A stretch of 64,000 nucleotides of DNA from Zunongwangia endophytica. Its GTDB lineage: Bacteria; Bacteroidota; Bacteroidia; Flavobacteriales; Flavobacteriaceae. The DNA lies in NCBI RefSeq assembly GCF_030409505.1, contig NZ_JAUFPZ010000002.1, positions 1,054,001-1,118,000 of the forward strand, in the 5' to 3' direction. Positions 1-64,000 of this stretch are shown piece by piece. Each line of letters opens with the position of its first letter. Position 1 is the first letter of the stretch. The notes under the pieces were generated by a model that was given only the letters and a program-made list of their open reading frames with translations, made no database searches and was not told the DNA's origin. The translations under genes and the position numbers were made by a program.

Positions 1-2
1 TG

Positions 3-902
3 GCTTTATATATTAATAACAGGAATGCTAATAATCAATACAAAAAGCAAATTGATAATAATTTATTGCGTGCGTATTCGGAATTAGAAGGGAACATAGA
101 AGAAGCTCAAGAAACCATTTTGAAAATTAAAGAAAAAGACTCTTTAATTTATTTAGTGATGAATGATTTGATTGAACCTGAAGCGTATTACAAAGATATA
201 AATTTAGCCTATTTGATATTATTCTTTTATAATTTAAATATTGAAGACAAGGCATTTCAAAACTTAATATCAATAAATGTAGCTGATAATAAGTATAAGG
301 AAGAATTACTTTCAAGTTTAAAAGAACTGTATTCTATAAATGAAAATATAAAAGAAGTTAACCAAAGAATGTCAACTTTTGTTTATGACAAAAGTTTACC
401 AATGTTAGCTAAAAACACTAAAACTTTTGGAGATTTGACATATAAAGGAGAAATAAAAAAAGACGTTGTTGATTTTTTTATTACTTCGCTAGAATATAAA
501 TCATATGTCAGTCAATATGCAATAATTGCAATTAAAAATCAACTTAAACATAATCAGGACTTTCTTAAAAAAGCGTATAGTTTGCGTTCAAAAATGACAA
601 ATGAATACAACCTTGATAGTAAAAACTTATTGAAAAAAGATTCTCTTATTTCTCAATATAAAGGTTTATACTCAAGTAAAACTCTAAAAGATACAATAGC
701 TATTAAATTCGCAAATGATTCAATACTGTTTTATAGAAATAAGGAGTTTCAGCTAAACCTTATTCCACTAACTAAAGATTGCTATTTTACAGACAATGAA
801 GGTGGCGGATATTTTGTTTCTTTTCTTGAAAAAAAAGATACTCTACGTATGGAATTAAACTTATTGTCGAATAAGTACTTATATGAAAAAATAAAAAAAT
901 AA
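3..902 (+). CDS. Partial membrane-associated protein, DUF6090-like (unknown function)
   Basis: The reading frame is open from base 3, so the true start lies left of the window; 299 codons are visible. The first residues (ALYINNRN) followed by a charged helical stretch resemble the segment just after the single membrane helix of DUF6090-type flavobacterial proteins; the protein at 40934-41599 has the same layout with the helix present. The rest is Lys/Asn-rich and mostly helical, with a shorter beta-like tail. No catalytic motif is visible. It is the only gene of its cassette and stops 4 bases before the attC. The family assignment is weak. Confidence 0.6.
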   Translation, partial: ALYINNRNANNQYKKQIDNNLLRAYSELEGNIEEAQETILKIKEKDSLIYLVMNDLIEPEAYYKDINLAYLILFFYNLNIEDKAFQNLISINVADNKYKEELLSSLKELYSINENIKEVNQRMSTFVYDKSLPMLAKNTKTFGDLTYKGEIKKDVVDFFITSLEYKSYVSQYAIIAIKNQLKHNQDFLKKAYSLRSKMTNEYNLDSKNLLKKDSLISQYKGLYSSKTLKDTIAIKFANDSILFYRNKEFQLNLIPLTKDCYFTDNEGGGYFVSFLEKKDTLRMELNLLSNKYLYEKIKK

Positions 903-906
903 CGGT

Positions 907-1041
907 TGTCAACAAAGTGTATAATTAATTGCTTTGGTCGTTGCTTATTTGGAAAATTCCTTCAGAACCTTCTCGCGTTAGTTTTTGTTTACTAAATTAG
1001 TTGCTTAAACACGCAACTAACCATACACAAGACCGTTAGCA
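907..1041 (+). repeat. attC-like site 1 (class C2)
   Basis: Left arm TGTCAAC, right arm GTTAGCA. Inner arms GTGTATAA and the CATACAC side pair. The loop holds GGAAAATTCC. The cassette it closes starts outside the window. Confidence 0.8.
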
Positions 1042-1087
1042 CCAATTTTGACTCGTCCTGAATAAAGGCTACATAATTTCAAACATT

Positions 1088-1459
1088 ATGTATAAAAATG
1101 ACAGAGTAATCAGACGGTATTCCGAATCGTTCAAACTAAAAATTTTAGACGAACTTACGGCAGGAAAATTAAACAAGTATCAACTAGGTAAAGCTTACGG
1201 TATTGCTCCAACAACCATAAACGAGTGGATCAGGAAATATAACCGTAAAGACCTTATGAACACCAGAGTGACTGTGAAAACAAAAGATGAGATTACACGC
1301 ATCAAACAGCTTCAAAAAGAAATTGAACAGCTGAAGAAACTTCTTTTGAAAAAGGATATAGACGCCCTTATAGAAGATTCTTATCTTGAAGTGGCAGCAG
1401 AACAGCTGGGCTATAAATCAGTGCTTGAACTTAAAAAAAAACTAAGTATCAAGCCTTGA
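1088..1459 (+). CDS. IS-A transposase OrfA (helix-turn-helix)
   Basis: 123 aa. An N-terminal helix-turn-helix (about residues 10-50, including LGKAYGIAPTTINEWIRKY) should bind the IS ends; a leucine-zipper-like coiled coil (about 65-95) follows, as usual in IS3-family OrfA. The stop overlaps OrfB. A run of nine A at 1433-1441 just before the stop is a good site for -1 ribosomal frameshifting; the -1 frame is open into OrfB and would give the fused OrfAB transposase. Confidence 0.93.
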   Translation: MYKNDRVIRRYSESFKLKILDELTAGKLNKYQLGKAYGIAPTTINEWIRKYNRKDLMNTRVTVKTKDEITRIKQLQKEIEQLKKLLLKKDIDALIEDSYLEVAAEQLGYKSVLELKKKLSIKP

Positions 1460-2310
1460 TCAAAGCAAAAGAGAACGCTAAAGGATCTGCTACTCTTTCA
1501 GCTATAACAGCTTGTTTTGGCCTTAAACGGGATGCATACTACAAATACAAAAGTAGAGAGGACAAACGTTTGAAAATAGAGAAAAAAGTTATTGATATAG
1601 TCAAGAAAAAGCGCAGATCACTTCCCAGAGAAGGGGTTAGAAAACTTGCCAGATCACTGAGCAAAGAGTTTACAAATGCCGATTTAAAAATAGGCAGGGA
1701 TACCTTATTCAACATTCTTAGAAAACACAATATGCTGACACTTAGAAAAAAATACAGCTCTAGAACAACGAACTCATTACACAGGTTCTACAAGTATAAG
1801 AATATCATTAAAGATGTAGAAACAACTAGACCAAACCAAGTATGGGTGAGCGATATCACTTACATCAGAACTATAAAAGGCTTTTGTTACCTAGCACTCA
1901 TTACAGATATGCATAGTCGCAAAATTGTTGGCTATGACATCAGCGACAGCTTGGAACTCAAAGGATGTGTAAGAGCTTTGAATAAAGCTTTATATCAAGC
2001 TAAAGATATTGACGCACTTATACACCATTCAGACCGAGGTATTCAGTATTGCAGCAATGTATACACACAGATCCTTAAAAGAAATGACATAAGAATCAGT
2101 ATGACCGAAGAGAACCATTGCTACGAAAACGCGATGGCAGAACGTGTAAATGGCATATTAAAAGACGAGTTCTATCTCGACCAGACCTTTGATAGCCTAC
2201 AACACGCTAAGAGAGCTACAAAAAATGCAATTAATTTGTATAATGAAATAAGATTACATTTATCTTTAGACTATAAAACACCAAATATGGTTTATAAATT
2301 AACAGCTTAA
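1456..2310 (+). CDS. IS-A transposase OrfB (DDE integrase core)
   Basis: 284 aa counted from a TTG that overlaps the OrfA stop; in practice it is probably made as an OrfAB fusion by -1 frameshifting. The rve-type DDE core is visible: Asp in WVSDITY, Asp in HHSDRGIQY and Glu in NAMAERVNGILKDEF. The variant residues (RPNQV, DSLEL, RNDIRI, DYKTP) match copies 4 and 5 and differ from copies 2 and 3, so two subtypes of this IS are present. Confidence 0.93.
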   Translation: MIKAKENAKGSATLSAITACFGLKRDAYYKYKSREDKRLKIEKKVIDIVKKKRRSLPREGVRKLARSLSKEFTNADLKIGRDTLFNILRKHNMLTLRKKYSSRTTNSLHRFYKYKNIIKDVETTRPNQVWVSDITYIRTIKGFCYLALITDMHSRKIVGYDISDSLELKGCVRALNKALYQAKDIDALIHHSDRGIQYCSNVYTQILKRNDIRISMTEENHCYENAMAERVNGILKDEFYLDQTFDSLQHAKRATKNAINLYNEIRLHLSLDYKTPNMVYKLTA

Positions 2311-2391
2311 ATCAATTTTAAACTGTAGCTATATTTCAGGACTAGACATTTGAAAAAAAGCACCCGACTAAACAAAAGACGGTTGTAGAAT

Positions 2392-3024
2392 TTAATTTTC
2401 ACTTAATGCAATTTTTATTCCCATTAGAATAAATACAAATCCACTTAATTTATTTAACCATAGACCAGCATTTGGATTGTTCTTGATTTTTTGAGAAAAA
2501 ACACTGGCAAATACCGTCAAAATAAAAAACCAAACAATTCCAATTAATGCATAAGCAAGACCCAATATAATAAACGGAACAGGGTTTTCCATTTGAGTTG
2601 GATTGATAAATTGAGGAAAAAATGCCAAGAAGAATAATGCAACTTTCGGATTTAATGTATTTGTTAAAAATCCAGACCAAAAATCATTTTTCCCCTTTTC
2701 TTGTACTTTCTTTTCATCATTTGTAGGCAAAAAATCCTTTCTATTTTTAAACTTCAAAAATCCCAAGTAGGTTAAATAAAAAACACCTACATATTTAATT
2801 ATAGTAAATGCGTATGCTGAATTGGCAATAATGACAGACAATCCCAATGCGGCAAATAAAGTGTGAGTTAAAACACCTGCATTCACGCCCAAAGTGGCAT
2901 AAACCCCTGATTTCCGACCTTGAGCGATAGACTTGTTCAAAACAAATATCGTATCAATTCCTGGCGTCATTATGAAAAATAAAGCCGTTACCATAAAAGC
3001 GAATAAGTTTTCGATTCCAATCAT
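2392..3024 (-). CDS. LysE/RhtB family exporter
   Basis: 210 aa, the usual length of the LysE family of inner-membrane amino-acid or small-metabolite exporters. About six hydrophobic segments; the family signatures TPGID near residue 20 and NPKVALFFLAFFPQFI near 125-140 are present. It is the only convincing minus-strand gene in the array and is divergent from the LysR-type regulator 105 bases away, the usual arrangement when the regulator controls the exporter. The substrate cannot be read from sequence. Confidence 0.9.
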   Translation of the reverse strand: MIGIENLFAFMVTALFFIMTPGIDTIFVLNKSIAQGRKSGVYATLGVNAGVLTHTLFAALGLSVIIANSAYAFTIIKYVGVFYLTYLGFLKFKNRKDFLPTNDEKKVQEKGKNDFWSGFLTNTLNPKVALFFLAFFPQFINPTQMENPVPFIILGLAYALIGIVWFFILTVFASVFSQKIKNNPNAGLWLNKLSGFVFILMGIKIALSEN

Positions 3025-3070
3025 TTCTGTTCTTTTCGAATTAAACTAAAACTTTCAGCAAAGAAACTAC

Positions 3071-3101
3071 TTGGGATTCAATCTAAAAATACATATTTTT
3101 G
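3071..3101 (+). promoter_or_regulatory. Candidate Bacteroidota promoter of the LysR gene
   Basis: TTG at 3071-3073, 20 bases, then TATTTTTG at 3094-3101, matching the -33 TTG / -7 TAnnTTTG pattern of Bacteroidota housekeeping promoters. Transcription would start near 3108, about 22 bases before the ATG. Confidence 0.5.
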
Positions 3102-3107
3102 ATTGAC

Positions 3108-3126
3108 TAATGCGTAAATTGCATTA
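3108..3126. promoter_or_regulatory. Palindromic candidate LysR operator
   Basis: TAATGC-N7-GCATTA, a perfect 6-bp dyad that contains a T-N11-A box (3111 and 3123), the general recognition pattern of LysR-type regulators. It overlaps the predicted start of transcription, which would allow autorepression and control of the divergent exporter. Confidence 0.5.
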
Positions 3127-3129
3127 CTT

Positions 3130-3996
3130 ATGACGATTCAACAAATTAAATATTTTTTAGAACTTGCTAAAGAACTCCATTTTTGGAAAACAGCGGAAAA
3201 AGTTTTTATCTCTCAATCTTCATTAAGCCGACAAATTCAAGCTTTAGAAGATGAAGTGGGAATAAAGCTTTTTGAACGGGATAAAAGGAATGTGAAATTA
3301 ACAAATGCGGGCAAATTTCTTCAAGAGCATTGGACAGATAAAATAAATGAATTTGACCAAATATTAAGGCAAGCTAAAAAGATTGATGCGGGTAATTTAG
3401 GAACTGTTTCCATAACGTATCCCGGTTCTATAACATTTGAATTTTTACCTAACTTTTTAAAGATTTTAAATACTAATTTACCTGACCTTAAATTAGAGCT
3501 GACAGAACCTACAGATGAAAATCACGAAAAATTATTATTGGACTATCGTACGGATATAGCTTTTAGTAGGGATAAAATTAAAAATGGAAATATTGATACT
3601 TTAAAATTATATTCAGAACCCATTTGTTTGGTTGTTCCAAATAATCATTGGATAAAGGAAAAGACGTTTAATAACATAGCTGATCTACAAAATGAAAAAT
3701 TTATTATTTCAGGATTACATCAGACAACATTTTTTGCTTCTTTGCTGAGAAGCTTGTTTGATAAATATGGATTTGAACCAAAAACAACAATTGAGTCAGA
3801 TTTTGGCGGTATGATATTAAGTCTAGTTTCTAAAGAAATAGGGATTTCAATTCTACCACTTTCATTTAAATCTGCTAAGGTTCAAAATTTACGATTTATC
3901 AAATTTGATGAAAAAATTGATTTGTATGTAAATTGGAGAAAAAACGAACTTAATAAAACCATAAAAAAAGTCGTTGAATATGCAGAAACTGTGTGA
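3130..3996 (+). CDS. LysR-type transcriptional regulator
   Basis: 288 aa. The N-terminal winged helix is typical (MTIQQIKYFLELAKELHF, then AEKVFISQSSLSRQIQALE, then LFERDKR). The C-terminal substrate-binding domain (about 90-288) senses an unknown inducer. ATG at 3130 gives the standard LysR N-terminus; no clear Shine-Dalgarno is seen, as is common in Bacteroidota. It is paired divergently with the LysE exporter and both sit inside one cassette with concordant ends, so the regulator and its probable target would move together. Confidence 0.92.
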   Translation: MTIQQIKYFLELAKELHFWKTAEKVFISQSSLSRQIQALEDEVGIKLFERDKRNVKLTNAGKFLQEHWTDKINEFDQILRQAKKIDAGNLGTVSITYPGSITFEFLPNFLKILNTNLPDLKLELTEPTDENHEKLLLDYRTDIAFSRDKIKNGNIDTLKLYSEPICLVVPNNHWIKEKTFNNIADLQNEKFIISGLHQTTFFASLLRSLFDKYGFEPKTTIESDFGGMILSLVSKEIGISILPLSFKSAKVQNLRFIKFDEKIDLYVNWRKNELNKTIKKVVEYAETV

Positions 3997-4012
3997 GGAA
4001 AACAAAAACTGG

Positions 4013-4207
4013 TGCTAACACCGTATATAGCTCATAGCTAATTAGTTGATTAATCAAAGTTATGGCATATTTGCGAAGTCCGCCAATTTTTTTAATTTGG
4101 CTTATTGAAAGGAAAAGGTGATAAGAAAATTAAAAAATTCGGCTCGTGCTTAACCGAAAAATAATCGTTAATTTACACGCTACGAGCCATATACAATACC
4201 GTTAGGG
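4013..4207 (+). repeat. attC-like site 2 (class B)
   Basis: Left arm TGCTAAC, right arm GTTAGGG. Inner arms GTATATAGCTCATAGC and GCTACGAGCCATATAC. Closes the LysE/LysR cassette, whose start GTTAGCACCA is complementary to its end. Confidence 0.88.
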
Positions 4208-4221
4208 CACATTAGAACGAA

Positions 4222-5874
4222 ATGAAGAAATACATCATAATTTTAGGAACATTTTTAATTTCAATCGCTTCATTCGGACAGAATATTGACGAATTTAAAA
4301 AGGATTTTAAAAAAGCCACCGAAACTGAATTTAGCGAATCCGAATTGAATGAAATGTTCAGAACATATTCAAATTTACTAACACCTCATAGTGACATAAC
4401 TCAACTTACTGCAAGTTTCAAAAATGAACGAATAGTTCAATATCCACTTTCCGAATTTAAAGAAACAGACGATTATAAATACAATATCCAAAGTCTACTA
4501 AATTCAGAAAACCCAAACCAAAGACTACTTTCTTATTTAGTAATTGCTGGAGCTGGAGATAAGAATTATGAAAAGACACTTTTAGAAAAACTAAAAACAG
4601 AGGAAACTAAAGGAAACTTAATTTGGTCTGGAATGGCATTAATGTATTTACAAACAAGCCATACAACACCTCTTTTTGACTTTTTAATTGAGAACGAGAA
4701 TTTTGGAGATAGTCATATGATTCCGATGTATTTCCAACTAAACAAAGACTCACTTCAAAATACCGCTTACAACAGAATTAATAGCACAAACCTAAAAGCT
4801 AAAATTCTTTCTGCACAATTACTTTCAAAAACCGGAAAGAATGAAAAAACTGAAAAGCTATTACTTGATGCGGTAAAGAATTGGGATTATAACATAAAAG
4901 GTTATGCAATATATTCTGTGAAAGAATTAGAAATGGGGAATCTAAAAGAGACTTTTGTTCCTTTATTAGACAGTATAAAAACTCGTCCTATTGCTATTGA
5001 AGCGTTGGCAAATAGTCCAACAAAAGAAGATGTGGGTTATTTAAAACAACTTGCTAATTCAGAAAAAGTTGTTTCTAAAGACATTTTAAACGGCTTTTTA
5101 GAATCAAAAAATCCAGAAAGTGTCAAATATTGGCTTGAACTTGTTTCAAGCCGAGAAATCCCTGAAAAGTACTATTTCAATACTTTAAGAAAACCGCTTC
5201 TATTCTCTGACGAATTGTTAAATGATGTTCAAACAACTTTAAAAACAACAAAACATCTAACGATTCAAAAAACGTTGATTAAGGTTCTTGAAGGACGAGA
5301 AGATTCCGTATCTGAAGAAATACTTTTGAACTATATAGACAATGACGATTCATCAGTTCGATATTGGACTGTGGACGCTCTAAAAAATACTAAATCAAAA
5401 ATAGTAATTGAAAAACTTGTTGAGCTACTAAAAAACCCCGGAAAGCGAGTTTCACCAATTACACATATCCTAATTAATAATGAGATAGATACACTTCAAA
5501 ACGTTTATACAAATATTTATAATACTTATGAAAGTTCGGAATGGAAAAGAACAGCGATTGAGTATTTATCTAAATTCCCAAAAGAAGAACATAAAGGAAT
5601 TTTAAAAGATGTTATCTACAATAAAGATTCGGGATTTTCAATGAACCGAAATGCATCAATTGGACTTGCAAACCTAAATGATAAAAGTTCAATTGACCGA
5701 ATTATTGAGATAAGCGAAAAAGAAAGAGAAGGAAGTGATGGAAATTGTCAAGCTTACTTGAGAGCATTATCAAAAATAAAAGGAGAAAAAGCGAAGAAAT
5801 ATATATTATCATTTGAAAATAGTGAATCTGAATATATTTCGGAATTAGTGAAAGAAATAATAGCAGAATGGTAG
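4222..5874 (+). CDS. Secreted HEAT-repeat-like protein
   Basis: 550 aa with a signal peptide (MKKYIIILGTFLISIASFGQ). The body is almost all alpha-helical, with repeating helix pairs of about 30-40 residues (for example around residues 370-410, ILLNYIDNDDSSVRYWTVDA), typical of HEAT or PBS-lyase-type repeats that act as binding scaffolds. No enzyme motif is visible. It is alone in its cassette, starting 20 bases after the crossover. The partner and role are unknown; periplasmic or surface location is inferred from the signal peptide. Confidence 0.85.
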   Translation: MKKYIIILGTFLISIASFGQNIDEFKKDFKKATETEFSESELNEMFRTYSNLLTPHSDITQLTASFKNERIVQYPLSEFKETDDYKYNIQSLLNSENPNQRLLSYLVIAGAGDKNYEKTLLEKLKTEETKGNLIWSGMALMYLQTSHTTPLFDFLIENENFGDSHMIPMYFQLNKDSLQNTAYNRINSTNLKAKILSAQLLSKTGKNEKTEKLLLDAVKNWDYNIKGYAIYSVKELEMGNLKETFVPLLDSIKTRPIAIEALANSPTKEDVGYLKQLANSEKVVSKDILNGFLESKNPESVKYWLELVSSREIPEKYYFNTLRKPLLFSDELLNDVQTTLKTTKHLTIQKTLIKVLEGREDSVSEEILLNYIDNDDSSVRYWTVDALKNTKSKIVIEKLVELLKNPGKRVSPITHILINNEIDTLQNVYTNIYNTYESSEWKRTAIEYLSKFPKEEHKGILKDVIYNKDSGFSMNRNASIGLANLNDKSSIDRIIEISEKEREGSDGNCQAYLRALSKIKGEKAKKYILSFENSESEYISELVKEIIAEW

Positions 5875-5885
5875 ATAATAACGTG

Positions 5886-6081
5886 CCCTAACAACGTATA
5901 TAACTCATAGCTAATCAGTTGTTTAAACAAAGTTAAGGCATATTTGGAAAGTCGCCAAATTTTTAAATTTGACGATTTCCAATTAAAAAGATAAATAGTA
6001 AAATTTAAAAATCTGGCTTGTACTCAACCGAAAATTAAAAGCTAATTTACACGCTACGAGCCATATACAAAACCGTTACCC
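5886..6081 (+). repeat. attC-like site 3 (class B)
   Basis: Left arm CCCTAAC, right arm GTTACCC. GTATATAACTCATAGC pairs with GCTACGAGCCATATAC. The cassette start GTTAGGGCAC mirrors its end GTGCCCTAAC. Confidence 0.9.
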
Positions 6082-6087
6082 ACCATT

Positions 6088-6669
6088 TTGAAAAAAGCAA
6101 ATCTCGAAAATAAAATCATAGACGCGACTTCAAGTTTACTTGATATGGCAACTGATATGTGTTGGAATAAAATCTCGAGAAAGTGTGATTATATTATGTC
6201 CGAAATTGACAATTCAATCGGAGGAAATCTTTATGAACAAGCGAAAATAAGAAAGAAAATTAACGACAAAAAAACGCCCAAATCGGTAAGTGAAATTGTG
6301 GCGGAATTGAATAAATTATTTGAGAATCTTTACGACATAAATCTTTATATTTATAAATCTCTAAATAACAAAACCATAGTCGAAATAAGATATTTTCTCA
6401 AAACAGCTCACACAGCGGAATTTTATTCAACAATAATAGATAATGAACCGATGTTGCATTGTAAAGTATCGATTCCACCTTACGTTGCGAAAAAACCCAA
6501 CTCTGATGAGATTCAAAAAAAATTCGATGTGAATTGGGAATTAGGTGGAATTAGGCAAGAATGGAATAAATTTTTGGGTAAATTACGGTATCAAATATGG
6601 AAATATAATTACGACCGAAAACAAAGATTGCGAAAAAAAACGGTGGGTAACAACGTATATAAAAAATAG
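6088..6669 (+). CDS. Unknown cytoplasmic protein with attC-encoded C-terminus
   Basis: 193 aa from a TTG start (MKKANLENK) only 12 bases after the crossover; no ATG offers a better N-terminus. No known domain is recognised; it is charged, lacks membrane segments and has a basic C-terminal part. The last residues (VGNNVYKK) and the TAG stop are encoded by the left arm of the next attC, so translation runs into the recombination site. Confidence 0.75.
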   Translation: MKKANLENKIIDATSSLLDMATDMCWNKISRKCDYIMSEIDNSIGGNLYEQAKIRKKINDKKTPKSVSEIVAELNKLFENLYDINLYIYKSLNNKTIVEIRYFLKTAHTAEFYSTIIDNEPMLHCKVSIPPYVAKKPNSDEIQKKFDVNWELGGIRQEWNKFLGKLRYQIWKYNYDRKQRLRKKTVGNNVYKK

Positions 6670-6840
6670 CTATGTTATTTCTAAAACGTAAATTTTGGTA
6701 TATTTGGTAAGTCGCCAAATCTTTTGATTTGGCTTTTGAAAAGTAAAGATAAAATCAAAATGCAAAAGCTTTGGCTTATGGTGAGACTGAAAAGATTGTG
6801 CTTGTTTTTACGCTACTTTCCATATACAAACTCGTTGCCA
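6645..6840 (+). repeat. attC-like site 4 (class A)
   Basis: Left arm GGGTAAC, right arm GTTGCCA. Inner arms GTATATAAAAAATAGC and GCTACTTTCCATATAC; the loop has the hairpin GCCAAATCTTTTGATTTGGC. Start GTTACCCACC mirrors the end. Confidence 0.9.
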
Positions 6841-6861
6841 GTAATCTAAAAAACATACTCA

Positions 6862-9165
6862 TTGAATCCAATTTACTTAGATACACACATTCATACTTCT
6901 GCAAATCCTAATCAGGTAAATGAAGATTATGATATTGATTTATTAGTCGCTAAAATTAAAGAATTTAATGGTAATTCTGAATTTTTGATTTCGCTAACAG
7001 ACCATAATATGGTTAATAAAAGTGCCTATCTGAAAGCGGTGGAATTAAATTTAAATATAATTCTTGGTGTAGAATTACACATAAAAAATTATGATGATTG
7101 TCCAGCTTATCATTGTCATATTTATTTTGACCTTATAGAAATTACAGAAGTTATTCTTGACGATATAAACAAAAAATTAGATGAATTATACTCTAATAAG
7201 GAAGTTGTCAAAAAAGACCCAAAGATTCCTACAATACAGGAGATAATTAATAAATTTGATTCTTACGAATTTATGCTACTTCCTCACGGAGGACAATCGC
7301 ACGCTACTTTTAATACTTCAATTCCAAAAGATACAAGATTAGATAGTACTTTAGAAAGAAATGTTTATTACAATCATTTCGAAGGATTTACTGCAAGAGG
7401 AGACAAAGGCCTTGAAAAAACTCAAGCATATTTTAAAAAACTTGGAATAAATGAATTCGTAAATCTTATCACTTGTAGTGATAATTATACACCTTCAACT
7501 TATCCTAATGGTAAAGACAAAAATCCATTTAATCCAACTTGGATGCTTGCAAAACCAACTTTCAATGGATTAAGACTTTCTTTATCCGAACAATCCAGAT
7601 TAATTTATTCAGAAAATAAACCTAAATTTTATTCCGAGAATATTAAATCAGTTTCTCATAAAGAAAAAAACCTAGATATAGATGTAGAACTAACTTCTGG
7701 ATTAAATGTAATAATTGGAGGCTCTTCTAGTGGCAAAACATTATTAGTAGATTCTATTGTTAGAGGTATAAATAAGACTGTTCAAGATTCTATTTATAAA
7801 CAATATGAAATTGATAAAATTAATATTGTAAATCCATCAGGTATGAAACCTCATTACCTCTCTCAAAATTATATTATGGGAGTTGTAAATAATATTAGTG
7901 ACGATAAAATTGAAAATATAGATATAATAAAAAGAGCATTTCCAGGAGACGAAGAAATTAAAACAAGTATCAATAATGGCTTGCGAGAATTTAAAAAGAA
8001 TATAATATCATTAATTGAAAGTGTAAAAATTCTTGAAGCCGAGAGCCAAACATTACAAACCACACCTATTATTTCAAGATTAATTACAAGAGATAATTTA
8101 GAAACCAATATTTATGACAATCTTCAATCAAATGAATTAGAGAATGAGAAATTAAGATTTTCACAAGGCACTTATGATGAATATGTACAATCTTTGGATT
8201 CTATAGATGACTTTTTATCTAAATACCCATTTGTTGAACACGATTCAGATTTGGTAACTAAACTTAAAGATGAATTATCAAATGTTTTAACTATATCAAA
8301 TAAGGAAAAACAAGTTAGAACTTTACTTGTGCAAGAGCAAGAGTCATACAATCAAGTGTTGAGACATTCAAACTCTGAAGAACAAACAAAGAGTCAAAAT
8401 TTCATCAAGCTTTTAGAGTCTTTAAAAAAATATGTGAGAGCCTATAGAAAATTTCATAGAACTATAAATTCAATTTCAAGCTATACTCTCAATTTTGATT
8501 CAGAGGAAATAGAATCAATGGGACACAAATTATATATAGAGAATGATTTTATATTAAGTACAGATAAGTTTATCGAAGTAGTTAACCATTTTCTAAAAAA
8601 TAAAATAAGCGGTTTTGAAAATATTACACCTGAATTATTATTTGAAAGTAATTTCAAAAAACAAAAACCTAAAGTTCAAGATTATGATGACTTCGAAAAC
8701 AGAATTTACAACAGTTTCGAAGAGTTAAATAAGAAAAAATACAAAATCATTACTAATGATGGTCGTGAATTTGATAAACTTAGTCCTGGTTGGAAAACAT
8801 CTGTAATTCTTGATATAATACTAGGGTATGATAAAGATAGTGCACCAATAATAATAGACCAACCAGAGGATAATTTAGCAACTGATTACATAAATAAAGG
8901 ATTAGTTACTGCTGTAAAAAAAATAAAAAATAAAAAACAAATAATTTTAGTTTCTCATAACGCAACAATCCCAATGTTAGCAGATGCACAAAATATAATT
9001 CTGTGCAAAAATGAAAATAATAAATTAATAATAAAATCAAGTCCTTTAGAAGGCGAAATTGAAGGAACAAGTGTTGTTGATTTAATTGCAAAAATTACAG
9101 ACGGAGGTAAATCTTCAATTAAAAAAAGAGTAAAAAAATATAACCTCAAAAAATTCAGCGAATAA
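6862..9165 (+). CDS. PHP phosphoesterase-SMC-like ATPase fusion (TrlF-like), putative defence protein
   Basis: 767 aa from a TTG start. Residues 1-230 form a PHP domain: DTHIH at 7-11, TDHN near 46-49, further metal-site histidines near 84-86 and 142, and CSD near 205-207. After it come an ABC/SMC-like ATPase half with Walker A GGSSSGKT (286-293), a long helical, coiled-coil-like middle, then the second half with LSPGWK (signature-like), IIIDQPEDNL (Walker B) and VSHN (H-loop). This order matches TrlF-like PHP-AAA proteins, found in mobile and defence regions; nuclease or phosphatase action gated by ATP is inferred. The stop overlaps the next start (TAATG), so the two genes form a translationally coupled operon. 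Confidence 0.85.
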   Translation: MNPIYLDTHIHTSANPNQVNEDYDIDLLVAKIKEFNGNSEFLISLTDHNMVNKSAYLKAVELNLNIILGVELHIKNYDDCPAYHCHIYFDLIEITEVILDDINKKLDELYSNKEVVKKDPKIPTIQEIINKFDSYEFMLLPHGGQSHATFNTSIPKDTRLDSTLERNVYYNHFEGFTARGDKGLEKTQAYFKKLGINEFVNLITCSDNYTPSTYPNGKDKNPFNPTWMLAKPTFNGLRLSLSEQSRLIYSENKPKFYSENIKSVSHKEKNLDIDVELTSGLNVIIGGSSSGKTLLVDSIVRGINKTVQDSIYKQYEIDKINIVNPSGMKPHYLSQNYIMGVVNNISDDKIENIDIIKRAFPGDEEIKTSINNGLREFKKNIISLIESVKILEAESQTLQTTPIISRLITRDNLETNIYDNLQSNELENEKLRFSQGTYDEYVQSLDSIDDFLSKYPFVEHDSDLVTKLKDELSNVLTISNKEKQVRTLLVQEQESYNQVLRHSNSEEQTKSQNFIKLLESLKKYVRAYRKFHRTINSISSYTLNFDSEEIESMGHKLYIENDFILSTDKFIEVVNHFLKNKISGFENITPELLFESNFKKQKPKVQDYDDFENRIYNSFEELNKKKYKIITNDGREFDKLSPGWKTSVILDIILGYDKDSAPIIIDQPEDNLATDYINKGLVTAVKKIKNKKQIILVSHNATIPMLADAQNIILCKNENNKLIIKSSPLEGEIEGTSVVDLIAKITDGGKSSIKKRVKKYNLKKFSE

Positions 9166-9360
9166 TGAAATTAATATTTAATAAAGAAGATAATAACGAT
9201 ATAACTGTAAAAATACAGCAAGGAACTATTCCAGTTCAGTTTACATATACTGAAATGATAAAACAACTTCTCGAAAATAATACCATTGTATCCACCCCAC
9301 CAACTGCATCTTGATTAGTTAACTTTCTACCGATAGCTTTGCTCTAAAATAATATTTATT

Positions 9361-9638
9361 ATGAGCAAACAGGGAGAAATGTACACTTTAGTTAATGACT
9401 ATCGTAATAGCGGTCTTTCGGCAAAAGCTTTTAGCAAAGAAAAAGGAATCAGTCCTTCCACCTTTTGTTACTGGATCCGCAAAAAGAAAGATGAAGATCG
9501 GCCCGGGGATTTGTAGAAGTTACCAAGGGATTAAAGTCGTCATCGGGTGAGCTGGAACTTATTTATCCCAACGGGGTCAAACTCCAAATGAATGCTGCGG
9601 ACCTGGGACTTATTGCCCGGTTAGTTAAGTTGTATTAA
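9361..9638 (+). pseudogene. IS66 tnpA (frameshifted)
   Basis: The frame starts MSKQGEMYTLVNDYRNSG with a helix-turn-helix (LSAKAFSKEKGISPSTFCYW) and runs into TAG at 9513-9515. The continuation (GFVEVTKGL...ADLGLIARLVKLY) is in another frame and ends at 9636-9638, overlapping the tnpB start. One G lost from the G run near 9505 explains it. Confidence 0.75.
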
Positions 9639-9979
9639 TGTTCTCCTTAGGTTCCTCCCATAATTATCACTTTTATCGTAAGTCTTGTGATATGCGAAAA
9701 TCATTTAATGGCTTGAGCGGGCTGGTGAGAAATGAGCTCAACCGGAAGCCTACCAGCGGTGATGTGTTCGTTTTTCTTAACCGTAACCGCACCCATCTCA
9801 AGCTGCTTCACTGGGAGCGGGGCGGCTTTGTTTTATACTACAAACGTCTGGAGCGCGGAAGCTTTACTCCGCCTGTAATTAAAGAAGATCAGACCAGTTT
9901 TACCTGGCCGCAATTGGTACTGATGATAGAGGGTATTACGGTTGAAAAAAGTGTTCAGAAACTGCGCTACTCCCACTAG
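9638..9979 (+). CDS. tnpB: IS66 TnpB (IS66 Orf2) accessory protein
   Basis: 113 aa. It shows the IS66 Orf2 pattern: CDMRKSFNGLSGLV, then GDVFVFLNRNRTHLKLLHWE, then GGFVLYYKRLERG. This small protein is required with TnpC for IS66 transposition. Its ATG overlaps the tnpA stop (TAATG), so it is translationally coupled. It appears intact. Confidence 0.93.
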   Translation: MFSLGSSHNYHFYRKSCDMRKSFNGLSGLVRNELNRKPTSGDVFVFLNRNRTHLKLLHWERGGFVLYYKRLERGSFTPPVIKEDQTSFTWPQLVLMIEGITVEKSVQKLRYSH

Positions 9980-10054
9980 AAAATAATCGTGTTTTATTAG
10001 TAAAAACAGGGGTTCACGGTAGGTTTAACAGGTCTGTTTTTGTATCTTTAACCC

Positions 10055-11604
10055 ATGCAAGAACCCTTAGAAAACCTTACTAAAGATCAGCTTTTGGTCC
10101 TCCTGAAGAAGGAGACGAAAAAGAGGGGAAAAGCTGAAAAAAGTGTTTCCAAAAGGGAGCAAGAAGTTAAAAAAGCACAGCATGAGATTGCTGACCTGAA
10201 ATTCCAGGTGGAGTACTACAAACGTCTGGCCTTTGGCCAAAAAAGGGAACGTTTCGAAGGGGATAAGAACCAGTTGGGCCTTCCCTTTGAAATGGAGCCC
10301 CAAAAGGCAGCGGCACAAGAATCCGGGTTAAAAGAAAAGCTCAGTGGCCAGCGTCGCAAAAAAACTTCCAACCACAAAGGAAGAATGGCCCTTCCGGAGC
10401 ATCTTGAGGTCAAAGAGATCGAGATCTATCCTGAAGAAGATATTACCGATATGGTTTGTATTGGCAAGGAAGTGACCGACGAGCTGGAATACGAGCCTGC
10501 CAGATACTATATTAAACGCTACATCCGCTATAAGTATGCTCCAACCAATAAAGAAGGAGTAATCATCGGGGAACTTCCCGAGCGGGTGATCGAAAAGGGA
10601 ATCCCGGGGCCGGACTCCTAGCTTCGATCTTGGTCGATAAGTACCAGGACCATCTCCCGCTCTACCGACAGCTGCAACGCTTTAAAAGGGCGGATATCCC
10701 CATAGCCTCCTCCACACTGGAAGGCTGGACCAGGCAAAGCCTTAAAATCATCGATATCCTTTACCAACACCTACTGGAGGATATTCGCTCCAAAGGATAT
10801 CTGCAAAGTGACGAAACCCCCATAAGGGTAATGGATCCCGCTAAAAAAGGAAAAACACATCAAGGGTATTATTGGGTACATCATTGTCCCATGGATGGCA
10901 GCGTACTCTTTGATTACAGGCCCGGGCGTAGCCGTGAGGCTGCCGATCATGTATTGGCCGGGTTTAAAGGCTACCTTCAAAGTGATGGCTATGCCGCTTA
11001 TGATAAAATCGGCAAGCGTGAAGGGGTTACCCACCTGAACTGCTGGGCCCACGCCAGAAGGGAATTTGACAAGGCAAAAGATAATGATAGGGAGCGCGCT
11101 GAAAAAGCATTGGGCTTTATCCAGAAACTATACGCGGTAGAAGCCCAGGCACGAGAGCAAAACTTAAGCCCGGAGCAGCGTAAGTCCCTGCGATTGGAAA
11201 AAGCACTGCCTGTCATCAATGAATTTGGCAAATGGATGTTCGATCAGATGAAGCATCGGCTAATCCTTCCCAAAAGTCCTATCGGAAAGGCCTTCAAGTA
11301 TTCTATGGATCGTTGGGACCAACTTAGCGCCTATCTTTTTGATGGTATTCTGGAGATCGATAATAATTTAGTGGAAAATGCCATCAGGCCATTGGCACTG
11401 GGCAGAAAAAATTACCTGTTTGCAGGTTCTCATTCAGCAGCAGAAAGAGCCGCAGGAATCTATTCCTTCTTTGCCATCTGCAAAAAGCACGAGGTGAATC
11501 CATTTGAGTGGCTTAAATATACCCTAGAGAATATTATGTCCATCAACCATAAGAACATCCGAAATCTCTACCCACAGAATTACAAGAAATTACAGCAAGT
11601 TTAG
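10055..11604 (+). pseudogene. IS66 transposase TnpC (frameshifted)
   Basis: Residues 1-188 (10055-10621) hold the N-terminal leucine-zipper and zinc-finger-like regions; the frame ends at TAG just after PGPDS. The catalytic part continues in another frame at about 10624-11604 (VDKYQDHLPLYRQ, SDETPIRV, LQSDGYAAYD, CWAHARREF, DNNLVENAIRPLALGRKNYLFAGS), the DDE region of IS66. One missing G near 10612 (CCGGACTCC) accounts for the break. Confidence 0.85.
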
Positions 11605-11823
11605 ATCAAGTTTACAAGAAGGGAATCCGGTAAATAAAATTATGCTAAGTTAGTAGATGTGGTTGGTGGGCCGCATACATACCATTGATGATACTGATTT
11701 TGGTAATTTAACAGAAGACGAAAAGAAAAATCTAGAAGATATGTTAGGTAAAATTTCTGACATCTTTAAGGAAGAGGAAGAGGAAGAGGAAGATAAAATA
11801 GAGGCATCTGAATAAAAGACTAC

Positions 11824-11957
11824 TGGCAACACCGTATATAATTTATTGCTGGCTTCCCGCCTACTTACGAAAGTCCTCGCGGACTTTCTTGGCCGGTAAT
11901 TATTTACTAAATGAGTTGCTTAAAACACGCAACAAACCATATACAAACACGTTGTGC
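11824..11957 (+). repeat. attC-like site 5 (class C)
   Basis: Left arm TGGCAAC, right arm GTTGTGC. GTATATAATTTATTGC pairs with the CAAACCATATAC side; the loop hairpin is GAAAGTCCTCGCGGACTTTC. It closes the PHP-ATPase cassette (GTTGCCAGTA / TACTGGCAAC). Confidence 0.9.
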
Positions 11958-11988
11958 GTCATTTAAGAAAACCGAAACATTAAAAAAT

Positions 11989-12930
11989 ATGGCATTAGAC
12001 ATTTCAAAAATATTAGTAGTAGGAGTTTCTTCCAGGGCACTTTTCAACTTAGAAAAAGAAAATGAAATCTTCAAAAAAGAAAACATTGAGGGCTTCAGAC
12101 GATATCAGTTAGAACACGAAGATGAACTATTAACAGAAGGAACTGCTTTTCCTCTAATTAAGAGTTTATTAAAACTAAATGATATCGCTTCAAAACAAAT
12201 TGTAGAAGTTGTCGTAATGTCTAGAAATAGTCCGGAAACTGGAGTTAGAGTTTTAAAATCTATCAAACATTTTAATCTTCCAATTACAAGATGGGCGTTT
12301 TCTGGAGGAGAACCACTTTCGCCATTTATTGACGCGTTTGATATTGATTTGTTTTTATCAAAAGATGAAGAAGATGTTCAGAAAATAAGTGATACGTCAA
12401 ATTGTGCCACAGCTTTAATTTATGAACCACCAACAGATTATGTTCCCGAAATTGACAGAGTAAAATTTGCATTTGATGCAGATGCTGTAGTTTTCTCAGA
12501 AGAATCGGAACAGATTTATAAAGAACAAGGAATAGAAGCTTTTCATAAACACGAATCCGAAAATGAAGACGTGACACTCAATGACGGACCATTCGCTGAA
12601 TTATTAAGAAAACTATCTAAAATTCAAGAATTCTTGCCTACCACTATAGAATTAACACCTTTAAGGATAGCAATTGTAACAGCTAGAAATGCACCAAGTC
12701 ATATGCGAGTAATCAAAACTCTTCGTCATTGGGGTGTTTATGTTGATGAAGCTTATTTTATGGGTGGTTTATCAAAAGATAAAGTTCTAAAAGCATTTGG
12801 AGCACATATTTTCTTTGATGACCAAGAAACTCATTTGGATGGCTCTAGTAAAGTAGTTCCATCTGGAAAGGTATTATATAAGACAGATTCACCTCTTAGA
12901 AAATACGAAAAAAAGAAGAAAGAAAAATAA
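11989..12930 (+). CDS. Cytosolic 5'-nucleotidase family protein
   Basis: 313 aa. The ATG at 11989 gives the family N-terminus (MALDISKILVVGVSSRALF); the longer frame upstream lies in attC sequence. The order of conserved blocks fits the bacterial 5'-nucleotidase family PF06189: EHEDELLTEGTAFPLIK, VVVMSRNSPETGVRV, AFSGGEPLSPF, FAFDADAVVFSEESE, FHKHESE, VTARNAPSHMRVIKTLR, GGLSKDKVL and FFDDQ. It should dephosphorylate nucleoside monophosphates. It is alone in its cassette; a role in nucleotide-based defence is possible but only a guess. Confidence 0.88.
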   Translation: MALDISKILVVGVSSRALFNLEKENEIFKKENIEGFRRYQLEHEDELLTEGTAFPLIKSLLKLNDIASKQIVEVVVMSRNSPETGVRVLKSIKHFNLPITRWAFSGGEPLSPFIDAFDIDLFLSKDEEDVQKISDTSNCATALIYEPPTDYVPEIDRVKFAFDADAVVFSEESEQIYKEQGIEAFHKHESENEDVTLNDGPFAELLRKLSKIQEFLPTTIELTPLRIAIVTARNAPSHMRVIKTLRHWGVYVDEAYFMGGLSKDKVLKAFGAHIFFDDQETHLDGSSKVVPSGKVLYKTDSPLRKYEKKKKEK

Positions 12931-12939
12931 AAAACGAAC

Positions 12940-13070
12940 GCACAACAATGGCTATAAGTAATTGCTTGTCCTCGCCCACTTCTGAAAATCCTCGCGGATT
13001 TTCAGTTTGATGTGTACTTGCTAAATTAAGCGCTAACCCACGCAACTACTCATAGCCGAGACCGTTAGCC
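12940..13070 (+). repeat. attC-like site 6 (class D)
   Basis: Left arm GCACAAC, right arm GTTAGCC. GGCTATAAGTAATTGC pairs with GCAACTACTCATAGCC; the loop hairpin is TGAAAATCCTCGCGGATTTT. Cassette ends concord with a one-base bulge. Confidence 0.9.
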
Positions 13071-13091
13071 ACAATTAAAAAAACAACACTA

Positions 13092-13862
13092 ATGAGCGAT
13101 TTCACATATGAATTACCACCTGAACAAGACTTCTTTAAGGCCTTAATTGAATATGTAGAACACAAACAGCAAAATGACATAGCTGAATTATTAAAAAAAT
13201 GTACTATGTCATTTCAAGAAACCAGTAATTTCACACATAAGATATGGAATACATATTGGTGTTCAATCATTTTTTCACTTCCTATTTCAGAACTTCCGAA
13301 CATAAATCAAAGAACACATACTATACTCAAGGAATATTGTGACCAATTACTTCCGACAAACTGTGGTTTTTTAATTAAAGAAATAAATTTCGTGCCTCAA
13401 ATAGTTCAACACCCTGTTGAACAACCTGCTGATGTAGAAGTCGTATTTGAAAAACAAAAAAATAAAATAATTGACGTTATAAATCAAGCAAAATTTACGA
13501 TTTGGATTGCTGTTGCTTGGTTTACATTAGATGAAATTTATGATTTACTTGTTGAAAAAAGTAATGAGGGAATTGATATTCGCATTATTGTGAGTAAAGA
13601 CGAAATAAATAAGAAAAAATATGATAAATACAAGGACAAACTAAATATAAAAGGCTATCCAAAGTTTGGAGCATTTAATGATAATTTAATGCACAATAAA
13701 TTTTGTGTCATTGATTTACAGAAAGTTATACACGGCTCTTATAATTGGTCAAGAAGAGCTGAATATAATAAAGAAACTGTTGAAGTTGTTGATGATAGAA
13801 AAGTAGCAGAAGAATTTGCCGAACAGTTCAAACAGCTACAATTGGAATTGAACAAAGAATAA
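13092..13862 (+). CDS. Phospholipase D-like domain protein
   Basis: 256 aa. The N-terminal 110 residues are unrecognised and helical. A single PLD-like domain occupies about residues 115-250, with the HxK motif in MHNKFCVID and the downstream HGSYNWSRRAEYNKE, typical of PLDc_2 proteins such as Nuc-type nucleases. A one-motif protein would work as a dimer. Phosphodiesterase or nuclease activity is inferred. It is alone in its cassette and starts 27 bases after the crossover. Confidence 0.85.
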   Translation: MSDFTYELPPEQDFFKALIEYVEHKQQNDIAELLKKCTMSFQETSNFTHKIWNTYWCSIIFSLPISELPNINQRTHTILKEYCDQLLPTNCGFLIKEINFVPQIVQHPVEQPADVEVVFEKQKNKIIDVINQAKFTIWIAVAWFTLDEIYDLLVEKSNEGIDIRIIVSKDEINKKKYDKYKDKLNIKGYPKFGAFNDNLMHNKFCVIDLQKVIHGSYNWSRRAEYNKETVEVVDDRKVAEEFAEQFKQLQLELNKE

Positions 13863-13869
13863 TAACTGT

Positions 13870-14001
13870 GGCTAACACCGTATAACAACAATTGCGGTTT
13901 AGTGCTTAATCAAAGGTCATTGCGTGTTTGTAACGTCTGATTTTCCCTCGGAAAATTCTCGCATGCAAACTCGCAACTATTGTTATACATAAACGTTGCC
14001 A
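13870..14001 (+). repeat. attC-like site 7 (class E)
   Basis: Left arm GGCTAAC, right arm GTTGCCA. GTATAACAACAATTGCGG pairs with CGCAACTATTGTTATAC. Start GTTAGCCACA mirrors the end. Confidence 0.9.
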
Positions 14002-14338
14002 AAAATAGCTCCGAAACCAAATCAGAAGTTTAAATCATTGAATTCACTGAAACTTATCAATTTTTCGGGAAAAGCAGAAATGAAAAAACGGAATGGCTAA
14101 AAGTGACGTTAGCAATACGTGGACTTAAACTCACTCGAATAGAAAAGAAAAGAAAAAAGATAAATTGTTGCGGATAAAATTTTATCAGCACTGCTCTATT
14201 TTCTAATCTTTGCGGATAAAAATTCAATTTATAATTCATTTTCAAAATGATAATTTAATCTAAACGGACTAAAAAGCTCAGGGACGATAAACAGGAATCG
14301 CTTAGCAGTTCGTACTCAGCAGAACGTGTCGCTACATT
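14002..14338 (+). other. ORF-less cassette body, family 2
   Basis: No plausible gene on either strand. Starts AAAATAGCTCCGA and ends AGAACGTGTCGCTACATT next to the attC. It shares the block TTGCGGATAAA then CAGCACTRCTCTATTTTC with 50815-51262 and 59763-60103. GCTCAGGGACGATAAACAGGA lies near the right end in a related form in those copies. Function unknown. Confidence 0.7.
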
Positions 14339-14470
14339 AGGCAACAACGTATACCAGCAATTGCGGGTTTTGTGTCCTGCGGACACAATATCGAAAGCGT
14401 GAAATTCGGGGATTTTTTCTATCTTAGTTTTCCAAACACCGCAACTGACGGGTATTCAATACCGTTGCCA
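14339..14470 (+). repeat. attC-like site 8 (class E)
   Basis: Left arm AGGCAAC, right arm GTTGCCA. GTATACCAGCAATTGCGG pairs with CCGCAACTGACGGGTATTC. Only GTTGCC of the cassette start matches before the extended stem resumes at TAGC. Confidence 0.85.
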
Positions 14471-14516
14471 GCAATGCTGACTCGTCCTGAATAAAGGCTA
14501 CATAATTTCAAACATT

Positions 14517-14888
14517 ATGTATAAAAATGACAGAGTAATCAGACGGTATTCCGAATCGTTCAAACTAAAAATTTTAGACGAACTTACGGCAGGAAAATTA
14601 AACAAGTATCAACTAGGTAAAGCTTACGGTATTGCTCCAACAACCATAAACGAGTGGATCAGGAAATATAACCGTAAAGACCTTATGAACACCAGAGTGA
14701 CTGTGAAAACAAAAGATGAGATTACACGCATCAAACAGCTTCAAAAAGAAATTGAACAGCTGAAGAAACTTCTTTTGAAAAAGGATATAGACGCCCTTAT
14801 AGAAGATTCTTATCTTGAAGTGGCAGCAGAACAGCTGGGCTATAAATCAGTGCTTGAACTTAAAAAAAAACTAAGTATCAAGCCTTGA
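14517..14888 (+). CDS. IS-A OrfA, copy 2
   Basis: 123 aa, identical in sequence to copy 1 OrfA, with the same A9 slippery run before the stop. Confidence 0.92.
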   Translation: MYKNDRVIRRYSESFKLKILDELTAGKLNKYQLGKAYGIAPTTINEWIRKYNRKDLMNTRVTVKTKDEITRIKQLQKEIEQLKKLLLKKDIDALIEDSYLEVAAEQLGYKSVLELKKKLSIKP

Positions 14889-15739
14889 TCAAAGCAAAAG
14901 AGAACGCTAAAGGATCTGCTACTCTTTCAGCTATAACAGCTTGTTTTGGCCTTAAACGGGATGCATACTACAAATACAAAAGTAGAGAGGACAAACGTTT
15001 GAAAATAGAGAAAAAAGTTATTGATATAGTCAAGAAAAAGCGCAGATCACTTCCCAGAGAAGGGGTTAGAAAACTTGCCAGATCACTGAGCAAAGAGTTT
15101 ACAAATGCCGATTTAAAAATAGGCAGGGATACCTTATTCAACATTCTTAGAAAACACAATATGCTGACACTTAGAAAAAAATACAGCTCTAGAACAACGA
15201 ACTCATTACACAGGTTCTACAAGTATAAGAATATCATTAAAGATGTAGAAACAACTAGATCAAACCAAATCTGGGTGAGCGATATCACTTATATCAGAAC
15301 TATAAAAGGCTTTTGTTACCTAGCACTCATTACAGATATGCATAGTCGCAAAATTGTCGGCTATGACATCAGCAATAGCCTAGAACTAAAAGGCTGTGTA
15401 AGAGCTTTGAACAAAGCCTTATATCAAGCTAAAGATATTGACGCACTTATACACCATTCTGACAGAGGTATCCAGTATTGCAGCAATGTATACACACAGA
15501 TCCTTAAAAGAAATAATATAGGAATCAGTATGACCGAAGAGAACCATTGCTACGAAAACGCGATGGCAGAACGTGTAAATGGCATATTAAAAGACGAGTT
15601 CTATCTCGACCAGACCTTTGATAGTCTACAACACGCTAAGAGGGCTACAGAAAATGCAATTAATTTGTATAATGAAATAAGATTACATTTATCTTTAGAC
15701 TATCAAACACCAAATATGGTTTATAAATTAACAGCTTAA
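14885..15739 (+). CDS. IS-A OrfB, copy 2
   Basis: 284 aa DDE transposase. It differs from copy 1 at several residues (RSNQI, DISNSLEL, RNNIGI, ATENA, DYQTP), the same variants as copy 3, so copies 2 and 3 form one lineage. The catalytic Asp, Asp, Glu are present. Confidence 0.92.
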   Translation: MIKAKENAKGSATLSAITACFGLKRDAYYKYKSREDKRLKIEKKVIDIVKKKRRSLPREGVRKLARSLSKEFTNADLKIGRDTLFNILRKHNMLTLRKKYSSRTTNSLHRFYKYKNIIKDVETTRSNQIWVSDITYIRTIKGFCYLALITDMHSRKIVGYDISNSLELKGCVRALNKALYQAKDIDALIHHSDRGIQYCSNVYTQILKRNNIGISMTEENHCYENAMAERVNGILKDEFYLDQTFDSLQHAKRATENAINLYNEIRLHLSLDYQTPNMVYKLTA

Positions 15740-15778
15740 ATCAATTTTAACCTGTAGCCATATTTTAGGACTAGACAC

Positions 15779-15866
15779 TAGTTATGGTACTGAATTAAAT
15801 TCTTTAAAAATCATTTCAATGCTAACGCATATTGACTATATTATAAATCATTTTAAATCGAACTAA
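15779..15866 (+). pseudogene. C-terminal remnant of a lost cassette gene
   Basis: Directly right of IS-A copy 2, a frame of 28 codons (SYGTELNSLKIISMLTHIDY and on to SN, then TAA at 15864-15866) ends just before the attC, where genes of this array usually end. The 5' part was removed with the rest of its cassette. Too short to identify. Confidence 0.5.
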
Positions 15867-15875
15867 ATAAACAAT

Positions 15876-16005
15876 TGCCAACAACGCGTATAGACAATTG
15901 CGGCTAAATACTTAATCGATATTCGATGTTTTTAGCTATATTTATTTTAAGCGGACAAAACTTGGCAAACCAGCCCGCAACTGTCCATACTCGAAACCGT
16001 TATAC
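15876..16005 (+). repeat. attC-like site 9 (class G)
   Basis: Left arm TGCCAAC, right arm GTTATAC. GCGTATAGACAATTGCGG pairs with CCGCAACTGTCCATACTC. Same class as 42261-42390. Confidence 0.87.
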
Positions 16006-16073
16006 ACAATTATGAGGACTGTACTTTCCTGAAATAGGTTGACTAAAAATTAAACCTTTTAGTACTATACCTA

Positions 16074-16463
16074 ATGAAAGAACGAAATCAACACTGTCGA
16101 AAAAATTCCTACAAAAAAGTGGGATACGATCTTAAACTGGTCATCATTGATCAGATACAGAATGCGCAGATTTCTATTAATCATGCTGCTCTTAAATATC
16201 AAGTTTCCAGAGCTTCCATCTATTACTGGTTAAAAAAATACAGTACTTTAGAACAAAAGAAACAAGGGATGAGCAAAAAATATGAAATCAAGAAACTAAA
16301 GGAAAAAATAGAGGAACTCGAGTTTGTAAAAGACTTCCAGCAAGACATTATTGCTGACATGGAGCTTATTACAGGAGTTGATATGGCAAAAAAGTCATTA
16401 CCCAAAACATTAGCAGACGAGATCGAAAAAAAGAAACTAAACCGTTCAAAAGAAAATGGTTGA
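16074..16463 (+). CDS. IS-B OrfA (helix-turn-helix), copy 1
   Basis: 129 aa. The helix-turn-helix (about 35-60, ALKYQVSRASIYYWLKKY) is followed by a coiled coil (about 68-100). The heptamer A_AAA_AAG at 16427-16433 is in the right frame for -1 frameshifting and the -1 frame is open into OrfB. Carries KKYEIKK where copies 2 and 3 have KKDEIKK. Confidence 0.92.
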   Translation: MKERNQHCRKNSYKKVGYDLKLVIIDQIQNAQISINHAALKYQVSRASIYYWLKKYSTLEQKKQGMSKKYEIKKLKEKIEELEFVKDFQQDIIADMELITGVDMAKKSLPKTLADEIEKKKLNRSKENG

Positions 16464-17326
16464 TCCAATGTTTTGGGATTTCTAAACAAGCTTTTTATAA
16501 ACGATTAAGATCTCAAAAGACCAGACAAGTTCAGCAACAGCTGATCATTCGGCTTATAAAAGAGTACCGAAGTAAGTATGGAATGCGTACCGGTGGGATT
16601 AAACTCTATAAGGAATTAAAGAATGATATGAACCGACTCGGTATTAAAATAGGAAGGGATAAATTCTATCGAGTAATGCGTATCAACAATCTTTTAGTAC
16701 CTAAAACAAAGCGGTTCCATATCACAACCGATTCAAAACATCGATTCTTTAAATACAGAAACATGATAAAGAATAAAGTACCTAGTAGACCTGAACAACT
16801 TTGGGTAAGTGATATCACCTATATCAAAACACAGAGCGGCCATAGTTACCTGGCTCTGGTCACAGACGCCTATTCAAAGCAAATTATGGGGTACAAACTA
16901 GCAAGCCATATGAAAACCTCACTTTGTATCGATGCACTTAAAATGGCGCTTAAAAATAGAAAATACAAGAATCAGAAACTCATCCATCATTCCGATCGCG
17001 GAATTCAGTATTGTAATCCACTATATACCGGCTTCGCTGAGCAAGAAGGAATACTTATGAGTATGACCGAAAAGTATGATCCTTATGAAAATGCGATAGC
17101 AGAACGCATTAACAGAACACTCAAATATGAATACGATTTAAAACGTACCATAAAAAATACTAAATTAGCTAAGAAGATAGTCAAACGAGCCGTGGAAATT
17201 TATAATAACAAGCGACCACATTTTAGTCTCAAATTGAACACCCCTAACTTTGTTCATTTGAATAAAAATGTAGACTATCATTCCTACAAAAAAAACAAAC
17301 AGAATTTAGAAGTATTGACCATTTAA
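16460..17326 (+). CDS. IS-B OrfB (DDE transposase), copy 1
   Basis: 288 aa. The IS150-like integrase core has Asp in LWVSDITYIKT, Asp in HHSDRGIQYCNP and Glu in NAIAERINRTLKYEY. It is probably made as an OrfAB fusion. The C-terminal tail (VDYHSYKKNKQNLEVLTI) ends 49 bases before the right IS end. Confidence 0.92.
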   Translation: MIQCFGISKQAFYKRLRSQKTRQVQQQLIIRLIKEYRSKYGMRTGGIKLYKELKNDMNRLGIKIGRDKFYRVMRINNLLVPKTKRFHITTDSKHRFFKYRNMIKNKVPSRPEQLWVSDITYIKTQSGHSYLALVTDAYSKQIMGYKLASHMKTSLCIDALKMALKNRKYKNQKLIHHSDRGIQYCNPLYTGFAEQEGILMSMTEKYDPYENAIAERINRTLKYEYDLKRTIKNTKLAKKIVKRAVEIYNNKRPHFSLKLNTPNFVHLNKNVDYHSYKKNKQNLEVLTI

Positions 17327-17389
17327 AATGTCGAAAAATTGAACCAAAAATCGTCAACCTATTTCAGTATAATACAAAACCGACCGAAA

Positions 17390-17899
17390 TTGACTAAAAA
17401 AGAACCTAAAGAAATATTTTACAAATCACTTATTGCATGTATTGCCATTATCGGATTTGGAATTTATTTATCAATTAGAGGAAGTAAAGAGAAAACTGAA
17501 TTTGAAAATGTTACTGGAAAAATAGATTATTTCGACAAAACATTTCAAGAAATAAATTATAGAAATAAAGGAAACCATCGATTTATACATATCGCTGATT
17601 TTCCTCTTGTGTTTGACATATTTGTTGGAAAAGAAACTGGAGATTTCAGCCCAAAATTTGAACAATTGGACAAACTTAAAGTTGGAGATAAAATAACTAT
17701 TTATCTCGCTGACAAAACACCTTTACAACGGAATAGAGATTTAAGATTAAATAAAACAGTCCAATTTATTGACAAAGATGGAGAAGCATATTTTATTCGC
17801 GGGAATAAAGATAAGTATGGTGGTTATTTTCTTTGCGGAATTGGAATTTTACTCACAATTACACTTCTGATTTTGAAACAGGTCGGAAAAATAAAATAA
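17390..17899 (+). CDS. Small two-helix membrane protein (DUF3592-like layout), possibly 5'-altered
   Basis: 170 aa from TTG at 17390 (MTKKEPKEIFYKS). The same frame runs back into the IS-B end to a TTG at 17339, so a longer IS-fused form is possible. Two membrane helices (about residues 13-30 and 144-163) flank a beta-rich loop containing VGDKITIYLAD, like DUF3592-type membrane proteins. Its original cassette start was lost when IS-B joined two cassettes, so the natural N-terminus may be missing. Function unknown. Confidence 0.65.
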   Translation: MTKKEPKEIFYKSLIACIAIIGFGIYLSIRGSKEKTEFENVTGKIDYFDKTFQEINYRNKGNHRFIHIADFPLVFDIFVGKETGDFSPKFEQLDKLKVGDKITIYLADKTPLQRNRDLRLNKTVQFIDKDGEAYFIRGNKDKYGGYFLCGIGILLTITLLILKQVGKIK

Positions 17900-17909
17900 T
17901 AAAAACGTT

Positions 17910-18044
17910 GGGTAACACCGTGTATAATTAATTGCTTTGGCAAGTGCTTATTTGGAAAATTCCTTCGGAATTTTCTCGCGTTCGTTTTTGTTTACTAAAT
18001 TAGTTGCTTAAACACGCAACTAACCATACACAAACACGTTGCCA
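17910..18044 (+). repeat. attC-like site 10 (class C2)
   Basis: Left arm GGGTAAC, right arm GTTGCCA. GTGTATAATTAATTGC pairs with GCAACTAACCATACAC; loop hairpin GGAAAATTCC/GGAATTTTC. Confidence 0.88.
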
Positions 18045-18166
18045 CCAACATTAAAAAAGCGATTTAAATTTTAATAAGTAAAAAATATCAATTTTGATTA
18101 TTCGAAAATAGAGATCTGTAGCCAATTATTTTCAGAAAAAATCAAAACTTTAAAAATTTCAATACA

Positions 18167-18733
18167 ATGAAAAAGTATACAATTTTAGCAATCACAATTC
18201 TGTTGAATATGAATTTGTTGGCTCAAATGAAAATAGAAAAAAACCAAAATGATTTACATCAGAAAAATGAAAATTTCATTAAAACATATAGAATTTTTCC
18301 AACCGTAAACATGTGGTATTTTATCAAATTGAATACACGAACTGGACAAATGTGGCAAATTAAATTTGATCAAAAAGAAACAAAACAATTAGATATACCT
18401 TTGAATACTTTATCATTAATAAAGAAAGAATATGAAGTGGATAATAGGTTCATACTATATCCAACTAAAAATAATTCCAATTACTTACTTCTAGACCAAA
18501 TAAATGGTAAAATATGGCAACTTAATTGGGATACGAGACCTGAAAAAAATAGGATTACCTCTCTAAACAGCTTTTCTCTCATTGAGAAGCAAAATACAAT
18601 CGACAATAGGTTTATTCTCTATCCGACTAAAAATAATTGGAATTACTTACTTCTTGATAAAATAAACGGTAATCTTTGGCAAGTTCACTGGTCAACCAAA
18701 CCGGAAGAAGGAGAATTAATATCTATTAAATAA
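18167..18733 (+). CDS. Secreted protein with tandem beta repeats
   Basis: 188 aa with a signal peptide (MKKYTILAITILLNMNLLAQ). Three repeats of about 55-60 residues follow, each with an aromatic strand pair: IFPTVNMWYFIKLNTRTGQM, RFILYPTKNNSNYLLLDQ and RFILYPTKNNWNYLLLDK, each ending WQI/WQL/WQV then a W or D. This suggests a small beta-propeller fragment or lectin-like fold. It is the first of several genes in an unusually long segment (18039-21635) whose ends do not match, so its own attC may have been lost. Binding partner unknown. Confidence 0.75.
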   Translation: MKKYTILAITILLNMNLLAQMKIEKNQNDLHQKNENFIKTYRIFPTVNMWYFIKLNTRTGQMWQIKFDQKETKQLDIPLNTLSLIKKEYEVDNRFILYPTKNNSNYLLLDQINGKIWQLNWDTRPEKNRITSLNSFSLIEKQNTIDNRFILYPTKNNWNYLLLDKINGNLWQVHWSTKPEEGELISIK

Positions 18734-18815
18734 TTAGCTATAAAATACGAAAACCGAACAATAGCTCTAAACTTATCAAACCAATAGAAACAGACAAATT
18801 CAGCCAAAATATAAT

Positions 18816-19865
18816 ATGAAGAGTAAATTTATTATTATCGCTATGCTATTAATAGCACTCTCTGGTTATTCGCAGATTCAATTTGTAAATAAGACATCCA
18901 GCGAACCTATTCCAAATGTAAAAGTCTTTAATAAAGATGGAAAAATATTGTCTGTCAGTAACTCTAATGGAATAAGTCGATTTAAAAAAAATGAACTTTT
19001 AAAAAATGATACTGTTAATATTTTTCATTCAAATTTTGAAATTAAATACTTGCCATATAAAGATTTATTAAAAAAAGACAGATTCTTATTGTCCCCTTCT
19101 GATTATGAAAATTTACAAGAGGTAGTTATAACTTCCAAGAATCCACGATATCTAAAGATTACAGGTTATTACATAAGCTACCAACTTATTGATAATAAAC
19201 CTCAATCTTTTTCTGATGGAATAATAGAGTACTTTATCGATACAAAGAAATCTAAAGTAAAAGATTACAACATTAAAGAGTCCAGAATTTTTAAAGATAA
19301 AAGCTACATAAGTGAATTAAAGAAAGCAAAACCAAAGGCTGTGAGTATGTTAGGATCTAATTTACTGCCTTTCACTTTCGAAGAAGAAATTTTATTAAGC
19401 GAGTGGAAGAATAGAGATGAAACTTTTTCAGAAATGTTAAATGAGGATTGGGTTGGCAATATTGAAAATGAAAATGATGGTTCGGTTTTAACGATTGAAT
19501 ACTATACGCCTGAAAATCCAAGAAAAATTTCGTTATTGGGTCTAAAAACTGTGATTAATCATCATTTAATACAGGAAGAATTTAGTTCAAATGAAACCAA
19601 AATTGCCAGTATAAAACGGGTTACTAAATACTTCAGTAGTGAAAGGGAAAAAAAAGATGAAAAAATTAATTATGAATTAGAACAAGATTTCTTTGTCAAT
19701 AGTATTCAATATATGAATAGAGAAAAATTTAAATTAGCAACCGTTGATATAAGCCACGATACAAATACAAATTTCTCATCCGATTTTTGGACAACATTCC
19801 AGAGTTTTATTCCTCCAACTATACAACAGAAACTTTACCACAATATGGAATTGATCAAGAAATAG
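18816..19865 (+). CDS. Secreted carboxypeptidase-like regulatory-domain protein
   Basis: 349 aa with a signal peptide (MKSKFIIIAMLLIALSGYSQ). Residues 20-100 look like the beta-sandwich carboxypeptidase regulatory domain common in Bacteroidota envelope proteins (IPNVKVFNKDGKILSVSNSNG), followed by LQEVVIT, the bridge usually seen before TonB-dependent receptor plugs. The remaining 240 residues are unrecognised. It lacks a receptor barrel. Probably periplasmic or outer-membrane associated. Confidence 0.75.
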   Translation: MKSKFIIIAMLLIALSGYSQIQFVNKTSSEPIPNVKVFNKDGKILSVSNSNGISRFKKNELLKNDTVNIFHSNFEIKYLPYKDLLKKDRFLLSPSDYENLQEVVITSKNPRYLKITGYYISYQLIDNKPQSFSDGIIEYFIDTKKSKVKDYNIKESRIFKDKSYISELKKAKPKAVSMLGSNLLPFTFEEEILLSEWKNRDETFSEMLNEDWVGNIENENDGSVLTIEYYTPENPRKISLLGLKTVINHHLIQEEFSSNETKIASIKRVTKYFSSEREKKDEKINYELEQDFFVNSIQYMNREKFKLATVDISHDTNTNFSSDFWTTFQSFIPPTIQQKLYHNMELIKK

Positions 19866-19906
19866 AAAGAAAGAAGAAAAGCTTTGAAAATTCAACCTGT
19901 TCTTGA

Positions 19907-21166
19907 CTATTTATAATTGGAGGAGCGCAATTTTTTATTACAAGAGATCAAATTTTATTACAAAATAAACTCTTTTTCAAGAAATACGAACTAAATATTT
20001 GCCGTCCAAGTGAATTCATTACCCAACTAGATGAAAATATTCAAATTTCTAAATACAAACCTCAAAGATTAATTGGAACTAATATAAATTCTAAAAGAGT
20101 GACCAGTGAAAACATTGATTATTTCACAAATTAGTTTCTAAAAGCAAACGAAAGAAAAAATAAATTTCAAAGAATAATTAGAACTGCACTTTCATCTCCA
20201 AATTTGTATGAATTAATAACAATTTCAAAAGGAGATCAAATTTTAGCTTTTATAATTTTTGATCGTAGTTCAAATTTAAAGTTGTCCATACCCGTCTTTA
20301 GATTTTTAAATAGTAGTTTAAAAATCACTTTGTCTAAGCATCTTCTGTTTAAAGCTATTTTAGCTTCAACAAATGAAAATAGATCTTTAATTGAAATTTC
20401 AGAAAATTATCTTGAAGAAGATATTTTAAATTCGATTACGGAAGCTAAATTTATAAAAAAAGGTAAGAATTGGGAAAAAATAAATTTAAAAAAAATTGTA
20501 CCATTCGACGAAATCAAAAATTTGATCTCAAAAGATTATTTCAAAGAATTTATAAATCAAATTGATTTAGAAGAAAATAGAGAAAATTACGCTTTTTTAA
20601 AAAAATATAATTTTGAAAGGCACCTATCCCCTATAAAAATTAAGGATTTAGATATTGCAACATTTATCATACCGATTAAACCTGTATGGGCAGAACAATT
20701 ATTTGATGATCGGTCTAATGAAAAATTACGTTTATTTGAATCTAAAAATGAACTTTTATTAAATAGAGAAAATGTTTATTACAGATCACCATCTAAGCGA
20801 TCATTATCAGCTCCTGCAAGAATATTATGGTATACCAGTGAAAATCCCATTACTAAAGAAAAAGGGCAAATCAAAGCAGTCTCATATATTGATGAAATCT
20901 TTATTGACAATTCAAAAAAACTATTTAAGCAATTTGAACAATTAGGCATCTATAAATGGAAAGATATTGAAAAAACATCTGACAAAAATAATAAAATAAT
21001 GGTGGTTGTTTTTTCTGACACTGAGCTTCTAAATAGGCCAGTAGATTTAAAATTTCTTAGAAATTTATTTAAAGAAAAAGAAAGTAAAAATTTTATGGTT
21101 TTATCTCCAATTAAAATTAAAACTGAAACGTATCTTGCAATTTATAAAAGAGGTATGGAAAAATGA
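19907..21166 (+). pseudogene. Degenerate PIN-GNAT-like gene
   Basis: One frame runs from about 19907 to 21166 with an in-frame TAG at 20132-20134; just upstream it is broken by TGA at 19904. The N-terminal part (GGAQFFITRDQILL, then ICRPSEFI) looks like the end of a PIN nuclease domain. The part after the stop is an acetyltransferase-like protein of about 320 aa read from TTG 20204 (SAPARILWYTSE, AVSYIDEIFID). The whole resembles PIN-GNAT proteins found next to ASCH genes. It overlaps the ASCH gene by 4 bases. The 5' end is missing, so it is probably inactive as a PIN protein; the 320-aa part could still be made. Confidence 0.6.
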
Positions 21167-21660
21167 AAAGTGATATTTCGGTAGAGAGTATATTATTAAT
21201 ATCAGTAAAGCCAGAATTTGCTGAGAAAATATTGATTGGAAAAAAAACTATAGAATTAAGAAAGTCTACCCCTAAAAAGGTAAATAAGGAAAATTACATT
21301 TTGATTTATGTTACATCACCAATTAAAGAACTATGGGCTATATGTAAAATAAATAATTTAATCAAAGAGGATAAAAAAACTTTTTGGAACAAGTATGGCT
21401 CTAAAACAGGAATAACAAAATATCAGTTCAATGAATATTGTAAAACCAATGAAAATGCATTTGGAATAGAATTGAAAGAAATAAAAAATTTTTCTAAATA
21501 TTCTATTGAGTTGAAAGATTTAAAGAAAGCGTTCCCAAATTTTATGCCTCCACAAACTTATTCCTATATAAAGAGTGATGAAATTAATTTTAGCGTTCTA
21601 AAACAGATTCTAAATAAAATTGATAAAAAGCCAGTTGCCAACAACGTATATAAAAAATAG
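21163..21660 (+). CDS. ASCH-domain protein with attC-encoded C-terminus
   Basis: 165 aa. Residues 8-100 have the ASCH/PUA-like pattern: LLISVKPEFAEKILIGKKTI, then ELRKS and a beta strand YILIYVTSP. ASCH proteins are thought to bind RNA or act on nucleosides. ATG overlaps the preceding stop (ATGA), so it is coupled to the GNAT-like gene. The last residues (PVANNVYKK) and TAG are read from the attC arm. Confidence 0.82.
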   Translation: MKSDISVESILLISVKPEFAEKILIGKKTIELRKSTPKKVNKENYILIYVTSPIKELWAICKINNLIKEDKKTFWNKYGSKTGITKYQFNEYCKTNENAFGIELKEIKNFSKYSIELKDLKKAFPNFMPPQTYSYIKSDEINFSVLKQILNKIDKKPVANNVYKK

Positions 21661-21829
21661 CTGCGTCTTTTCTAAACTGTAAATTTTGGTATATTTGGTA
21701 AGTCGCCAAATCTTTTGATTTGGATTTTGAAAAGTAAAGTTAAAAACAAAATGCAAAAGTTTTGGCTTGTTCTAAATTGAAAAAATTGTGCTTTTTTAAC
21801 GCTACTTTCCATATACAAACTCGTTAGCA
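21636..21829 (+). repeat. attC-like site 11 (class A)
   Basis: Left arm TGCCAAC, right arm GTTAGCA. It closes a 3.6-kb segment that starts GTTGCCACCA and does not match this end, with no IS between; an attC has probably been deleted inside. Confidence 0.88.
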
Positions 21830-21845
21830 CCAATTAGAATAAAAA

Positions 21846-22733
21846 ATGAGAATATTTGGAGAACTTCCAGGACTTTATGAAGGTGATAGTTTTAGAAACA
21901 GACTAGAACTTTCGCAAAGTGGTGTTCATAAACCTACTCAAGCTGGGATTAGTGGAGGTCAAAATGAGGGAGCTGATTCAATAATTGTATCAGGAGGTTA
22001 TGAGGATGATGAAGACTATGGAGATATAATAATTTATACAGGGCACGGAGGAAGAGATTTATCAACAGGAAAACAAGTAACAAACCAAGAATTAGTAAGA
22101 GGTAATTTAGCTCTTGCTGAAAGTTGTAAAAATGGACTTCCTGTACGAGTAATTAGAGGAGCTCATAGAAAATCAAACTTTGCACCAGAAGACAATTATA
22201 GATATGATGGACTTTTTCGAGTAGAAGATTACTGGAAAGAAAAGGGTAAAAGCAATTTTATTGTTTGGCGTTTTAGGCTTAGAAAAATTGAGGGAGAATT
22301 AAAAAAGCAATCAAATGTTTTACAAGAAGAGCAAGCTGAATACAATTCAAAAGAGGATAAACAAACAAAAAGGATAGAAACTAGAGTACAAAGAATTGTT
22401 CGAGATACTATCCTTTCCAAAAAAATAAAAGAAAAATATAAATACACTTGTCAAGTATGTGACACACAAATTGAAACTTCTTCAGGTTATTATGCAGAGG
22501 CAGCTCATATTAAACCATTAGGAGCGCCACATAATGGACCTGATTCAGAAGACAATTTGCTTTGTTTATGTCCTAATCATCACGTGATGTTCGACTATGG
22601 TGGTTTTGGAATTCTTAAAAACTTTGAATTAATTGGAATTGAAGGGAAATTAAAAATAATGAAAGGTCATCTAATTAATAAGGATTATTTAAGATATCAC
22701 TTAGAACACTTTTATGATGAAAAGAACAGATAA
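21846..22733 (+). CDS. SRA/YDG-HNH endonuclease (modification-dependent restriction)
   Basis: 295 aa. Residues 1-150 form an SRA (YDG) domain: FGELPGLYEGDSF, GISGGQNEGADSIIVSGGYEDD, YTGHGG and NYRYDGLF, the pocket that flips modified cytosine. A charged helical linker follows. Residues about 200-255 form an HNH nuclease: CQVC...AEAAHIKPLGAPHNG...DNLLCLCPNHHVMFDYG, with zinc Cys pairs and catalytic His. This architecture is known for type IV enzymes that cut 5-methylcytosine or hydroxymethylcytosine DNA, so an anti-phage role is likely. It is a single-gene cassette with concordant ends. Confidence 0.92.
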   Translation: MRIFGELPGLYEGDSFRNRLELSQSGVHKPTQAGISGGQNEGADSIIVSGGYEDDEDYGDIIIYTGHGGRDLSTGKQVTNQELVRGNLALAESCKNGLPVRVIRGAHRKSNFAPEDNYRYDGLFRVEDYWKEKGKSNFIVWRFRLRKIEGELKKQSNVLQEEQAEYNSKEDKQTKRIETRVQRIVRDTILSKKIKEKYKYTCQVCDTQIETSSGYYAEAAHIKPLGAPHNGPDSEDNLLCLCPNHHVMFDYGGFGILKNFELIGIEGKLKIMKGHLINKDYLRYHLEHFYDEKNR

Positions 22734-22741
22734 ATAACTGG

Positions 22742-22936
22742 TGCTAACAACGTATATAAAAAATAGCTATATAGTTTTAAAACGAAAAATTCGGTATATT
22801 TGATAAGTCGCCAAATCTTTTGATTTGGCTTTTGAAAAGTAAAGATAAAAACAAAATGCAAAAGTTTTGGCTTGTCTTATGGCGGAGAATTAATCTCTAA
22901 TTTCTACGCTACTTTTCATATACAATACCGTTGTAA
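22742..22936 (+). repeat. attC-like site 12 (class A)
   Basis: Left arm TGCTAAC, right arm GTTGTAA. Cassette start GTTAGCACCA mirrors its end; loop hairpin GCCAAATCTTTTGATTTGGC. Confidence 0.9.
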
Positions 22937-23440
22937 AAAATAGCTCCAAACCAACTCAAATTCTTAAATGCAGAACTGACCGAAAAAATAATAATCAAAA
23001 TTGGATAAAATCAGACTTAATTATTTTAGAATTTTAAGTGATAATAAACAGATCAAATCGCTCTCTCGTTTTTTATTTTTAATGTAAAATTAAATTTGAG
23101 CAGCAAAGCGGACAAAAATTAGAAAAAATATCAGCGCAAAACAGAACGCAGAAATAGAAACTTAAAATTAAAAAAGAATTTAAGTAATTAGAAAACTGTG
23201 TGTAAAAGAAGTACGCTTAACCAATCTCTGCGATTTAAAATTGGAAAGTTGTAATTGAAAATTAAAAATTCCGAAAACCAAAATGAAAAAAATATACGAA
23301 AAACTTATAAAATCAAGTGATTCTCTCCCACTCTCAAAATTTAAAAAACATTCTATAGAAATCTAATATTCGATAATTTTAAGCAAAAATTTAAACGGAC
23401 AAAATAGTAGAACGTAACAAGCAGAACGTGTCGCTACATT
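22937..23440 (+). other. ORF-less cassette body, family 1 (member a)
   Basis: About 500 bases without a plausible gene. Family blocks in order: AAAATAGCTCC, ACTGACCGAA, CCAATCTCT, TCTCTCCCACTCT, ATATTCGATA, CAGAACGTGTCGCTACATT. First and last blocks are partly complementary and extend the attC stem. Function unknown; an untranslated RNA or a decayed gene are both possible. Confidence 0.7.
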
Positions 23441-23572
23441 TTACAACAACGTATAATAGCAATTGCGGCTTTGTGTCCTGCGGACACAACCGCGCAAGCA
23501 TAAAAGTCAGGAATTTTAGCTATCTTAGTTTTCAACCAATCCGCAACTGACGATTATACGAAGACGTTGTAC
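23441..23572 (+). repeat. attC-like site 13 (class E)
   Basis: Left arm TTACAAC, right arm GTTGTAC. GTATAATAGCAATTGCGG pairs with CCGCAACTGACGATTATAC; loop hairpin TTGTGTCCTGCGGACACAA. Confidence 0.9.
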
Positions 23573-23578
23573 ACAATT

Positions 23579-25642
23579 ATGAGAAAATCATTTTACATAT
23601 TACTAACCTTATTGATTTCAGGAAATATTTTCTGTCAAAATTCGATAATTAACAAAAGTGATATTCCAAAACTGGATTCAATTATAAATGACTTGGAAGG
23701 GAATTATAATCAAAGTTATACACCTAATTTTTACTCTCTACCACAAACAACAGCTACTTATTTTAAAATAATTACAAAAGAGCCAAACAATTTTCTATCT
23801 GAATTAAAAAAATCAGAGAATATTGAACAATTGCAAAATAAATTCAAAGGGTTACAAATTGATAAAGATTTATTAATTATAAAAAATGACTATTTAAATT
23901 ACAAAAATGAAAAGAATCTACAGATAAAGTCATTTGAAATTGGTAAAAGTCAAAGACACATTATAGATAACCAAAATTATAGAATTGAAATCTTTTTAAA
24001 TAAAAAGCAAAATAATAGAATATATTTCTCTTCTTACCAAGAAAAATGGAGTGAACATAAAGAATCAACTATAATAAAAGGTTTCTACTTAAATGATGAA
24101 TTCAATTCAGTCGCTATTCCTAAAAGACTTTCAGATTGGATAAATTACACTGACCTAATAGTAAAACCGGAAACAGCTATTTTTTATGATAATGATGATA
24201 AGTCAAATGAATTTAGACCATATAAAAGAACTATTATTGACTCATTAGTGAGCTATTATGAACTAAAAACCAACAAACCACCTTATAGGAAAGAACAAGA
24301 TTATATAGCTCGTAGAAACGAACTAAATGAATGGCTATCTAAAAAAGATAAATTTGCAGATAGCCTTTATACAAATGATAGTAATTTTAAAAATCTCTTA
24401 TTAGGAGCTTTAGATTACGCAGAAAAAAACAAAGTCTCAAACGGAGATTTAGAGGATTTTACTACTCAACTTATTTCGAAAAAAAGAGCCTTAGAATTAA
24501 TGAGACAAAACAGACAAGTGGGGTCTTGTAGTTTTGATAACGGACCGATAGTTCAACAAAAAAGAATTGCAAGTTTGGCTTCTAAAACTCAAAATTGGAA
24601 TGTTTTTATAAAATCGTTCTTGAACATAATGAATGACAATGTTTCTAGAAATGCAAATAGCAATATTGCTTCTAACGCAAGAAAAACTTATATAGAAGAA
24701 CTTGCACAACTCGATATAGATATTGATAAAATCTTATTGGGTTCTAACGTTAGAATTAAGGATACAATCCAAACCCACTATTTTTCAGATGGTAGTAAAA
24801 TCGCAAAAGCATATGCTAATTTAAATTCTGACAAACAAGGATATTTTGAGAATACAACTTTCAAAATAATTAGAGACAAAGAAATTGATGCCTTCAATAA
24901 GCTTCATTTTTATAATACGCTTAAAAATTACCAATACTTTGTTAAGGACAGTATCAAAAAAAATCAATTAGAAAAATACATAGAAAATCTAATTCCATTT
25001 CTACCAAAAGAGATAAAATCAAGAATTGAAAACCCTAATAAGCAATTATACGATTTGCTTTTTCGGGAAAAACAAGCGTTGGATAACTTTGAAATCAAAT
25101 CCTCAATAATCGCAAATATTTATTCTTACAGTTTTGACGGAGACTGTTGGCAAGCAAAACTTTTTGACAAAAACTCTGACAGAAAGATTATTTACGACTT
25201 GACAATGGCAATTGGAGAAGAAATAACGCCACTTCAAAATTTTATTAACAAAAAAAGCGAATTGAAATCTCGTGTTGAGGAACATTTATTCTTACAAAAA
25301 ATCATCAACGATAATAAAGAAAATAAGGTTTACATAAAATTCACAACCGACAAGTCATTTGTTAATTACAGAAACAAAGTGACCGAAGATATGCCAAAGG
25401 AATTAGTAAGCGAATTAGACTTTGAAAATGCAATTTCTCTATATGTGTCATTTCCGAAAAGAAAATATGTCCGCTTTGTTTTATTAAATAATGGAAACTT
25501 ATTGATGTTAGGAATACCTAAAGACATTGAATTACCAAGTTATAAATTCGAAGATTTAATGACTAAAGAAGAAAAATCATTTCTATCAACATCATATAAA
25601 AGCTTTAAATTATTTAATGAAAATGGAAAAATGTTGAATTAA
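23579..25642 (+). CDS. Large secreted protein of unknown function
   Basis: 687 aa from ATG 23579, which directly begins a signal peptide (MRKSFYILLTLLISGNIFCQ); the longer frame to 23567 starts inside the attC. The body is Asn/Lys-rich and mixed helix/strand with no motif I recognise; a single Cys pair region (GSCSF near 315, GDCW near 525) is the only cysteine feature. Alone in its cassette with exactly mirrored ends (GTTGTACACA / TGTGTACAAC). Periplasmic or surface location is inferred. Confidence 0.8.
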   Translation: MRKSFYILLTLLISGNIFCQNSIINKSDIPKLDSIINDLEGNYNQSYTPNFYSLPQTTATYFKIITKEPNNFLSELKKSENIEQLQNKFKGLQIDKDLLIIKNDYLNYKNEKNLQIKSFEIGKSQRHIIDNQNYRIEIFLNKKQNNRIYFSSYQEKWSEHKESTIIKGFYLNDEFNSVAIPKRLSDWINYTDLIVKPETAIFYDNDDKSNEFRPYKRTIIDSLVSYYELKTNKPPYRKEQDYIARRNELNEWLSKKDKFADSLYTNDSNFKNLLLGALDYAEKNKVSNGDLEDFTTQLISKKRALELMRQNRQVGSCSFDNGPIVQQKRIASLASKTQNWNVFIKSFLNIMNDNVSRNANSNIASNARKTYIEELAQLDIDIDKILLGSNVRIKDTIQTHYFSDGSKIAKAYANLNSDKQGYFENTTFKIIRDKEIDAFNKLHFYNTLKNYQYFVKDSIKKNQLEKYIENLIPFLPKEIKSRIENPNKQLYDLLFREKQALDNFEIKSSIIANIYSYSFDGDCWQAKLFDKNSDRKIIYDLTMAIGEEITPLQNFINKKSELKSRVEEHLFLQKIINDNKENKVYIKFTTDKSFVNYRNKVTEDMPKELVSELDFENAISLYVSFPKRKYVRFVLLNNGNLLMLGIPKDIELPSYKFEDLMTKEEKSFLSTSYKSFKLFNENGKMLN

Positions 25643-25654
25643 TAAAATAACTGT

Positions 25655-25787
25655 GTACAACAATGGCTATAAGTAATTGCTTGTTCTCGCCTTCTTCTGA
25701 AAATCCGCCAGGACTTTCAGCTTAGTGCGTACTTGCTCAAAGTTAAGTGCTAAAGCACGCAACTACTCATAGCCGAGACCGTTACCC
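25655..25787 (+). repeat. attC-like site 14 (class D)
   Basis: Left arm GTACAAC, right arm GTTACCC. GGCTATAAGTAATTGC pairs with GCAACTACTCATAGCC. Confidence 0.9.
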
Positions 25788-26313
25788 AAAATAGCTCCTG
25801 ACAAAACTGACCGAAGAAAATTTAGAATCAAAATTCGTTAAATTCAGAGTAAATTATTTTAGAAATTCAAGAAATAATCTATCAATCAAATCGTGCGCTG
25901 AAATTCATTTATATGAAAATTCTAATTTAAAAAGCTAAGCAACAAAGTGGATAAGGAATTAAAAAATATTGGTGAAATTGTAAAATTTGGCCGGCAATTT
26001 TTGGGATTTAACGCACTACGGAAAACTAATAATTAAAATAACTTCAATTTAAAATTCAAACTTAAAAAGCTAATGCTGCGCGGAACCAATCTCTCTCAGG
26101 ATTAAATTAGAAAAATTCAACTTAAAATTTAATCGCAACGCTGGAGAAACTTCAATTTGTAAAACTCTCTTTTCAATTTGGACGCTCAAAAACCTCTCTC
26201 CCACTTTAAAAAATTTAAGAAGTAGAATCACATCTAAATTGATATTCGATAAATCTGACAACATTTTAAAAAAGGATAAGAACAAAAAATAAATCAAAGC
26301 GTGTCGCTACATT
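25788..26313 (+). other. ORF-less cassette body, family 1 (member b)
   Basis: Nearly identical to 60235-60760, 34 kb away. Family blocks: AAAATAGCTCCTGAC at the start, CCAATCTCTCTC near 26090, ACCTCTCTCCCACTTT near 26190, GATATTCGATAAATCTGAC near 26240, and GTGTCGCTACATT against the attC. A 75-codon minus-strand frame exists here and in its twin but is not kept in member a. Confidence 0.72.
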
Positions 26314-26446
26314 GGGTAACAACGGTTATAATTCATTGCGGCGGAATTTTCTACCGAAAATTCCAGGAATATTTGCTAAATTACAGTCGTAACCGAAAAG
26401 TCCTAGCGGACTTTTCCGCAACAAATCATAACCGAAGCCGTTGTGA
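26314..26446 (+). repeat. attC-like site 15 (class F)
   Basis: Left arm GGGTAAC, right arm GTTGTGA. GGTTATAATTCATTGCGG pairs with CCGCAACAAATCATAACC; loop hairpins GGAATTTT and AAAAGTCCTAGCGGACTTTT. Confidence 0.9.
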
Positions 26447-26512
26447 GCAATAAGCGGCCGTATTTTCCTGAAATAGGTTGACTAAAAATTAAACCTTTTA
26501 GTACTATACCTA

Positions 26513-26902
26513 ATGAAAGAACAGAATCAACACTGTCGAAAAAATTCCTACAAAAAAGTGGGCTACGATCTTAAACTGGTCATCATTGATCAGATACAGA
26601 ATGCGCAGATTTCCATCAATCATGCTGCTCTTAAATATCAAGTTTCCAGAGCTTCCATCTATTACTGGTTAAAAAAATACAGTACTTTAGAACAAAAGAA
26701 GCAAGGGATGAGCAAAAAAGATGAAATCAAGAAACTAAAAGAAAAAATAGAGGAACTAGAGTTTGTAAAAGACTTCCAGCAAGACATTATTGCTGACATG
26801 GAGCTTATTACAGGAGTTGATATGGCAAAAAAGTCATTGCCCAAAACATTAGCAGAAGAGATCGAAAAAAAGAAACTAAACCGTTCAAAAGAAAATGGTT
26901 GA
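26513..26902 (+). CDS. IS-B OrfA, copy 2
   Basis: 129 aa, MKEQNQ at the start, KKDEIKK in the coiled coil; the same slippery A-run before the stop as copy 1. Identical in protein to copy 3. Confidence 0.92.
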   Translation: MKEQNQHCRKNSYKKVGYDLKLVIIDQIQNAQISINHAALKYQVSRASIYYWLKKYSTLEQKKQGMSKKDEIKKLKEKIEELEFVKDFQQDIIADMELITGVDMAKKSLPKTLAEEIEKKKLNRSKENG

Positions 26903-27765
26903 TCCAATGTTTTGGGATTTCTAAACAAGCTTTTTATAAACGATTAAGATCTCAAAAGACCAGACAAGTTCAGCAACAGCTGATCATTCGGCTTATAAAA
27001 GAGTACCGAAGTAAGTATGGAATGCGTACCGGTGGGATTAAACTCTATAAGGAATTAAAGAATGATATGAACCGACTCGGTATTAAAATAGGAAGGGATA
27101 AATTCTATCGAGTAATGCGTATCAACAATCTTTTAGTACCTAAAACAAAGCGATTCCATATCACAACCGATTCAAAACATCGACTCTTTAAATACAAAAA
27201 CCTGATAAAGAATAAAGTACCTAGTAGACCTGAACAACTTTGGGTAAGCGATATCACCTATATCAAAACACAGAGTGGCCATAGTTACCTGGCTCTGGTC
27301 ACAGACGCCTATTCAAAGCAAATTATGGGGTATAAACTGGCAAGCCATATGAAAACCTCTCTTTGTATAGATGCACTTAAAATGGCGCTTAAAAATAGAA
27401 AATACAAAAATCAGAAACTCATCCATCATTCCGATCGCGGAATTCAGTATTGTAATCCACTATATACCGGCTTCGCTGAGCAAGAAGGAATACTTATGAG
27501 TATGACCGAAAAGTATGATCCTTATGAAAATGCGATAGCAGAACGCATTAACAGAACACTCAAATATGAATACGATTTAAAACGTACCATAAAAAATACT
27601 AAATTAGCTAAGAAGATAGTCAAACGAGCCGTGGAAATTTATAATAACAAGCGACCACATTTTAGTCTCAAATTGAACACCCCTAACTTTGTTCATTTGA
27701 ATAAAAATGTAGACTATCATTCCTACAAAAGAAACAAACAAAATTTAGAAGTATTGACCATTTAA
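26899..27765 (+). CDS. IS-B OrfB, copy 2
   Basis: 288 aa DDE transposase with all catalytic motifs. It carries KHRLFKYKNLIKN as in copy 3 but the N-terminal third (KTRQVQQQ, KNDMNRLG) as in copy 1, so it looks like an intermediate or a recombinant of the two. Confidence 0.92.
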   Translation: MIQCFGISKQAFYKRLRSQKTRQVQQQLIIRLIKEYRSKYGMRTGGIKLYKELKNDMNRLGIKIGRDKFYRVMRINNLLVPKTKRFHITTDSKHRLFKYKNLIKNKVPSRPEQLWVSDITYIKTQSGHSYLALVTDAYSKQIMGYKLASHMKTSLCIDALKMALKNRKYKNQKLIHHSDRGIQYCNPLYTGFAEQEGILMSMTEKYDPYENAIAERINRTLKYEYDLKRTIKNTKLAKKIVKRAVEIYNNKRPHFSLKLNTPNFVHLNKNVDYHSYKRNKQNLEVLTI

Positions 27766-27827
27766 AATGTCGAAAATTGAACTAAAAATGGTCAACCTAT
27801 TTCAGTATAATACATAGAAACGAAACA

Positions 27828-29096
27828 GTGAAATTAAAACGAAGAAGAAAATTAGTAACGTATTTAAACATTTTAGACCAACCTGTCCGGTTTAACCCTT
27901 TCGTTTTCAGTCGGACTTTTTTGTTATGGGCTTTACTTGGATTAATAGGTGGAATTATTGCAGGAGCTTATTGGATTGGACTTGAGTTTCTAACTCATCA
28001 ATTAGCCTTTTTTAGTGGTTGGCAAGTAATTCCTGTAATGGCTATTTGTGGACTTTTAGCAGGTTTGATAATTCATTTCATTGGAGACCCAGGAGAAATA
28101 CATTTGATTGTAAACAATATCCGATTTAATAAAGGAAAACTTGACCCTAAAAATAATCCTTCAATGGTTCTCTCTTCATTACTATGCGTTGCGTCAGGTG
28201 GAAGTCTCGGACCCGAAGCATCATTGGTTCAAGTAACAGGCTCAACAGGAACTTGGATAGGAAAACTGTTTCGACTAAAAGGAGAAGAATTAAGGTCATT
28301 AAGTATCGCAGGAATGGCTTCAGGATTTACAGCTTTATTTGGTGCGCCTTTGGGTGGTAGCCTTTTTTCATTAGAAATTCTTCATCACAAACACGCAGTT
28401 GAGTATTACAAAGCAATTATTCCTGCATTTGTTGCAAGTTGCTTTAGCTATTTAGTTTTCGCCTTAATCATTCATTTGGGACTTGGTCCTATTTGGGATT
28501 TATCTGCTTATGAATATTCAGGGATTTTTGATTTTGGCTATGCAGTTCTCTTTGCAATAATCGGAGCAGCCTTTGGTTGGGCTTTTATTTTTTGTACCAA
28601 ATTTTTCAAATCAATTTTCGAGAAAAAACCCATACCAATTTACATCAAAACGCTAATTGGAGGAATTATACTTGGCATCATAGCATTTTACTTTCCATTA
28701 ACCCGATATTTTGGACATCACGAACTTAACGAACTACTTTCAGGGAACTTTCCATTGACTATATTGTTTGCAATTTTAATTTTTAAAATTATCGCCATCT
28801 CAATAACGGTAACATCAGGTTGGAGAGGTGGATTTATTATTCCGCTATTTTTCGTAGGAGCTACGTTAGGACTAATTATCCATCAACTATTCCCGACAAT
28901 AAATTTGACATTAGCGATAGTTAGCTGTATGGCTGCAATTAACGCTTGTGTAACTCGAACACCAATGAGTACAACTATTTTACTTGCAACATTGACAGGG
29001 TTTGGACATTTTATCCCAATCTTATTTGCAAGTTTAACAGGCTATTTTTTAGCCCCAAGAATTCCTTTTATTGGCTCACAAATGGAGAAAGAATAA
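27828..29096 (+). CDS. ClC-family chloride channel or antiporter
   Basis: 422 aa from a GTG start (MKLKRRRK) 14 bases right of IS-B. About ten membrane helices. The ClC selectivity motifs are visible: SGGSLGPEASL (GSxGPE near residues 122-132), GMASGFTALFGAPLGGSLFSLEI and GWRGGFIIPLFFVGATLG (GxFxP-like). A CBS domain is absent. It should move chloride or fluoride, possibly with proton exchange; the Glu of GPE is the gating-type residue. Its original cassette start was replaced by the IS junction, so it may use an IS-borne promoter. Confidence 0.9.
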   Translation: MKLKRRRKLVTYLNILDQPVRFNPFVFSRTFLLWALLGLIGGIIAGAYWIGLEFLTHQLAFFSGWQVIPVMAICGLLAGLIIHFIGDPGEIHLIVNNIRFNKGKLDPKNNPSMVLSSLLCVASGGSLGPEASLVQVTGSTGTWIGKLFRLKGEELRSLSIAGMASGFTALFGAPLGGSLFSLEILHHKHAVEYYKAIIPAFVASCFSYLVFALIIHLGLGPIWDLSAYEYSGIFDFGYAVLFAIIGAAFGWAFIFCTKFFKSIFEKKPIPIYIKTLIGGIILGIIAFYFPLTRYFGHHELNELLSGNFPLTILFAILIFKIIAISITVTSGWRGGFIIPLFFVGATLGLIIHQLFPTINLTLAIVSCMAAINACVTRTPMSTTILLATLTGFGHFIPILFASLTGYFLAPRIPFIGSQMEKE

Positions 29097-29107
29097 AGAA
29101 ATACGGC

Positions 29108-29238
29108 ATACAACAATGTATATAAAAAATAGGCGAAATAATGGTAAAATCAAGGGTTTTGGCTCATATAAAACTTGGTGCTTAACCGAAAGTTCTGTAC
29201 TTCGAAATCGCCTACTTTTCATATACTAAACGTTAGGG
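29108..29238 (+). repeat. attC-like site 16 (singleton, short form of class A)
   Basis: Left arm ATACAAC, right arm GTTAGGG. GTATATAAAAAATAGGCG pairs with CGCCTACTTTTCATATAC. Only 131 bp, without the class A loop hairpin. Confidence 0.87.
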
Positions 29239-29343
29239 TTAATTAAAAAACATTTCGTCTTCGAAAATCAACAATTCGGAAAGAAAAAATTAAAAGAGAT
29301 ATTATCTAAAACTAAATTTGAGTTCACAAACAAACCAACCCAA

Positions 29344-30273
29344 ATGAACAAGACTTTTAGAATTTTAAAAAAGATAATTTTATATACTTTCTCTATCCTT
29401 TTGCTTCTTTCAGTTGCAGGTTACATTTACCTCTATGTACTTCCAAAAGGACCTGAAATAACTGAAATCAAAAAAATTAACAGCGGAATAGACTCTTTTG
29501 TTATCTACGCTTATAAAGATAGTGAGAGAAAATCGATTAAGGTATGGACTTACAAACCTGAAAGTTGGAATGATAAAGACAAAGTAGTTTTCGTTATGCA
29601 CGGTGGTGGACGAAATGCAGATGACTATCTAAACGCTTGGATTGAATTAGCTGATGAAAATAACCTTTTAATTATTGCGCCTGAATTCGAAAATAAGTTC
29701 TCAAAATACACAACTAACGACTATCAAGAGGGAAATCTATTTACCTTTTTCCGAACTAAAAACCCAAAAAGCGAATGGGCATACACAGTGGTTGAAAACA
29801 TATTTGACCATATTAAATCGGTTAACAATATTACAAACGAACAATACGACATTTTTGGACATTCTGCTGGCGGACAATTTGTGCATAGAATGGTAATGTT
29901 AATGCCCGAATCGAGAATTGGAACGGCTATCTCTGCAAATTCTGGCTTTTATAGTCTACCAAACGATAAATTTGAATTTCCGTACGGTATTCAAAATACA
30001 GGAATAGATTTGCAAAAATCTTACAATAAGAGATTGGTTATTCTATTGGGCGAATTAGATAATAACCCAAGTTTAGGAACTTTTAGAACAACTGAATTGG
30101 CAATGGAACAAGGAGCACATAGATTGGAGCGTGGAACAGCTTTTTTTAATACTAATAAGAAATTGAAGAACAAAAATAATTGGACATTTAATTGGGAAAT
30201 AGACACTATAAAAAATGTAGGTCACGACTACAAAAAAATGTCTGAAAATGCAATTGAGTGGATAAAAAACTAA
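29344..30273 (+). CDS. Membrane-anchored alpha/beta hydrolase
   Basis: 309 aa. One N-terminal helix (about 11-31) would anchor it. The alpha/beta-hydrolase features follow: oxyanion region VVFVMHGGGRNADDY, nucleophile elbow FGHSAGGQF (Ser near 182), an acid in LLGELDNN and a final His in VGHDYKK. It resembles esterase or PHB-depolymerase-like (LpqC-like) proteins. Substrate unknown. Single gene of a cassette with concordant ends (GTTAGGGTTA / TAACCCTAAC). Confidence 0.85.
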   Translation: MNKTFRILKKIILYTFSILLLLSVAGYIYLYVLPKGPEITEIKKINSGIDSFVIYAYKDSERKSIKVWTYKPESWNDKDKVVFVMHGGGRNADDYLNAWIELADENNLLIIAPEFENKFSKYTTNDYQEGNLFTFFRTKNPKSEWAYTVVENIFDHIKSVNNITNEQYDIFGHSAGGQFVHRMVMLMPESRIGTAISANSGFYSLPNDKFEFPYGIQNTGIDLQKSYNKRLVILLGELDNNPSLGTFRTTELAMEQGAHRLERGTAFFNTNKKLKNKNNWTFNWEIDTIKNVGHDYKKMSENAIEWIKN

Positions 30274-30473
30274 CCCTAACATTGTATATAAAAAATAGCG
30301 TAAGTCATTGTTAACACTGAGGTTTGGGTATTTTTAGAAAGTCGCCAAATTTTTAAATTTGACGATTTCCAAGTAAAAAGATAAATAGTAAAATTTAAAA
30401 ATTCGGCTTGTGTTTCATCCGAAAAGTAACAGCCTATTTTCAGCGCTACTTTTCATATACAGAGACGTTGGCA
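30274..30473 (+). repeat. attC-like site 17 (mixed A/B)
   Basis: Left arm CCCTAAC, right arm GTTGGCA. GTATATAAAAAATAGCG pairs with CGCTACTTTTCATATAC as in class A, but the loop (GCCAAATTTTTAAATTTG) is of class B. Confidence 0.88.
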
Positions 30474-30510
30474 TTAATTTAAAAAACACAGAACTTAAAA
30501 AAGAGCAGAT

Positions 30511-31672
30511 TTGAAGAAAATAATTTTGTCAATATTTATTACAATTGCAACAATATCATATGGACAGGAAACAGATAGTTTACTGAACAAAAAAGTTGAC
30601 AATTATATAAACGAAATTTCGACTAAAAATGACATTCCTGGATTAGCATTAGCAATAATCAAAAATGGCAGTATAATTCACAAAAAATATTACGGATTTT
30701 CAAATTTGGACTACGAAATTCCAGTAAACGATAAAACAAAATTCCCCTTGTTTTCAACATCTAAAATATTTGCAAGTGTTGCAGTCCATAAATTAATTGA
30801 ACAAAATAAGTTTAAGCTTGAAGATGAAATTGCACAATATTTAGATGACCTTCCAGAAGATTGGAAAAATGTTCAAATAAAAAATCTTTTATCGCACTCA
30901 TCAGGATTACCCGAAATTGCAGTTTACGAAAGAGAATCTGAAGACGTTGCCAAATCAAAAGTATATAAAGACACCATAAAATTTGATGCAGGTAATAAAT
31001 TCGACTATAATCAAACAAATTTTTGGCTGTTAAACCTTATTTCTAAAAAAGTGAGTAACAAAAGTCTTGCTGACCACATTATGGAAACTCAATTTTCAGC
31101 TTCTGATAGTTCTGCAATTTTTGAAGGGAACAGTTTGGCCGTACTAAAAAAACCGAGCAACTTCTTACAGCGATTATCCCACAAAAGGATATTTGAGAGA
31201 AACAGACTATAATAATCCCGAATATTTATATGGAGCATCCGGTTTTAATATAACTCTAAACGGATTTATTGATTGGGACAAAAAATTCGACAATAACCAA
31301 ATAATCAAGAAGAGTTCCAAATCAAGACTATTTGAGCCTTTTGATTATAAAGATGGAAGACTTTATACCAATGGTTGGTATATGGACAAAACAAATAATA
31401 ATATTTCCTATTATTATACTGGAAGTTTTTCTACAGGCTATAAAAAATACATTGAAAAGAAACTTACAATTATTTTTCTCACCAATGGTTCTCGGGAACT
31501 TTTGAGCGTTAATAAAATTATGAAACATTTAGCTGGAATTATAGATAGAGACTTAATAGAAACGGAAAAAAAACTAATGCCAACAATGTATATAAAACAT
31601 AGCTATTATAGGCTTTCCGAAAGGTCTGTGTGTACTTGCAAAGACCGCCAAATTTTTAAATTTGGCTTTTAG
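30511..31672 (+). pseudogene. Secreted class C beta-lactamase-like serine hydrolase (frameshifted)
   Basis: Starts at TTG 30511 with a signal peptide (MKKIILSIFITIATISYGQ). The penicillin-binding fold is clear: SxxK in FSTSKIF (Ser near 82), YNQTN as the YxN motif and a later part in another frame (YLRETDYNNPEYLYGASGF, NGWYMDK, GSFSTGYKKY). Frame 1 continues to 31212 and frame 2 is read from before 31193 to 31672. An A7 run at 31146-31152 is the likely site; one A fewer restores LKNRATSYSDY. The C-terminus is read through half of the attC. Either decayed or a sequencing error. Confidence 0.8.
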
Positions 31673-31773
31673 TAAAATAAAGATAAAAGAAAAATTTAAA
31701 AATTCGGCTCGTGTATAATCCGAAACGATAGCGTCTTCTTACATGCTACGTTTCATATACGGAGACGTTGGCG
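31578..31773 (+). repeat. attC-like site 18 (variant of class A)
   Basis: Left arm TGCCAAC, right arm GTTGGCG. GTATATAAAACATAGC pairs with GCTACGTTTCATATAC: the C/G change in both arms is compensatory. Start GTTGGCATTA mirrors the end. Confidence 0.9.
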
Positions 31774-31783
31774 TTAATTTGAA

Positions 31784-32215
31784 ATGAAGTACATAAAGAC
31801 AAACATATTGCTATTTTTAATGTTTATTCCATTCACAATTTTTGGACAGGAAAAAGACGGAGAATTTGTAGAATATGAACCGATTGAAATGTATAATTTG
31901 AGAAAAGCAATAATTAAAAAACAGAATTTAGACGTTTGGCCAAGTATTGTGGAAATTAAAAATTTAACGGAATTAAATACTAAAAGAAAAGACTCTCTGA
32001 TTTTATTCATTGCCGAAACCGATAACGGAGATAAATTACGAATGACAAATTCATCGGACTTGAGCAAGTTTACGGAAATGGAATATAAGAATGATTGTAG
32101 ACAAGATGGAACGATTTTGACCGACCTAAAACTTGGAAAAATTAACCTGACTGAAATGAAAGCGGAAATACTTTGTCGGAAAGAAAAATACGCTGAATTG
32201 AAAATTAAAAACTAA
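31784..32215 (+). CDS. Small secreted protein, unknown
   Basis: 143 aa with a signal peptide (about residues 1-22, ending FTIFGQ). The mature part is about 120 residues, with two Cys (DCRQD near 106 and ILCRKE near 131) that could pair in the periplasm. No family recognised. It is the only gene in a 450-bp cassette with ends GTTGGCGTTA / TAACGCCAAC. Confidence 0.75.
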   Translation: MKYIKTNILLFLMFIPFTIFGQEKDGEFVEYEPIEMYNLRKAIIKKQNLDVWPSIVEIKNLTELNTKRKDSLILFIAETDNGDKLRMTNSSDLSKFTEMEYKNDCRQDGTILTDLKLGKINLTEMKAEILCRKEKYAELKIKN

Positions 32216-32410
32216 CGCCAACAACGTATATAGCTCATAGCTTGGTAGTTGCTTAAAAGAAGTTAAGGAATATTTGGAAAGTCGCCAAATTTTTAAATTT
32301 GACGATTTCCAATAAAAAAAGTAAACAGTAAAATTTAAAAATCTGGCTTGTGCTCAACCGAAAATAATCGCTATTTTACACGATACGAGCCATATACAAG
32401 ACCGTTACCT
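32216..32410 (+). repeat. attC-like site 19 (class B)
   Basis: Left arm CGCCAAC, right arm GTTACCT. GTATATAGCTCATAGC pairs with CGATACGAGCCATATAC; loop GCCAAATTTTTAAATTTG. Confidence 0.9.
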
Positions 32411-32480
32411 GTAAGCTGAAAAAATCGTCAACATTTTGAAATTTAGTTATTAATTAAAAAACCAAGCACATCAAATCTGG

Positions 32481-33038
32481 ATGAATAATGAGGAAATAAA
32501 ATATTCTATAGCGAATAAAGAGTTGAAATTGAGTAATTGGAAATAGTTTTCTCATTATGAAGTAGTTGGCTTTTGTTTCATAATTCCATTGACATTTACG
32601 TTCTTGCATCTGAAAGTCTATTTTGAGAATACGCTTAAACCGATAAAATCTGAAGAAATTTGGTTTTTATTATTCCAACTTTAATCGGTATTCTATTTTT
32701 TTATATAAAGAAAACGTCTGAAATTTAAAGAAGTTAATACCTCACTTAATAGAGCTGAACTTAATAAAATAATTGAACAAGTTGCGGATAAATTAGAATG
32801 GCAAATTATCTCAAAAAATTCAAATCGAATTGTTGCTAAAACTCATCCAAGTTTTTTTTCGGGAAGTTGGGGAGAACAAATAACTATAATATTTGATAAA
32901 AGAAAATTATTAGTGAATAGTATTTGCGACCCGGATAAAAGAAGTTCAGTTGTATCGATGGGAAGAAATAAACAGAACGAAAATAAACTGATAAAGGCAA
33001 TTGAAAAGCCTACAGGTAACAACGTATATAAAAAATAG
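32481..33038 (+). pseudogene. Decayed small membrane-protein gene
   Basis: Reading starts MNNEEIKYSIANKELKLSNW, hits a TAG after about 21 codons, continues FSHYEVVGFCFIIPLTFTFL (a membrane helix), then needs at least two frame changes (IPTLIGILFFYIKKTSE, then RAELNKIIEQVADKLEWQ) and ends SFFSGSWGEQITIIFDKRK...KPTGNNVYKK with its stop in the attC. The 3' end and attC are intact while the body has decayed. Family unknown. Confidence 0.65.
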
Positions 33039-33209
33039 CTATGTCTTTTCTAAACTGGAAATTTTGGTATATTTGGTAAGTAGCCAAATCTTTTGATTTG
33101 GCTTTTGAAAAGTAACGTTAAAAACAAAATGCAAAAGTTTTAGCACTGTTCTAAAACTAAAAAATTGCGTTTATTTTTACGCTACTTTCCATATACAAAC
33201 GAGTTGTAA
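33014..33209 (+). repeat. attC-like site 20 (class A)
   Basis: Left arm AGGTAAC, right arm GTTGTAA. GTATATAAAAAATAGC pairs with GCTACTTTCCATATAC. Start GTTACCTGTA mirrors the end TACAGGTAAC. Confidence 0.9.
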
Positions 33210-33822
33210 AAAATAGCTCCCGAGAAGATCGCTATCGAAAACCAAATTGATCGAAAATGAGTAAAATTAGATAAATCGGATAATATTCTTAAAAGAAAAC
33301 CGACAATTTTGTTGTTTAAAAACTGATCTGAGTAAAGAAAATTATATTCAATATTCGATAAAATCAGAACAAATTATTTAAAATTTAAACTGACAAAATC
33401 ACGCTCTCAAATTCATAAAAATAAAATTATAACTTAAAAGATTAGCAACACCGCGGATAAGAAATTATGTACGAAATTACATAATTTGGACACTAATTTT
33501 CTTGCTTTTAACAAAACGGATATCTAATCTAGCTGGAAAACGAAAATTAAAAAAGATATAAAATTAGAAAGGACAATCATTGCGCGGAGCCAATCTCTCC
33601 TAGAATTAAATTTGAAAATTCAACTTAAAAATTTAAAAAACAACACTGGGTAAACTTTAAATTATAGAAATTCACCATCGATTTTAACGCTCAGAAGCTT
33701 CTCTCCCACTCTATAAATTTAAAAAAGATAAGATCTGATAGAAATTCATATTCATTAGAAAAATAAGAATTTAAAAATGTAGAAAAAAGGTAATATTGTT
33801 TATCAGAACGTGTCGCTACATT
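33210..33822 (+). other. ORF-less cassette body, family 1 (member c)
   Basis: About 610 bases, no plausible gene. Starts AAAATAGCTCCCGAG. Contains GCCAATCTCTCC near 33590, TTCTCTCCCACTCT near 33700 and CAGAACGTGTCGCTACATT at the end. The longest member of the family. TTCGATAAAATC and its variants recur in the first half. Confidence 0.7.
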
Positions 33823-33953
33823 TTACAACAACGTATAATAGCAATTGCGGCTTTTTGTCCTGCGGACAAAATCGCGCAAGCATAAAAGTCGGTAATTTTA
33901 GCTATCTTAGGTTTTAATAATCCGCAACTGACGATTATACGAAGACGTTGTGA
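33823..33953 (+). repeat. attC-like site 21 (class E)
   Basis: Left arm TTACAAC, right arm GTTGTGA. GTATAATAGCAATTGCGG pairs with CCGCAACTGACGATTATAC; loop hairpin TTTGTCCTGCGGACAAA. Confidence 0.9.
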
Positions 33954-34040
33954 GCAATTTTTTCACGCAACCATTGATTCAGAAGCGCATCTTATATAAA
34001 ATATAGAATATGAAAAAAGTAATTTTTCTTATCTCAATAA

Positions 34041-34421
34041 AGGACGTAGCCTTGCGCAAGTGTGATAGTTGGGGAATGACAACTCCTCAACCCAGGCTTT
34101 TCGATGAGATCGTATGAAATTGCACTTTCAAAGACGAGCGAACTCGTATAAAAGCCTGAGTTAAAGTAGTGGATTTTTTTGACAAAATCAAGTACCTTAA
34201 TCACAATGGAGCAAGGATACGGACTCCCCTATCTTACTTTGATCCTAGAATTTTGTCAATAACTGCGCATATCAGTCCCGACCTTGATGAGAGCAATTAT
34301 TGTCAAAAACATACCCTTTAAATGATTGCGCCGCGCTTACTCCGTAATTTTTTGAATAATTGAAATAGAATAACATAATGATCTTTAAAAGGCTACAGCT
34401 AAGGCCGGTTCAAAAAATTAC
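34041..34421 (+). ncRNA. Candidate structured RNA filling an ORF-less cassette
   Basis: No ORF, yet many long complementary arms in order: GTTGGGGA/TCCTCAAC (34068-34075, 34084-34091); CAGGCTTTT/AAAAGCCTG (34093-34101, 34150-34158) enclosing CGAT-GAG-ATCG (34102-34112) and ACGAG-CGAA-CTCGT (34134-34147); TTGACAAAAT/ATTTTGTCAA (34179-34188, 34250-34259) enclosing GTACCTT/AAGG-TAC (34192-34198, 34213-34220); and a perfect 13-bp stem GTAATTTTTTGAA/TTCAAAAAATTAC (34344-34356, 34409-34421). It is richer in G+C than neighbouring ORF-less cassettes. I do not recognise the class; no reverse transcriptase or group II domain V is seen. Confidence 0.5.
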
Positions 34422-34424
34422 TGC

Positions 34425-34555
34425 ACACAACAGCGAATCATCGAAAATAGCCAAATTGATTGCTATTAGAAAAGTTTTAGTATTTTTACTCTAAACAGTG
34501 ATATCAAACTAGCCAGTAATTAAATGGCTACTTTCGATATCCGCAGACGTTATAT
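34425..34555 (+). repeat. attC-like site 22 (singleton)
   Basis: Left arm ACACAAC, right arm GTTATAT. ATCGAAAATAGCC pairs with GGCTACTTTCGAT. The cassette start GTTGTGAGCA matches its end except for one base. Confidence 0.82.
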
Positions 34556-34567
34556 ATAATTAAAAAT

Positions 34568-35566
34568 ATGAATATATTAATAGTAGATAATTCTATAATA
34601 CCAGCTCTACTTTATGGAGGTACTCAAAGAGTTATATGGTCTCTTGGAAAAGAACTTGTAAAATTTGGACATAAAATTAATTATTTGGTCAAAAAGGGTT
34701 CTAAATGTGAATTTGCTAATATTATTAGTATTGATAATAACATTCCACTATATAAACAGATCCCTAAAGATATAGATATAATACATTTTAATTTTATACC
34801 AAAAAATTTAGAATTAATAAAAAAACCATATCTAATTACAATACATGGAAATACTAACAATGATTATTCTTTTGATAAGAACACTGTGTTTGTGTCTAGA
34901 AATCACGCTGAAAGACACAACTCTAACTCTTTTGTTTACAACGGATTATGTTTTAATGAGTATTCTAAACCTGATTTAAATTTAAAAAAAAATGGATTTC
35001 ATTTTCTTGGTAAAGCTTCATGGGGTGTAAAAAACTTAAAAGGAGCAATTCAAATAATAAAAAAAATAGAACATGAAAAGTTAAATATTCTAGGAGGAAA
35101 TAGATTCGATGAAAGAGTTCTAAAAATGGGATTGAATTACACTTTTTCTAGTAAGGTTAATTTTAAAGGGATGATTGGAGGAAAAGAAAAAGAACGATAC
35201 CTAAACATTTCAAGAGGATTAATATTTCCAGTATTATGGCATGAACCTTTTGGTTTAGCAATAATAGAAAGTTTATTTTATGGCTGTCCTGTTTTTGGCA
35301 CCCCATATGGCTCTTTAAGCGAATTAGTCATAAATGATGTAGGATATTTAAGCAACAAAAAAGATGAAATCGTTAATTCCATCATAAATTCTTATGATTT
35401 TAACCCAAAAACCTGTAGCGAATACGCTTATGAAACCTTTAATAGTAAAATAATGGCTTTAAATTATTTAGATAAATATCATATTGTTCTTAAAGGAGAT
35501 AAATTAAATAAAACGAAACCTCAATTAAAAAAAGTTCAAGAAACAAAATATTTAAAATTTGAATAA
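34568..35566 (+). CDS. Glycosyltransferase family 4-like (GT-B fold)
   Basis: 332 aa. N-terminal Rossmann-like part with the GG loop (MNILIVDNSIIPALLYGGTQRV), central IHGNTNND, and the C-terminal nucleotide-sugar domain with HFLGKASWGVKN, FKGMIGGKEKERYLN and the E-x7-E motif in EPFGLAIIES. Such enzymes move a sugar from a nucleotide donor to lipid or polysaccharide acceptors; the donor cannot be told. It lacks membrane helices. It starts 18 bases after the crossover and is the only gene of its cassette. Confidence 0.88.
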   Translation: MNILIVDNSIIPALLYGGTQRVIWSLGKELVKFGHKINYLVKKGSKCEFANIISIDNNIPLYKQIPKDIDIIHFNFIPKNLELIKKPYLITIHGNTNNDYSFDKNTVFVSRNHAERHNSNSFVYNGLCFNEYSKPDLNLKKNGFHFLGKASWGVKNLKGAIQIIKKIEHEKLNILGGNRFDERVLKMGLNYTFSSKVNFKGMIGGKEKERYLNISRGLIFPVLWHEPFGLAIIESLFYGCPVFGTPYGSLSELVINDVGYLSNKKDEIVNSIINSYDFNPKTCSEYAYETFNSKIMALNYLDKYHIVLKGDKLNKTKPQLKKVQETKYLKFE

Positions 35567-35572
35567 AACTAT

Positions 35573-35703
35573 ATATAACAACGTATAAAATTAATTGCTG
35601 GTTTTAGTTTATTTACGAAAGTTTTCATCGATAATAAATTTGTGTTTTATTTTATAGCTTTAGTGTTTAAAACACGCAACTAATCTTATACACCCCGTTG
35701 GCA
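35573..35703 (+). repeat. attC-like site 23 (variant of class C)
   Basis: Left arm ATATAAC, right arm GTTGGCA. GTATAAAATTAATTGC pairs with GCAACTAATCTTATAC. Start GTTATATATA mirrors the end. Confidence 0.87.
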
Positions 35704-35801
35704 TTCATTTTAATACACATTGCGAACAACAAAATTATAAAAAATAAACGTATTAGAAAAGAACCTCTATTACATAAACTTATTCATAAATATTAAATAT
35801 C

Positions 35802-37685
35802 ATGAAAAACTTATTTTTCACATTAATTACCTTAATAACATTCGTTGGATGTACAAATGAAGAGTATATTCCTTCTACTGAAGAGTATATTCCTTCTACA
35901 ACTTCAAAAAACAAAGTCATTTCTAGTAAACAATATTTGAATTACCACCTTATTTCTCTTTACAAAGCTGGTAATTCAAATGATATTTACTATTCTCATT
36001 TTATACCAAAAACAGAAAAATGTGTTGCTATAGAAAAAAAAATAACTATTAATAATGTAGATATTCAATCAAGTAAAAGTCCTAGTCAAGTATTTTTTAA
36101 TAATAAATTATATGTTGTTTACAAAGCTGGTCGTTCAAATGATATATACTACGCTTCTTTCGATGGCCAAACATGGACTGGAAATAATAGAATAAAAATT
36201 AATGGTAATAACATACAAACCAGTGAATCTCCCTCTTGTACTGTATTTAATAATAAATTATATATTACTTACAAAGGTGGTCGTTCGAATAATGTATATT
36301 ATGCTTCTTTCGATGGCCAAACATGGACTGGAGATAATAAAATAAAAATTAATGGCAATAGTATTCAAACAAGTAAAACACCTTCTTCTGTTGTATTCAA
36401 TAATAAACTTTACATTGTTTACAAAGCTGGTCGTTCAAACAATACATATTATTCTTATTTTAATGGCCAAGCATGGACTGGAGATAATAAAATAAAAATT
36501 AATGGTAGTAGTATCCAAACGAGTAAATCTCCCTCTTGTGCCGTATTTAATAATAAATTATATGTTGTTTACAAAGCTGGTCGTTCAAACAATGTATATT
36601 ACGCTTCTTTCGATGGCCAAACATGGACTGGAAATAATAAAATAAAAGTTAATGGCAATAACATACAAACCAGTGAATCTCCCTCTTGTACAGTATTCGA
36701 AAATAAACTTTATACTAATTATAAAGCTGGTCGTTCAAATGATATATACTACGCATCTTTCGATGGCCAAACATGGACTGGCGATTATAAAATACATGGA
36801 ATACAAACAAACAGTAGTCCTAGATTATCATTAAATTATTTTTATTTAAAACCATTTTTATCAAATTTACTTTCTATATCACCCATTTCTCAAGACGTTG
36901 TCTTCTCAAGCACTAAAGAATATCCTTATTTAGGTGATGCTGACGAGCATATCCAAGGAATTCAATCTGTTAACAATAATTCATTCATACTTTCATCAAG
37001 TAATTATAACAATAGTACTAAAAAAGGGTTAATTGTCCCTATTAAAAATGGAATCGTTGAGGCAAATAACGTTAAAGTAACAGATGGATATGGACATGCA
37101 GGTGGTATTCAATTCAACGAAAATACATTAGTTGTCGCTCTTGCTGAAAAAGCATCACCAAGTGGAAGTTCTAAAAAAATAATTAGGTTTTTTGAAAATA
37201 ACCTTTCTAACATAACAGATTTTGAGTTTACCTCAAGTGACGCGCAAGCTGCTGGCTATATTGATATAAATACAACTGAAAGATTGATCATTGTAATTAC
37301 AACTCAAGCTATGGATATGGAATATAAACTTTTAAATAAAGAAAGTAATACTTGGGTTTCTTTAACAGAAAACTGGATCAAATTCTCTAATAATGAAACT
37401 TTTGGGAAAACGCAAAATATTAATATTTTTAAAGAAGACGATATCTATTATTTAATAGGATCTAGAAATGCTGGGACCAATAAAGATGCATTGGATGTTT
37501 ATACTTTTTCAATGAATAACAGTAAAATAACCGATTTTAATCTTTTCGGAAGTATTTTTTTAGATGGAAATAATATGAGAAATGCTGGAGGAATAAATAT
37601 TAAAGATAATTCTGAAATTCAAATTACTTCATTTGGAAAAAAAATTAATAAAGGAATTAACAAAATACATACTTATACTAATTAA
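35802..37685 (+). CDS. Lipoprotein with tandem beta-propeller-like repeats
   Basis: 627 aa. Lipobox TFVGC near residue 17 marks a lipoprotein. EEYIPST is directly duplicated at DNA level after it. Residues about 45-330 hold six repeats of about 47 residues built on NNKLYVVYKAGRSNDIYYAS, FDGQTWTGDNKIKINGN and IQTSxSPS, as in sialidase- or lectin-type beta propellers. The second half (about 350-627) has a different, repeat-poor beta-rich sequence (GYGHAGGIQFNENTL, NMRNAGGINI). Near-identical repeats at DNA level could change copy number. Surface carbohydrate binding is inferred. Confidence 0.8.
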   Translation: MKNLFFTLITLITFVGCTNEEYIPSTEEYIPSTTSKNKVISSKQYLNYHLISLYKAGNSNDIYYSHFIPKTEKCVAIEKKITINNVDIQSSKSPSQVFFNNKLYVVYKAGRSNDIYYASFDGQTWTGNNRIKINGNNIQTSESPSCTVFNNKLYITYKGGRSNNVYYASFDGQTWTGDNKIKINGNSIQTSKTPSSVVFNNKLYIVYKAGRSNNTYYSYFNGQAWTGDNKIKINGSSIQTSKSPSCAVFNNKLYVVYKAGRSNNVYYASFDGQTWTGNNKIKVNGNNIQTSESPSCTVFENKLYTNYKAGRSNDIYYASFDGQTWTGDYKIHGIQTNSSPRLSLNYFYLKPFLSNLLSISPISQDVVFSSTKEYPYLGDADEHIQGIQSVNNNSFILSSSNYNNSTKKGLIVPIKNGIVEANNVKVTDGYGHAGGIQFNENTLVVALAEKASPSGSSKKIIRFFENNLSNITDFEFTSSDAQAAGYIDINTTERLIIVITTQAMDMEYKLLNKESNTWVSLTENWIKFSNNETFGKTQNINIFKEDDIYYLIGSRNAGTNKDALDVYTFSMNNSKITDFNLFGSIFLDGNNMRNAGGINIKDNSEIQITSFGKKINKGINKIHTYTN

Positions 37686-37741
37686 CAAGCAATATTTTCT
37701 AAATCTTTAACATAATTTGAACTCTTAAAAAAACAACGAAA

Positions 37742-37874
37742 TGCCAACACCGTATATAATTTATTGCTGGCTTTTTGCCTACTTGCGAAAGTCCTCGTGG
37801 ACTTTCTATCTGTGATTTATTTGCTAAATTAGTTGCTTGAAACACGCAACAAACCATATACAAACACGTTGCCA
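37742..37874 (+). repeat. attC-like site 24 (class C)
   Basis: Left arm TGCCAAC, right arm GTTGCCA. GTATATAATTTATTGC pairs with GCAACAAACCATATAC; loop hairpin GAAAGTCCTCGTGGACTTTC. Ends concord with the one-base bulge also seen at site 6. Confidence 0.9.
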
Positions 37875-37891
37875 TTAATACGAAAAAAAAC

Positions 37892-37922
37892 TTTGCGGGT
37901 CTAATAATTTGTAATAACTTTG
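37892..37922 (+). promoter_or_regulatory. Promoter of the mazEF cassette
   Basis: TTTG at 37892-37895, 19 bases, then TAACTTTG at 37915-37922: a close match to the Bacteroidota -33/-7 consensus. The cassette thus brings its own promoter, as toxin-antitoxin cassettes often do. Confidence 0.6.
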
Positions 37923-37930
37923 TATATACA
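37921..37930. promoter_or_regulatory. Palindrome TGTATATACA, candidate MazE operator
   Basis: A perfect 10-bp palindrome directly after the -7 element and 11 bases before the mazE ATG. MazE-type antitoxins bind palindromes over their own promoter, so autoregulation is plausible. Confidence 0.4.
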
Positions 37931-37941
37931 TTAATAAAATT

Positions 37942-38187
37942 ATGGAAACAGCTATTATAAAAATTGGAAACTCTAAAGGTCTACGTTTAAGCAAAACTAT
38001 TTTAGAAAAATATAATATAAAAGATAAAGTAGAGATGATTTTGGATAAAGGACAAATAATCCTGAAACCAATTAGTAGCCCGAGAAAAAACTGGGAAAAA
38101 GCTTTTGAAGAAATGCGTGAGAATAATGACGATCGATTGTTATTCAATGATGTCTTTGAAGATGAAAATTTTGAAGAATGGAGTTAA
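37942..38187 (+). CDS. mazE: MazE-like antitoxin (AbrB/SpoVT fold)
   Basis: 81 aa. Residues 1-48 form the swapped-hairpin DNA-binding fold (METAIIKIGNSKGLRLSKTI, then VEMILDKGQIILKPI). The acidic C-terminal half (about 50-81) should wrap the toxin. The gene ends in TGGAGTTAA and overlaps the toxin start by 10 bases, so the pair is co-translated. The best resolved promoter of the window lies upstream. Confidence 0.92.
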   Translation: METAIIKIGNSKGLRLSKTILEKYNIKDKVEMILDKGQIILKPISSPRKNWEKAFEEMRENNDDRLLFNDVFEDENFEEWS

Positions 38188-38501
38188 AGCAATATTCAAT
38201 TGTATTGGTAAATCTGGACCCTACAATCGGAAGTGAAATTAAAAAAACAAGACCTTCTGTGATTATTTCACCGAATGAGATTAATAAGTATTTAAGAACA
38301 ATCGTAGTTGCCCCAATGACAACAAACCTAAAAAACTATCCGACCAGAATTAAAGTTAAGCATAATGGAAAGAAAGGGATGATTGCAATCGATCAAATAA
38401 GGACAATTGACAAATCGAGAATATTGAAAAGTTTTGATAAATTGTCGAAATCTGAAATTCAAAGTTGTAAAAATATTATAAAAGAAACTTTTGTGGATTA
38501 A
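38178..38501 (+). CDS. mazF: MazF/PemK-family toxin (mRNA endoribonuclease)
   Basis: 107 aa. The MazF fold is clear: YSIVLVNLDPTIGSEIKKTRPSVIISPNEIN, with the Arg of KKTRP and a Thr/Ser in the catalytic positions, VVAPMTT, then GMIAIDQIRTIDKSR. It should cut mRNA at short sequences. It follows MazE with a 10-base overlap. Toxin-antitoxin pairs are thought to stabilise large cassette arrays. Confidence 0.93.
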   Translation: MELKQYSIVLVNLDPTIGSEIKKTRPSVIISPNEINKYLRTIVVAPMTTNLKNYPTRIKVKHNGKKGMIAIDQIRTIDKSRILKSFDKLSKSEIQSCKNIIKETFVD

Positions 38502-38532
38502 AGTCGAAGTTTGGTGCCGAAAAAAGTACTAA

Positions 38533-38727
38533 TGGCAACAACGTATATAAAAAATAGCTGCGTCTTTTCTAAACCGTAAATTTTGGTATATTTGGTAAGT
38601 TGCCAAATCTTTTGATTTAATTTTTGAAAAGTAAAGATAAAATCAAAATGCAAAAGTTTTGGCTTGGTCTAATCCGAAAAAATTGCGCTTGTTTTTACGC
38701 TACTTTCCATATACAAACTCGTTAGCG
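38533..38727 (+). repeat. attC-like site 25 (class A)
   Basis: Left arm TGGCAAC, right arm GTTAGCG. GTATATAAAAAATAGC pairs with GCTACTTTCCATATAC. Start GTTGCCATTA mirrors the end TAATGGCAAC. Confidence 0.9.
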
Positions 38728-38764
38728 GTAATTACTCAGCAAAACGCATTGAAACTTTTTTAAT

Positions 38765-39388
38765 ATGAAAAACTTTTTTGAGAAAATAAATAGAAACTCG
38801 CTTTTAGCAGGAATTATTGGGACGATATTGTTTATATATTTTCTTCAGCCGATTTTGGAATTTGTTGGAAATTCGATTGTCATTTTCTATAAATCAATTT
38901 CTCAAAGTTTATATAATAGAGTTTTTGAAGAGATGGCTTTTGGAAAACCTGACTATGATTTCATAATAATACTATTGTTCAATGGAATAGTTTTAAGTTT
39001 TGCATTAGGTGCATTTATCGCAACAGTAATTCCTAGAAAAATAAAAAAAGAGGAAATAAAAGGAAAAAAGAAAAAGCAACAAGGAGAAAAAAATGAAGCG
39101 AAAAATAGAAAGAACTTGACTTTGAGAAAAGTTTTCTATGGAGTATTTTTCTTATCTACATTGTTTTTCATTTCACTTTCTTATATAAAACACACTTATA
39201 TCCAATCTTTTGAACAAAAAATAAGAATCATCACACCTTATATTAACACATTGAATAAGGATATGTTAATATCGAACTTTTCCCGAATGAAAAACTATGA
39301 TGACTACCAAAAAATAATTAATGAAATTGAAAAGATTGAAGAAAAAAATAATATCGAATTACCTAACACAACAACACATTGGTTTTAA
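38765..39388 (+). CDS. Three-helix membrane protein, unknown
   Basis: 207 aa. Hydrophobic helices near residues 13-32, 65-88 and 121-141; a Lys-rich cytoplasmic-type loop (KKKKQQGEKNEAKNRK) lies between the second and third. The C-terminal 60 residues are helical and charged. No family recognised. It is a single-gene cassette whose ends GTTAGCGGTA / TACCGCTAAC are exact mirrors. Confidence 0.75.
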   Translation: MKNFFEKINRNSLLAGIIGTILFIYFLQPILEFVGNSIVIFYKSISQSLYNRVFEEMAFGKPDYDFIIILLFNGIVLSFALGAFIATVIPRKIKKEEIKGKKKKQQGEKNEAKNRKNLTLRKVFYGVFFLSTLFFISLSYIKHTYIQSFEQKIRIITPYINTLNKDMLISNFSRMKNYDDYQKIINEIEKIEEKNNIELPNTTTHWF

Positions 39389-39396
39389 AAAACTAC

Positions 39397-39528
39397 CGCT
39401 AACACCGTATATAATTTATTGCTAGTTCTAGCCTACTTACGAAAATCCTCGCGGATTTTCTATTCGGTTTTTATTTGCTAAATTAAGTGCTTAAAACATG
39501 CAACAAACCATATACAAAACCGTTGGCA
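39397..39528 (+). repeat. attC-like site 26 (class C)
   Basis: Left arm CGCTAAC, right arm GTTGGCA. GTATATAATTTATTGC pairs with GCAACAAACCATATAC; loop hairpin GAAAATCCTCGCGGATTTTC. Confidence 0.9.
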
Positions 39529-39596
39529 ACAAGCTGAAAACACGTATTTTCCTGAAATAGGTTGACTAAAAATTAAACCTTTTAGTACTATACCTA

Positions 39597-39986
39597 ATGA
39601 AAGAACAGAATCAACACTGTCGAAAAAATTCCTACAAAAAAGTGGGCTACGATCTTAAACTGGTCATCATTGATCAGATACAGAATGCGCAGATTTCCAT
39701 CAATCATGCTGCTCTTAAATATCAAGTTTCCAGAGCTTCCATCTATTACTGGTTAAAAAAATACAGTACTTTAGAACAAAAGAAGCAAGGGATGAGCAAA
39801 AAAGATGAAATCAAGAAACTAAAAGAAAAAATAGAGGAACTAGAGTTTGTAAAAGACTTCCAGCAAGACATTATTGCTGACATGGAGCTTATTACAGGAG
39901 TTGATATGGCAAAAAAGTCATTGCCCAAAACATTAGCAGAAGAGATCGAAAAAAAGAAACTAAACCGTTCAAAAGAAAATGGTTGA
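39597..39986 (+). CDS. IS-B OrfA, copy 3
   Basis: 129 aa, same protein as copy 2, with the A_AAA_AAG slippery site before the stop. Confidence 0.92.
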   Translation: MKEQNQHCRKNSYKKVGYDLKLVIIDQIQNAQISINHAALKYQVSRASIYYWLKKYSTLEQKKQGMSKKDEIKKLKEKIEELEFVKDFQQDIIADMELITGVDMAKKSLPKTLAEEIEKKKLNRSKENG

Positions 39987-40849
39987 TCCAATGTTTTGGG
40001 ATTTCTAAACAAGCTTTTTATAAACGATTAAGATCTCAAAAGACCAGACGAGTTCAGCAACAGCTGATCATTAGGCTTATAAAAGACTACCGAAGTAAGT
40101 ATGGAATGCGTACCGGTGGGATTAAACTCTATAAAGAATTAAAGGGTGATATGAATCAACTTGGTATTAAAATAGGAAGGGATAAATTCTATCGAGTAAT
40201 GCGTATCAACAATCTTTTAGTACCTAAAACAAAGCGATTCCATATCACAACCGATTCAAAACATCGACTCTTTAAATACAAAAACCTGATAAAGAATAAA
40301 GTACCTAGTAGACCTGAACAACTTTGGGTAAGCGATATCACCTATATCAAAACACAGAGTGGCCATAGTTACCTGGCTCTGGTCACAGACGCCTATTCAA
40401 AGCAAATTATGGGGTATAAACTGGCAAGCCATATGAAAACCTCTCTTTGTATAGATGCACTTAAAATGGCGCTTAAAAATAGAAAATACAAAAATCAGAA
40501 ACTCATCCATCATTCCGATCGAGGAATTCAGTATTGTAATCCGCTATATACCGGATTCGCTGAGCAAAACGGAATACTTATGAGTATGACCGAAAAGTAT
40601 GATCCTTATGAAAATGCGATAGCTGAACGCATCAACAGAACACTCAAATATGAATACGATTTAAAACGTACCATAAAAAATACTAAATTAGCAAAGAAGA
40701 TAGTCAAACGAGCCGTGGAAATTTATAATAACAAGCGACCACATTTTAGTCTCAAATTGAACACCCCTAACTTTGTTCATTTGAATAAAAATGTAGACTA
40801 TCATTCCTACAAAAGAAACAAACAAAATTTAGAAGTATTGACCATTTAA
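39983..40849 (+). CDS. IS-B OrfB, copy 3
   Basis: 288 aa DDE transposase. Private changes (KTRRVQQ, IKDYRSK, KGDMNQLG, EQNGILM) lie among stretches identical to copy 2. All catalytic residues are present, so it should be active. Confidence 0.92.
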   Translation: MIQCFGISKQAFYKRLRSQKTRRVQQQLIIRLIKDYRSKYGMRTGGIKLYKELKGDMNQLGIKIGRDKFYRVMRINNLLVPKTKRFHITTDSKHRLFKYKNLIKNKVPSRPEQLWVSDITYIKTQSGHSYLALVTDAYSKQIMGYKLASHMKTSLCIDALKMALKNRKYKNQKLIHHSDRGIQYCNPLYTGFAEQNGILMSMTEKYDPYENAIAERINRTLKYEYDLKRTIKNTKLAKKIVKRAVEIYNNKRPHFSLKLNTPNFVHLNKNVDYHSYKRNKQNLEVLTI

Positions 40850-40933
40850 AATGTCGAAAATTGAACTAAAAATGGTCAACCTATTTCAGTATAATACATA
40901 GAATGTTTAAGACAGACAAGAGAAAATTAATTT

Positions 40934-41599
40934 ATGGCAAAAAATAATAAGATTAAATTGAAGATAAGCCAGAGAATTAGTGATCATTTGATTCAAGGCT
41001 TCTTGATTTTTCTAAGTGTCTTTTTTGCTTTCTGGCTTACAGAATATAGAGAAACGCAAAAAGATTCTAAAACCCTAGAGGTTTCTATTAGATATATTGC
41101 TTCCGAAATACAGTATAATCACAATAGAATTGAATATATTTATGAATATCATTCGAATTTGCTTACAGAAATTGATAGCTTAGAAGGACAAAACGATTCA
41201 AATTGGATGCAATTAGACGGTAGTGACTTAAGAAACTGGGAAGGTTTACAAACGCCTATGCTCCGTTCCACAGCATATCAAACCTATCTCAACTCCAATA
41301 TAATCGATAATGTTGATTTCGAATTAGCAAAGTCATTAACCAATATTTACTACGCACAATCTATTATAGAGGGATTTGACAACTCCATAATCGAATCTGC
41401 TATAACTGACACTGAAGGTTTAATGAGCTTGCCAAAATTGAAATATTTAACGCTAGTTTATTTGGGAGCTTTGCCAGACGTTATGAAGGAATATCAACTA
41501 ACGAAAAGGAATTGGCTTGATGAGTATGGTTATGATATTGCCATTAAAAATGATAGCCTTAAAAGGGAAGTTAATAGAAGGATGAATATAACAGAATAA
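40934..41599 (+). CDS. Single-helix membrane protein, DUF6090-like
   Basis: 221 aa. A basic N-terminus, one membrane helix (about 20-38, LIQGFLIFLSVFFAFWL), then TEYRETQKD and a long helical domain. This is the layout of DUF6090-type proteins of Bacteroidota, whose function is unknown. It lies 36 bases right of IS-B copy 3; its own cassette start was lost in the junction, but the coding frame looks whole. Confidence 0.72.
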   Translation: MAKNNKIKLKISQRISDHLIQGFLIFLSVFFAFWLTEYRETQKDSKTLEVSIRYIASEIQYNHNRIEYIYEYHSNLLTEIDSLEGQNDSNWMQLDGSDLRNWEGLQTPMLRSTAYQTYLNSNIIDNVDFELAKSLTNIYYAQSIIEGFDNSIIESAITDTEGLMSLPKLKYLTLVYLGALPDVMKEYQLTKRNWLDEYGYDIAIKNDSLKREVNRRMNITE

Positions 41600-41603
41600 C
41601 GGT

Positions 41604-41732
41604 GGGTAACAACATATAAAAACAATGCTTAATTTGTTCTCAAATCGAAACTCCCTGCTCGCTTGCTCAGCAGATTGTCTTTCGGACAATCACGCGCACC
41701 AGCTCGCACAGTTTTTATACGAGACGTTGTGC
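41604..41732 (+). repeat. attC-like site 27 (singleton)
   Basis: Left arm GGGTAAC, right arm GTTGTGC. ATATAAAAACAATGC pairs with GTTTTTATAC on the other side; the loop has GATTGTCTTTCGGACAATC. Unlike all other classes. Confidence 0.82.
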
Positions 41733-41803
41733 ATAATTTTTAAATAATCACCCGAAAAGCTAATTAAATTAAAATTAATGTATCGCACAGAAAATAGAAT
41801 ATA

Positions 41804-42253
41804 ATGGTAAAAAAAATAGACCGCCGTCCAAATATTAATAAGAAACTTCGAAAAGCATACGACAAACTAGAATCATTGAAAAAAGAAATAGAAAAAAAAG
41901 AAATCCCTGATGATATTTTAAATCAAATCAATCATAAAATTGAAAAAATAAATGATTTTGAAGGAAATGATAGAAAATTAGTGAAATTTATTGAAAATAG
42001 TTGCTCTGAAATTTTAAAAATGTTAAATAAAAGATTAGGAATAACTACAATAAATTATCACGAGAATAATTGGTTATCTATAGGAATAGGAGTATTTGGA
42101 CTACCTATTGGTGTTATATGTTATGTCGTAACAAAAAATCCCGTTTTTATTGCTTTAGGATTACCATTGGGGATGTCAATTGGACTGACTATAGGAATAT
42201 TAAAAGATCGAAAAGCTAAAAACTATAACAAACAAATACAATTAGAACAATAA
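41804..42253 (+). CDS. Coiled-coil protein with two C-terminal membrane helices
   Basis: 149 aa. Residues 10-85 are strongly helical and charged (KKLRKAYDKLESLKKEIEKK), coiled-coil-like; two glycine-rich membrane helices follow (about 92-112 and 113-135, ISIGIGVFGLPIGVICYV-type and GLPLGMSIGLTIG). No family recognised. It is the only gene of its cassette (GTTGTGC / GCACAAC). Confidence 0.75.
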   Translation: MVKKIDRRPNINKKLRKAYDKLESLKKEIEKKEIPDDILNQINHKIEKINDFEGNDRKLVKFIENSCSEILKMLNKRLGITTINYHENNWLSIGIGVFGLPIGVICYVVTKNPVFIALGLPLGMSIGLTIGILKDRKAKNYNKQIQLEQ

Positions 42254-42260
42254 AAACTAA

Positions 42261-42390
42261 GCACAACAATGCGTATAGACAATTGCGGCTAAATATCTAA
42301 TCGATATTCGATGTTTTTAGCTATATTTATTTTAAGCATGAACAAACTTGCAAAACATCCCGCAACAGTCCATACTCGAAGCCGTTGCCA
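42261..42390 (+). repeat. attC-like site 28 (class G)
   Basis: Left arm GCACAAC, right arm GTTGCCA. GCGTATAGACAATTGCGG pairs with CCGCAACAGTCCATACTC. Confidence 0.88.
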
Positions 42391-42871
42391 GCAATGCCTC
42401 CGAAAAACTTACTCAAACCGATGACAATTTAAAAGAATTGAAGGTTAATAGCATTCAAAATCTATAAAATTGAGTTTGATTTATTTAAATTTTAGTCAGT
42501 ACTGAAATCCAAAAGTTGACGAATATAAAATAATCGAAAATACATATTCTTAGATTGTTTTTTAAAGAAAATATTCTGACCGAAATAAAAAGAAGAAAGA
42601 TTTGAAATCAAAATAATAAATTCAGAACAAAAGAAAAACTTACTCAATTCTAAAAATGCAGCGCTGAATCAATCACTCTCTGAAAAAAATACAAAAAGCA
42701 AAAAAACAGAACCCGAGAAAATATAAATAATAAAATCAATATTTCTAAAGTTGACTTCTGCCCTATTTTATAAAAATTTATAGTTGAAATTCGATAGATA
42801 GATTAATTATTTTTAAAATGTAGAAACGGAAAAAATATCAGACTCAACTAACCAAAACGTGTCGGCAAAGC
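42391..42871 (+). other. ORF-less cassette body, family 3 (member a)
   Basis: About 480 bases without a plausible gene. Starts AATGCCTCCGA and ends ACGTGTCGGCAAAGC; the GGC/GCC exchange keeps both ends complementary. It shares AAAAGAATTGAAGGTTAATA, ATCAATATTTMTAAAG and TCTGCCCTATTT with 61727-62158. Confidence 0.68.
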
Positions 42872-43003
42872 TGGCAACAATGGTTATAATTAATTGCTAA
42901 TGAATTTTCGGTAGAAAATTCAAGCTTTTTTGCTAAATTTAGTTTTAAAATGAAAATCCTAGCGGATTTTCACGCAACATAATCATAATCCAAACCGTTG
43001 CCA
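42872..43003 (+). repeat. attC-like site 29 (class F2)
   Basis: Left arm TGGCAAC, right arm GTTGCCA. GGTTATAATTAATTGC pairs with GCAACATAATCATAATCC; loop hairpin GAAAATCCTAGCGGATTTTC. Confidence 0.88.
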
Positions 43004-43052
43004 GTAAGCTAAACAAAAATAAGAATTCGGAAAAATAGCTTATATTAGCAAT

Positions 43053-43388
43053 ATGAATTTGAAAGAATCTATAAAATATAAAATGACTGATTTTTTATCA
43101 TTATGCAAAACTCATAATGTGAAGAATTTATATGCATTTGGCTCTTCAATTACAAATGACTTTAATGAAGAATTTAGTGATATTGACTTATTAATAGAAA
43201 TCGATAATGATGATCCTATTGAACGTGGAGAAAATCTAATGAACGTTTGGGATAAATTCGAACAGTTTTTTCAAAGAAAAGTTGATTTATTGACCAGCAC
43301 CTCCATTAAAAATCCTATTCTAAAACAAAGTATTGATTCAACAAAAATTTTAATCTATGACGGACAAAAGCAAGAAATATCTATCTGA
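43053..43388 (+). CDS. MNT-type nucleotidyltransferase antitoxin (MntA-like)
   Basis: 111 aa. The minimal nucleotidyltransferase motif is present: LYAFGSSITNDFNEEFSDID followed by LLIEID (GS...D-x-D), then RKVDLL as the third acidic position. MntA proteins neutralise HEPN toxins by transferring AMP to them. It overlaps the HEPN gene by 32 bases. The leader AAGCTAAAC is shared with other cassettes of the toxin-antitoxin kind. Confidence 0.9.
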   Translation: MNLKESIKYKMTDFLSLCKTHNVKNLYAFGSSITNDFNEEFSDIDLLIEIDNDDPIERGENLMNVWDKFEQFFQRKVDLLTSTSIKNPILKQSIDSTKILIYDGQKQEISI

Positions 43389-43686
43389 TATTTTAATAGC
43401 CATCGACTTAATAGAAAAATTTACTGTTGATATTTCAGATTTTAATATTTACTAAGAAGATTTAAAAACTCAAAGTGCAGTAGAAAGACAATTAGCTATA
43501 ATTGGAGAAGCTTTAAATCAACTTAGAAAAATAAATCCAAATTTAGAAATTGAAAACGATAGACAAATTATTGGATTTAGAAATAGATTAGTTCACGCTT
43601 ATGATAGCATTGATAATTCAATAGTTTGGGCTATAATAAATCGTCATCTGATTAAACTTAAGGAAGAAATAGAAGGTCTAGTATAA
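43357..43686 (+). pseudogene. HEPN toxin (HepT-like) with an in-frame stop
   Basis: 110 codons in one frame, interrupted by TAA at 43453-43455 (codon 33, after DFNIY). The rest is a normal HEPN protein: SAVERQLAIIGEALNQLRKI and the RNase motif RX4-6H in FRNRLVHAYDSI. A single AAA or AAG to TAA change would explain it. The toxin is therefore probably inactive while the antitoxin upstream is intact. A shorter restart is unlikely to fold. Confidence 0.8.
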
Positions 43687-43698
43687 ATAAAAGCCTAC

Positions 43699-43893
43699 TG
43701 GCAACAACGTATATAAAAAATAGCTTCTTCTGCCCTAACCCAAAATTTTCGGTATATTTGGTAAGTCGCCAAATCTTTTGATTTGGCTTTTGAAAAATAA
43801 AGATAAAATCAAAACATAAAAGTTTTGGCTTGTGTTAAACCGAAAAAATTGTGCTTGTTTTTACGCTACTTTTCATATACAAACTCGTTGCCT
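43699..43893 (+). repeat. attC-like site 30 (class A)
   Basis: Left arm TGGCAAC, right arm GTTGCCT. GTATATAAAAAATAGC pairs with GCTACTTTTCATATAC; start GTTGCCAGTA mirrors the end. Confidence 0.9.
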
Positions 43894-43939
43894 TCAATTG
43901 TGACTCGTCCTGAATAAAGGCTACATAATTTCAAACATT

Positions 43940-44311
43940 ATGTATAAAAATGACAGAGTAATCAGACGGTATTCCGAATCGTTCAAACTAAAAATTTTAG
44001 ACGAACTTACGGCAGGAAAATTAAACAAGTATCAACTAGGTAAAGCTTACGGTATTGCTCCAACAACCATAAACGAGTGGATCAGGAAATATAACCGTAA
44101 AGACCTTATGAACACCAGAGTGACTGTGAAAACAAAAGATGAGATTACACGCATCAAACAGCTTCAAAAAGAAATTGAACAGCTGAAGAAACTTCTTTTG
44201 AAAAAGGATATAGACGCCCTTATAGAAGATTCTTATCTTGAAGTGGCAGCAGAACAGCTGGGCTATAAATCAGTGCTTGAACTTAAAAAAAAACTAAGTA
44301 TCAAGCCTTGA
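43940..44311 (+). CDS. IS-A OrfA, copy 3
   Basis: 123 aa, same protein as copy 1, A9 slippery run present. Confidence 0.92.
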   Translation: MYKNDRVIRRYSESFKLKILDELTAGKLNKYQLGKAYGIAPTTINEWIRKYNRKDLMNTRVTVKTKDEITRIKQLQKEIEQLKKLLLKKDIDALIEDSYLEVAAEQLGYKSVLELKKKLSIKP

Positions 44312-45161
44312 TCAAAGCAAAAGAGAACGCTAAAGGATCTGCTACTCTTTCAGCTATAACAGCTTGTTTTGGCCTTAAACGGGATGCATACTACAAATAC
44401 AAAAGTAGAGAGGACAAACGTTTGAAAATAGAGAAAAAAGTTATTGATATAGTCAAGAAAAAGCGCAGATCACTTCCCAGAGAAGGGGTTAGAAAACTTG
44501 CCAGATCACTGAGCAAAGAGTTTACAAATGCCGATTTAAAAATAGGCAGGGATACCTTATTCAACATTCTTAGAAAACACAATATGCTGACACTTAGAAA
44601 AAAATACAGCTCTAGAACAACGAACTCATTACACAGGTTCTACAAGTATAAGAATATCATTAAAGATGTAGAAACAACTAGATCAAACCAAATCTGGGTG
44701 AGCGATATCACTTATATCAGAACTATAAAAGGCTTTTGTTACCTAGCACTCATTACAGATATGCATAGTCGCAAAATTGTCGGCTATGACATCAGCAATA
44801 GCCTAGAACTAAAAGGCTGTGTAAGAGCTTTGAACAAAGCCTTATATCAAGCTAAAGATATTGACGCACTTATACACCATTCTGACAGAGGTATCCAGTA
44901 TTGCAGCAATGTATACACACAGATCCTTAAAAGAAATAATATAGGAATCAGTATGACCGAAGAGAACCATTGCTACGAAAACGCGATGGCAGAACGTGTA
45001 AATGGCATATTAAAAGACAGTTCTATCTCGACCAGACCTTTGATAGTCTACAACACGCTAAGAGGGCTACAGAAAATGCAATTAATTTGTATAATGAAAT
45101 AAGATTACATTTATCTTTAGACTATCAAACACCAAATATGGTTTATAAATTAACAGCTTAA
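44308..45161 (+). pseudogene. IS-A OrfB, copy 3 (frameshifted)
   Basis: Same lineage as copy 2 (RSNQI, NNIGI). One G is missing in GACGAG near 45018, so the frame leaves the family after GILKD and stops at 45102; the last 50 codons (FYLDQTFDSLQHAKRATENA and on) lie in another frame to 45161. The lesion falls just after the catalytic Glu, so the protein is probably inactive. Confidence 0.88.
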
Positions 45162-45199
45162 ATCAATTTTAACCTGTAGCCATATTTTAGGACTAGACA

Positions 45200-45773
45200 T
45201 TGCTCCTGACCCAATCTCACCCGAAAGCAGAACAGAACACAAAAAATATTACTCGAAATTCGATAAAATTAGCCACTATTTTTTTGAAATAAAAAACGAA
45301 AGCTAAAAATGGCACTCTAAAATCGAATTCAAATTAAAAATGCGAACTAAAGAAAATAAGCAAGGAAGTGGAAAATGTTCCGTAGAAAGAGCGCAAAAAC
45401 TGAACTGACCGAAAAACAATTAAAGTCGAAATTCGCTAAATTTGAAAACTATTTTTAGTGAATAAAAGTTCAAAAAAAACGGATTAAAGATTAAAATCAA
45501 TCTTAGCGCAATATCAAACCGCAGAAATAAAAACTTAAAATCAAAATCCGACTTAAGAAAATGAGCAATATTTCGGAAAAATCTCTCACAAACTTTAAAA
45601 CCCAAAAAAATCAAATTGAAAATTTTAAACAAAAAATTGAAAGTAAAAAACACCACGCTCCCACTCTAGAAAACTTAAAAAAATAAATTTTAAAAAAGCT
45701 GATATTGGATAAATCTGAACAAAACTCTATAGAAATATCACTAAAATAAAAAGCAGAACGTGTCGCAACAGAA
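45200..45773 (+). other. ORF-less cassette body, family 1 (member d, right part)
   Basis: Joined to the 13 bases left of IS-A copy 3 it begins CAATTGCTCCTGAC where others have AATAGCTCC, and ends GTGTCGCAACAG where others have GTGTCGCTACATT: the TAGC to TTGC change occurs at both ends, a compensatory pair. It also carries CCACGCTCCCACTCT near 45655. Confidence 0.7.
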
Positions 45774-45908
45774 AGGCAACAATGGTTATAATTCATTGCG
45801 GCGGAATTTTTCTACCGAAAATTCCACGAATATTTGCTAAATTACAGCCGTAACTGAAAAGCACTGGCGTACTTTTCCGCAACGAAATCATAACCTAATC
45901 CGTTACCC
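45774..45908 (+). repeat. attC-like site 31 (class F)
   Basis: Left arm AGGCAAC, right arm GTTACCC. GGTTATAATTCATTGCGG pairs with CCGCAACGAAATCATAACC. Confidence 0.9.
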
Positions 45909-46055
45909 AAAATAGCTCCTGACAAAATTGACCGAAGAAAATTTAGAATCAAAATTCGTTAAATCCAGAGTAAATTATTTTAGAAACTCAAGAAATAATC
46001 AAGCAATCAAATCCTGCACTCAAATTCATTTAAATGAAAATTCTAATTTAAATAG
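45909..46055 (+). other. ORF-less cassette body, family 1 (member e, left fragment)
   Basis: Matches the first 145 bases of 25788-26313 (AAAATAGCTCCTGAC through ATTCTAATTTAAA) and then stops at IS-A copy 4. The right part and its attC are missing, so this cassette was cut by an IS-linked deletion. Confidence 0.7.
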
Positions 46056-46094
46056 TGACCCGTCCTGAATAAAGGCTACATAATTTCAAACATT

Positions 46095-46466
46095 ATGTAT
46101 AAAAATGACAGAGTAATCAGACGGTATTCCGAATCGTTCAAACTAAAAATTTTAGATGAACTTACGGCAGGAAAATTAAACAAGTATCAACTAGGTAAAG
46201 CTTACGGTATTGCTCCAACAACCATAAACGAGTGGATCAGGAAATATAACCGTAAAGACCTTATGAACACCAGAGTGACTGTGAAAACAAAAGATGAGAT
46301 TACACGCATCAAACAGCTTCAAAAAGAAATTGAACAGCTGAAGAAACTTCTTTTGAAAAAGGATATAGACGCCCTTATAGAAGATTCTTATCTTGAAGTG
46401 GCAGCAGAACAGCTGGGCTATAAATCAGTGCTTGAACTTAAAAAAAAACTAAGTATCAAGCCTTGA
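46095..46466 (+). CDS. IS-A OrfA, copy 4
   Basis: 123 aa, same protein as copy 1 (one silent change, GAT for GAC, near the start). Confidence 0.92.
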   Translation: MYKNDRVIRRYSESFKLKILDELTAGKLNKYQLGKAYGIAPTTINEWIRKYNRKDLMNTRVTVKTKDEITRIKQLQKEIEQLKKLLLKKDIDALIEDSYLEVAAEQLGYKSVLELKKKLSIKP

Positions 46467-47317
46467 TCAAAGCAAAAGAGAACGCTAAAGGATCTGCTAC
46501 TCTTTCAGCTATAACAGCTTGTTTTGGCCTTAAACGGGATGCATACTACAAATACAAAAGTAGAGAGGACAAACGTTTGAAAATAGAGAAAAAAGTTATT
46601 GATATAGTCAAGAAAAAGCGCAGATCACTTCCCAGAGAAGGGGTTAGAAAACTTGCCAGATCACTGAGCAAAGAGTTTACAAATGCCGATTTAAAAATAG
46701 GCAGGGATACCTTATTCAACATTCTTAGAAAACACAATATGCTGACACTTAGAAAAAAATACAGCTCTAGAACAACGAACTCATTACACAGGTTCTACAA
46801 GTATAAGAATATCATTAAAGATGTAGAAACAACTAGACCAAACCAAGTATGGGTGAGCGATATCACTTACATCAGAACTATAAAAGGCTTTTGTTACCTA
46901 GCACTCATTACAGATATGCATAGTCGCAAAATTGTTGGCTATGACATCAGCGACAGCTTGGAACTCAAAGGATGTGTAAGAGCTTTGAATAAAGCTTTAT
47001 ATCAAGCTAAAGATATTGACGCACTTATACACCATTCAGACCGAGGTATTCAGTATTGCAGCAATGTATACACACAGATCCTTAAAAGAAATGACATAAG
47101 AATCAGTATGACCGAAGAGAACCATTGCTACGAAAACGCAATCGCAGAACGGGTAAATGGCATATTAAAAGACGAGTTCTATCTCGACCAGACCTTTGAT
47201 AGCCTACAACACGCTAAGAGAGCTACAAAAAATGCAATTAATTTGTATAATGAAATAAGATTACATTTATCTTTAGACTATAAAACACCAAATATGGTTT
47301 ATAAATTAACAGCTTAA
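46463..47317 (+). CDS. IS-A OrfB, copy 4
   Basis: 284 aa, copy 1 lineage (RPNQV, RNDIRI), with NAIAERV where copy 1 has NAMAERV. The DDE residues are present. Confidence 0.92.
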   Translation: MIKAKENAKGSATLSAITACFGLKRDAYYKYKSREDKRLKIEKKVIDIVKKKRRSLPREGVRKLARSLSKEFTNADLKIGRDTLFNILRKHNMLTLRKKYSSRTTNSLHRFYKYKNIIKDVETTRPNQVWVSDITYIRTIKGFCYLALITDMHSRKIVGYDISDSLELKGCVRALNKALYQAKDIDALIHHSDRGIQYCSNVYTQILKRNDIRISMTEENHCYENAIAERVNGILKDEFYLDQTFDSLQHAKRATKNAINLYNEIRLHLSLDYKTPNMVYKLTA

Positions 47318-47370
47318 ATCAATTTTAAACTGTAGCTATATTTCAGGACTAGACATTTAAAAAAAACACT

Positions 47371-48678
47371 GTGCACTTAAGAACTTATATTTCTGTCATT
47401 ACATTTTTTGTATTATTTCAATCATACGCCCAAAATTATAAAGTAGTAAACTGGATTAATGAAAATGCAATTAAAATTGAAGATGCAAATCCTGATACGA
47501 ACATTACTATATTCAACAATAGCATCCCGAAAAAATTTGCCGATGCTAAGTTATTTGGGTTTGGAGAAGCTACTCATCAAGGAAAAGAATTTTTTAATAT
47601 AAAGGCCAAATTCTTCAAATATTTAGTTAAAAATCAAGGTGTAAAAACGTTTATTATGGAAGATTCATATACCTCAGAAGCTGGAATTAACGAATGGATA
47701 AGCGGAGGAAAGGGAAACGCAGAAACTATTGCGAAAAATTTTAGCACTGGATTTTGGTATTGCAAAGAAGTGGTCGATTTATTAGAATGGATGAGAGATT
47801 ATAATCTTAATAAACCAGAGGAAGAGCAAATTCGTTTTTATGGTATGGACATTCAAAATGTAAAGGATATAAACAAAGAAATACGAGATTTGGTCAAAAA
47901 ATTTGAAATCTCTGTGAGTGAAGAACTACTTTTAGTAGCCGACAAGTGCGCAGAAAAAAAAGTTGTTTACAATAAGTCAACTGATTGGGCGGATATTCAA
48001 ATACCAAAGCTAAATGAAATTAAAAGCATTTTACTGGATTTTAAGAGCAAGATAAAGAATCAGAAGAATATCGAAGAGGTTATTTCTGGAATAAGAGCCT
48101 TAGATTATCTAACTAAATACACATATTACGTACAAAATAACTACAGTCAAGATAGAGATTTAAAAATGTTTGAAAATGTTAAATGGATAGTTGAAAATAA
48201 ATCTAATAACGGTAAAGCTTTTATATGGGCTCATAATGAACATATTAATAATAAAAAAGCTGGGAATTATAGCAGACGAAATATTTATAATTTAGGCAGG
48301 CATTTAAAAGAATATTATAAAAATAATTATTATAGTGTAGGGTTTGACTTTGGTACAGGTACACAAGCTGGTTATTTTTCGACTAAAGATGAAAAACCTA
48401 GTTGGAAAAAAGTTGAAATAAAAGAACCATTCGCTAAAACTTATGCCGAAACACTTAATTTGGCAAAGGACAAAATTTATTTTATTGATATGTCAATAGC
48501 TTTAGATGGTAATTCCTCGTATTTCTTCAAAAAGAAAAGGAAACAAATAGTTGCAGGTGGTGGTGGTTTCAATCCTAAAAAAAATAATTTGTATAACAAA
48601 AAGTTTTCAGAAATGTACGACGGATTAATCTTTGTAAAGAATATTTCACTTCCAACTAATAATCTGATTGCGAAATAA
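47371..48678 (+). CDS. Erythromycin esterase family protein, secreted
   Basis: 435 aa from GTG, with a signal-peptide-like N-terminus (ISVITFFVLFQSYAQ). Motifs of the Ere/erythromycin esterase family: FGFGEATHQGKEFF near 62-75, FIMEDSYTSEA near 94, FYGMDIQN near 150 and FIWAHNEHINN near 285, supplying the Glu and His residues of the active site. Ere enzymes open macrolide rings; many distant members have unknown substrates. It lies 15 bases right of IS-A copy 4, so expression may come from the IS. Its cassette start was lost in the junction. Confidence 0.85.
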   Translation: MHLRTYISVITFFVLFQSYAQNYKVVNWINENAIKIEDANPDTNITIFNNSIPKKFADAKLFGFGEATHQGKEFFNIKAKFFKYLVKNQGVKTFIMEDSYTSEAGINEWISGGKGNAETIAKNFSTGFWYCKEVVDLLEWMRDYNLNKPEEEQIRFYGMDIQNVKDINKEIRDLVKKFEISVSEELLLVADKCAEKKVVYNKSTDWADIQIPKLNEIKSILLDFKSKIKNQKNIEEVISGIRALDYLTKYTYYVQNNYSQDRDLKMFENVKWIVENKSNNGKAFIWAHNEHINNKKAGNYSRRNIYNLGRHLKEYYKNNYYSVGFDFGTGTQAGYFSTKDEKPSWKKVEIKEPFAKTYAETLNLAKDKIYFIDMSIALDGNSSYFFKKKRKQIVAGGGGFNPKKNNLYNKKFSEMYDGLIFVKNISLPTNNLIAK

Positions 48679-48683
48679 ACATT

Positions 48684-48815
48684 TTACAACAATGTGTATA
48701 ATTCATTGCAAGTTATAGTCTACTTACGAAAGTCCTCGCGGACTTTATATCTGTGATTTATTTGCTAACTTTTGTGTTTAAATACGCAACGAAATCATAC
48801 ACTAAACAGTTGTAA
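48684..48815 (+). repeat. attC-like site 32 (class C variant)
   Basis: Left arm TTACAAC, right arm GTTGTAA. GTGTATAATTCATTGC pairs with GCAACGAAATCATACAC; loop hairpin GAAAGTCCTCGCGGACTTT. Confidence 0.88.
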
Positions 48816-48821
48816 ACAATT

Positions 48822-49019
48822 ATGGAAAACGTGCTAACATTTATACTTGGAGCTTTACTAATAGCACTTGGAATTATTTGGTATGATTACGAAAGAAAGA
48901 AATTTGTTGCTCAAAGAAAAAATGAAGATTATATGCGAATGTCATTCACTATTGAATTCATTTTAGGAGCTTTCATTCTTTTTGCAATTGGAATAAGACT
49001 AATTTATGACTCATTTTAA
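48822..49019 (+). CDS. Small two-helix membrane protein
   Basis: 65 aa with two membrane helices (about 5-22 and 45-61) and a short charged loop (YDYERKKFVAQRKNEDY). It starts 12 bases after the crossover in the leader CAATTATG. Its stop is followed at once by the next ATG (TAAATG), so the two are one operon. Unknown function. Confidence 0.72.
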   Translation: MENVLTFILGALLIALGIIWYDYERKKFVAQRKNEDYMRMSFTIEFILGAFILFAIGIRLIYDSF

Positions 49020-49511
49020 ATGAACGAAAACGAAGACTATTTCATAATTTCTAAAAATGGGAACATTCACACTTTGAGTGACCGAACTCAATTTAAATGG
49101 AAAGAACTATTGATTTGGACTTCTACTTCATTCATATTCCTGATTTGGTTTATCGGAATTGGAGTCGGAATATTTGTTGCGATTTTAACCTTAATAGGAT
49201 ACACTATTTACCGATTTGCTTCTTGGATTTACTACTCGGAATTAAAAATAGACGAGAAAAGCGGAAAATTAACTCGACTGAAAAAAATACTCTACCGAAC
49301 TCAAAAAACGGAATTGATAACTGAAAAGTTTGACCCAAACCGATTTGAATACTCGGAATTAACTCGGAGTGGAAAAACGAAGTTCTTAATGAATTATCGG
49401 ACACATAAAAACAACGAATTATTAATATTAAAAAATAAAACGGACAAAGAACTAATTGAGAAATACATTGCGGAAAAAATAACTGTTTACAACAACGTAT
49501 ATAGCTCATAG
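49020..49511 (+). CDS. Membrane protein with attC-encoded C-terminus
   Basis: 163 aa. Two membrane helices (about 28-47 and 49-72) followed by a soluble basic tail of about 90 residues. The last residues (TVYNNVYSS) and TAG come from the attC arm. It begins immediately after the preceding stop, so both small membrane proteins probably act together. No family recognised. Confidence 0.75.
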   Translation: MNENEDYFIISKNGNIHTLSDRTQFKWKELLIWTSTSFIFLIWFIGIGVGIFVAILTLIGYTIYRFASWIYYSELKIDEKSGKLTRLKKILYRTQKTELITEKFDPNRFEYSELTRSGKTKFLMNYRTHKNNELLILKNKTDKELIEKYIAEKITVYNNVYSS

Positions 49512-49681
49512 CTAATCACTTGCTTAATCAAAGTTAAGACATATTTGGAAAGTCGCCAAATTTTTAAATTTGAAGATTTCCAATAAAAAAGATAAATAGC
49601 AAAAATTAAAAATATGGCTCGTGCTCAACCGAAAATAATTTATAATTTTCACGCTACGAGCCATATACAAAATCGTTGTAG
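49487..49681 (+). repeat. attC-like site 33 (class B)
   Basis: Left arm TTACAAC, right arm GTTGTAG. GTATATAGCTCATAGC pairs with GCTACGAGCCATATAC. Start GTTGTAAACA mirrors the end TGTTTACAAC. Confidence 0.9.
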
Positions 49682-49712
49682 CCAATGTTCACAAAAATCT
49701 TAACTATTATAA

Positions 49713-50675
49713 ATGACAATTAAAGAAGCTATATTAAAAAGTTTAGAAGAGATAAAAGGACTAGCAAACTATATGGAAATTTATAACCATATAATTGAAA
49801 ATAAATATTATGATTTTGGTCCTGCTAAAACACCAGCTTCCACTGTATCGGCTCTTGTTGGAGATTTCATAAGAAATGAGGATAGCAGAGTCAAAAGGAT
49901 AAAGCAAGAAAATGGTAGTTACTCTTATTATCTAACAAAAAATGAAACTGAAATTGATTTAGAAATTTTAGCCGGCATCCCTGAAGAAGTCAAACCAAAA
50001 GCAAAACTATCAAAAAGTTATTTAGAAAGAGATTTACATAAATTGTTAAGTAGTTATCTTAAAAATACAAAAATATATTCCAAAACTATTTTCCACGAAC
50101 AATCAAAAAACGGAAAAGATAATAACCAAATTTGGACTCATCCAGATATGGTTGGAATTAAATTTTTGTATTTACAGACTAAAGCAAGTCAAAATTTCTT
50201 AAAATCAATAAATAGAGTTGATACGTTTAAACTAAGCTCTTACGAAGTAAAAAAAGAAATAAATAGTGATTCAGATTTAAAAAAGGCATTTTTTCAAGCT
50301 GTTTCAAATTTCAGTTGGGCAAATTATGGTTATTTGGTAGCATTTGAGTTTAGCGATAGCTTATCAGAAGAAATGGAAAGATTGAATCAATCTTTTGGTA
50401 TCGGAATAATTGAATTAAACGCTAATCCTTACAAAAGTAAAATATTATTTCCAGCAACTTACCGTGATTTAGATTTTAAAACAATTGATAAACTTTGTAA
50501 AATAAATACAGAATTTGCAACATTTATTGAACAAGTGGATAAATTAATGACTGCAACGGATAGGTATTATAAATCAACAGAAAAAGAGCTAAATGAATTT
50601 TGCGACGATTATTTTAAAAATGATTCTGAAATTGAAAAATACTGCTCCGATAAAAAAATTCCAGTAGAACAATAA
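49713..50675 (+). CDS. HARE-HTH plus restriction-nuclease-like protein (COG2958-like)
   Basis: 320 aa. Residues 1-75 match a HARE-type winged helix (MTIKEAILKSLEEIKGLANY, then TVSALVGDFIRNEDSRVKRI and YSYYL). Residues 100-260 look like a PD-(D/E)XK-type domain: an acidic helix YLERDLHKLLSSYL, then IWTHPDMVGIKF as the D strand and TFKLSSYEVKKEI as the ExK strand. Proteins of this layout occur near restriction systems. A DNA-cutting defence role is inferred. Single gene of a cassette with ends GTTGTAGCCA / TGGCTACAAC. Confidence 0.78.
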   Translation: MTIKEAILKSLEEIKGLANYMEIYNHIIENKYYDFGPAKTPASTVSALVGDFIRNEDSRVKRIKQENGSYSYYLTKNETEIDLEILAGIPEEVKPKAKLSKSYLERDLHKLLSSYLKNTKIYSKTIFHEQSKNGKDNNQIWTHPDMVGIKFLYLQTKASQNFLKSINRVDTFKLSSYEVKKEINSDSDLKKAFFQAVSNFSWANYGYLVAFEFSDSLSEEMERLNQSFGIGIIELNANPYKSKILFPATYRDLDFKTIDKLCKINTEFATFIEQVDKLMTATDRYYKSTEKELNEFCDDYFKNDSEIEKYCSDKKIPVEQ

Positions 50676-50683
50676 AACACTGG

Positions 50684-50814
50684 CTACAACACCGTATAAC
50701 AACAATTGCGGCTTTGTGTCCTAAGCTCACAAACGAGCAAGCATAAAAGTCGGTAATTTTAGCTATCTTAGTTTTAACCAATCCGCAACTGATTGTTATA
50801 CAACACCGTTGCCA
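50684..50814 (+). repeat. attC-like site 34 (class E)
   Basis: Left arm CTACAAC, right arm GTTGCCA. GTATAACAACAATTGCGG pairs with CCGCAACTGATTGTTATAC: the variable bases covary between arms. Confidence 0.9.
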
Positions 50815-51262
50815 AAAATGCGTAATTTTCAGCGAGTTAAACTGAAACTTTCCTTATTTTTTAGTCTTTTTTCTAAATTTGAACCTAAGCTATTTGAAAA
50901 TCCGTATGGATATTTCTTACTCAAAACGAAAAAATTGGGACGGATGAAACTGACTAGAAATATTTGCGCGGAGAAACTTAAATTTGAATAAAAAAACTAG
51001 AACTCAGCGGATTTAAACTTACTCGGATTGATAAATTGAAATGGAGAAATTGTTGCGGATAAAATTACAACTCAGTAGACTTGAACTTACTCAAGCTCGA
51101 TAAATAATCGCGGATGAAAATTTTTCAGCACTACTCTATTTTCTAATACTTGCGGATAAAGGCAAATTACAAATCTGGTTAAAATTTTTAATTTGAATTC
51201 AGTCAACCAAAAAGCTAAAGAACGATAAAGTACAAATGAAAAGCTGTGCGGAAAAGCACTTT
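50815..51262 (+). other. ORF-less cassette body, family 2 (member b)
   Basis: About 450 bases. A 60-codon frame at 50809-50991 begins inside the attC arm and has no support. The family blocks TTGCGGATAAAATTACAACT, TCAGCACTACTCTATTTTCT and AAGCTAAAGAACGATAAAG are present. It lacks the GTGTCGCTACA block at the right end. Confidence 0.62.
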
Positions 51263-51457
51263 AGGCAACAACGTATATAAAAAATAGCTACATCTTTTCT
51301 TAATCGTAAATTTTGGTATATTTGGTAAGTCGCCAAATCTCTTGATTTGGCTTTTGAAAAGTAAAAATAAAATCAAAATGCAAAAGTTTTGGCTTGTGTT
51401 AAAGCGAAAAAATTGCGCTTATTTTTACGCTACTTTTCATATACAAACTCGTTGTGA
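51263..51457 (+). repeat. attC-like site 35 (class A)
   Basis: Left arm AGGCAAC, right arm GTTGTGA. GTATATAAAAAATAGC pairs with GCTACTTTTCATATAC; only GTTGCC of the cassette start matches the end. Confidence 0.88.
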
Positions 51458-51470
51458 TTAATTTTTTATT

Positions 51471-52333
51471 ATGAGTGAACAATCAAAATACCAGGGATGG
51501 TTAAGAATTCTATTTATCATTCTTCCACATATTTTTATTGTGGGAGTTTTCCAAATCGTAACAAGAATTTTAGTAGGTTTTTCATATAGTGATTTAGAAA
51601 TTGAGAAAACTCCAGAGCAAAGATTAGCCATTCAATTCGCATCTTTTCTAGGAACCATGCTAGTCGTTTGGATATTTGTAAAACTTATAGATAAAGAGAA
51701 GTTTATAGATGTAGGATTGAGGTTTAGAAATGAAATAAAAAGCTTTTGGGCTGGATTTTCAATTGGCGCTATAATAATGTTCTTAGGATTTGGATTATTA
51801 AAAATTCTAGGAGAAATAAAAATTCAAAACATCGATTTAGACTTTGATCAAATATTAACTTCAATAGTGATATTTGTTCTGGTATCTTTTACCGAGGAAA
51901 TTCTATTTCGAGGTTATATTTTGAGAAACCTTATGTATTCTTTTAATAAATATATTGCTCTCATTATATCAGCAATTTTATTCTCATTGATGCATGGACT
52001 CAATCCTAACATTGATCTTATAGGTTCTATAAACATTTTCTTGCTGGGATTTTATTAGGAATAAGTTATATCCACACAAAAAATCTATGGTTCCCAATTG
52101 CCCTACATTTTAGCTGGAATTTTTTTCAAACCATTTTAGGTTTTAATGTAAGTGGCCAAAATACTTATTCAGTCTTTAAATTAAGTATACCAGAAAAAAA
52201 TCTTTTGAATGGCGGTGCTTTTGGTTTTGGAGGATCAATAATATCTTTAATTGCTATACTGATTACAATAGTTGCAATTTCAATTCATTATAGAAGAAAA
52301 AAACTAATCACAACAACGGTTCATCGCCAATAA
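51471..52333 (+). pseudogene. CPBP-family intramembrane protease (frameshifted)
   Basis: Frame 1 (51471-52058, 195 aa) has four to five membrane helices and the ABI/CAAX protease motifs: SFTEEILFRGYILR (EExxxR) and LFSLMHG (His). It stops at TAG 52056-52058; the continuation in another frame gives GISYIHTKNLWFPIALHFSW (HFxWN motif) and a last helix, ending in the attC at 52331-52333. One G missing near 52043 (TTGCTGGG for TTGGCTGGG) explains it. The motifs survive, so the break is recent or a sequencing error. Confidence 0.82.
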
Positions 52334-52440
52334 GCGGCACCGTTACTAAGAAAATAATTAACTTGACCAACAAACCAGCACTAAGCCGACAAATCCGAGT
52401 CCCATACTCCGCCAACTGGCGATAACCGAGACCGTTGCCC
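52308..52440 (+). repeat. attC-like site 36 (class H)
   Basis: Left arm TCACAAC, right arm GTTGCCC. GTTCATCGCCAATAAGCGG pairs with CCGCCAACTGGCGATAAC. Start GTTGTGATTA mirrors the end. Confidence 0.87.
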
Positions 52441-52465
52441 ACAATTTGAGAAAAATCGTAAATCA

Positions 52466-53110
52466 ATGAAAATAAGAATATTAATTGGAATTCTTTTTTG
52501 CTCAACTTTATTTGCGTGCGGAAACAAAAATGATGACAGATTTGTTTTCTTCCTTCATAATCGATTTTTAGAAGAACAAGAATTGAATGAGTTGCATCCC
52601 GAATTTGGGCGGACTGAATACAACGAAATTATTGCTGAATTTAAAAAAGGAGGACTTAAAGTAATATCCGAAAAACGGAATGGAAATGTTAACGCAAGAG
52701 AATACGCAATCGGAATCGTAACCCAAATTGACAGTTTAATAAAGAACGGAATAGAACCGAGAAAAATAACTGTGGTTGGAACTTCAAAAGGCGGATATAT
52801 CGCTCAATACGTTTCGACTTTAGCAAATAATCAAGATTTGAATTTTGTATTTATTGCAAGTTTTAGGAATAGTGATATTCAAAATATACCTGAAATCAAT
52901 TTTTGCGGAAATATTTTAACGATTTACGAAAAGTCCGACCCATTTGGAGTTTCTTCATTGGAACGCAAGAAAATCTCGAATTGCGAAATAAAACACTTTA
53001 AAGAAATCGAACTGAATACAGGAATGGGACACGGATTTTTATTTAAACCATTAAATGAATGGATTGAACCGACAATAAAGTGGGCGAATGGAAATTACGA
53101 CGTGGAATAA
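52466..53110 (+). CDS. Lipoprotein alpha/beta hydrolase
   Basis: 214 aa. Lipobox LFACG near residue 18. The hydrolase features are FVFFLHNRF (oxyanion strand), VVGTSKGGYIAQ (nucleophile Ser near 107), IYEKSDPFG (acid) and GMGHGFLFKP (His). The small size suggests a minimal esterase or peptidase anchored in the envelope. Substrate unknown. Single gene, cassette ends GTTGCCCACA / TGTGGGCAAC. Confidence 0.83.
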   Translation: MKIRILIGILFCSTLFACGNKNDDRFVFFLHNRFLEEQELNELHPEFGRTEYNEIIAEFKKGGLKVISEKRNGNVNAREYAIGIVTQIDSLIKNGIEPRKITVVGTSKGGYIAQYVSTLANNQDLNFVFIASFRNSDIQNIPEINFCGNILTIYEKSDPFGVSSLERKKISNCEIKHFKEIELNTGMGHGFLFKPLNEWIEPTIKWANGNYDVE

Positions 53111-53117
53111 AAACTGT

Positions 53118-53252
53118 GGGCAACACCGTGTATAATTAATTGCTTGGTTCTAGCCTACTTGCGAAAATTCCTGCGGAATTTTCACGGGTTCGTAAATGTT
53201 TACTAACTTAGTTGCTTAACCACGCAACTAACCATACACAATCACGTTGGCA
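53118..53252 (+). repeat. attC-like site 37 (class C2)
   Basis: Left arm GGGCAAC, right arm GTTGGCA. GTGTATAATTAATTGC pairs with GCAACTAACCATACAC; loop hairpin GAAAATTCCTGCGGAATTTTC. Confidence 0.9.
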
Positions 53253-53298
53253 ACAAGGTTGACTCGTCCTGAATAAAGGCTACATAATTTCAAACATT

Positions 53299-53670
53299 AT
53301 GTATAAAAATGACAGAGTAATCAGACGGTATTCCGAATCGTTCAAACTAAAAATTTTAGACGAACTTACGGCAGGAAAATTAAACAAGTATCAACTAGGT
53401 AAAGCTTACGGTATTGCTCCAACAACCATAAACGAGTGGATCAGGAAATATAACCGTAAAGACCTTATGAACACCAGAGTGACTGTGAAAACAAAAGATG
53501 AGATTACACGCATCAAACAGCTTCAAAAAGAAATTGAACAGCTGAAGAAACTTCTTTTGAAAAAGGATATAGACGCCCTTATAGAAGATTCTTATCTTGA
53601 AGTGGCAGCAGAACAGCTGGGCTATAAATCAGTGCTTGAACTTAAAAAAAAACTAAGTATCAAGCCTTGA
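53299..53670 (+). CDS. IS-A OrfA, copy 5
   Basis: 123 aa, same protein as copy 1. Confidence 0.92.
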   Translation: MYKNDRVIRRYSESFKLKILDELTAGKLNKYQLGKAYGIAPTTINEWIRKYNRKDLMNTRVTVKTKDEITRIKQLQKEIEQLKKLLLKKDIDALIEDSYLEVAAEQLGYKSVLELKKKLSIKP

Positions 53671-54521
53671 TCAAAGCAAAAGAGAACGCTAAAGGATCTG
53701 CTACTCTTTCAGCTATAACAGCTTGTTTTGGCCTTAAACGGGATGCATACTACAAATACAAAAGTAGAGAGGACAAACGTTTGAAAATAGAGAAAAAAGT
53801 TATTGATATAGTCAAGAAAAAGCGCAGATCACTTCCCAGAGAAGGGGTTAGAAAACTTGCCAGATCACTGAGCAAAGAGTTTACAAATGCCGATTTAAAA
53901 ATAGGCAGGGATACCTTATTCAACATTCTTAGAAAACACAATATGCTGACACTTAGAAAAAAATACAGCTCTAGAACAACGAACTCATTACACAGGTTCT
54001 ACAAGTATAAGAATATCATTAAAGATGTAGAAACAACTAGACCAAACCAAGTATGGGTGAGCGATATCACTTACATCAGAACTATAAAAGGCTTTTGTTA
54101 CCTAGCACTCATTACAGATATGCATAGTCGCAAAATTGTTGGCTATGACATCAGCGACAGCTTGGAACTCAAAGGATGTGTAAGAGCTTTGAATAAAGCT
54201 TTATATCAAGCTAAAGATATTGACGCACTTATACACCATTCAGACCGAGGTATTCAGTATTGCAGCAATGTATACACACAGATCCTTAAAAGAAATGACA
54301 TAAGAATCAGTATGACCGAAGAGAACCATTGCTACGAAAACGCGATGGCAGAACGTGTAAATGGCATATTAAAAGACGAGTTCTATCTCGACCAGACCTT
54401 TGATAGCCTACAACACGCTAAGAGAGCTACAAAAAATGCAATTAATTTGTATAATGAAATAAGATTACATTTATCTTTAGACTATAAAACACCAAATATG
54501 GTTTATAAATTAACAGCTTAA
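53667..54521 (+). CDS. IS-A OrfB, copy 5
   Basis: 284 aa, identical in protein to copy 1, including NAMAERV and DYKTP; probably the most recent relative of copy 1. Confidence 0.92.
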   Translation: MIKAKENAKGSATLSAITACFGLKRDAYYKYKSREDKRLKIEKKVIDIVKKKRRSLPREGVRKLARSLSKEFTNADLKIGRDTLFNILRKHNMLTLRKKYSSRTTNSLHRFYKYKNIIKDVETTRPNQVWVSDITYIRTIKGFCYLALITDMHSRKIVGYDISDSLELKGCVRALNKALYQAKDIDALIHHSDRGIQYCSNVYTQILKRNDIRISMTEENHCYENAMAERVNGILKDEFYLDQTFDSLQHAKRATKNAINLYNEIRLHLSLDYKTPNMVYKLTA

Positions 54522-54574
54522 ATCAATTTTAAACTGTAGCTATATTTCAGGACTAGACATTTATAAAAATAACT

Positions 54575-54850
54575 ATGGAACATTACAATTTTGAAATAAA
54601 TGATGATTTTGATAAAAAGGACTTGAAAAATCATATCAATGATGCTATTAACAATGTGATTCTAGATAATGGAAAAAACGAAGTCGAAATTGAATTTGAG
54701 GAAAGTATAATAAACAAAAAATTTAATAATTACACTGGAGTTTTTGAAAAACACAGAGTTTTAAAATCTGGAATAATAATCGGTTATTTAGAGATTTTTA
54801 GAAACAATGATTATAATTATTTAAAAATTTACACAAATCCAATAAATTAA
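54575..54850 (+). CDS. Small acidic protein, unknown
   Basis: 91 aa, rich in Asp/Asn/Ile (MEHYNFEINDDFDKKDLKNH). No family recognised; no membrane segment. It lies 15 bases right of IS-A copy 5 and 3 bases before the DUF4145 gene, so both form an operon and may work together. Confidence 0.65.
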   Translation: MEHYNFEINDDFDKKDLKNHINDAINNVILDNGKNEVEIEFEESIINKKFNNYTGVFEKHRVLKSGIIIGYLEIFRNNDYNYLKIYTNPIN

Positions 54851-54853
54851 GTT

Positions 54854-55519
54854 ATGATTTGTCCGCATTGCAGTACAGCTGTTAAATACAGATGGGAATA
54901 TTCCCAATCTATGAGAGCAGATAAAGAAGAAGGGTATTCTGTAGAAATTAAGTATAGTACGTGTCCAAATTGTAAAAAAGTAGTTGCTTATTTAGTTGAA
55001 GGAGAGGAAAGCGGAAATGGTGTGAATGAAGAAGAAGAATTCACACAAACTTTAATTTATCCTAATAATTCGAAAGTTGAAAATTCAGAAGATATCCCGA
55101 AATTATTTGTTGAGGATTATGAAGAAGCTTTAAAAGTATTGTCTGCAAGCCCAAAAGCTTCGGCTGCTTTGAGTAGAAGATTATTACAAAACATTTTACG
55201 AGAAAAATACAACATCAATGAAAGAAGTCTTGCTCAGGAAATTCAAAAATTCATAACATTAGATGGAATTCCTACACATTTAACTGATGCGGTAGACGCG
55301 ATTAGAAATGTTGGGAATTTCGCAGCACACCCTACGAAAGATAAAAATACTGGTGAAATAGTTACTGTCGAAAATGGTGAAGCTGAATGGTTAATTGAAG
55401 TTATAGAAGCTCTTTTTGATTTTACTTTCATACAGCCAATAAAACTTGAAAGAAGAAGAAAAGAATTGAATATAAAACTGGAGAAGGTTGGAAAACCTGA
55501 ATTAAAAAAAAAGAAGTAA
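54854..55519 (+). CDS. Zinc-ribbon DUF4145 protein (HEPN-like)
   Basis: 221 aa. Residues 1-45 hold a zinc ribbon (CPHC near 3-6, CPNC near 37-40). Residues 85-190 match DUF4145: YEEALKVLSASPKASAALSR, LLQNILREKY, then IRNVGNFAAHP, a helical HEPN-like fold. DUF4145 proteins often accompany restriction and other defence genes; no RX4-6H RNase motif is obvious here. The C-terminus is Lys-rich. Cassette end GCACAAC. Confidence 0.85.
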   Translation: MICPHCSTAVKYRWEYSQSMRADKEEGYSVEIKYSTCPNCKKVVAYLVEGEESGNGVNEEEEFTQTLIYPNNSKVENSEDIPKLFVEDYEEALKVLSASPKASAALSRRLLQNILREKYNINERSLAQEIQKFITLDGIPTHLTDAVDAIRNVGNFAAHPTKDKNTGEIVTVENGEAEWLIEVIEALFDFTFIQPIKLERRRKELNIKLEKVGKPELKKKK

Positions 55520-55526
55520 AAACTAT

Positions 55527-55656
55527 GCACAACAATGGCTATAAGTAATTGCTTATTCTCGTCTACTTTGGAAATTATCGAGAAATTTCCGTATTGGTGT
55601 GACTTGCAAAGTTAAGTACTAAACCACGCAACTACTCATAGCCGAGACCGTTACCC
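55527..55656 (+). repeat. attC-like site 38 (class D)
   Basis: Left arm GCACAAC, right arm GTTACCC. GGCTATAAGTAATTGC pairs with GCAACTACTCATAGCC. The loop hairpin (GGAAATTATCGAGAAATTTCC) differs from other class D sites. Confidence 0.89.
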
Positions 55657-56179
55657 AAAATAGCTCCTGACAAAACTGACCGAAAAAAATTTAGATCCAA
55701 AATTCGTTAAATTCAGAGTAAAATATTTTAGAAACTCAAGAAATAATCAAGCAATCAAATCGTGCGCTGAAATTCATTTAAATGAAAATTCTAATTTAAA
55801 AAGCTAAGCAACACCGCGTACAAGTAGTTAAAAAATATTAGTGAAATTGTAAAATTTGGCCGGTAATTTTTGGGATTTAAAGCACTACGGAAAACTAATA
55901 ATTAAAATAACTTCAATTTAAAATTCAAACTTAAAAAGCTAATGATGCGCGCAACCAATCTCTCTCAGAATTAAATTAGAAAAATTCAACTTAAAATTTA
56001 ATCCCAACGCTGGAGAAACTTCAAATTGTAAAATTCTATTATCAATTTGGACGCTCAAAAGCCTCTCTCCCACTCTGAAAAATTTAAAAAGTCAAATCGC
56101 AACTAAACCTATATTCGATAAATCTGACAACATTTTAAAAAAGGATAAAAAAAAACCAATCAAAGCGTATCGCTAAATT
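55657..56179 (+). other. ORF-less cassette body, family 1 (member f)
   Basis: Close relative of 25788-26313 with scattered changes. Blocks: AAAATAGCTCCTGAC, CAACCAATCTCTCTC, GCCTCTCTCCCACTCTGAAA, ATATTCGATAAATCTGAC, and GTATCGCTAAATT at the end (GTGTCGCTACATT elsewhere). Confidence 0.72.
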
Positions 56180-56312
56180 GGGTAACATCGGTTATAATTC
56201 ATTGCGGCGGAATTTTCTACCGAAAATTCCAGGAATATTTGCTAAATTACAGCCGTAACCGAAAAGTCCTGGCGGACTTTTTCGCAACAAATCATAACCG
56301 GAGCCGTTAGCC
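56180..56312 (+). repeat. attC-like site 39 (class F)
   Basis: Left arm GGGTAAC, right arm GTTAGCC. The spacer is ATC instead of AAC; GGTTATAATTCATTGCGG is otherwise as in sites 15, 41 and 45. Confidence 0.89.
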
Positions 56313-56894
56313 AAAATAACTCCTGACAAAAACACTTCTTGAAAACTGAACTGACCATAGAACAATCAACACTCGAGATTCGATAAAAACAAAGATTATT
56401 TTATAGAGAAAAACGGAAAAACACGCTTTTAAAAAAGATCTGACCGCAGAAAAAATTTTAATCCAAATTCGATAAAATCGGACACTATTTTACAGTTTCT
56501 AAAATAGAAAATTAATTAAATGGAATCCTATATATATAAAATTGACTGTGATTTTTAGAAATCTAAACGGACAAAAAATGACAGCAAAAATCACTGAATT
56601 TCAACATTTAAAGAAATCCGAATACTTGAATAATCAGGAACGCGGAAAAACACCACGGAGAATCAATCTCTCGGAAAATTTTAATTGAAATTCATCAAGA
56701 AAATAAAAAATAACATTCCTGACCGATAATGATCAAATTGGAGATTTTAAACAAAAAATTAAAAACAAAAAACACCACACTCCCACTCTGGAAAACTTAA
56801 AAAATTATATTATAAAAAAGCTGATAATGAATAAATCTGACCAAAATTTTTAAAAAATAAGAACAATAAAACAAATCAGAGCTGTCGTTACATT
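56313..56894 (+). other. ORF-less cassette body, family 1 (member g)
   Basis: About 580 bases. Starts AAAATAACTCCTGAC and ends GTCGTTACATT: the TAGC of other members is TAAC at both ends, a compensatory change. Also contains TCAATCTCTCGG near 56670 and CACTCCCACTCTGGAAAA near 56775. Confidence 0.72.
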
Positions 56895-57026
56895 GGCTAA
56901 CAACGTATAATAGCAATTGCGGCATTTCGTGCTGCGGACAAAATCTTGTAAGCATAAAAGTCAGGAATTTTAGCTATCTTAGTTTTCAACAAATCCGCAA
57001 CTGACGATTATACGAAGACGTTACCC
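56895..57026 (+). repeat. attC-like site 40 (class E)
   Basis: Left arm GGCTAAC, right arm GTTACCC. GTATAATAGCAATTGCGG pairs with CCGCAACTGACGATTATAC. Start GTTAGCC mirrors the end. Confidence 0.9.
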
Positions 57027-57612
57027 AAAATAGCTTCTGACAAAAATACTTTCTGAAAACCGAACTGACCGCAGAAAAATCAACACTCGAAATTCCATAA
57101 AAACGAAGAACATTTTTAAAAAGAAAAGCGGAAAAAACTCGCGGAAAAAACGATCTAATCGCAAAAAATTATAATCAAAATTCGATAAAATCGAACTCTA
57201 TTTTAAAGACTTAAAGAATAAAAAAAACAAATAAATGAAATCCAATATTGGATAAAATTGACGGCTATTTTTAGAAGCTAAAACTGACTTTAAGTGGGCA
57301 AGCACGAGAAAAAATACTGAAAATTTGAACTTTTAAATGAAATCTATACTCTAGAATCATCAGTGATGTGGAAATCATCAAGCAAAACAAATCTCTCCCT
57401 AAATATGAATTGAAAATTCAGCTAACAATTAAAAAGCAACACTGAAAAAACTTCAAATTGTAAAATTTCGCTTTAAATTTTAGAGTTTTATACTCCTCTC
57501 CCACTCTGAAAAACATTAAAATCTAAAATCCAATCTAAGCTGATATTCGATAAATCTGATAACATTTTTAAAGAATAAGAACTAAAAACAAAATTTGGCG
57601 TGTCGTTACATT
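57027..57612 (+). other. ORF-less cassette body, family 1 (member h), chimeric
   Basis: The left end is of the TAGC type (AAAATAGCTTCTGAC, start GTTACCC) but the right end is of the TAAC type (GTCGTTACATTGGCTAAC). The ends therefore do not match each other, while the right end matches member g. No IS is present; recombination between two family members explains it. Confidence 0.7.
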
Positions 57613-57745
57613 GGCTAACAACGGTTATAATTCATTGCGGCGGAATTTTATACCAAAAATTCCAGGAATATTTGCTAAATTACAGCGGTAACCGAAAAGT
57701 CCTGGCGGACTTTTCTGCAACAAATCATAACCGGAGCCGTTACCC
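57613..57745 (+). repeat. attC-like site 41 (class F)
   Basis: Left arm GGCTAAC, right arm GTTACCC. GGTTATAATTCATTGCGG pairs with CTGCAACAAATCATAACC. Confidence 0.89.
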
Positions 57746-57773
57746 AAAATTATAAACCAAGTTTTCGTTGTTA

Positions 57774-58592
57774 ATGAAATATCCGATTTTAAGCGTTGAT
57801 GAATTAAATGAAATTTTAGCAAATGAAAATATTATAATATTAGATTGTAGCACGGAATCTAATAAAGCAGGACTTCAATCAGATTTTGAAAAAATTAAGA
57901 TCAAAGGAGCGAGATATTTTGACCTTAAAAATGATTTTAGAGACTCTGAATCCATTTTTCCCAACACGCTACCTAATCCTGAGCAATTTCAAATTAACAG
58001 CAGGAAATTAGGTATTAATGACTCAAGCAAAATAATATTGTATGATAATTTAGGTGTTTACCATAGTCCAAGAGTTTGGTGGATGTTTAAAATTATGGGT
58101 CATAAAGATGTTTCGGTTCTTAATGGAGGATTACCAGAATGGATTAAAAGAAAATTTCCAACTCAACAAGAATATGATTTGGAATTTAATGAAGGAAATT
58201 TTAAATCCGACTTCCAGTATAATATGATTTCAGATCTAAATTTTATAAAACAGAATTTAGAAAATGATGAAATATTAGTAATTGACGCAAGAAATTCTAA
58301 ACGATTTAATAGTTTAGAACCAGAGCCGGGAAAAAACCTTAGAAGTGGAAACATACCAAATTCAATAAATATTCCATTTGAAAAAGTTCTAAATTATGGG
58401 AAATTTAAAGAACCAGAGAATTTGAAATTAGTATTTAAAAACATTAATGCAACTTCTACGAAATTGATCTTTAGTTGTGGATCAGGAGTAACAACTTGCA
58501 TCGTTTATTTAGCGAGTGAATTAGTACTAGAAAACAAAAAGTCTTTATACGATGGTTCCTGGACTGAATGGGGAACTTTGGAGAAAATCTAA
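57774..58592 (+). CDS. Two-domain rhodanese sulfurtransferase (SseA-like)
   Basis: 272 aa from ATG 57774; a TTG two codons upstream is possible. Domain 1 (about 1-120) has the rhodanese fold without the Cys loop; WWMFKIMGHKDVSVLNGGLPEW is the family hinge. Domain 2 has the active loop CGSGVTTC (catalytic Cys near 239), the pattern of mercaptopyruvate or thiosulfate sulfurtransferases (CGxGxTA type). It moves sulfane sulfur to cyanide or thiols in the cytoplasm. Cassette ends agree over more than 15 bases (GTTACCCAAAATTATAA). Confidence 0.92.
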   Translation: MKYPILSVDELNEILANENIIILDCSTESNKAGLQSDFEKIKIKGARYFDLKNDFRDSESIFPNTLPNPEQFQINSRKLGINDSSKIILYDNLGVYHSPRVWWMFKIMGHKDVSVLNGGLPEWIKRKFPTQQEYDLEFNEGNFKSDFQYNMISDLNFIKQNLENDEILVIDARNSKRFNSLEPEPGKNLRSGNIPNSINIPFEKVLNYGKFKEPENLKLVFKNINATSTKLIFSCGSGVTTCIVYLASELVLENKKSLYDGSWTEWGTLEKI

Positions 58593-58605
58593 ATATTATA
58601 ACTTT

Positions 58606-58737
58606 GGGTAACAACGATTCATCGCAAATAACGGGTATTGCCGAAAAAGTGTAATTTAGAAAACCAATAAATAAAACGGTAAGCCGACAACTCCGCATCC
58701 TTACTCCCGTGACTTGCGATAATCGAAACCGTTAGCA
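58606..58737 (+). repeat. attC-like site 42 (class H)
   Basis: Left arm GGGTAAC, right arm GTTAGCA. GATTCATCGCAAATAACGGG pairs with CCCGTGACTTGCGATAATC; bases differ from site 36 but pairing is kept. Confidence 0.87.
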
Positions 58738-58752
58738 CCAATTTGACAAAAA

Positions 58753-59625
58753 ATGAAAATACAACTTTTATTATTAATGATACTAACTTCAATTTCTGGA
58801 AATAGTCAATCTAACTATTCTGGTAATTTAGGAAAGTATAACATAACATTAATAATGTATCATTACAAAGATGGCGATTCACGTGCTTACTATGTTTATG
58901 ACAAATTTGATACTCCAATTACAATTAATGGTAGATTAGAAGATGGAGAATTAAAACTTTTTGAAAAAGATAATTCCGAAAAAAAATCTGCCATTTTGAT
59001 TTTTAAAGATTTCAAAGAAAGTGATAAAACTATTAAAGGAAAATGGATTAGTATTGATGGATCTAAAACTTATCCAATTTCATTAAAAAAAGATTTTGAA
59101 ATTGATTATGGTAATAATGTTGAATGGAAAACTAGGGAACTTATTCAATCAAACACTACAGAGGAACATTATTTCAAAACGATAATCACAAAAGAAAAAG
59201 GACAACTCTATGGAAGAATTTCTGGTGTGAAAATATTTGAAAAAAAATCAGACAAACTAATACAAACTATAGAATTAGATTGCCAACTGTTCGGAATTGA
59301 TAACGTGAGTGTTGGAGATTACAACTTTGACGGTATTGAAGATTTTTCCGTTTTTGAGGCCAGTTATGCTGGACCAAATACCTCGAGTATTTACATCTTA
59401 AGGGACCCAAATTCAAACCGGTATATAAAAAGTAATTTTAGCGGAACTTCTTTAGAATTTGATAATGAATCAAAACTCATTTACGAACATAATCAATGTT
59501 GTGCTGGTAGAAGTCATAGGAACGCTACTTATAAAGTGGTCAATAATGAAATGGTTTTAATAGAAGAAGAATGCCTTGATTATGATGAAAAGCAAAAAGA
59601 TTTTATTGAAGTTGAATGTGAATAA
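58753..59625 (+). CDS. Secreted protein with FG-GAP-like motif, unknown
   Basis: 290 aa with a signal peptide (MKIQLLLLMILTSISGNSQ). The first half is beta-rich (YNITLIMYHYKDGDSRAYYV, GKWISIDG). The second half contains SVGDYNFDGIEDFSVFEASY, a calcium-binding loop like that of FG-GAP/VCBS repeats and XAC2610-type proteins. A Cys pair NQCCAGRS is near residue 250. Periplasmic. Single gene, cassette ends GTTAGCACCA / TGGTGCTAAC. Confidence 0.78.
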   Translation: MKIQLLLLMILTSISGNSQSNYSGNLGKYNITLIMYHYKDGDSRAYYVYDKFDTPITINGRLEDGELKLFEKDNSEKKSAILIFKDFKESDKTIKGKWISIDGSKTYPISLKKDFEIDYGNNVEWKTRELIQSNTTEEHYFKTIITKEKGQLYGRISGVKIFEKKSDKLIQTIELDCQLFGIDNVSVGDYNFDGIEDFSVFEASYAGPNTSSIYILRDPNSNRYIKSNFSGTSLEFDNESKLIYEHNQCCAGRSHRNATYKVVNNEMVLIEEECLDYDEKQKDFIEVECE

Positions 59626-59631
59626 AACTGG

Positions 59632-59762
59632 TGCTAACACCGTATAACAACAATTGCGGCTTTGTCTCTTGCGGATACGACCACGCAAGCACAAAATCGG
59701 GAATTTTAGCTATCTTAGTGTTTAATCAATCCGCAACTGATTGTTATACAAAACCGTTGGTA
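59632..59762 (+). repeat. attC-like site 43 (class E)
   Basis: Left arm TGCTAAC, right arm GTTGGTA. GTATAACAACAATTGCGG pairs with CCGCAACTGATTGTTATAC. Confidence 0.9.
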
Positions 59763-60103
59763 ACAATAGCTCCGAAAACGAAATCAGAGTATTTTATCAT
59801 CAAACTCACTGAAACTTATCAAACATAAGGCAAAAGCAGAAACGATAATCTGGATGGCTATTCTGAGCGGAAATAAAATTCAAAGTTAACTGACAAACTT
59901 ACTCAGACGGATAAATTTTGATGGATAATCTGTTGCGGATAAAGTTCTCTCAGCACTACTCTATTTTTCTGAATCGTTACGCATTTAACCTGCATTAAAA
60001 TTCGTTTTAAAGCTAATATTTCAGGCTTATTTAATTTTAAAAGCAGGAACGATAAAGTGGGATCGCTAAGCAGAACGTTCTCAGCAAGACGTGTCGCTAA
60101 AGT
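59763..60103 (+). other. ORF-less cassette body, family 2 (member c)
   Basis: Starts AATAGCTCCGAAAACGAAAT and ends AAGACGTGTCGCTAAAG. Contains TTGCGGATAAAG, TCAGCACTACTCTATTTTTC and GAACGATAAAGTGGGATCGC, as in 14002-14338. No plausible gene. Confidence 0.68.
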
Positions 60104-60234
60104 AACCAACAACGTATACCAGCAATTGCGGGTTTGTGTCCTGCGGACACAATATCGAAAGCGTAAAATTCAGGGATTTTTTCTATCTTAGTTTTCTAAA
60201 CACCGCAACTGACGGGTATACAATACCGTTACCC
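60104..60234 (+). repeat. attC-like site 44 (class E)
   Basis: Left arm AACCAAC, right arm GTTACCC. GTATACCAGCAATTGCGG pairs with CCGCAACTGACGGGTATAC, the same subtype as site 8. Confidence 0.88.
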
Positions 60235-60760
60235 AAAATAGCTCCTGACAAAAATGACCGAAGAAAATTTAGAATCAAAATTCGTTAAATTCAGAGTAAA
60301 TTATTTTAGAAATTCAAGAAATAATCTACCAATCAAATCGTGCGCTGAAATTCATTTATATGAAAATTCTAATTTAAAAAGCTAAGCAACAAAGTGGATA
60401 AGGAATTAAAAAATATTGGTGAAATTGTAAAATTTGGCCGGCAATTTTTGGGATTTAACGCACTACGGAAAACTAATAATTAAAATAACTTCAATTTAAA
60501 ATTCAAACTTAAAAAGCTAATGCTGCGCGGAACCAATCTCTCTGAGAATTAAATTAGAAAAATTCAACTTAAAATTTAATCGCAACGCTGGAGAAACTTC
60601 AATTTGTAAAACTCTCTTTTCAATTTGGACGCTCAAAAACCTCTCTCCCACTTTAAAAAATTTAAGAAGTAAAATCACATCTAAACCGATATTCGATAAA
60701 TCTGACAACATTTTAAAAAAGGATAAGAACAAAAAATAAATCAAAGCGTGTCGCTACATT
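60235..60760 (+). other. ORF-less cassette body, family 1 (member i)
   Basis: Nearly identical to 25788-26313, including the attC that follows (class F). Only a handful of single-base changes are visible over 650 bases, so one is a recent copy of the other. Confidence 0.74.
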
Positions 60761-60893
60761 GGGTAACAACGGTTATAATTCATTGCGGCGGAATTTTCTA
60801 CCGAAAATTCCAGGAATATTTGCTAAATTACAGCCGTAACCGAAAAGTCCTAGCGGACTTTTCCGCAACAAATCATAACCGGAGCCGTTGGCA
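60761..60893 (+). repeat. attC-like site 45 (class F)
   Basis: Left arm GGGTAAC, right arm GTTGGCA. GGTTATAATTCATTGCGG pairs with CCGCAACAAATCATAACC; loop AAAAGTCCTAGCGGACTTTT. Confidence 0.9.
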
Positions 60894-60947
60894 ACAAGCT
60901 AAAAAAAATTAGACAATCATAAAAAACAACCAAAATCGATATTTTTG

Positions 60948-60955
60948 TATCTTTG
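60948..60955 (+). promoter_or_regulatory. Candidate -7 element of the ParE-type module
   Basis: TATCTTTG fits TAnnTTTG and lies 18 bases before the ATG, with AAAAGG just before the start. No TTG is found at the expected -33 distance, so support is partial. Confidence 0.35.
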
Positions 60956-60973
60956 ATAAAAAGATAAAAGGAA

Positions 60974-61216
60974 ATGGATTTAGAAGCAAGAAAAATATCA
61001 TTTGTTCAAGAGTTTTTAAGACTTCAAAATGAGGAAATCGTTAGCGGACTTGAAAAATTATTACGCAAAAGGAAAGCTGAATTAACTGAAAAGAACTTCA
61101 AGCCAATGACAATGGAGCAATATAACGCAGAAATTGACCAAGCAATGGAAGACTCTAAAAATGGAAGAATAATAAAAGCAACGGATTTAAAAGCTAAAAT
61201 CCAAAAATGGAGTTAG
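60974..61216 (+). CDS. Antitoxin of a ParE/RelE-type module
   Basis: 80 aa, helical and basic in the middle (EIVSGLEKLLRKRKAEL), acidic at the start, ending KIQKWS. It resembles short addiction-module antitoxins paired with ParE-like toxins in Bacteroidota. The gene ends in TGGAGTTAG and overlaps the toxin start by 10 bases, exactly as in the mazEF pair. Confidence 0.8.
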   Translation: MDLEARKISFVQEFLRLQNEEIVSGLEKLLRKRKAELTEKNFKPMTMEQYNAEIDQAMEDSKNGRIIKATDLKAKIQKWS

Positions 61217-61524
61217 AAGTTTATTGGTTAGAGCTTGCGGAAAATAAACTTGAGGATATTTACAGCTATTATTTAATTAAAGCAAGTAAAAGAGTCGCTG
61301 AAAATTTAGTTAATGGAATCGTTGACTCGACTATAGGGATTGAAAAGCAACCAGAAATTGGACAAGTTGAAACCAGCTTGCAGCATAGAAAACAAGAATT
61401 TCGATATTTAGTATTTAAGAATTACAAAATAGTTTATTGGATTAATCTTGATTTTAATCGGATCGAAATTGCTAATATTTTTGACACAAGGCAAGATCCA
61501 GGAAAAATTAATGAAATGAAATAA
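61207..61524 (+). CDS. ParE/RelE-superfamily toxin
   Basis: 105 aa. Typical order: an N-terminal strand and helices (VYWLELAENKLEDIYSYYLI), then QPEIGQ, a strand pair YLVFKNYKIVYWI and IEIANIFDTRQDP, as in ParE-type plasmid stabilisation proteins that target gyrase or mRNA. It pairs with the upstream antitoxin in one cassette. Confidence 0.9.
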   Translation: MELEVYWLELAENKLEDIYSYYLIKASKRVAENLVNGIVDSTIGIEKQPEIGQVETSLQHRKQEFRYLVFKNYKIVYWINLDFNRIEIANIFDTRQDPGKINEMK

Positions 61525-61532
61525 AAGCCAGT

Positions 61533-61726
61533 TGCCAACAACATATATAACAAATAGCTAAGTCTTTTCTAAACCGGAAATTTCAGTATATTTGGTTAGT
61601 CGCCAAATCTTTTGATTTGGCTTTTTGAACTAAAATTAAAAATCAAAACGCAAAAGTTTTGGCTTGTGACAAATCGAAAATTAACTCATTTTTGCTCGCT
61701 ACTTGTCATATATAAACACGTTGCCA
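61533..61726 (+). repeat. attC-like site 46 (class A variant)
   Basis: Left arm TGCCAAC, right arm GTTGCCA. ATATATAACAAATAGC pairs with GCTACTTGTCATATAT: the AAC/TTG... change is matched on both sides. Start GTTGGCAAC mirrors the end. Confidence 0.88.
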
Positions 61727-62158
61727 GAAATGCCTCCGAAACTCAGTCAAACCGAATATTATTTAAAAGAATTGAAGGTTAATAGGATTCAAAATCTATA
61801 AAATTGAGATTCATTTCCTTAAATTTTTGTCAGTACTGACAATCTAAAATTGACGAATATAAAACAATCGAAAATCTATATTTTAAGATTGGTTTTTAAA
61901 GAAAATATTCAGAACAAAAGAAAAACTTACTCAGTTCTAAAAACGAAGCGATGAACCAATAACTCTTTGAAAAAATACAAAAAGCAAGAAAGCAGAACCC
62001 GAGAAAATATAAATAATAAAATCAATATTTATAAAGTTTTTTTCTGCCCTATTTGATAAAAATTAATAATTGAAATTTGATAGATTTATTAATTATTTTT
62101 AAAATGTAGAAATGGAAAAAATTATTGAATTGTACTATGCAGAACGTGTCGGCAAAGC
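61727..62158 (+). other. ORF-less cassette body, family 3 (member b)
   Basis: Starts AATGCCTCCGA, ends GAACGTGTCGGCAAAGC. Largely alignable with 42391-42871, including TAAAAGAATTGAAGGTTAAT and AACCCGAGAAAATATAAATA; about 50 bases shorter. Followed by the same attC class (F2). Confidence 0.68.
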
Positions 62159-62291
62159 TGGCAACAATGGTTATAATTAATTGCTACTGAATTTTCTATC
62201 GAAAATTCAAGACTTTTTGCTAAATTTAGTTACACAATTGAAAATCCTAGCGGATTTTCACGCAACATAATCATAACCCAAACCGTTGTGC
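62159..62291 (+). repeat. attC-like site 47 (class F2)
   Basis: Left arm TGGCAAC, right arm GTTGTGC. GGTTATAATTAATTGC pairs with GCAACATAATCATAACC; loop GAAAATCCTAGCGGATTTTC. Confidence 0.89.
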
Positions 62292-62337
62292 GTAAGCTAA
62301 AAACAGCAAATTTCACAACAGGTAATTCGACTAAATT

Positions 62338-63006
62338 ATGATGATTGACAAAGAATTTATTGACAAAACCGAACGTTCTGAATGGGATTTTAGCAACGAA
62401 ATTCTTTACTCAATGTGCAGAGAAAATTTCACTCATACACAAACGGACAAAATTATTGGAAAAACCGTTTTAATTGGTCGAACTTATGCAGCTGCAATTG
62501 AAAGAAGAAAAAATAAAACCAAAGAGGAACAAAACGATAATTTTTATATTGACAAAGTTGCACCTGAATTTAAAAAATCAAAATTGGATTTTTATTTAGA
62601 AAAACTGAAATCTGAAACAGAACTGGACGAAAAAAATATTCCCGAAATTTTAAAAGTTCATTTTTATTTAACTAGTTTGATTAAGGAATTAACAGAGCAA
62701 AACAAAAGATCTTTTTCTTCAAAATATTTACATTTCCATCTTCCTCACTTATTTTTTATTTATGATACAAGAGCTGTAAAAGCAATTGGACTTTTAAAGA
62801 CGAAATTTCAATATAAATACAAAGAACAAATTAATTCGGAAAATGCTGATAAAGAATACGCATCCTTTTTTTATAAATGTTTTGCTCAAAAAAACAAATT
62901 GAAAAACGAATTTAATAGAAAAATATCGACTCGACATATTGACAATATATTAATGAAAGCCGTGGAACTGAATGAAACAAAAGCCTACGCACAACAACGT
63001 GTATAA
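62338..63006 (+). CDS. Unknown helical protein with attC-encoded C-terminus
   Basis: 222 aa. Almost all helical, charged, without membrane segments; conserved-looking core IGRTYAAAIERRK and FSSKYLHFHLPHLFFIYDTR. I do not recognise the family. The last residues (YAQQRV) and the TAA stop are read from the attC arm. The leader AAGCTAAAAAC is of the type seen in toxin-antitoxin cassettes. ATG 62338 is followed by a second ATG; either may start. Confidence 0.75.
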   Translation: MMIDKEFIDKTERSEWDFSNEILYSMCRENFTHTQTDKIIGKTVLIGRTYAAAIERRKNKTKEEQNDNFYIDKVAPEFKKSKLDFYLEKLKSETELDEKNIPEILKVHFYLTSLIKELTEQNKRSFSSKYLHFHLPHLFFIYDTRAVKAIGLLKTKFQYKYKEQINSENADKEYASFFYKCFAQKNKLKNEFNRKISTRHIDNILMKAVELNETKAYAQQRV

Positions 63007-63123
63007 TTAATTGCTTTGGTCGTTGCCTATTTGGAAAATTCCTTCGGAATTTTCTCACGTTCGTTTTTGTTTACTAAATTAGTTGCTTAACCACGCAACT
63101 AACCATACACAAACACGTTAGCG
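62989..63123 (+). repeat. attC-like site 48 (class C2)
   Basis: Left arm GCACAAC, right arm GTTAGCG. GTGTATAATTAATTGC pairs with GCAACTAACCATACAC. Start GTTGTGCGTA mirrors the end TACGCACAAC. Confidence 0.9.
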
Positions 63124-63169
63124 GTAATATTGACTCGTCCTGAATAAAGGCTACATAATTTCAAACATT

Positions 63170-63541
63170 ATGTATAAAAATGACAGAGTAATCAGACGGT
63201 ATTCCGAATCGTTCAAACTAAAAATTTTAGACGAACTTACGGCAGGAAAATTAAACAAGTATCAACTAGGTAAAGCTTACGGTATTGCTCCAACAACCAT
63301 CAACGAGTGGATCAAAAAATATAACCGTAAAGACCTTATGAACACCAGAGTGACTGTGAAAACAAAAGATGAGATTACACGCATCAAACAGCTTCAAAAA
63401 GAAATTGAACAGCTGAAGAAACTTCTTTTGAAAAAGGATATGGACGCCCTTATAGAAGATTCTTATCTTGAAGTGGCAGCAGAACAGCTGGGCTATAAAT
63501 CAGTGCTTGAACTTAAAAAAAAACTAAGTATCAAGCCTTGA
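63170..63541 (+). CDS. IS-A OrfA, copy 6
   Basis: 123 aa; two changes from copy 1 (WIKKYN for WIRKYN, DMDAL for DIDAL). A9 slippery run present. Confidence 0.92.
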   Translation: MYKNDRVIRRYSESFKLKILDELTAGKLNKYQLGKAYGIAPTTINEWIKKYNRKDLMNTRVTVKTKDEITRIKQLQKEIEQLKKLLLKKDMDALIEDSYLEVAAEQLGYKSVLELKKKLSIKP

Positions 63542-64000
63542 TCAAGGCCAAGCATAAATCCAGAGGATCTGCATCCCTTTCAGCCATAACAGCCTATTTT
63601 GGCCTTAAACGTGACGCCTACTATAAATACAAACATAGAGAAGACCAACGTTCAGAAGTAGAAAATAAGGTTGTTGCCATAGTCAAGAAAAGGCGCAGAT
63701 CCCTTCCTAGGGAAGGTGTTAGAAAACTGACCAGATCACTCGACAAAGAGTTTACAAATGCCGATTTAAAAATAGGTAGGGATACCTTATTCAACATTCT
63801 TAGAAAACATAATATGCTTACACTTAGAAAAAAATACAGTTCCAGAACCACCAACTCATTGCACAGGTTCCGCAAATACAAAAATATCATCAAATACCTC
63901 AAAGTAACAAAACCCAACCAAGTCTGGGTAAGTGATATTACTTATATAAGGACCATAAAGGGCTTTTGTTATCTGGCGCTAATTACAGATATGCACAGTC
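63538..64000 (+). CDS. IS-A OrfB, copy 6 (partial)
   Basis: The frame opens with the TTG overlapping the OrfA stop (LIKAKHKSRGSASLSAITAY) and stays open to the window edge, reaching the first catalytic Asp (WVSDITYIRT). Many silent and some replacement changes set it apart from the other five copies (for example HREDQRSEVENKVVAI and KYLKVTKPNQV). Confidence 0.88.
   Translation, partial: MIKAKHKSRGSASLSAITAYFGLKRDAYYKYKHREDQRSEVENKVVAIVKKRRRSLPREGVRKLTRSLDKEFTNADLKIGRDTLFNILRKHNMLTLRKKYSSRTTNSLHRFRKYKNIIKYLKVTKPNQVWVSDITYIRTIKGFCYLALITDMHS

What the first reader, a model, noticed from the sequence alone, without database searches (positions are those of the whole stretch)
1..64000. A 64-kb integron-like cassette array with 48 attC-like sites in a Bacteroidota genome
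Seen: 48 sites of 130-200 bp, all in the same orientation, each bounded by an AAC-ending left arm and a GTT-starting right arm with nested complementary inner arms (for example GTATAT/ATATAC). They separate about 47 units of one or two genes. Known: this is the architecture of sedentary chromosomal integrons, best described in Vibrio. Large arrays in Flavobacteriaceae-like genomes are, as far as I know, little described. Inference: an intI/attI platform should lie to the left of base 1, or the array is a cluster of attC sites lacking an integrase.
Basis: partly seen in the sequence, partly recalled or inferred. Interest (0 to 1): 0.9.

Follow-up and report, generated by a model that had tools for sequence, protein, structure and literature searches.

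The report
Integron-like gene bank, different integrase
The window is the middle of a long chromosomal collection of swappable gene cassettes in a marine bacterium, built like an integron but apparently run by a recombinase that lacks the part thought essential for integrons; the same kind of recombination site turns up in most of the related genera sampled.

Summary
In detail: 48 sites, all on one strand, in a Zunongwangia genome (Flavobacteriaceae). The array starts 26.5 kb left of the window and ends at 65.7 kb (74 sites); a second follows at 134-177 kb (34 sites).

It works like an integron. Each cassette's two ends are reverse complements over about 10 nt; identity of duplicated cassettes stops at G|TT; the inner arms covary. 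An attI lies 37 nt after an adjacent tyrosine recombinase gene and matches the first cassette at 9 of 10 bases.

It is not a standard integron. The recombinase lacks the IntI-specific I2 domain and falls outside the IntI clade. Only 4 of 106 R' boxes fit GTTRRRY. The short-site stem has no conserved extrahelical base; strand asymmetry is written as wobbles: 120 G.T against 1 A.C on the bottom strand.

Such sites occur in 176 of 199 genomes of the family; 120 of 121 with the recombinase have them. None was found around 22 IntI loci, 16 of them with short flanks. My paper searches found no description.

Single-stranded recombination, and that this enzyme does it, are inferred. If right, this is a natural I2-free cassette system that makes the origin of integrons testable.

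The parts
904..1044 (+). attC-like site (first in the window; the recombinase lies at -27776..-26565 and attI at -26537..-26519, left of base 1)
   Evidence: recombinase and attI:
4010..4210 (+). attC-like site
5883..6084 (+). attC-like site
6642..6843 (+). attC-like site
11821..11960 (+). attC-like site
12937..13073 (+). attC-like site
13867..14004 (+). attC-like site
14336..14473 (+). attC-like site
15876..16008 (+). attC-like site
17907..18047 (+). attC-like site
21633..21832 (+). attC-like site
22739..22939 (+). attC-like site
23438..23575 (+). attC-like site
25652..25790 (+). attC-like site
26311..26449 (+). attC-like site
29105..29241 (+). attC-like site
30271..30476 (+). attC-like site
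31575..31776 (+). attC-like site
32213..32413 (+). attC-like site
33011..33212 (+). attC-like site
33820..33956 (+). attC-like site
34422..34558 (+). attC-like site (weakest match, E 8e-4)
35570..35706 (+). attC-like site
37739..37877 (+). attC-like site
38530..38730 (+). attC-like site
39394..39531 (+). attC-like site
41601..41735 (+). attC-like site
42258..42393 (+). attC-like site
42869..43006 (+). attC-like site
43696..43896 (+). attC-like site
45771..45911 (+). attC-like site
48681..48818 (+). attC-like site
49484..49684 (+). attC-like site
50681..50817 (+). attC-like site
51260..51460 (+). attC-like site
52305..52443 (+). attC-like site (partial HMM match, both ends present)
53115..53255 (+). 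attC-like site
55524..55659 (+). attC-like site
56177..56315 (+). attC-like site
56892..57029 (+). attC-like site
57610..57748 (+). attC-like site
58603..58740 (+). attC-like site
59629..59765 (+). attC-like site
60101..60237 (+). attC-like site
60758..60896 (+). attC-like site
61530..61729 (+). attC-like site
62156..62294 (+). attC-like site
62986..63126 (+). attC-like site
58732..59756 (+). cassette present three times (also at 145101 and 159250), identity stops at G|TT on both sides
25782..26440 (+). cassette repeated at 60229-60887 (98.6% identical over 659 bp)

Best explanation
A large chromosomal integron-like platform: recombinase gene, attI 37 nt behind its stop codon, then cassettes each ending in an attC-like site. 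Cassettes are excised as circles and inserted by site-specific recombination between G and TT of R'. Shown by sequence comparison: the crossover position, attI, own-end complementarity, covarying stem, strand-asymmetric folding, co-localisation with the recombinase. Inferred: that this recombinase is the enzyme, that the bottom strand of the site acts folded and single-stranded as in integrons, and that the cassettes next to attI are expressed from a promoter near attI. The recombinase does this without the IntI-specific I2 domain; strand choice is probably encoded by G.T wobbles (A.C mismatches on the top strand) rather than by extrahelical bases. A possible substitute for I2 is the N-terminal domain, predicted to resemble branched-DNA-recognition domains (UvsW/XPB/HARP type; the functional class is recalled). 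This last step is speculative, and two short relatives (G104, G096) lack that domain.
For: Own-end complementarity >=5/7 in 92 of 106 links and >=6/7 in 29 of 34 links of 21 named loci. Three full copies of a 1024-1025 bp cassette with breaks at G|TT. attI: at the motif ATATAAC-NN-GTT behind the stop, match to the first R'' is >=8/10 in 17 of 20 loci, against means of 5.2-6.8 for other loci's R''. 11 of 16 stem pairs with double changes. Bottom strand 685 Watson-Crick, 120 G.T, 1 A.C, 26 other of 832 cells. Bottom strand folds better in 88 of 92 reconstituted and 79 of 92 in-array sites, against 152 of 300 random pieces, and in 28 of 29 in other genera. 120 of 121 recombinase-positive genomes have sites, against 56 of 78 others (counted by hand from the lists; Fisher 2e-9). 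No site in 306 kb around 22 IntI loci or in 39 of 39 loci of distant recombinases. The same chromosomal place in a relative holds 22.6 kb instead of 95 kb; only 4 of 104 cassettes match its fetched region over more than 200 bp.
Against: No experiment; no circular intermediate seen. 56 of 78 genomes without a recombinase hit at E<=1e-45 still have sites; site-free genomes are mostly small, so genome size confounds. Of 12 other genomes whose R1 regions were fetched, 3 had a recombinase of this type in the stretch. At least 22 genomes in the lists have both IntI and R1 sites; only the R1 stretches of those among the 12 fetched and, around its IntI, G244 were looked at in place. The IntI test has 20-kb flanks at 6 loci, about 1.5 kb at 16. 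Recombinases of this set are not one clade: 26 of 32 rows group together, one groups with IntI, three with XerC/D, two are unplaced. Link scores were poor in some genomes: G029 3 of 9 at >=5, G219 4 of 9 and G096 2 of 6 at >=6, probably in part from missed sites. In 3 of 20 motif-bearing loci attI does not match the first site found. 20 of 41 closer named loci show no site; three of them (L156, L161, L182) have 6 kb downstream. Full-length model weak near the catalytic tyrosine (pTM 0.49).
Confidence: 0.8

Rival explanations
1. The same platform works as ordinary double-stranded Xer-type recombination; the nested arms are inverted recombinase-binding sites and the hairpin never forms.
For: The enzyme is closest to XerA and lacks I2; the arm stem of the short sites has no conserved extrahelical base.
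Against: G.T against A.C is 120:1 on the bottom strand, a G.T pair is invariant in 52 of 52 sites, and folding favours one strand in 88 of 92: a duplex site would not be expected to keep such asymmetry. The two ends of one cassette match, the two ends of one site do not.
Confidence: 0.13
2. A classical integron whose IntI was lost or sits elsewhere; the adjacent recombinase is a bystander.
For: Site clusters lacking an adjacent recombinase of this family exist in this genome and in 9 of 12 other genomes' fetched stretches; at least 22 genomes of other groups have both IntI and such sites.
Against: No IntI above cut-off in the genome; no such site around 22 IntI loci; recombinase, attI and first cassette are linked in many genera; of 105 phylum genomes with IntI over the cut-off none is in the own order or family.
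Confidence: 0.05
3. Tandem transposon insertions or transcription-terminator repeats, no recombination system.
For: Two IS3-like elements are frequent in the array.
Against: The 14 IS copies found lie beside sites, 12 of them at one fixed offset per element, against 104 cassettes; terminators would not make cassette ends match each other or match attI.
Confidence: 0.02

Closest known systems
Sedentary chromosomal integron (IntI-attI-attC), as in Vibrio
   Same: Recombinase + attI + one-way array of cassettes; crossover G|TT in R'; cassette ends complementary; bottom strand folds better; toxin-antitoxin and defence-like cargo and gene-less cassettes (the Vibrio side partly recalled)
   Different: Recombinase without I2 and outside the IntI clade; R box matching over 10 nt (14 with one wobble) and not GTTRRRY (the classical 7-nt box is recalled, my own comparison failed); no conserved extrahelical base in the short sites; strand asymmetry by G.T wobbles; recombinase gene co-oriented with the array here (also known from some IntI, recalled)
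XerA (archaeal Xer) / XerC, XerD
   Different: Carries an N-terminal domain of about 95 residues and is linked to attI and cassette arrays; the genome has further Xer-like recombinases
CTX-phi / IMEX elements using host XerCD
   Same: A Xer-type enzyme without I2 recombining a folded single strand (PMC4792948, passages)
   Different: Those encode no integrase and make no cassette array

Membership tests
Integron | IntI integrase by curated model | tested here: not met
   TIGR02249 197 bits, cut-off 265; no match over the cut-off in the whole genome
Integron | IntI-specific additional domain (I2, around patch III) | tested here: not met
   71-72 residues in this recombinase and all 31 relatives aligned, against 113 in 16 of 16 IntI
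Integron | Integrase inside the IntI clade | tested here: not met
   16 IntI form a clade 100/100 without it; unrooted, 52 rows, few outgroups
Integron | attI next to the integrase gene | tested here: met
   (sequence comparison)
Integron | Crossover between G and TT of R' | tested here: met
   triplicate and duplicate cassettes, (by comparison, not by experiment)
Integron | R box GTTRRRY / RYYYAAC | tested here: not met
   4 of 106 R' and 4 of 109 R''; GTTR in 106 of 106
Integron | Extrahelical bases in the attC stem | tested here: not met
   in the aligned arm stem of 52 short sites, extra bases at two positions in 17 and 6 sites only; long sites not aligned
Integron | Recombination of folded bottom strand | not testable with these tools
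   folding and covariation only
Xer chromosome-dimer resolution | XerA/XerCD by curated model | tested here: inconclusive
   over the cut-off for XerA_Arch, far under those for XerC and XerD; dif not searched

The most novel reading that the evidence does not exclude
Flavobacteriaceae, and other Bacteroidota, carry a second lineage of integrons that recombines folded single-stranded attC sites without an I2 domain. It reads strand polarity from G.T wobbles, perhaps with a branched-DNA-recognition domain in place of I2, and is either the surviving state before I2 or an independent invention of cassette capture.
Probability: 0.55. Interest if true: 0.95.

Novelty: new variant of a known kind. 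Interest (0 to 1): 0.88.

Why it matters
The I2 domain is described as necessary for cassette capture and found in no other protein, with its deletion abolishing IntI1 function (PMC7790495, passages). A chicken-and-egg question about I2 and attC is left open (PMC4792948, passages). A natural cassette system without I2 would make that question testable. It would also mean that integron surveys tuned to IntI and GTTRRRY overlook a cassette reservoir whose sites are in 175 of 198 genera sampled in this family, with candidate phage-defence genes among the cargo.

Tried and rejected

Rows dropped: 3 of 72 seeds before the HMM; 5 rows before the tree; 52 of 68 non-redundant sites, short class only, given to the alignment; folding used only links >=5/7 (92 of 106; 29 of 34). 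Infernal scored at most 16 candidates a genome and 12, so site counts there are lower bounds. One search listed 120 of 7787 homologues, from the 8000 candidates scored. Of 66 ORFs found in the window's cassettes I scanned 20 with Pfam (6 without a family); PADLOC was given 9 window ORFs and one left of the window (3 of 10 without a match). Papers: passages only for PMC9024848, PMC9668308, PMC2426708, PMC8618304, PMC2727003, PMC8352920, PMC4792948, PMC7370490, PMC7790495; all others search listings. The statement that I found nothing in print rests; no preprints are held. Two odds figures were changed on checking (classical-integron rival 0.04 to 0.05, duplex rival 0.14 to 0.13), because the IntI test covers 22 loci, not 30 as first written.
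Full report
Place. The window is G000:C2:1054001-1118000 of a 4.38-Mb genome. A same-genus genome, G004, has the contig length (4,040,619) of Zunongwangia sp. HGR-M22, and another, G001, one of 491,906 as in Zunongwangia mangrovi DSM 24499; the genus is therefore taken to be Zunongwangia, Flavobacteriaceae.

The sites. Profile HMMs find 109 + strand sites in 306 kb; on the other strand only four weak echoes at E 0.009-0.09, and none at E<1e-3 in the reversed sequence. 74 lie in a first array (-26.0 to 65.7 kb), 34 in a second (134-177 kb), one alone at 230.6 kb near a broken recombinase. In the window there are 48. A covariance model (R1, built on short sites) gives 138 matches in the whole genome, including a further cluster at 173-207 kb on the other strand; some are on a 25-kb contig, C1, whose matches have the same scores as matches at about 1089-1107 kb of the chromosome, probably an assembly duplicate.

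Cassette logic. R' of a site and R'' of the NEXT site, that is the two ends of one cassette, are complementary: 84 of 106 links at 6-7 of 7 variable bases, against 3.9 on average and at most 13 in 2000 random pairings. Over the 92 links at >=5, positions 1-9 match in 93-100% and position 10 in 66%; position 11 never matches (start base A in 92, end base C in 81, A in 7, G in 4); positions 12-14 match in 89-98%. A.C on the top strand is G.T on the bottom strand, so the bottom strand can form a stem of about 14 pairs there. One 1024-1025 bp cassette is present three times (98.7-99.7% identical). Identity ends at G|TT on both sides, with 30-50% outside; the 0.57 inside the first 60 nt for two pairs is a one-base indel. 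83 of 104 cassettes have their longest ORF in the array's direction, 6 against it, 15 have none of 60 aa.

The same in relatives. Links >=5 of 7: G004 11 of 14, G019 11 of 11, G030 5 of 6, G005 1 of 1, but G029 only 3 of 9. Links >=6: G104 11 of 13, G168 2 of 3, G219 4 of 9, G096 2 of 6; 21 named loci 29 of 34. Low values may come from missed sites.

The fold. In 52 short bottom-strand sites from five genomes (33 from this one), RNAalifold gives 16 arm pairs, 11 with double changes. Over these arm columns the bottom strand has 685 Watson-Crick, 120 G.T, 1 A.C and 26 other cells of 832; one G.T pair is invariant in 52 of 52. Over 30-nt arms of 104 sites of this genome, top-strand A.C against G.T is 355 to 71; in 54 sites of named genera 186 to 32. 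The bottom strand of the reconstituted site is more stable in 88 of 92, mean difference -4.1 kcal/mol, and of the in-array site in 79 of 92, against 152 of 300 random pieces; in named genera 28 of 29. Sites share ancestry, so these counts are not independent events.

attI. Of 24 unnamed loci, 16 have a site downstream, and in all 16 the best 10-nt match to the first R'' (8-10 of 10) lies 27-135 nt after the recombinase stop. In 20 of 21 named loci with sites the motif ATATAAC-NN-GTT (one CTATAAC) is present, and the next 10 nt match the first R'' at >=8 in 17; a few genomes are in both sets. In those 21 named loci all sites lie downstream on the recombinase's strand. This is not universal: in G104, G096 and L062 the recombinase points away from the sites.

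Distribution. R1 matches 176 of 199 genomes of the own family (about one a genus); the recombinase (E<=1e-45) is in 121, of which 120 have sites, against 56 of the other 78 (table counted by hand). In the phylum sample R1 matches 105 of 247. Of 12 other genomes whose R1 regions I fetched, three (G104, G096, G168) have a recombinase of this type in the stretch, without I2; in none did a better match to IntI turn up there. IntI over the cut-off is in 105 of 395 phylum genomes: none in the own order or family, one in the own class. R1 has no match in 306 kb around 22 IntI loci, of which 6 have 20-kb flanks and 16 about 1.5 kb. At least 22 genomes in the lists have both IntI and R1 sites; beyond the R1 stretches of those among the 12 and the IntI flanks of G244 I did not look at their neighbourhoods.

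Dynamics. Both flanks of the first array are syntenic with G004, where the interval is 22.6 kb instead of 95 kb. Only four of 104 cassettes (c25, c35, c45, c97) match the fetched G004 stretch over more than 200 bp.

Cargo. Among 20 window ORFs scanned with Pfam and 10 ORFs with PADLOC: 5'-nucleotidase listed as candidate defence PDC-S08 (424 bits), PD-T7-4-like (82 bits), Ppl-like (67 bits, partial), PLD-domain, SRA-HNH, PemK/MazF-like and ParE-like toxin genes, a nucleotidyltransferase, CLC channel, LysE beside LysR, glycosyltransferase; a weak SIR2-like match (30 bits) in the first gene-bearing cassette of the array, left of the window.

Known work. IntegronFinder 2.0 reports, beyond Chlorobi and Ignavibacteriae, a single complete integron in Bacteroidetes, in Salinibacter ruber (PMC9024848, passages); other papers list Bacteroidota among integron-bearing phyla (PMC8618304 and PMC9668308, passages). 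Strand choice in classical attC rests on the extrahelical G (PMC2727003, passages). I2 is described as necessary and unique (PMC7790495, passages). My paper searches showed no Flavobacteriaceae integron of this kind.

Noticed in passing
1049, 14478, 43901, 53260, 63131, 170564, 177368 (and 46056): An IS3-like element (about 1300 bp, two ORFs) sits exactly 14 nt after the G of R', in array orientation, in 7 of 8 copies: the end of the 14-nt R stem. It seems to target the site; no clear target duplication.
   Followed up: partly
16021, 26460, 39544, 154709, 164554, 168815: A second IS3-like element (about 1354 bp) sits 22 nt after the G in 5 of 6 copies and 20 nt in one, same orientation. Known attC-targeting ISs are of the IS1111/IS110 type (recalled; search listing only).
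   Followed up: partly
-26527..-25886, 22931..23566, 139125..139776: Three near copies (83-87% identical) of one cassette, one of them first after attI and without an ORF of 70 aa.
   Followed up: no
G000:C2:173000-207000: Another site cluster on the opposite strand without an adjacent recombinase of this family.
   Followed up: partly
G000:C1 (24.9 kb contig): Carries sites with scores identical to those at chromosome 1089-1107 kb, probably a redundant contig.
   Followed up: no
L114/L115 (G096): GTTGAAGAAGAATTCG follows R' at four of seven sites of one array, looking like one element inserted at the crossover.
   Followed up: no
10630-11601: An IS66-type transposase gene inside the cassette that starts at 6834.
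   Followed up: no
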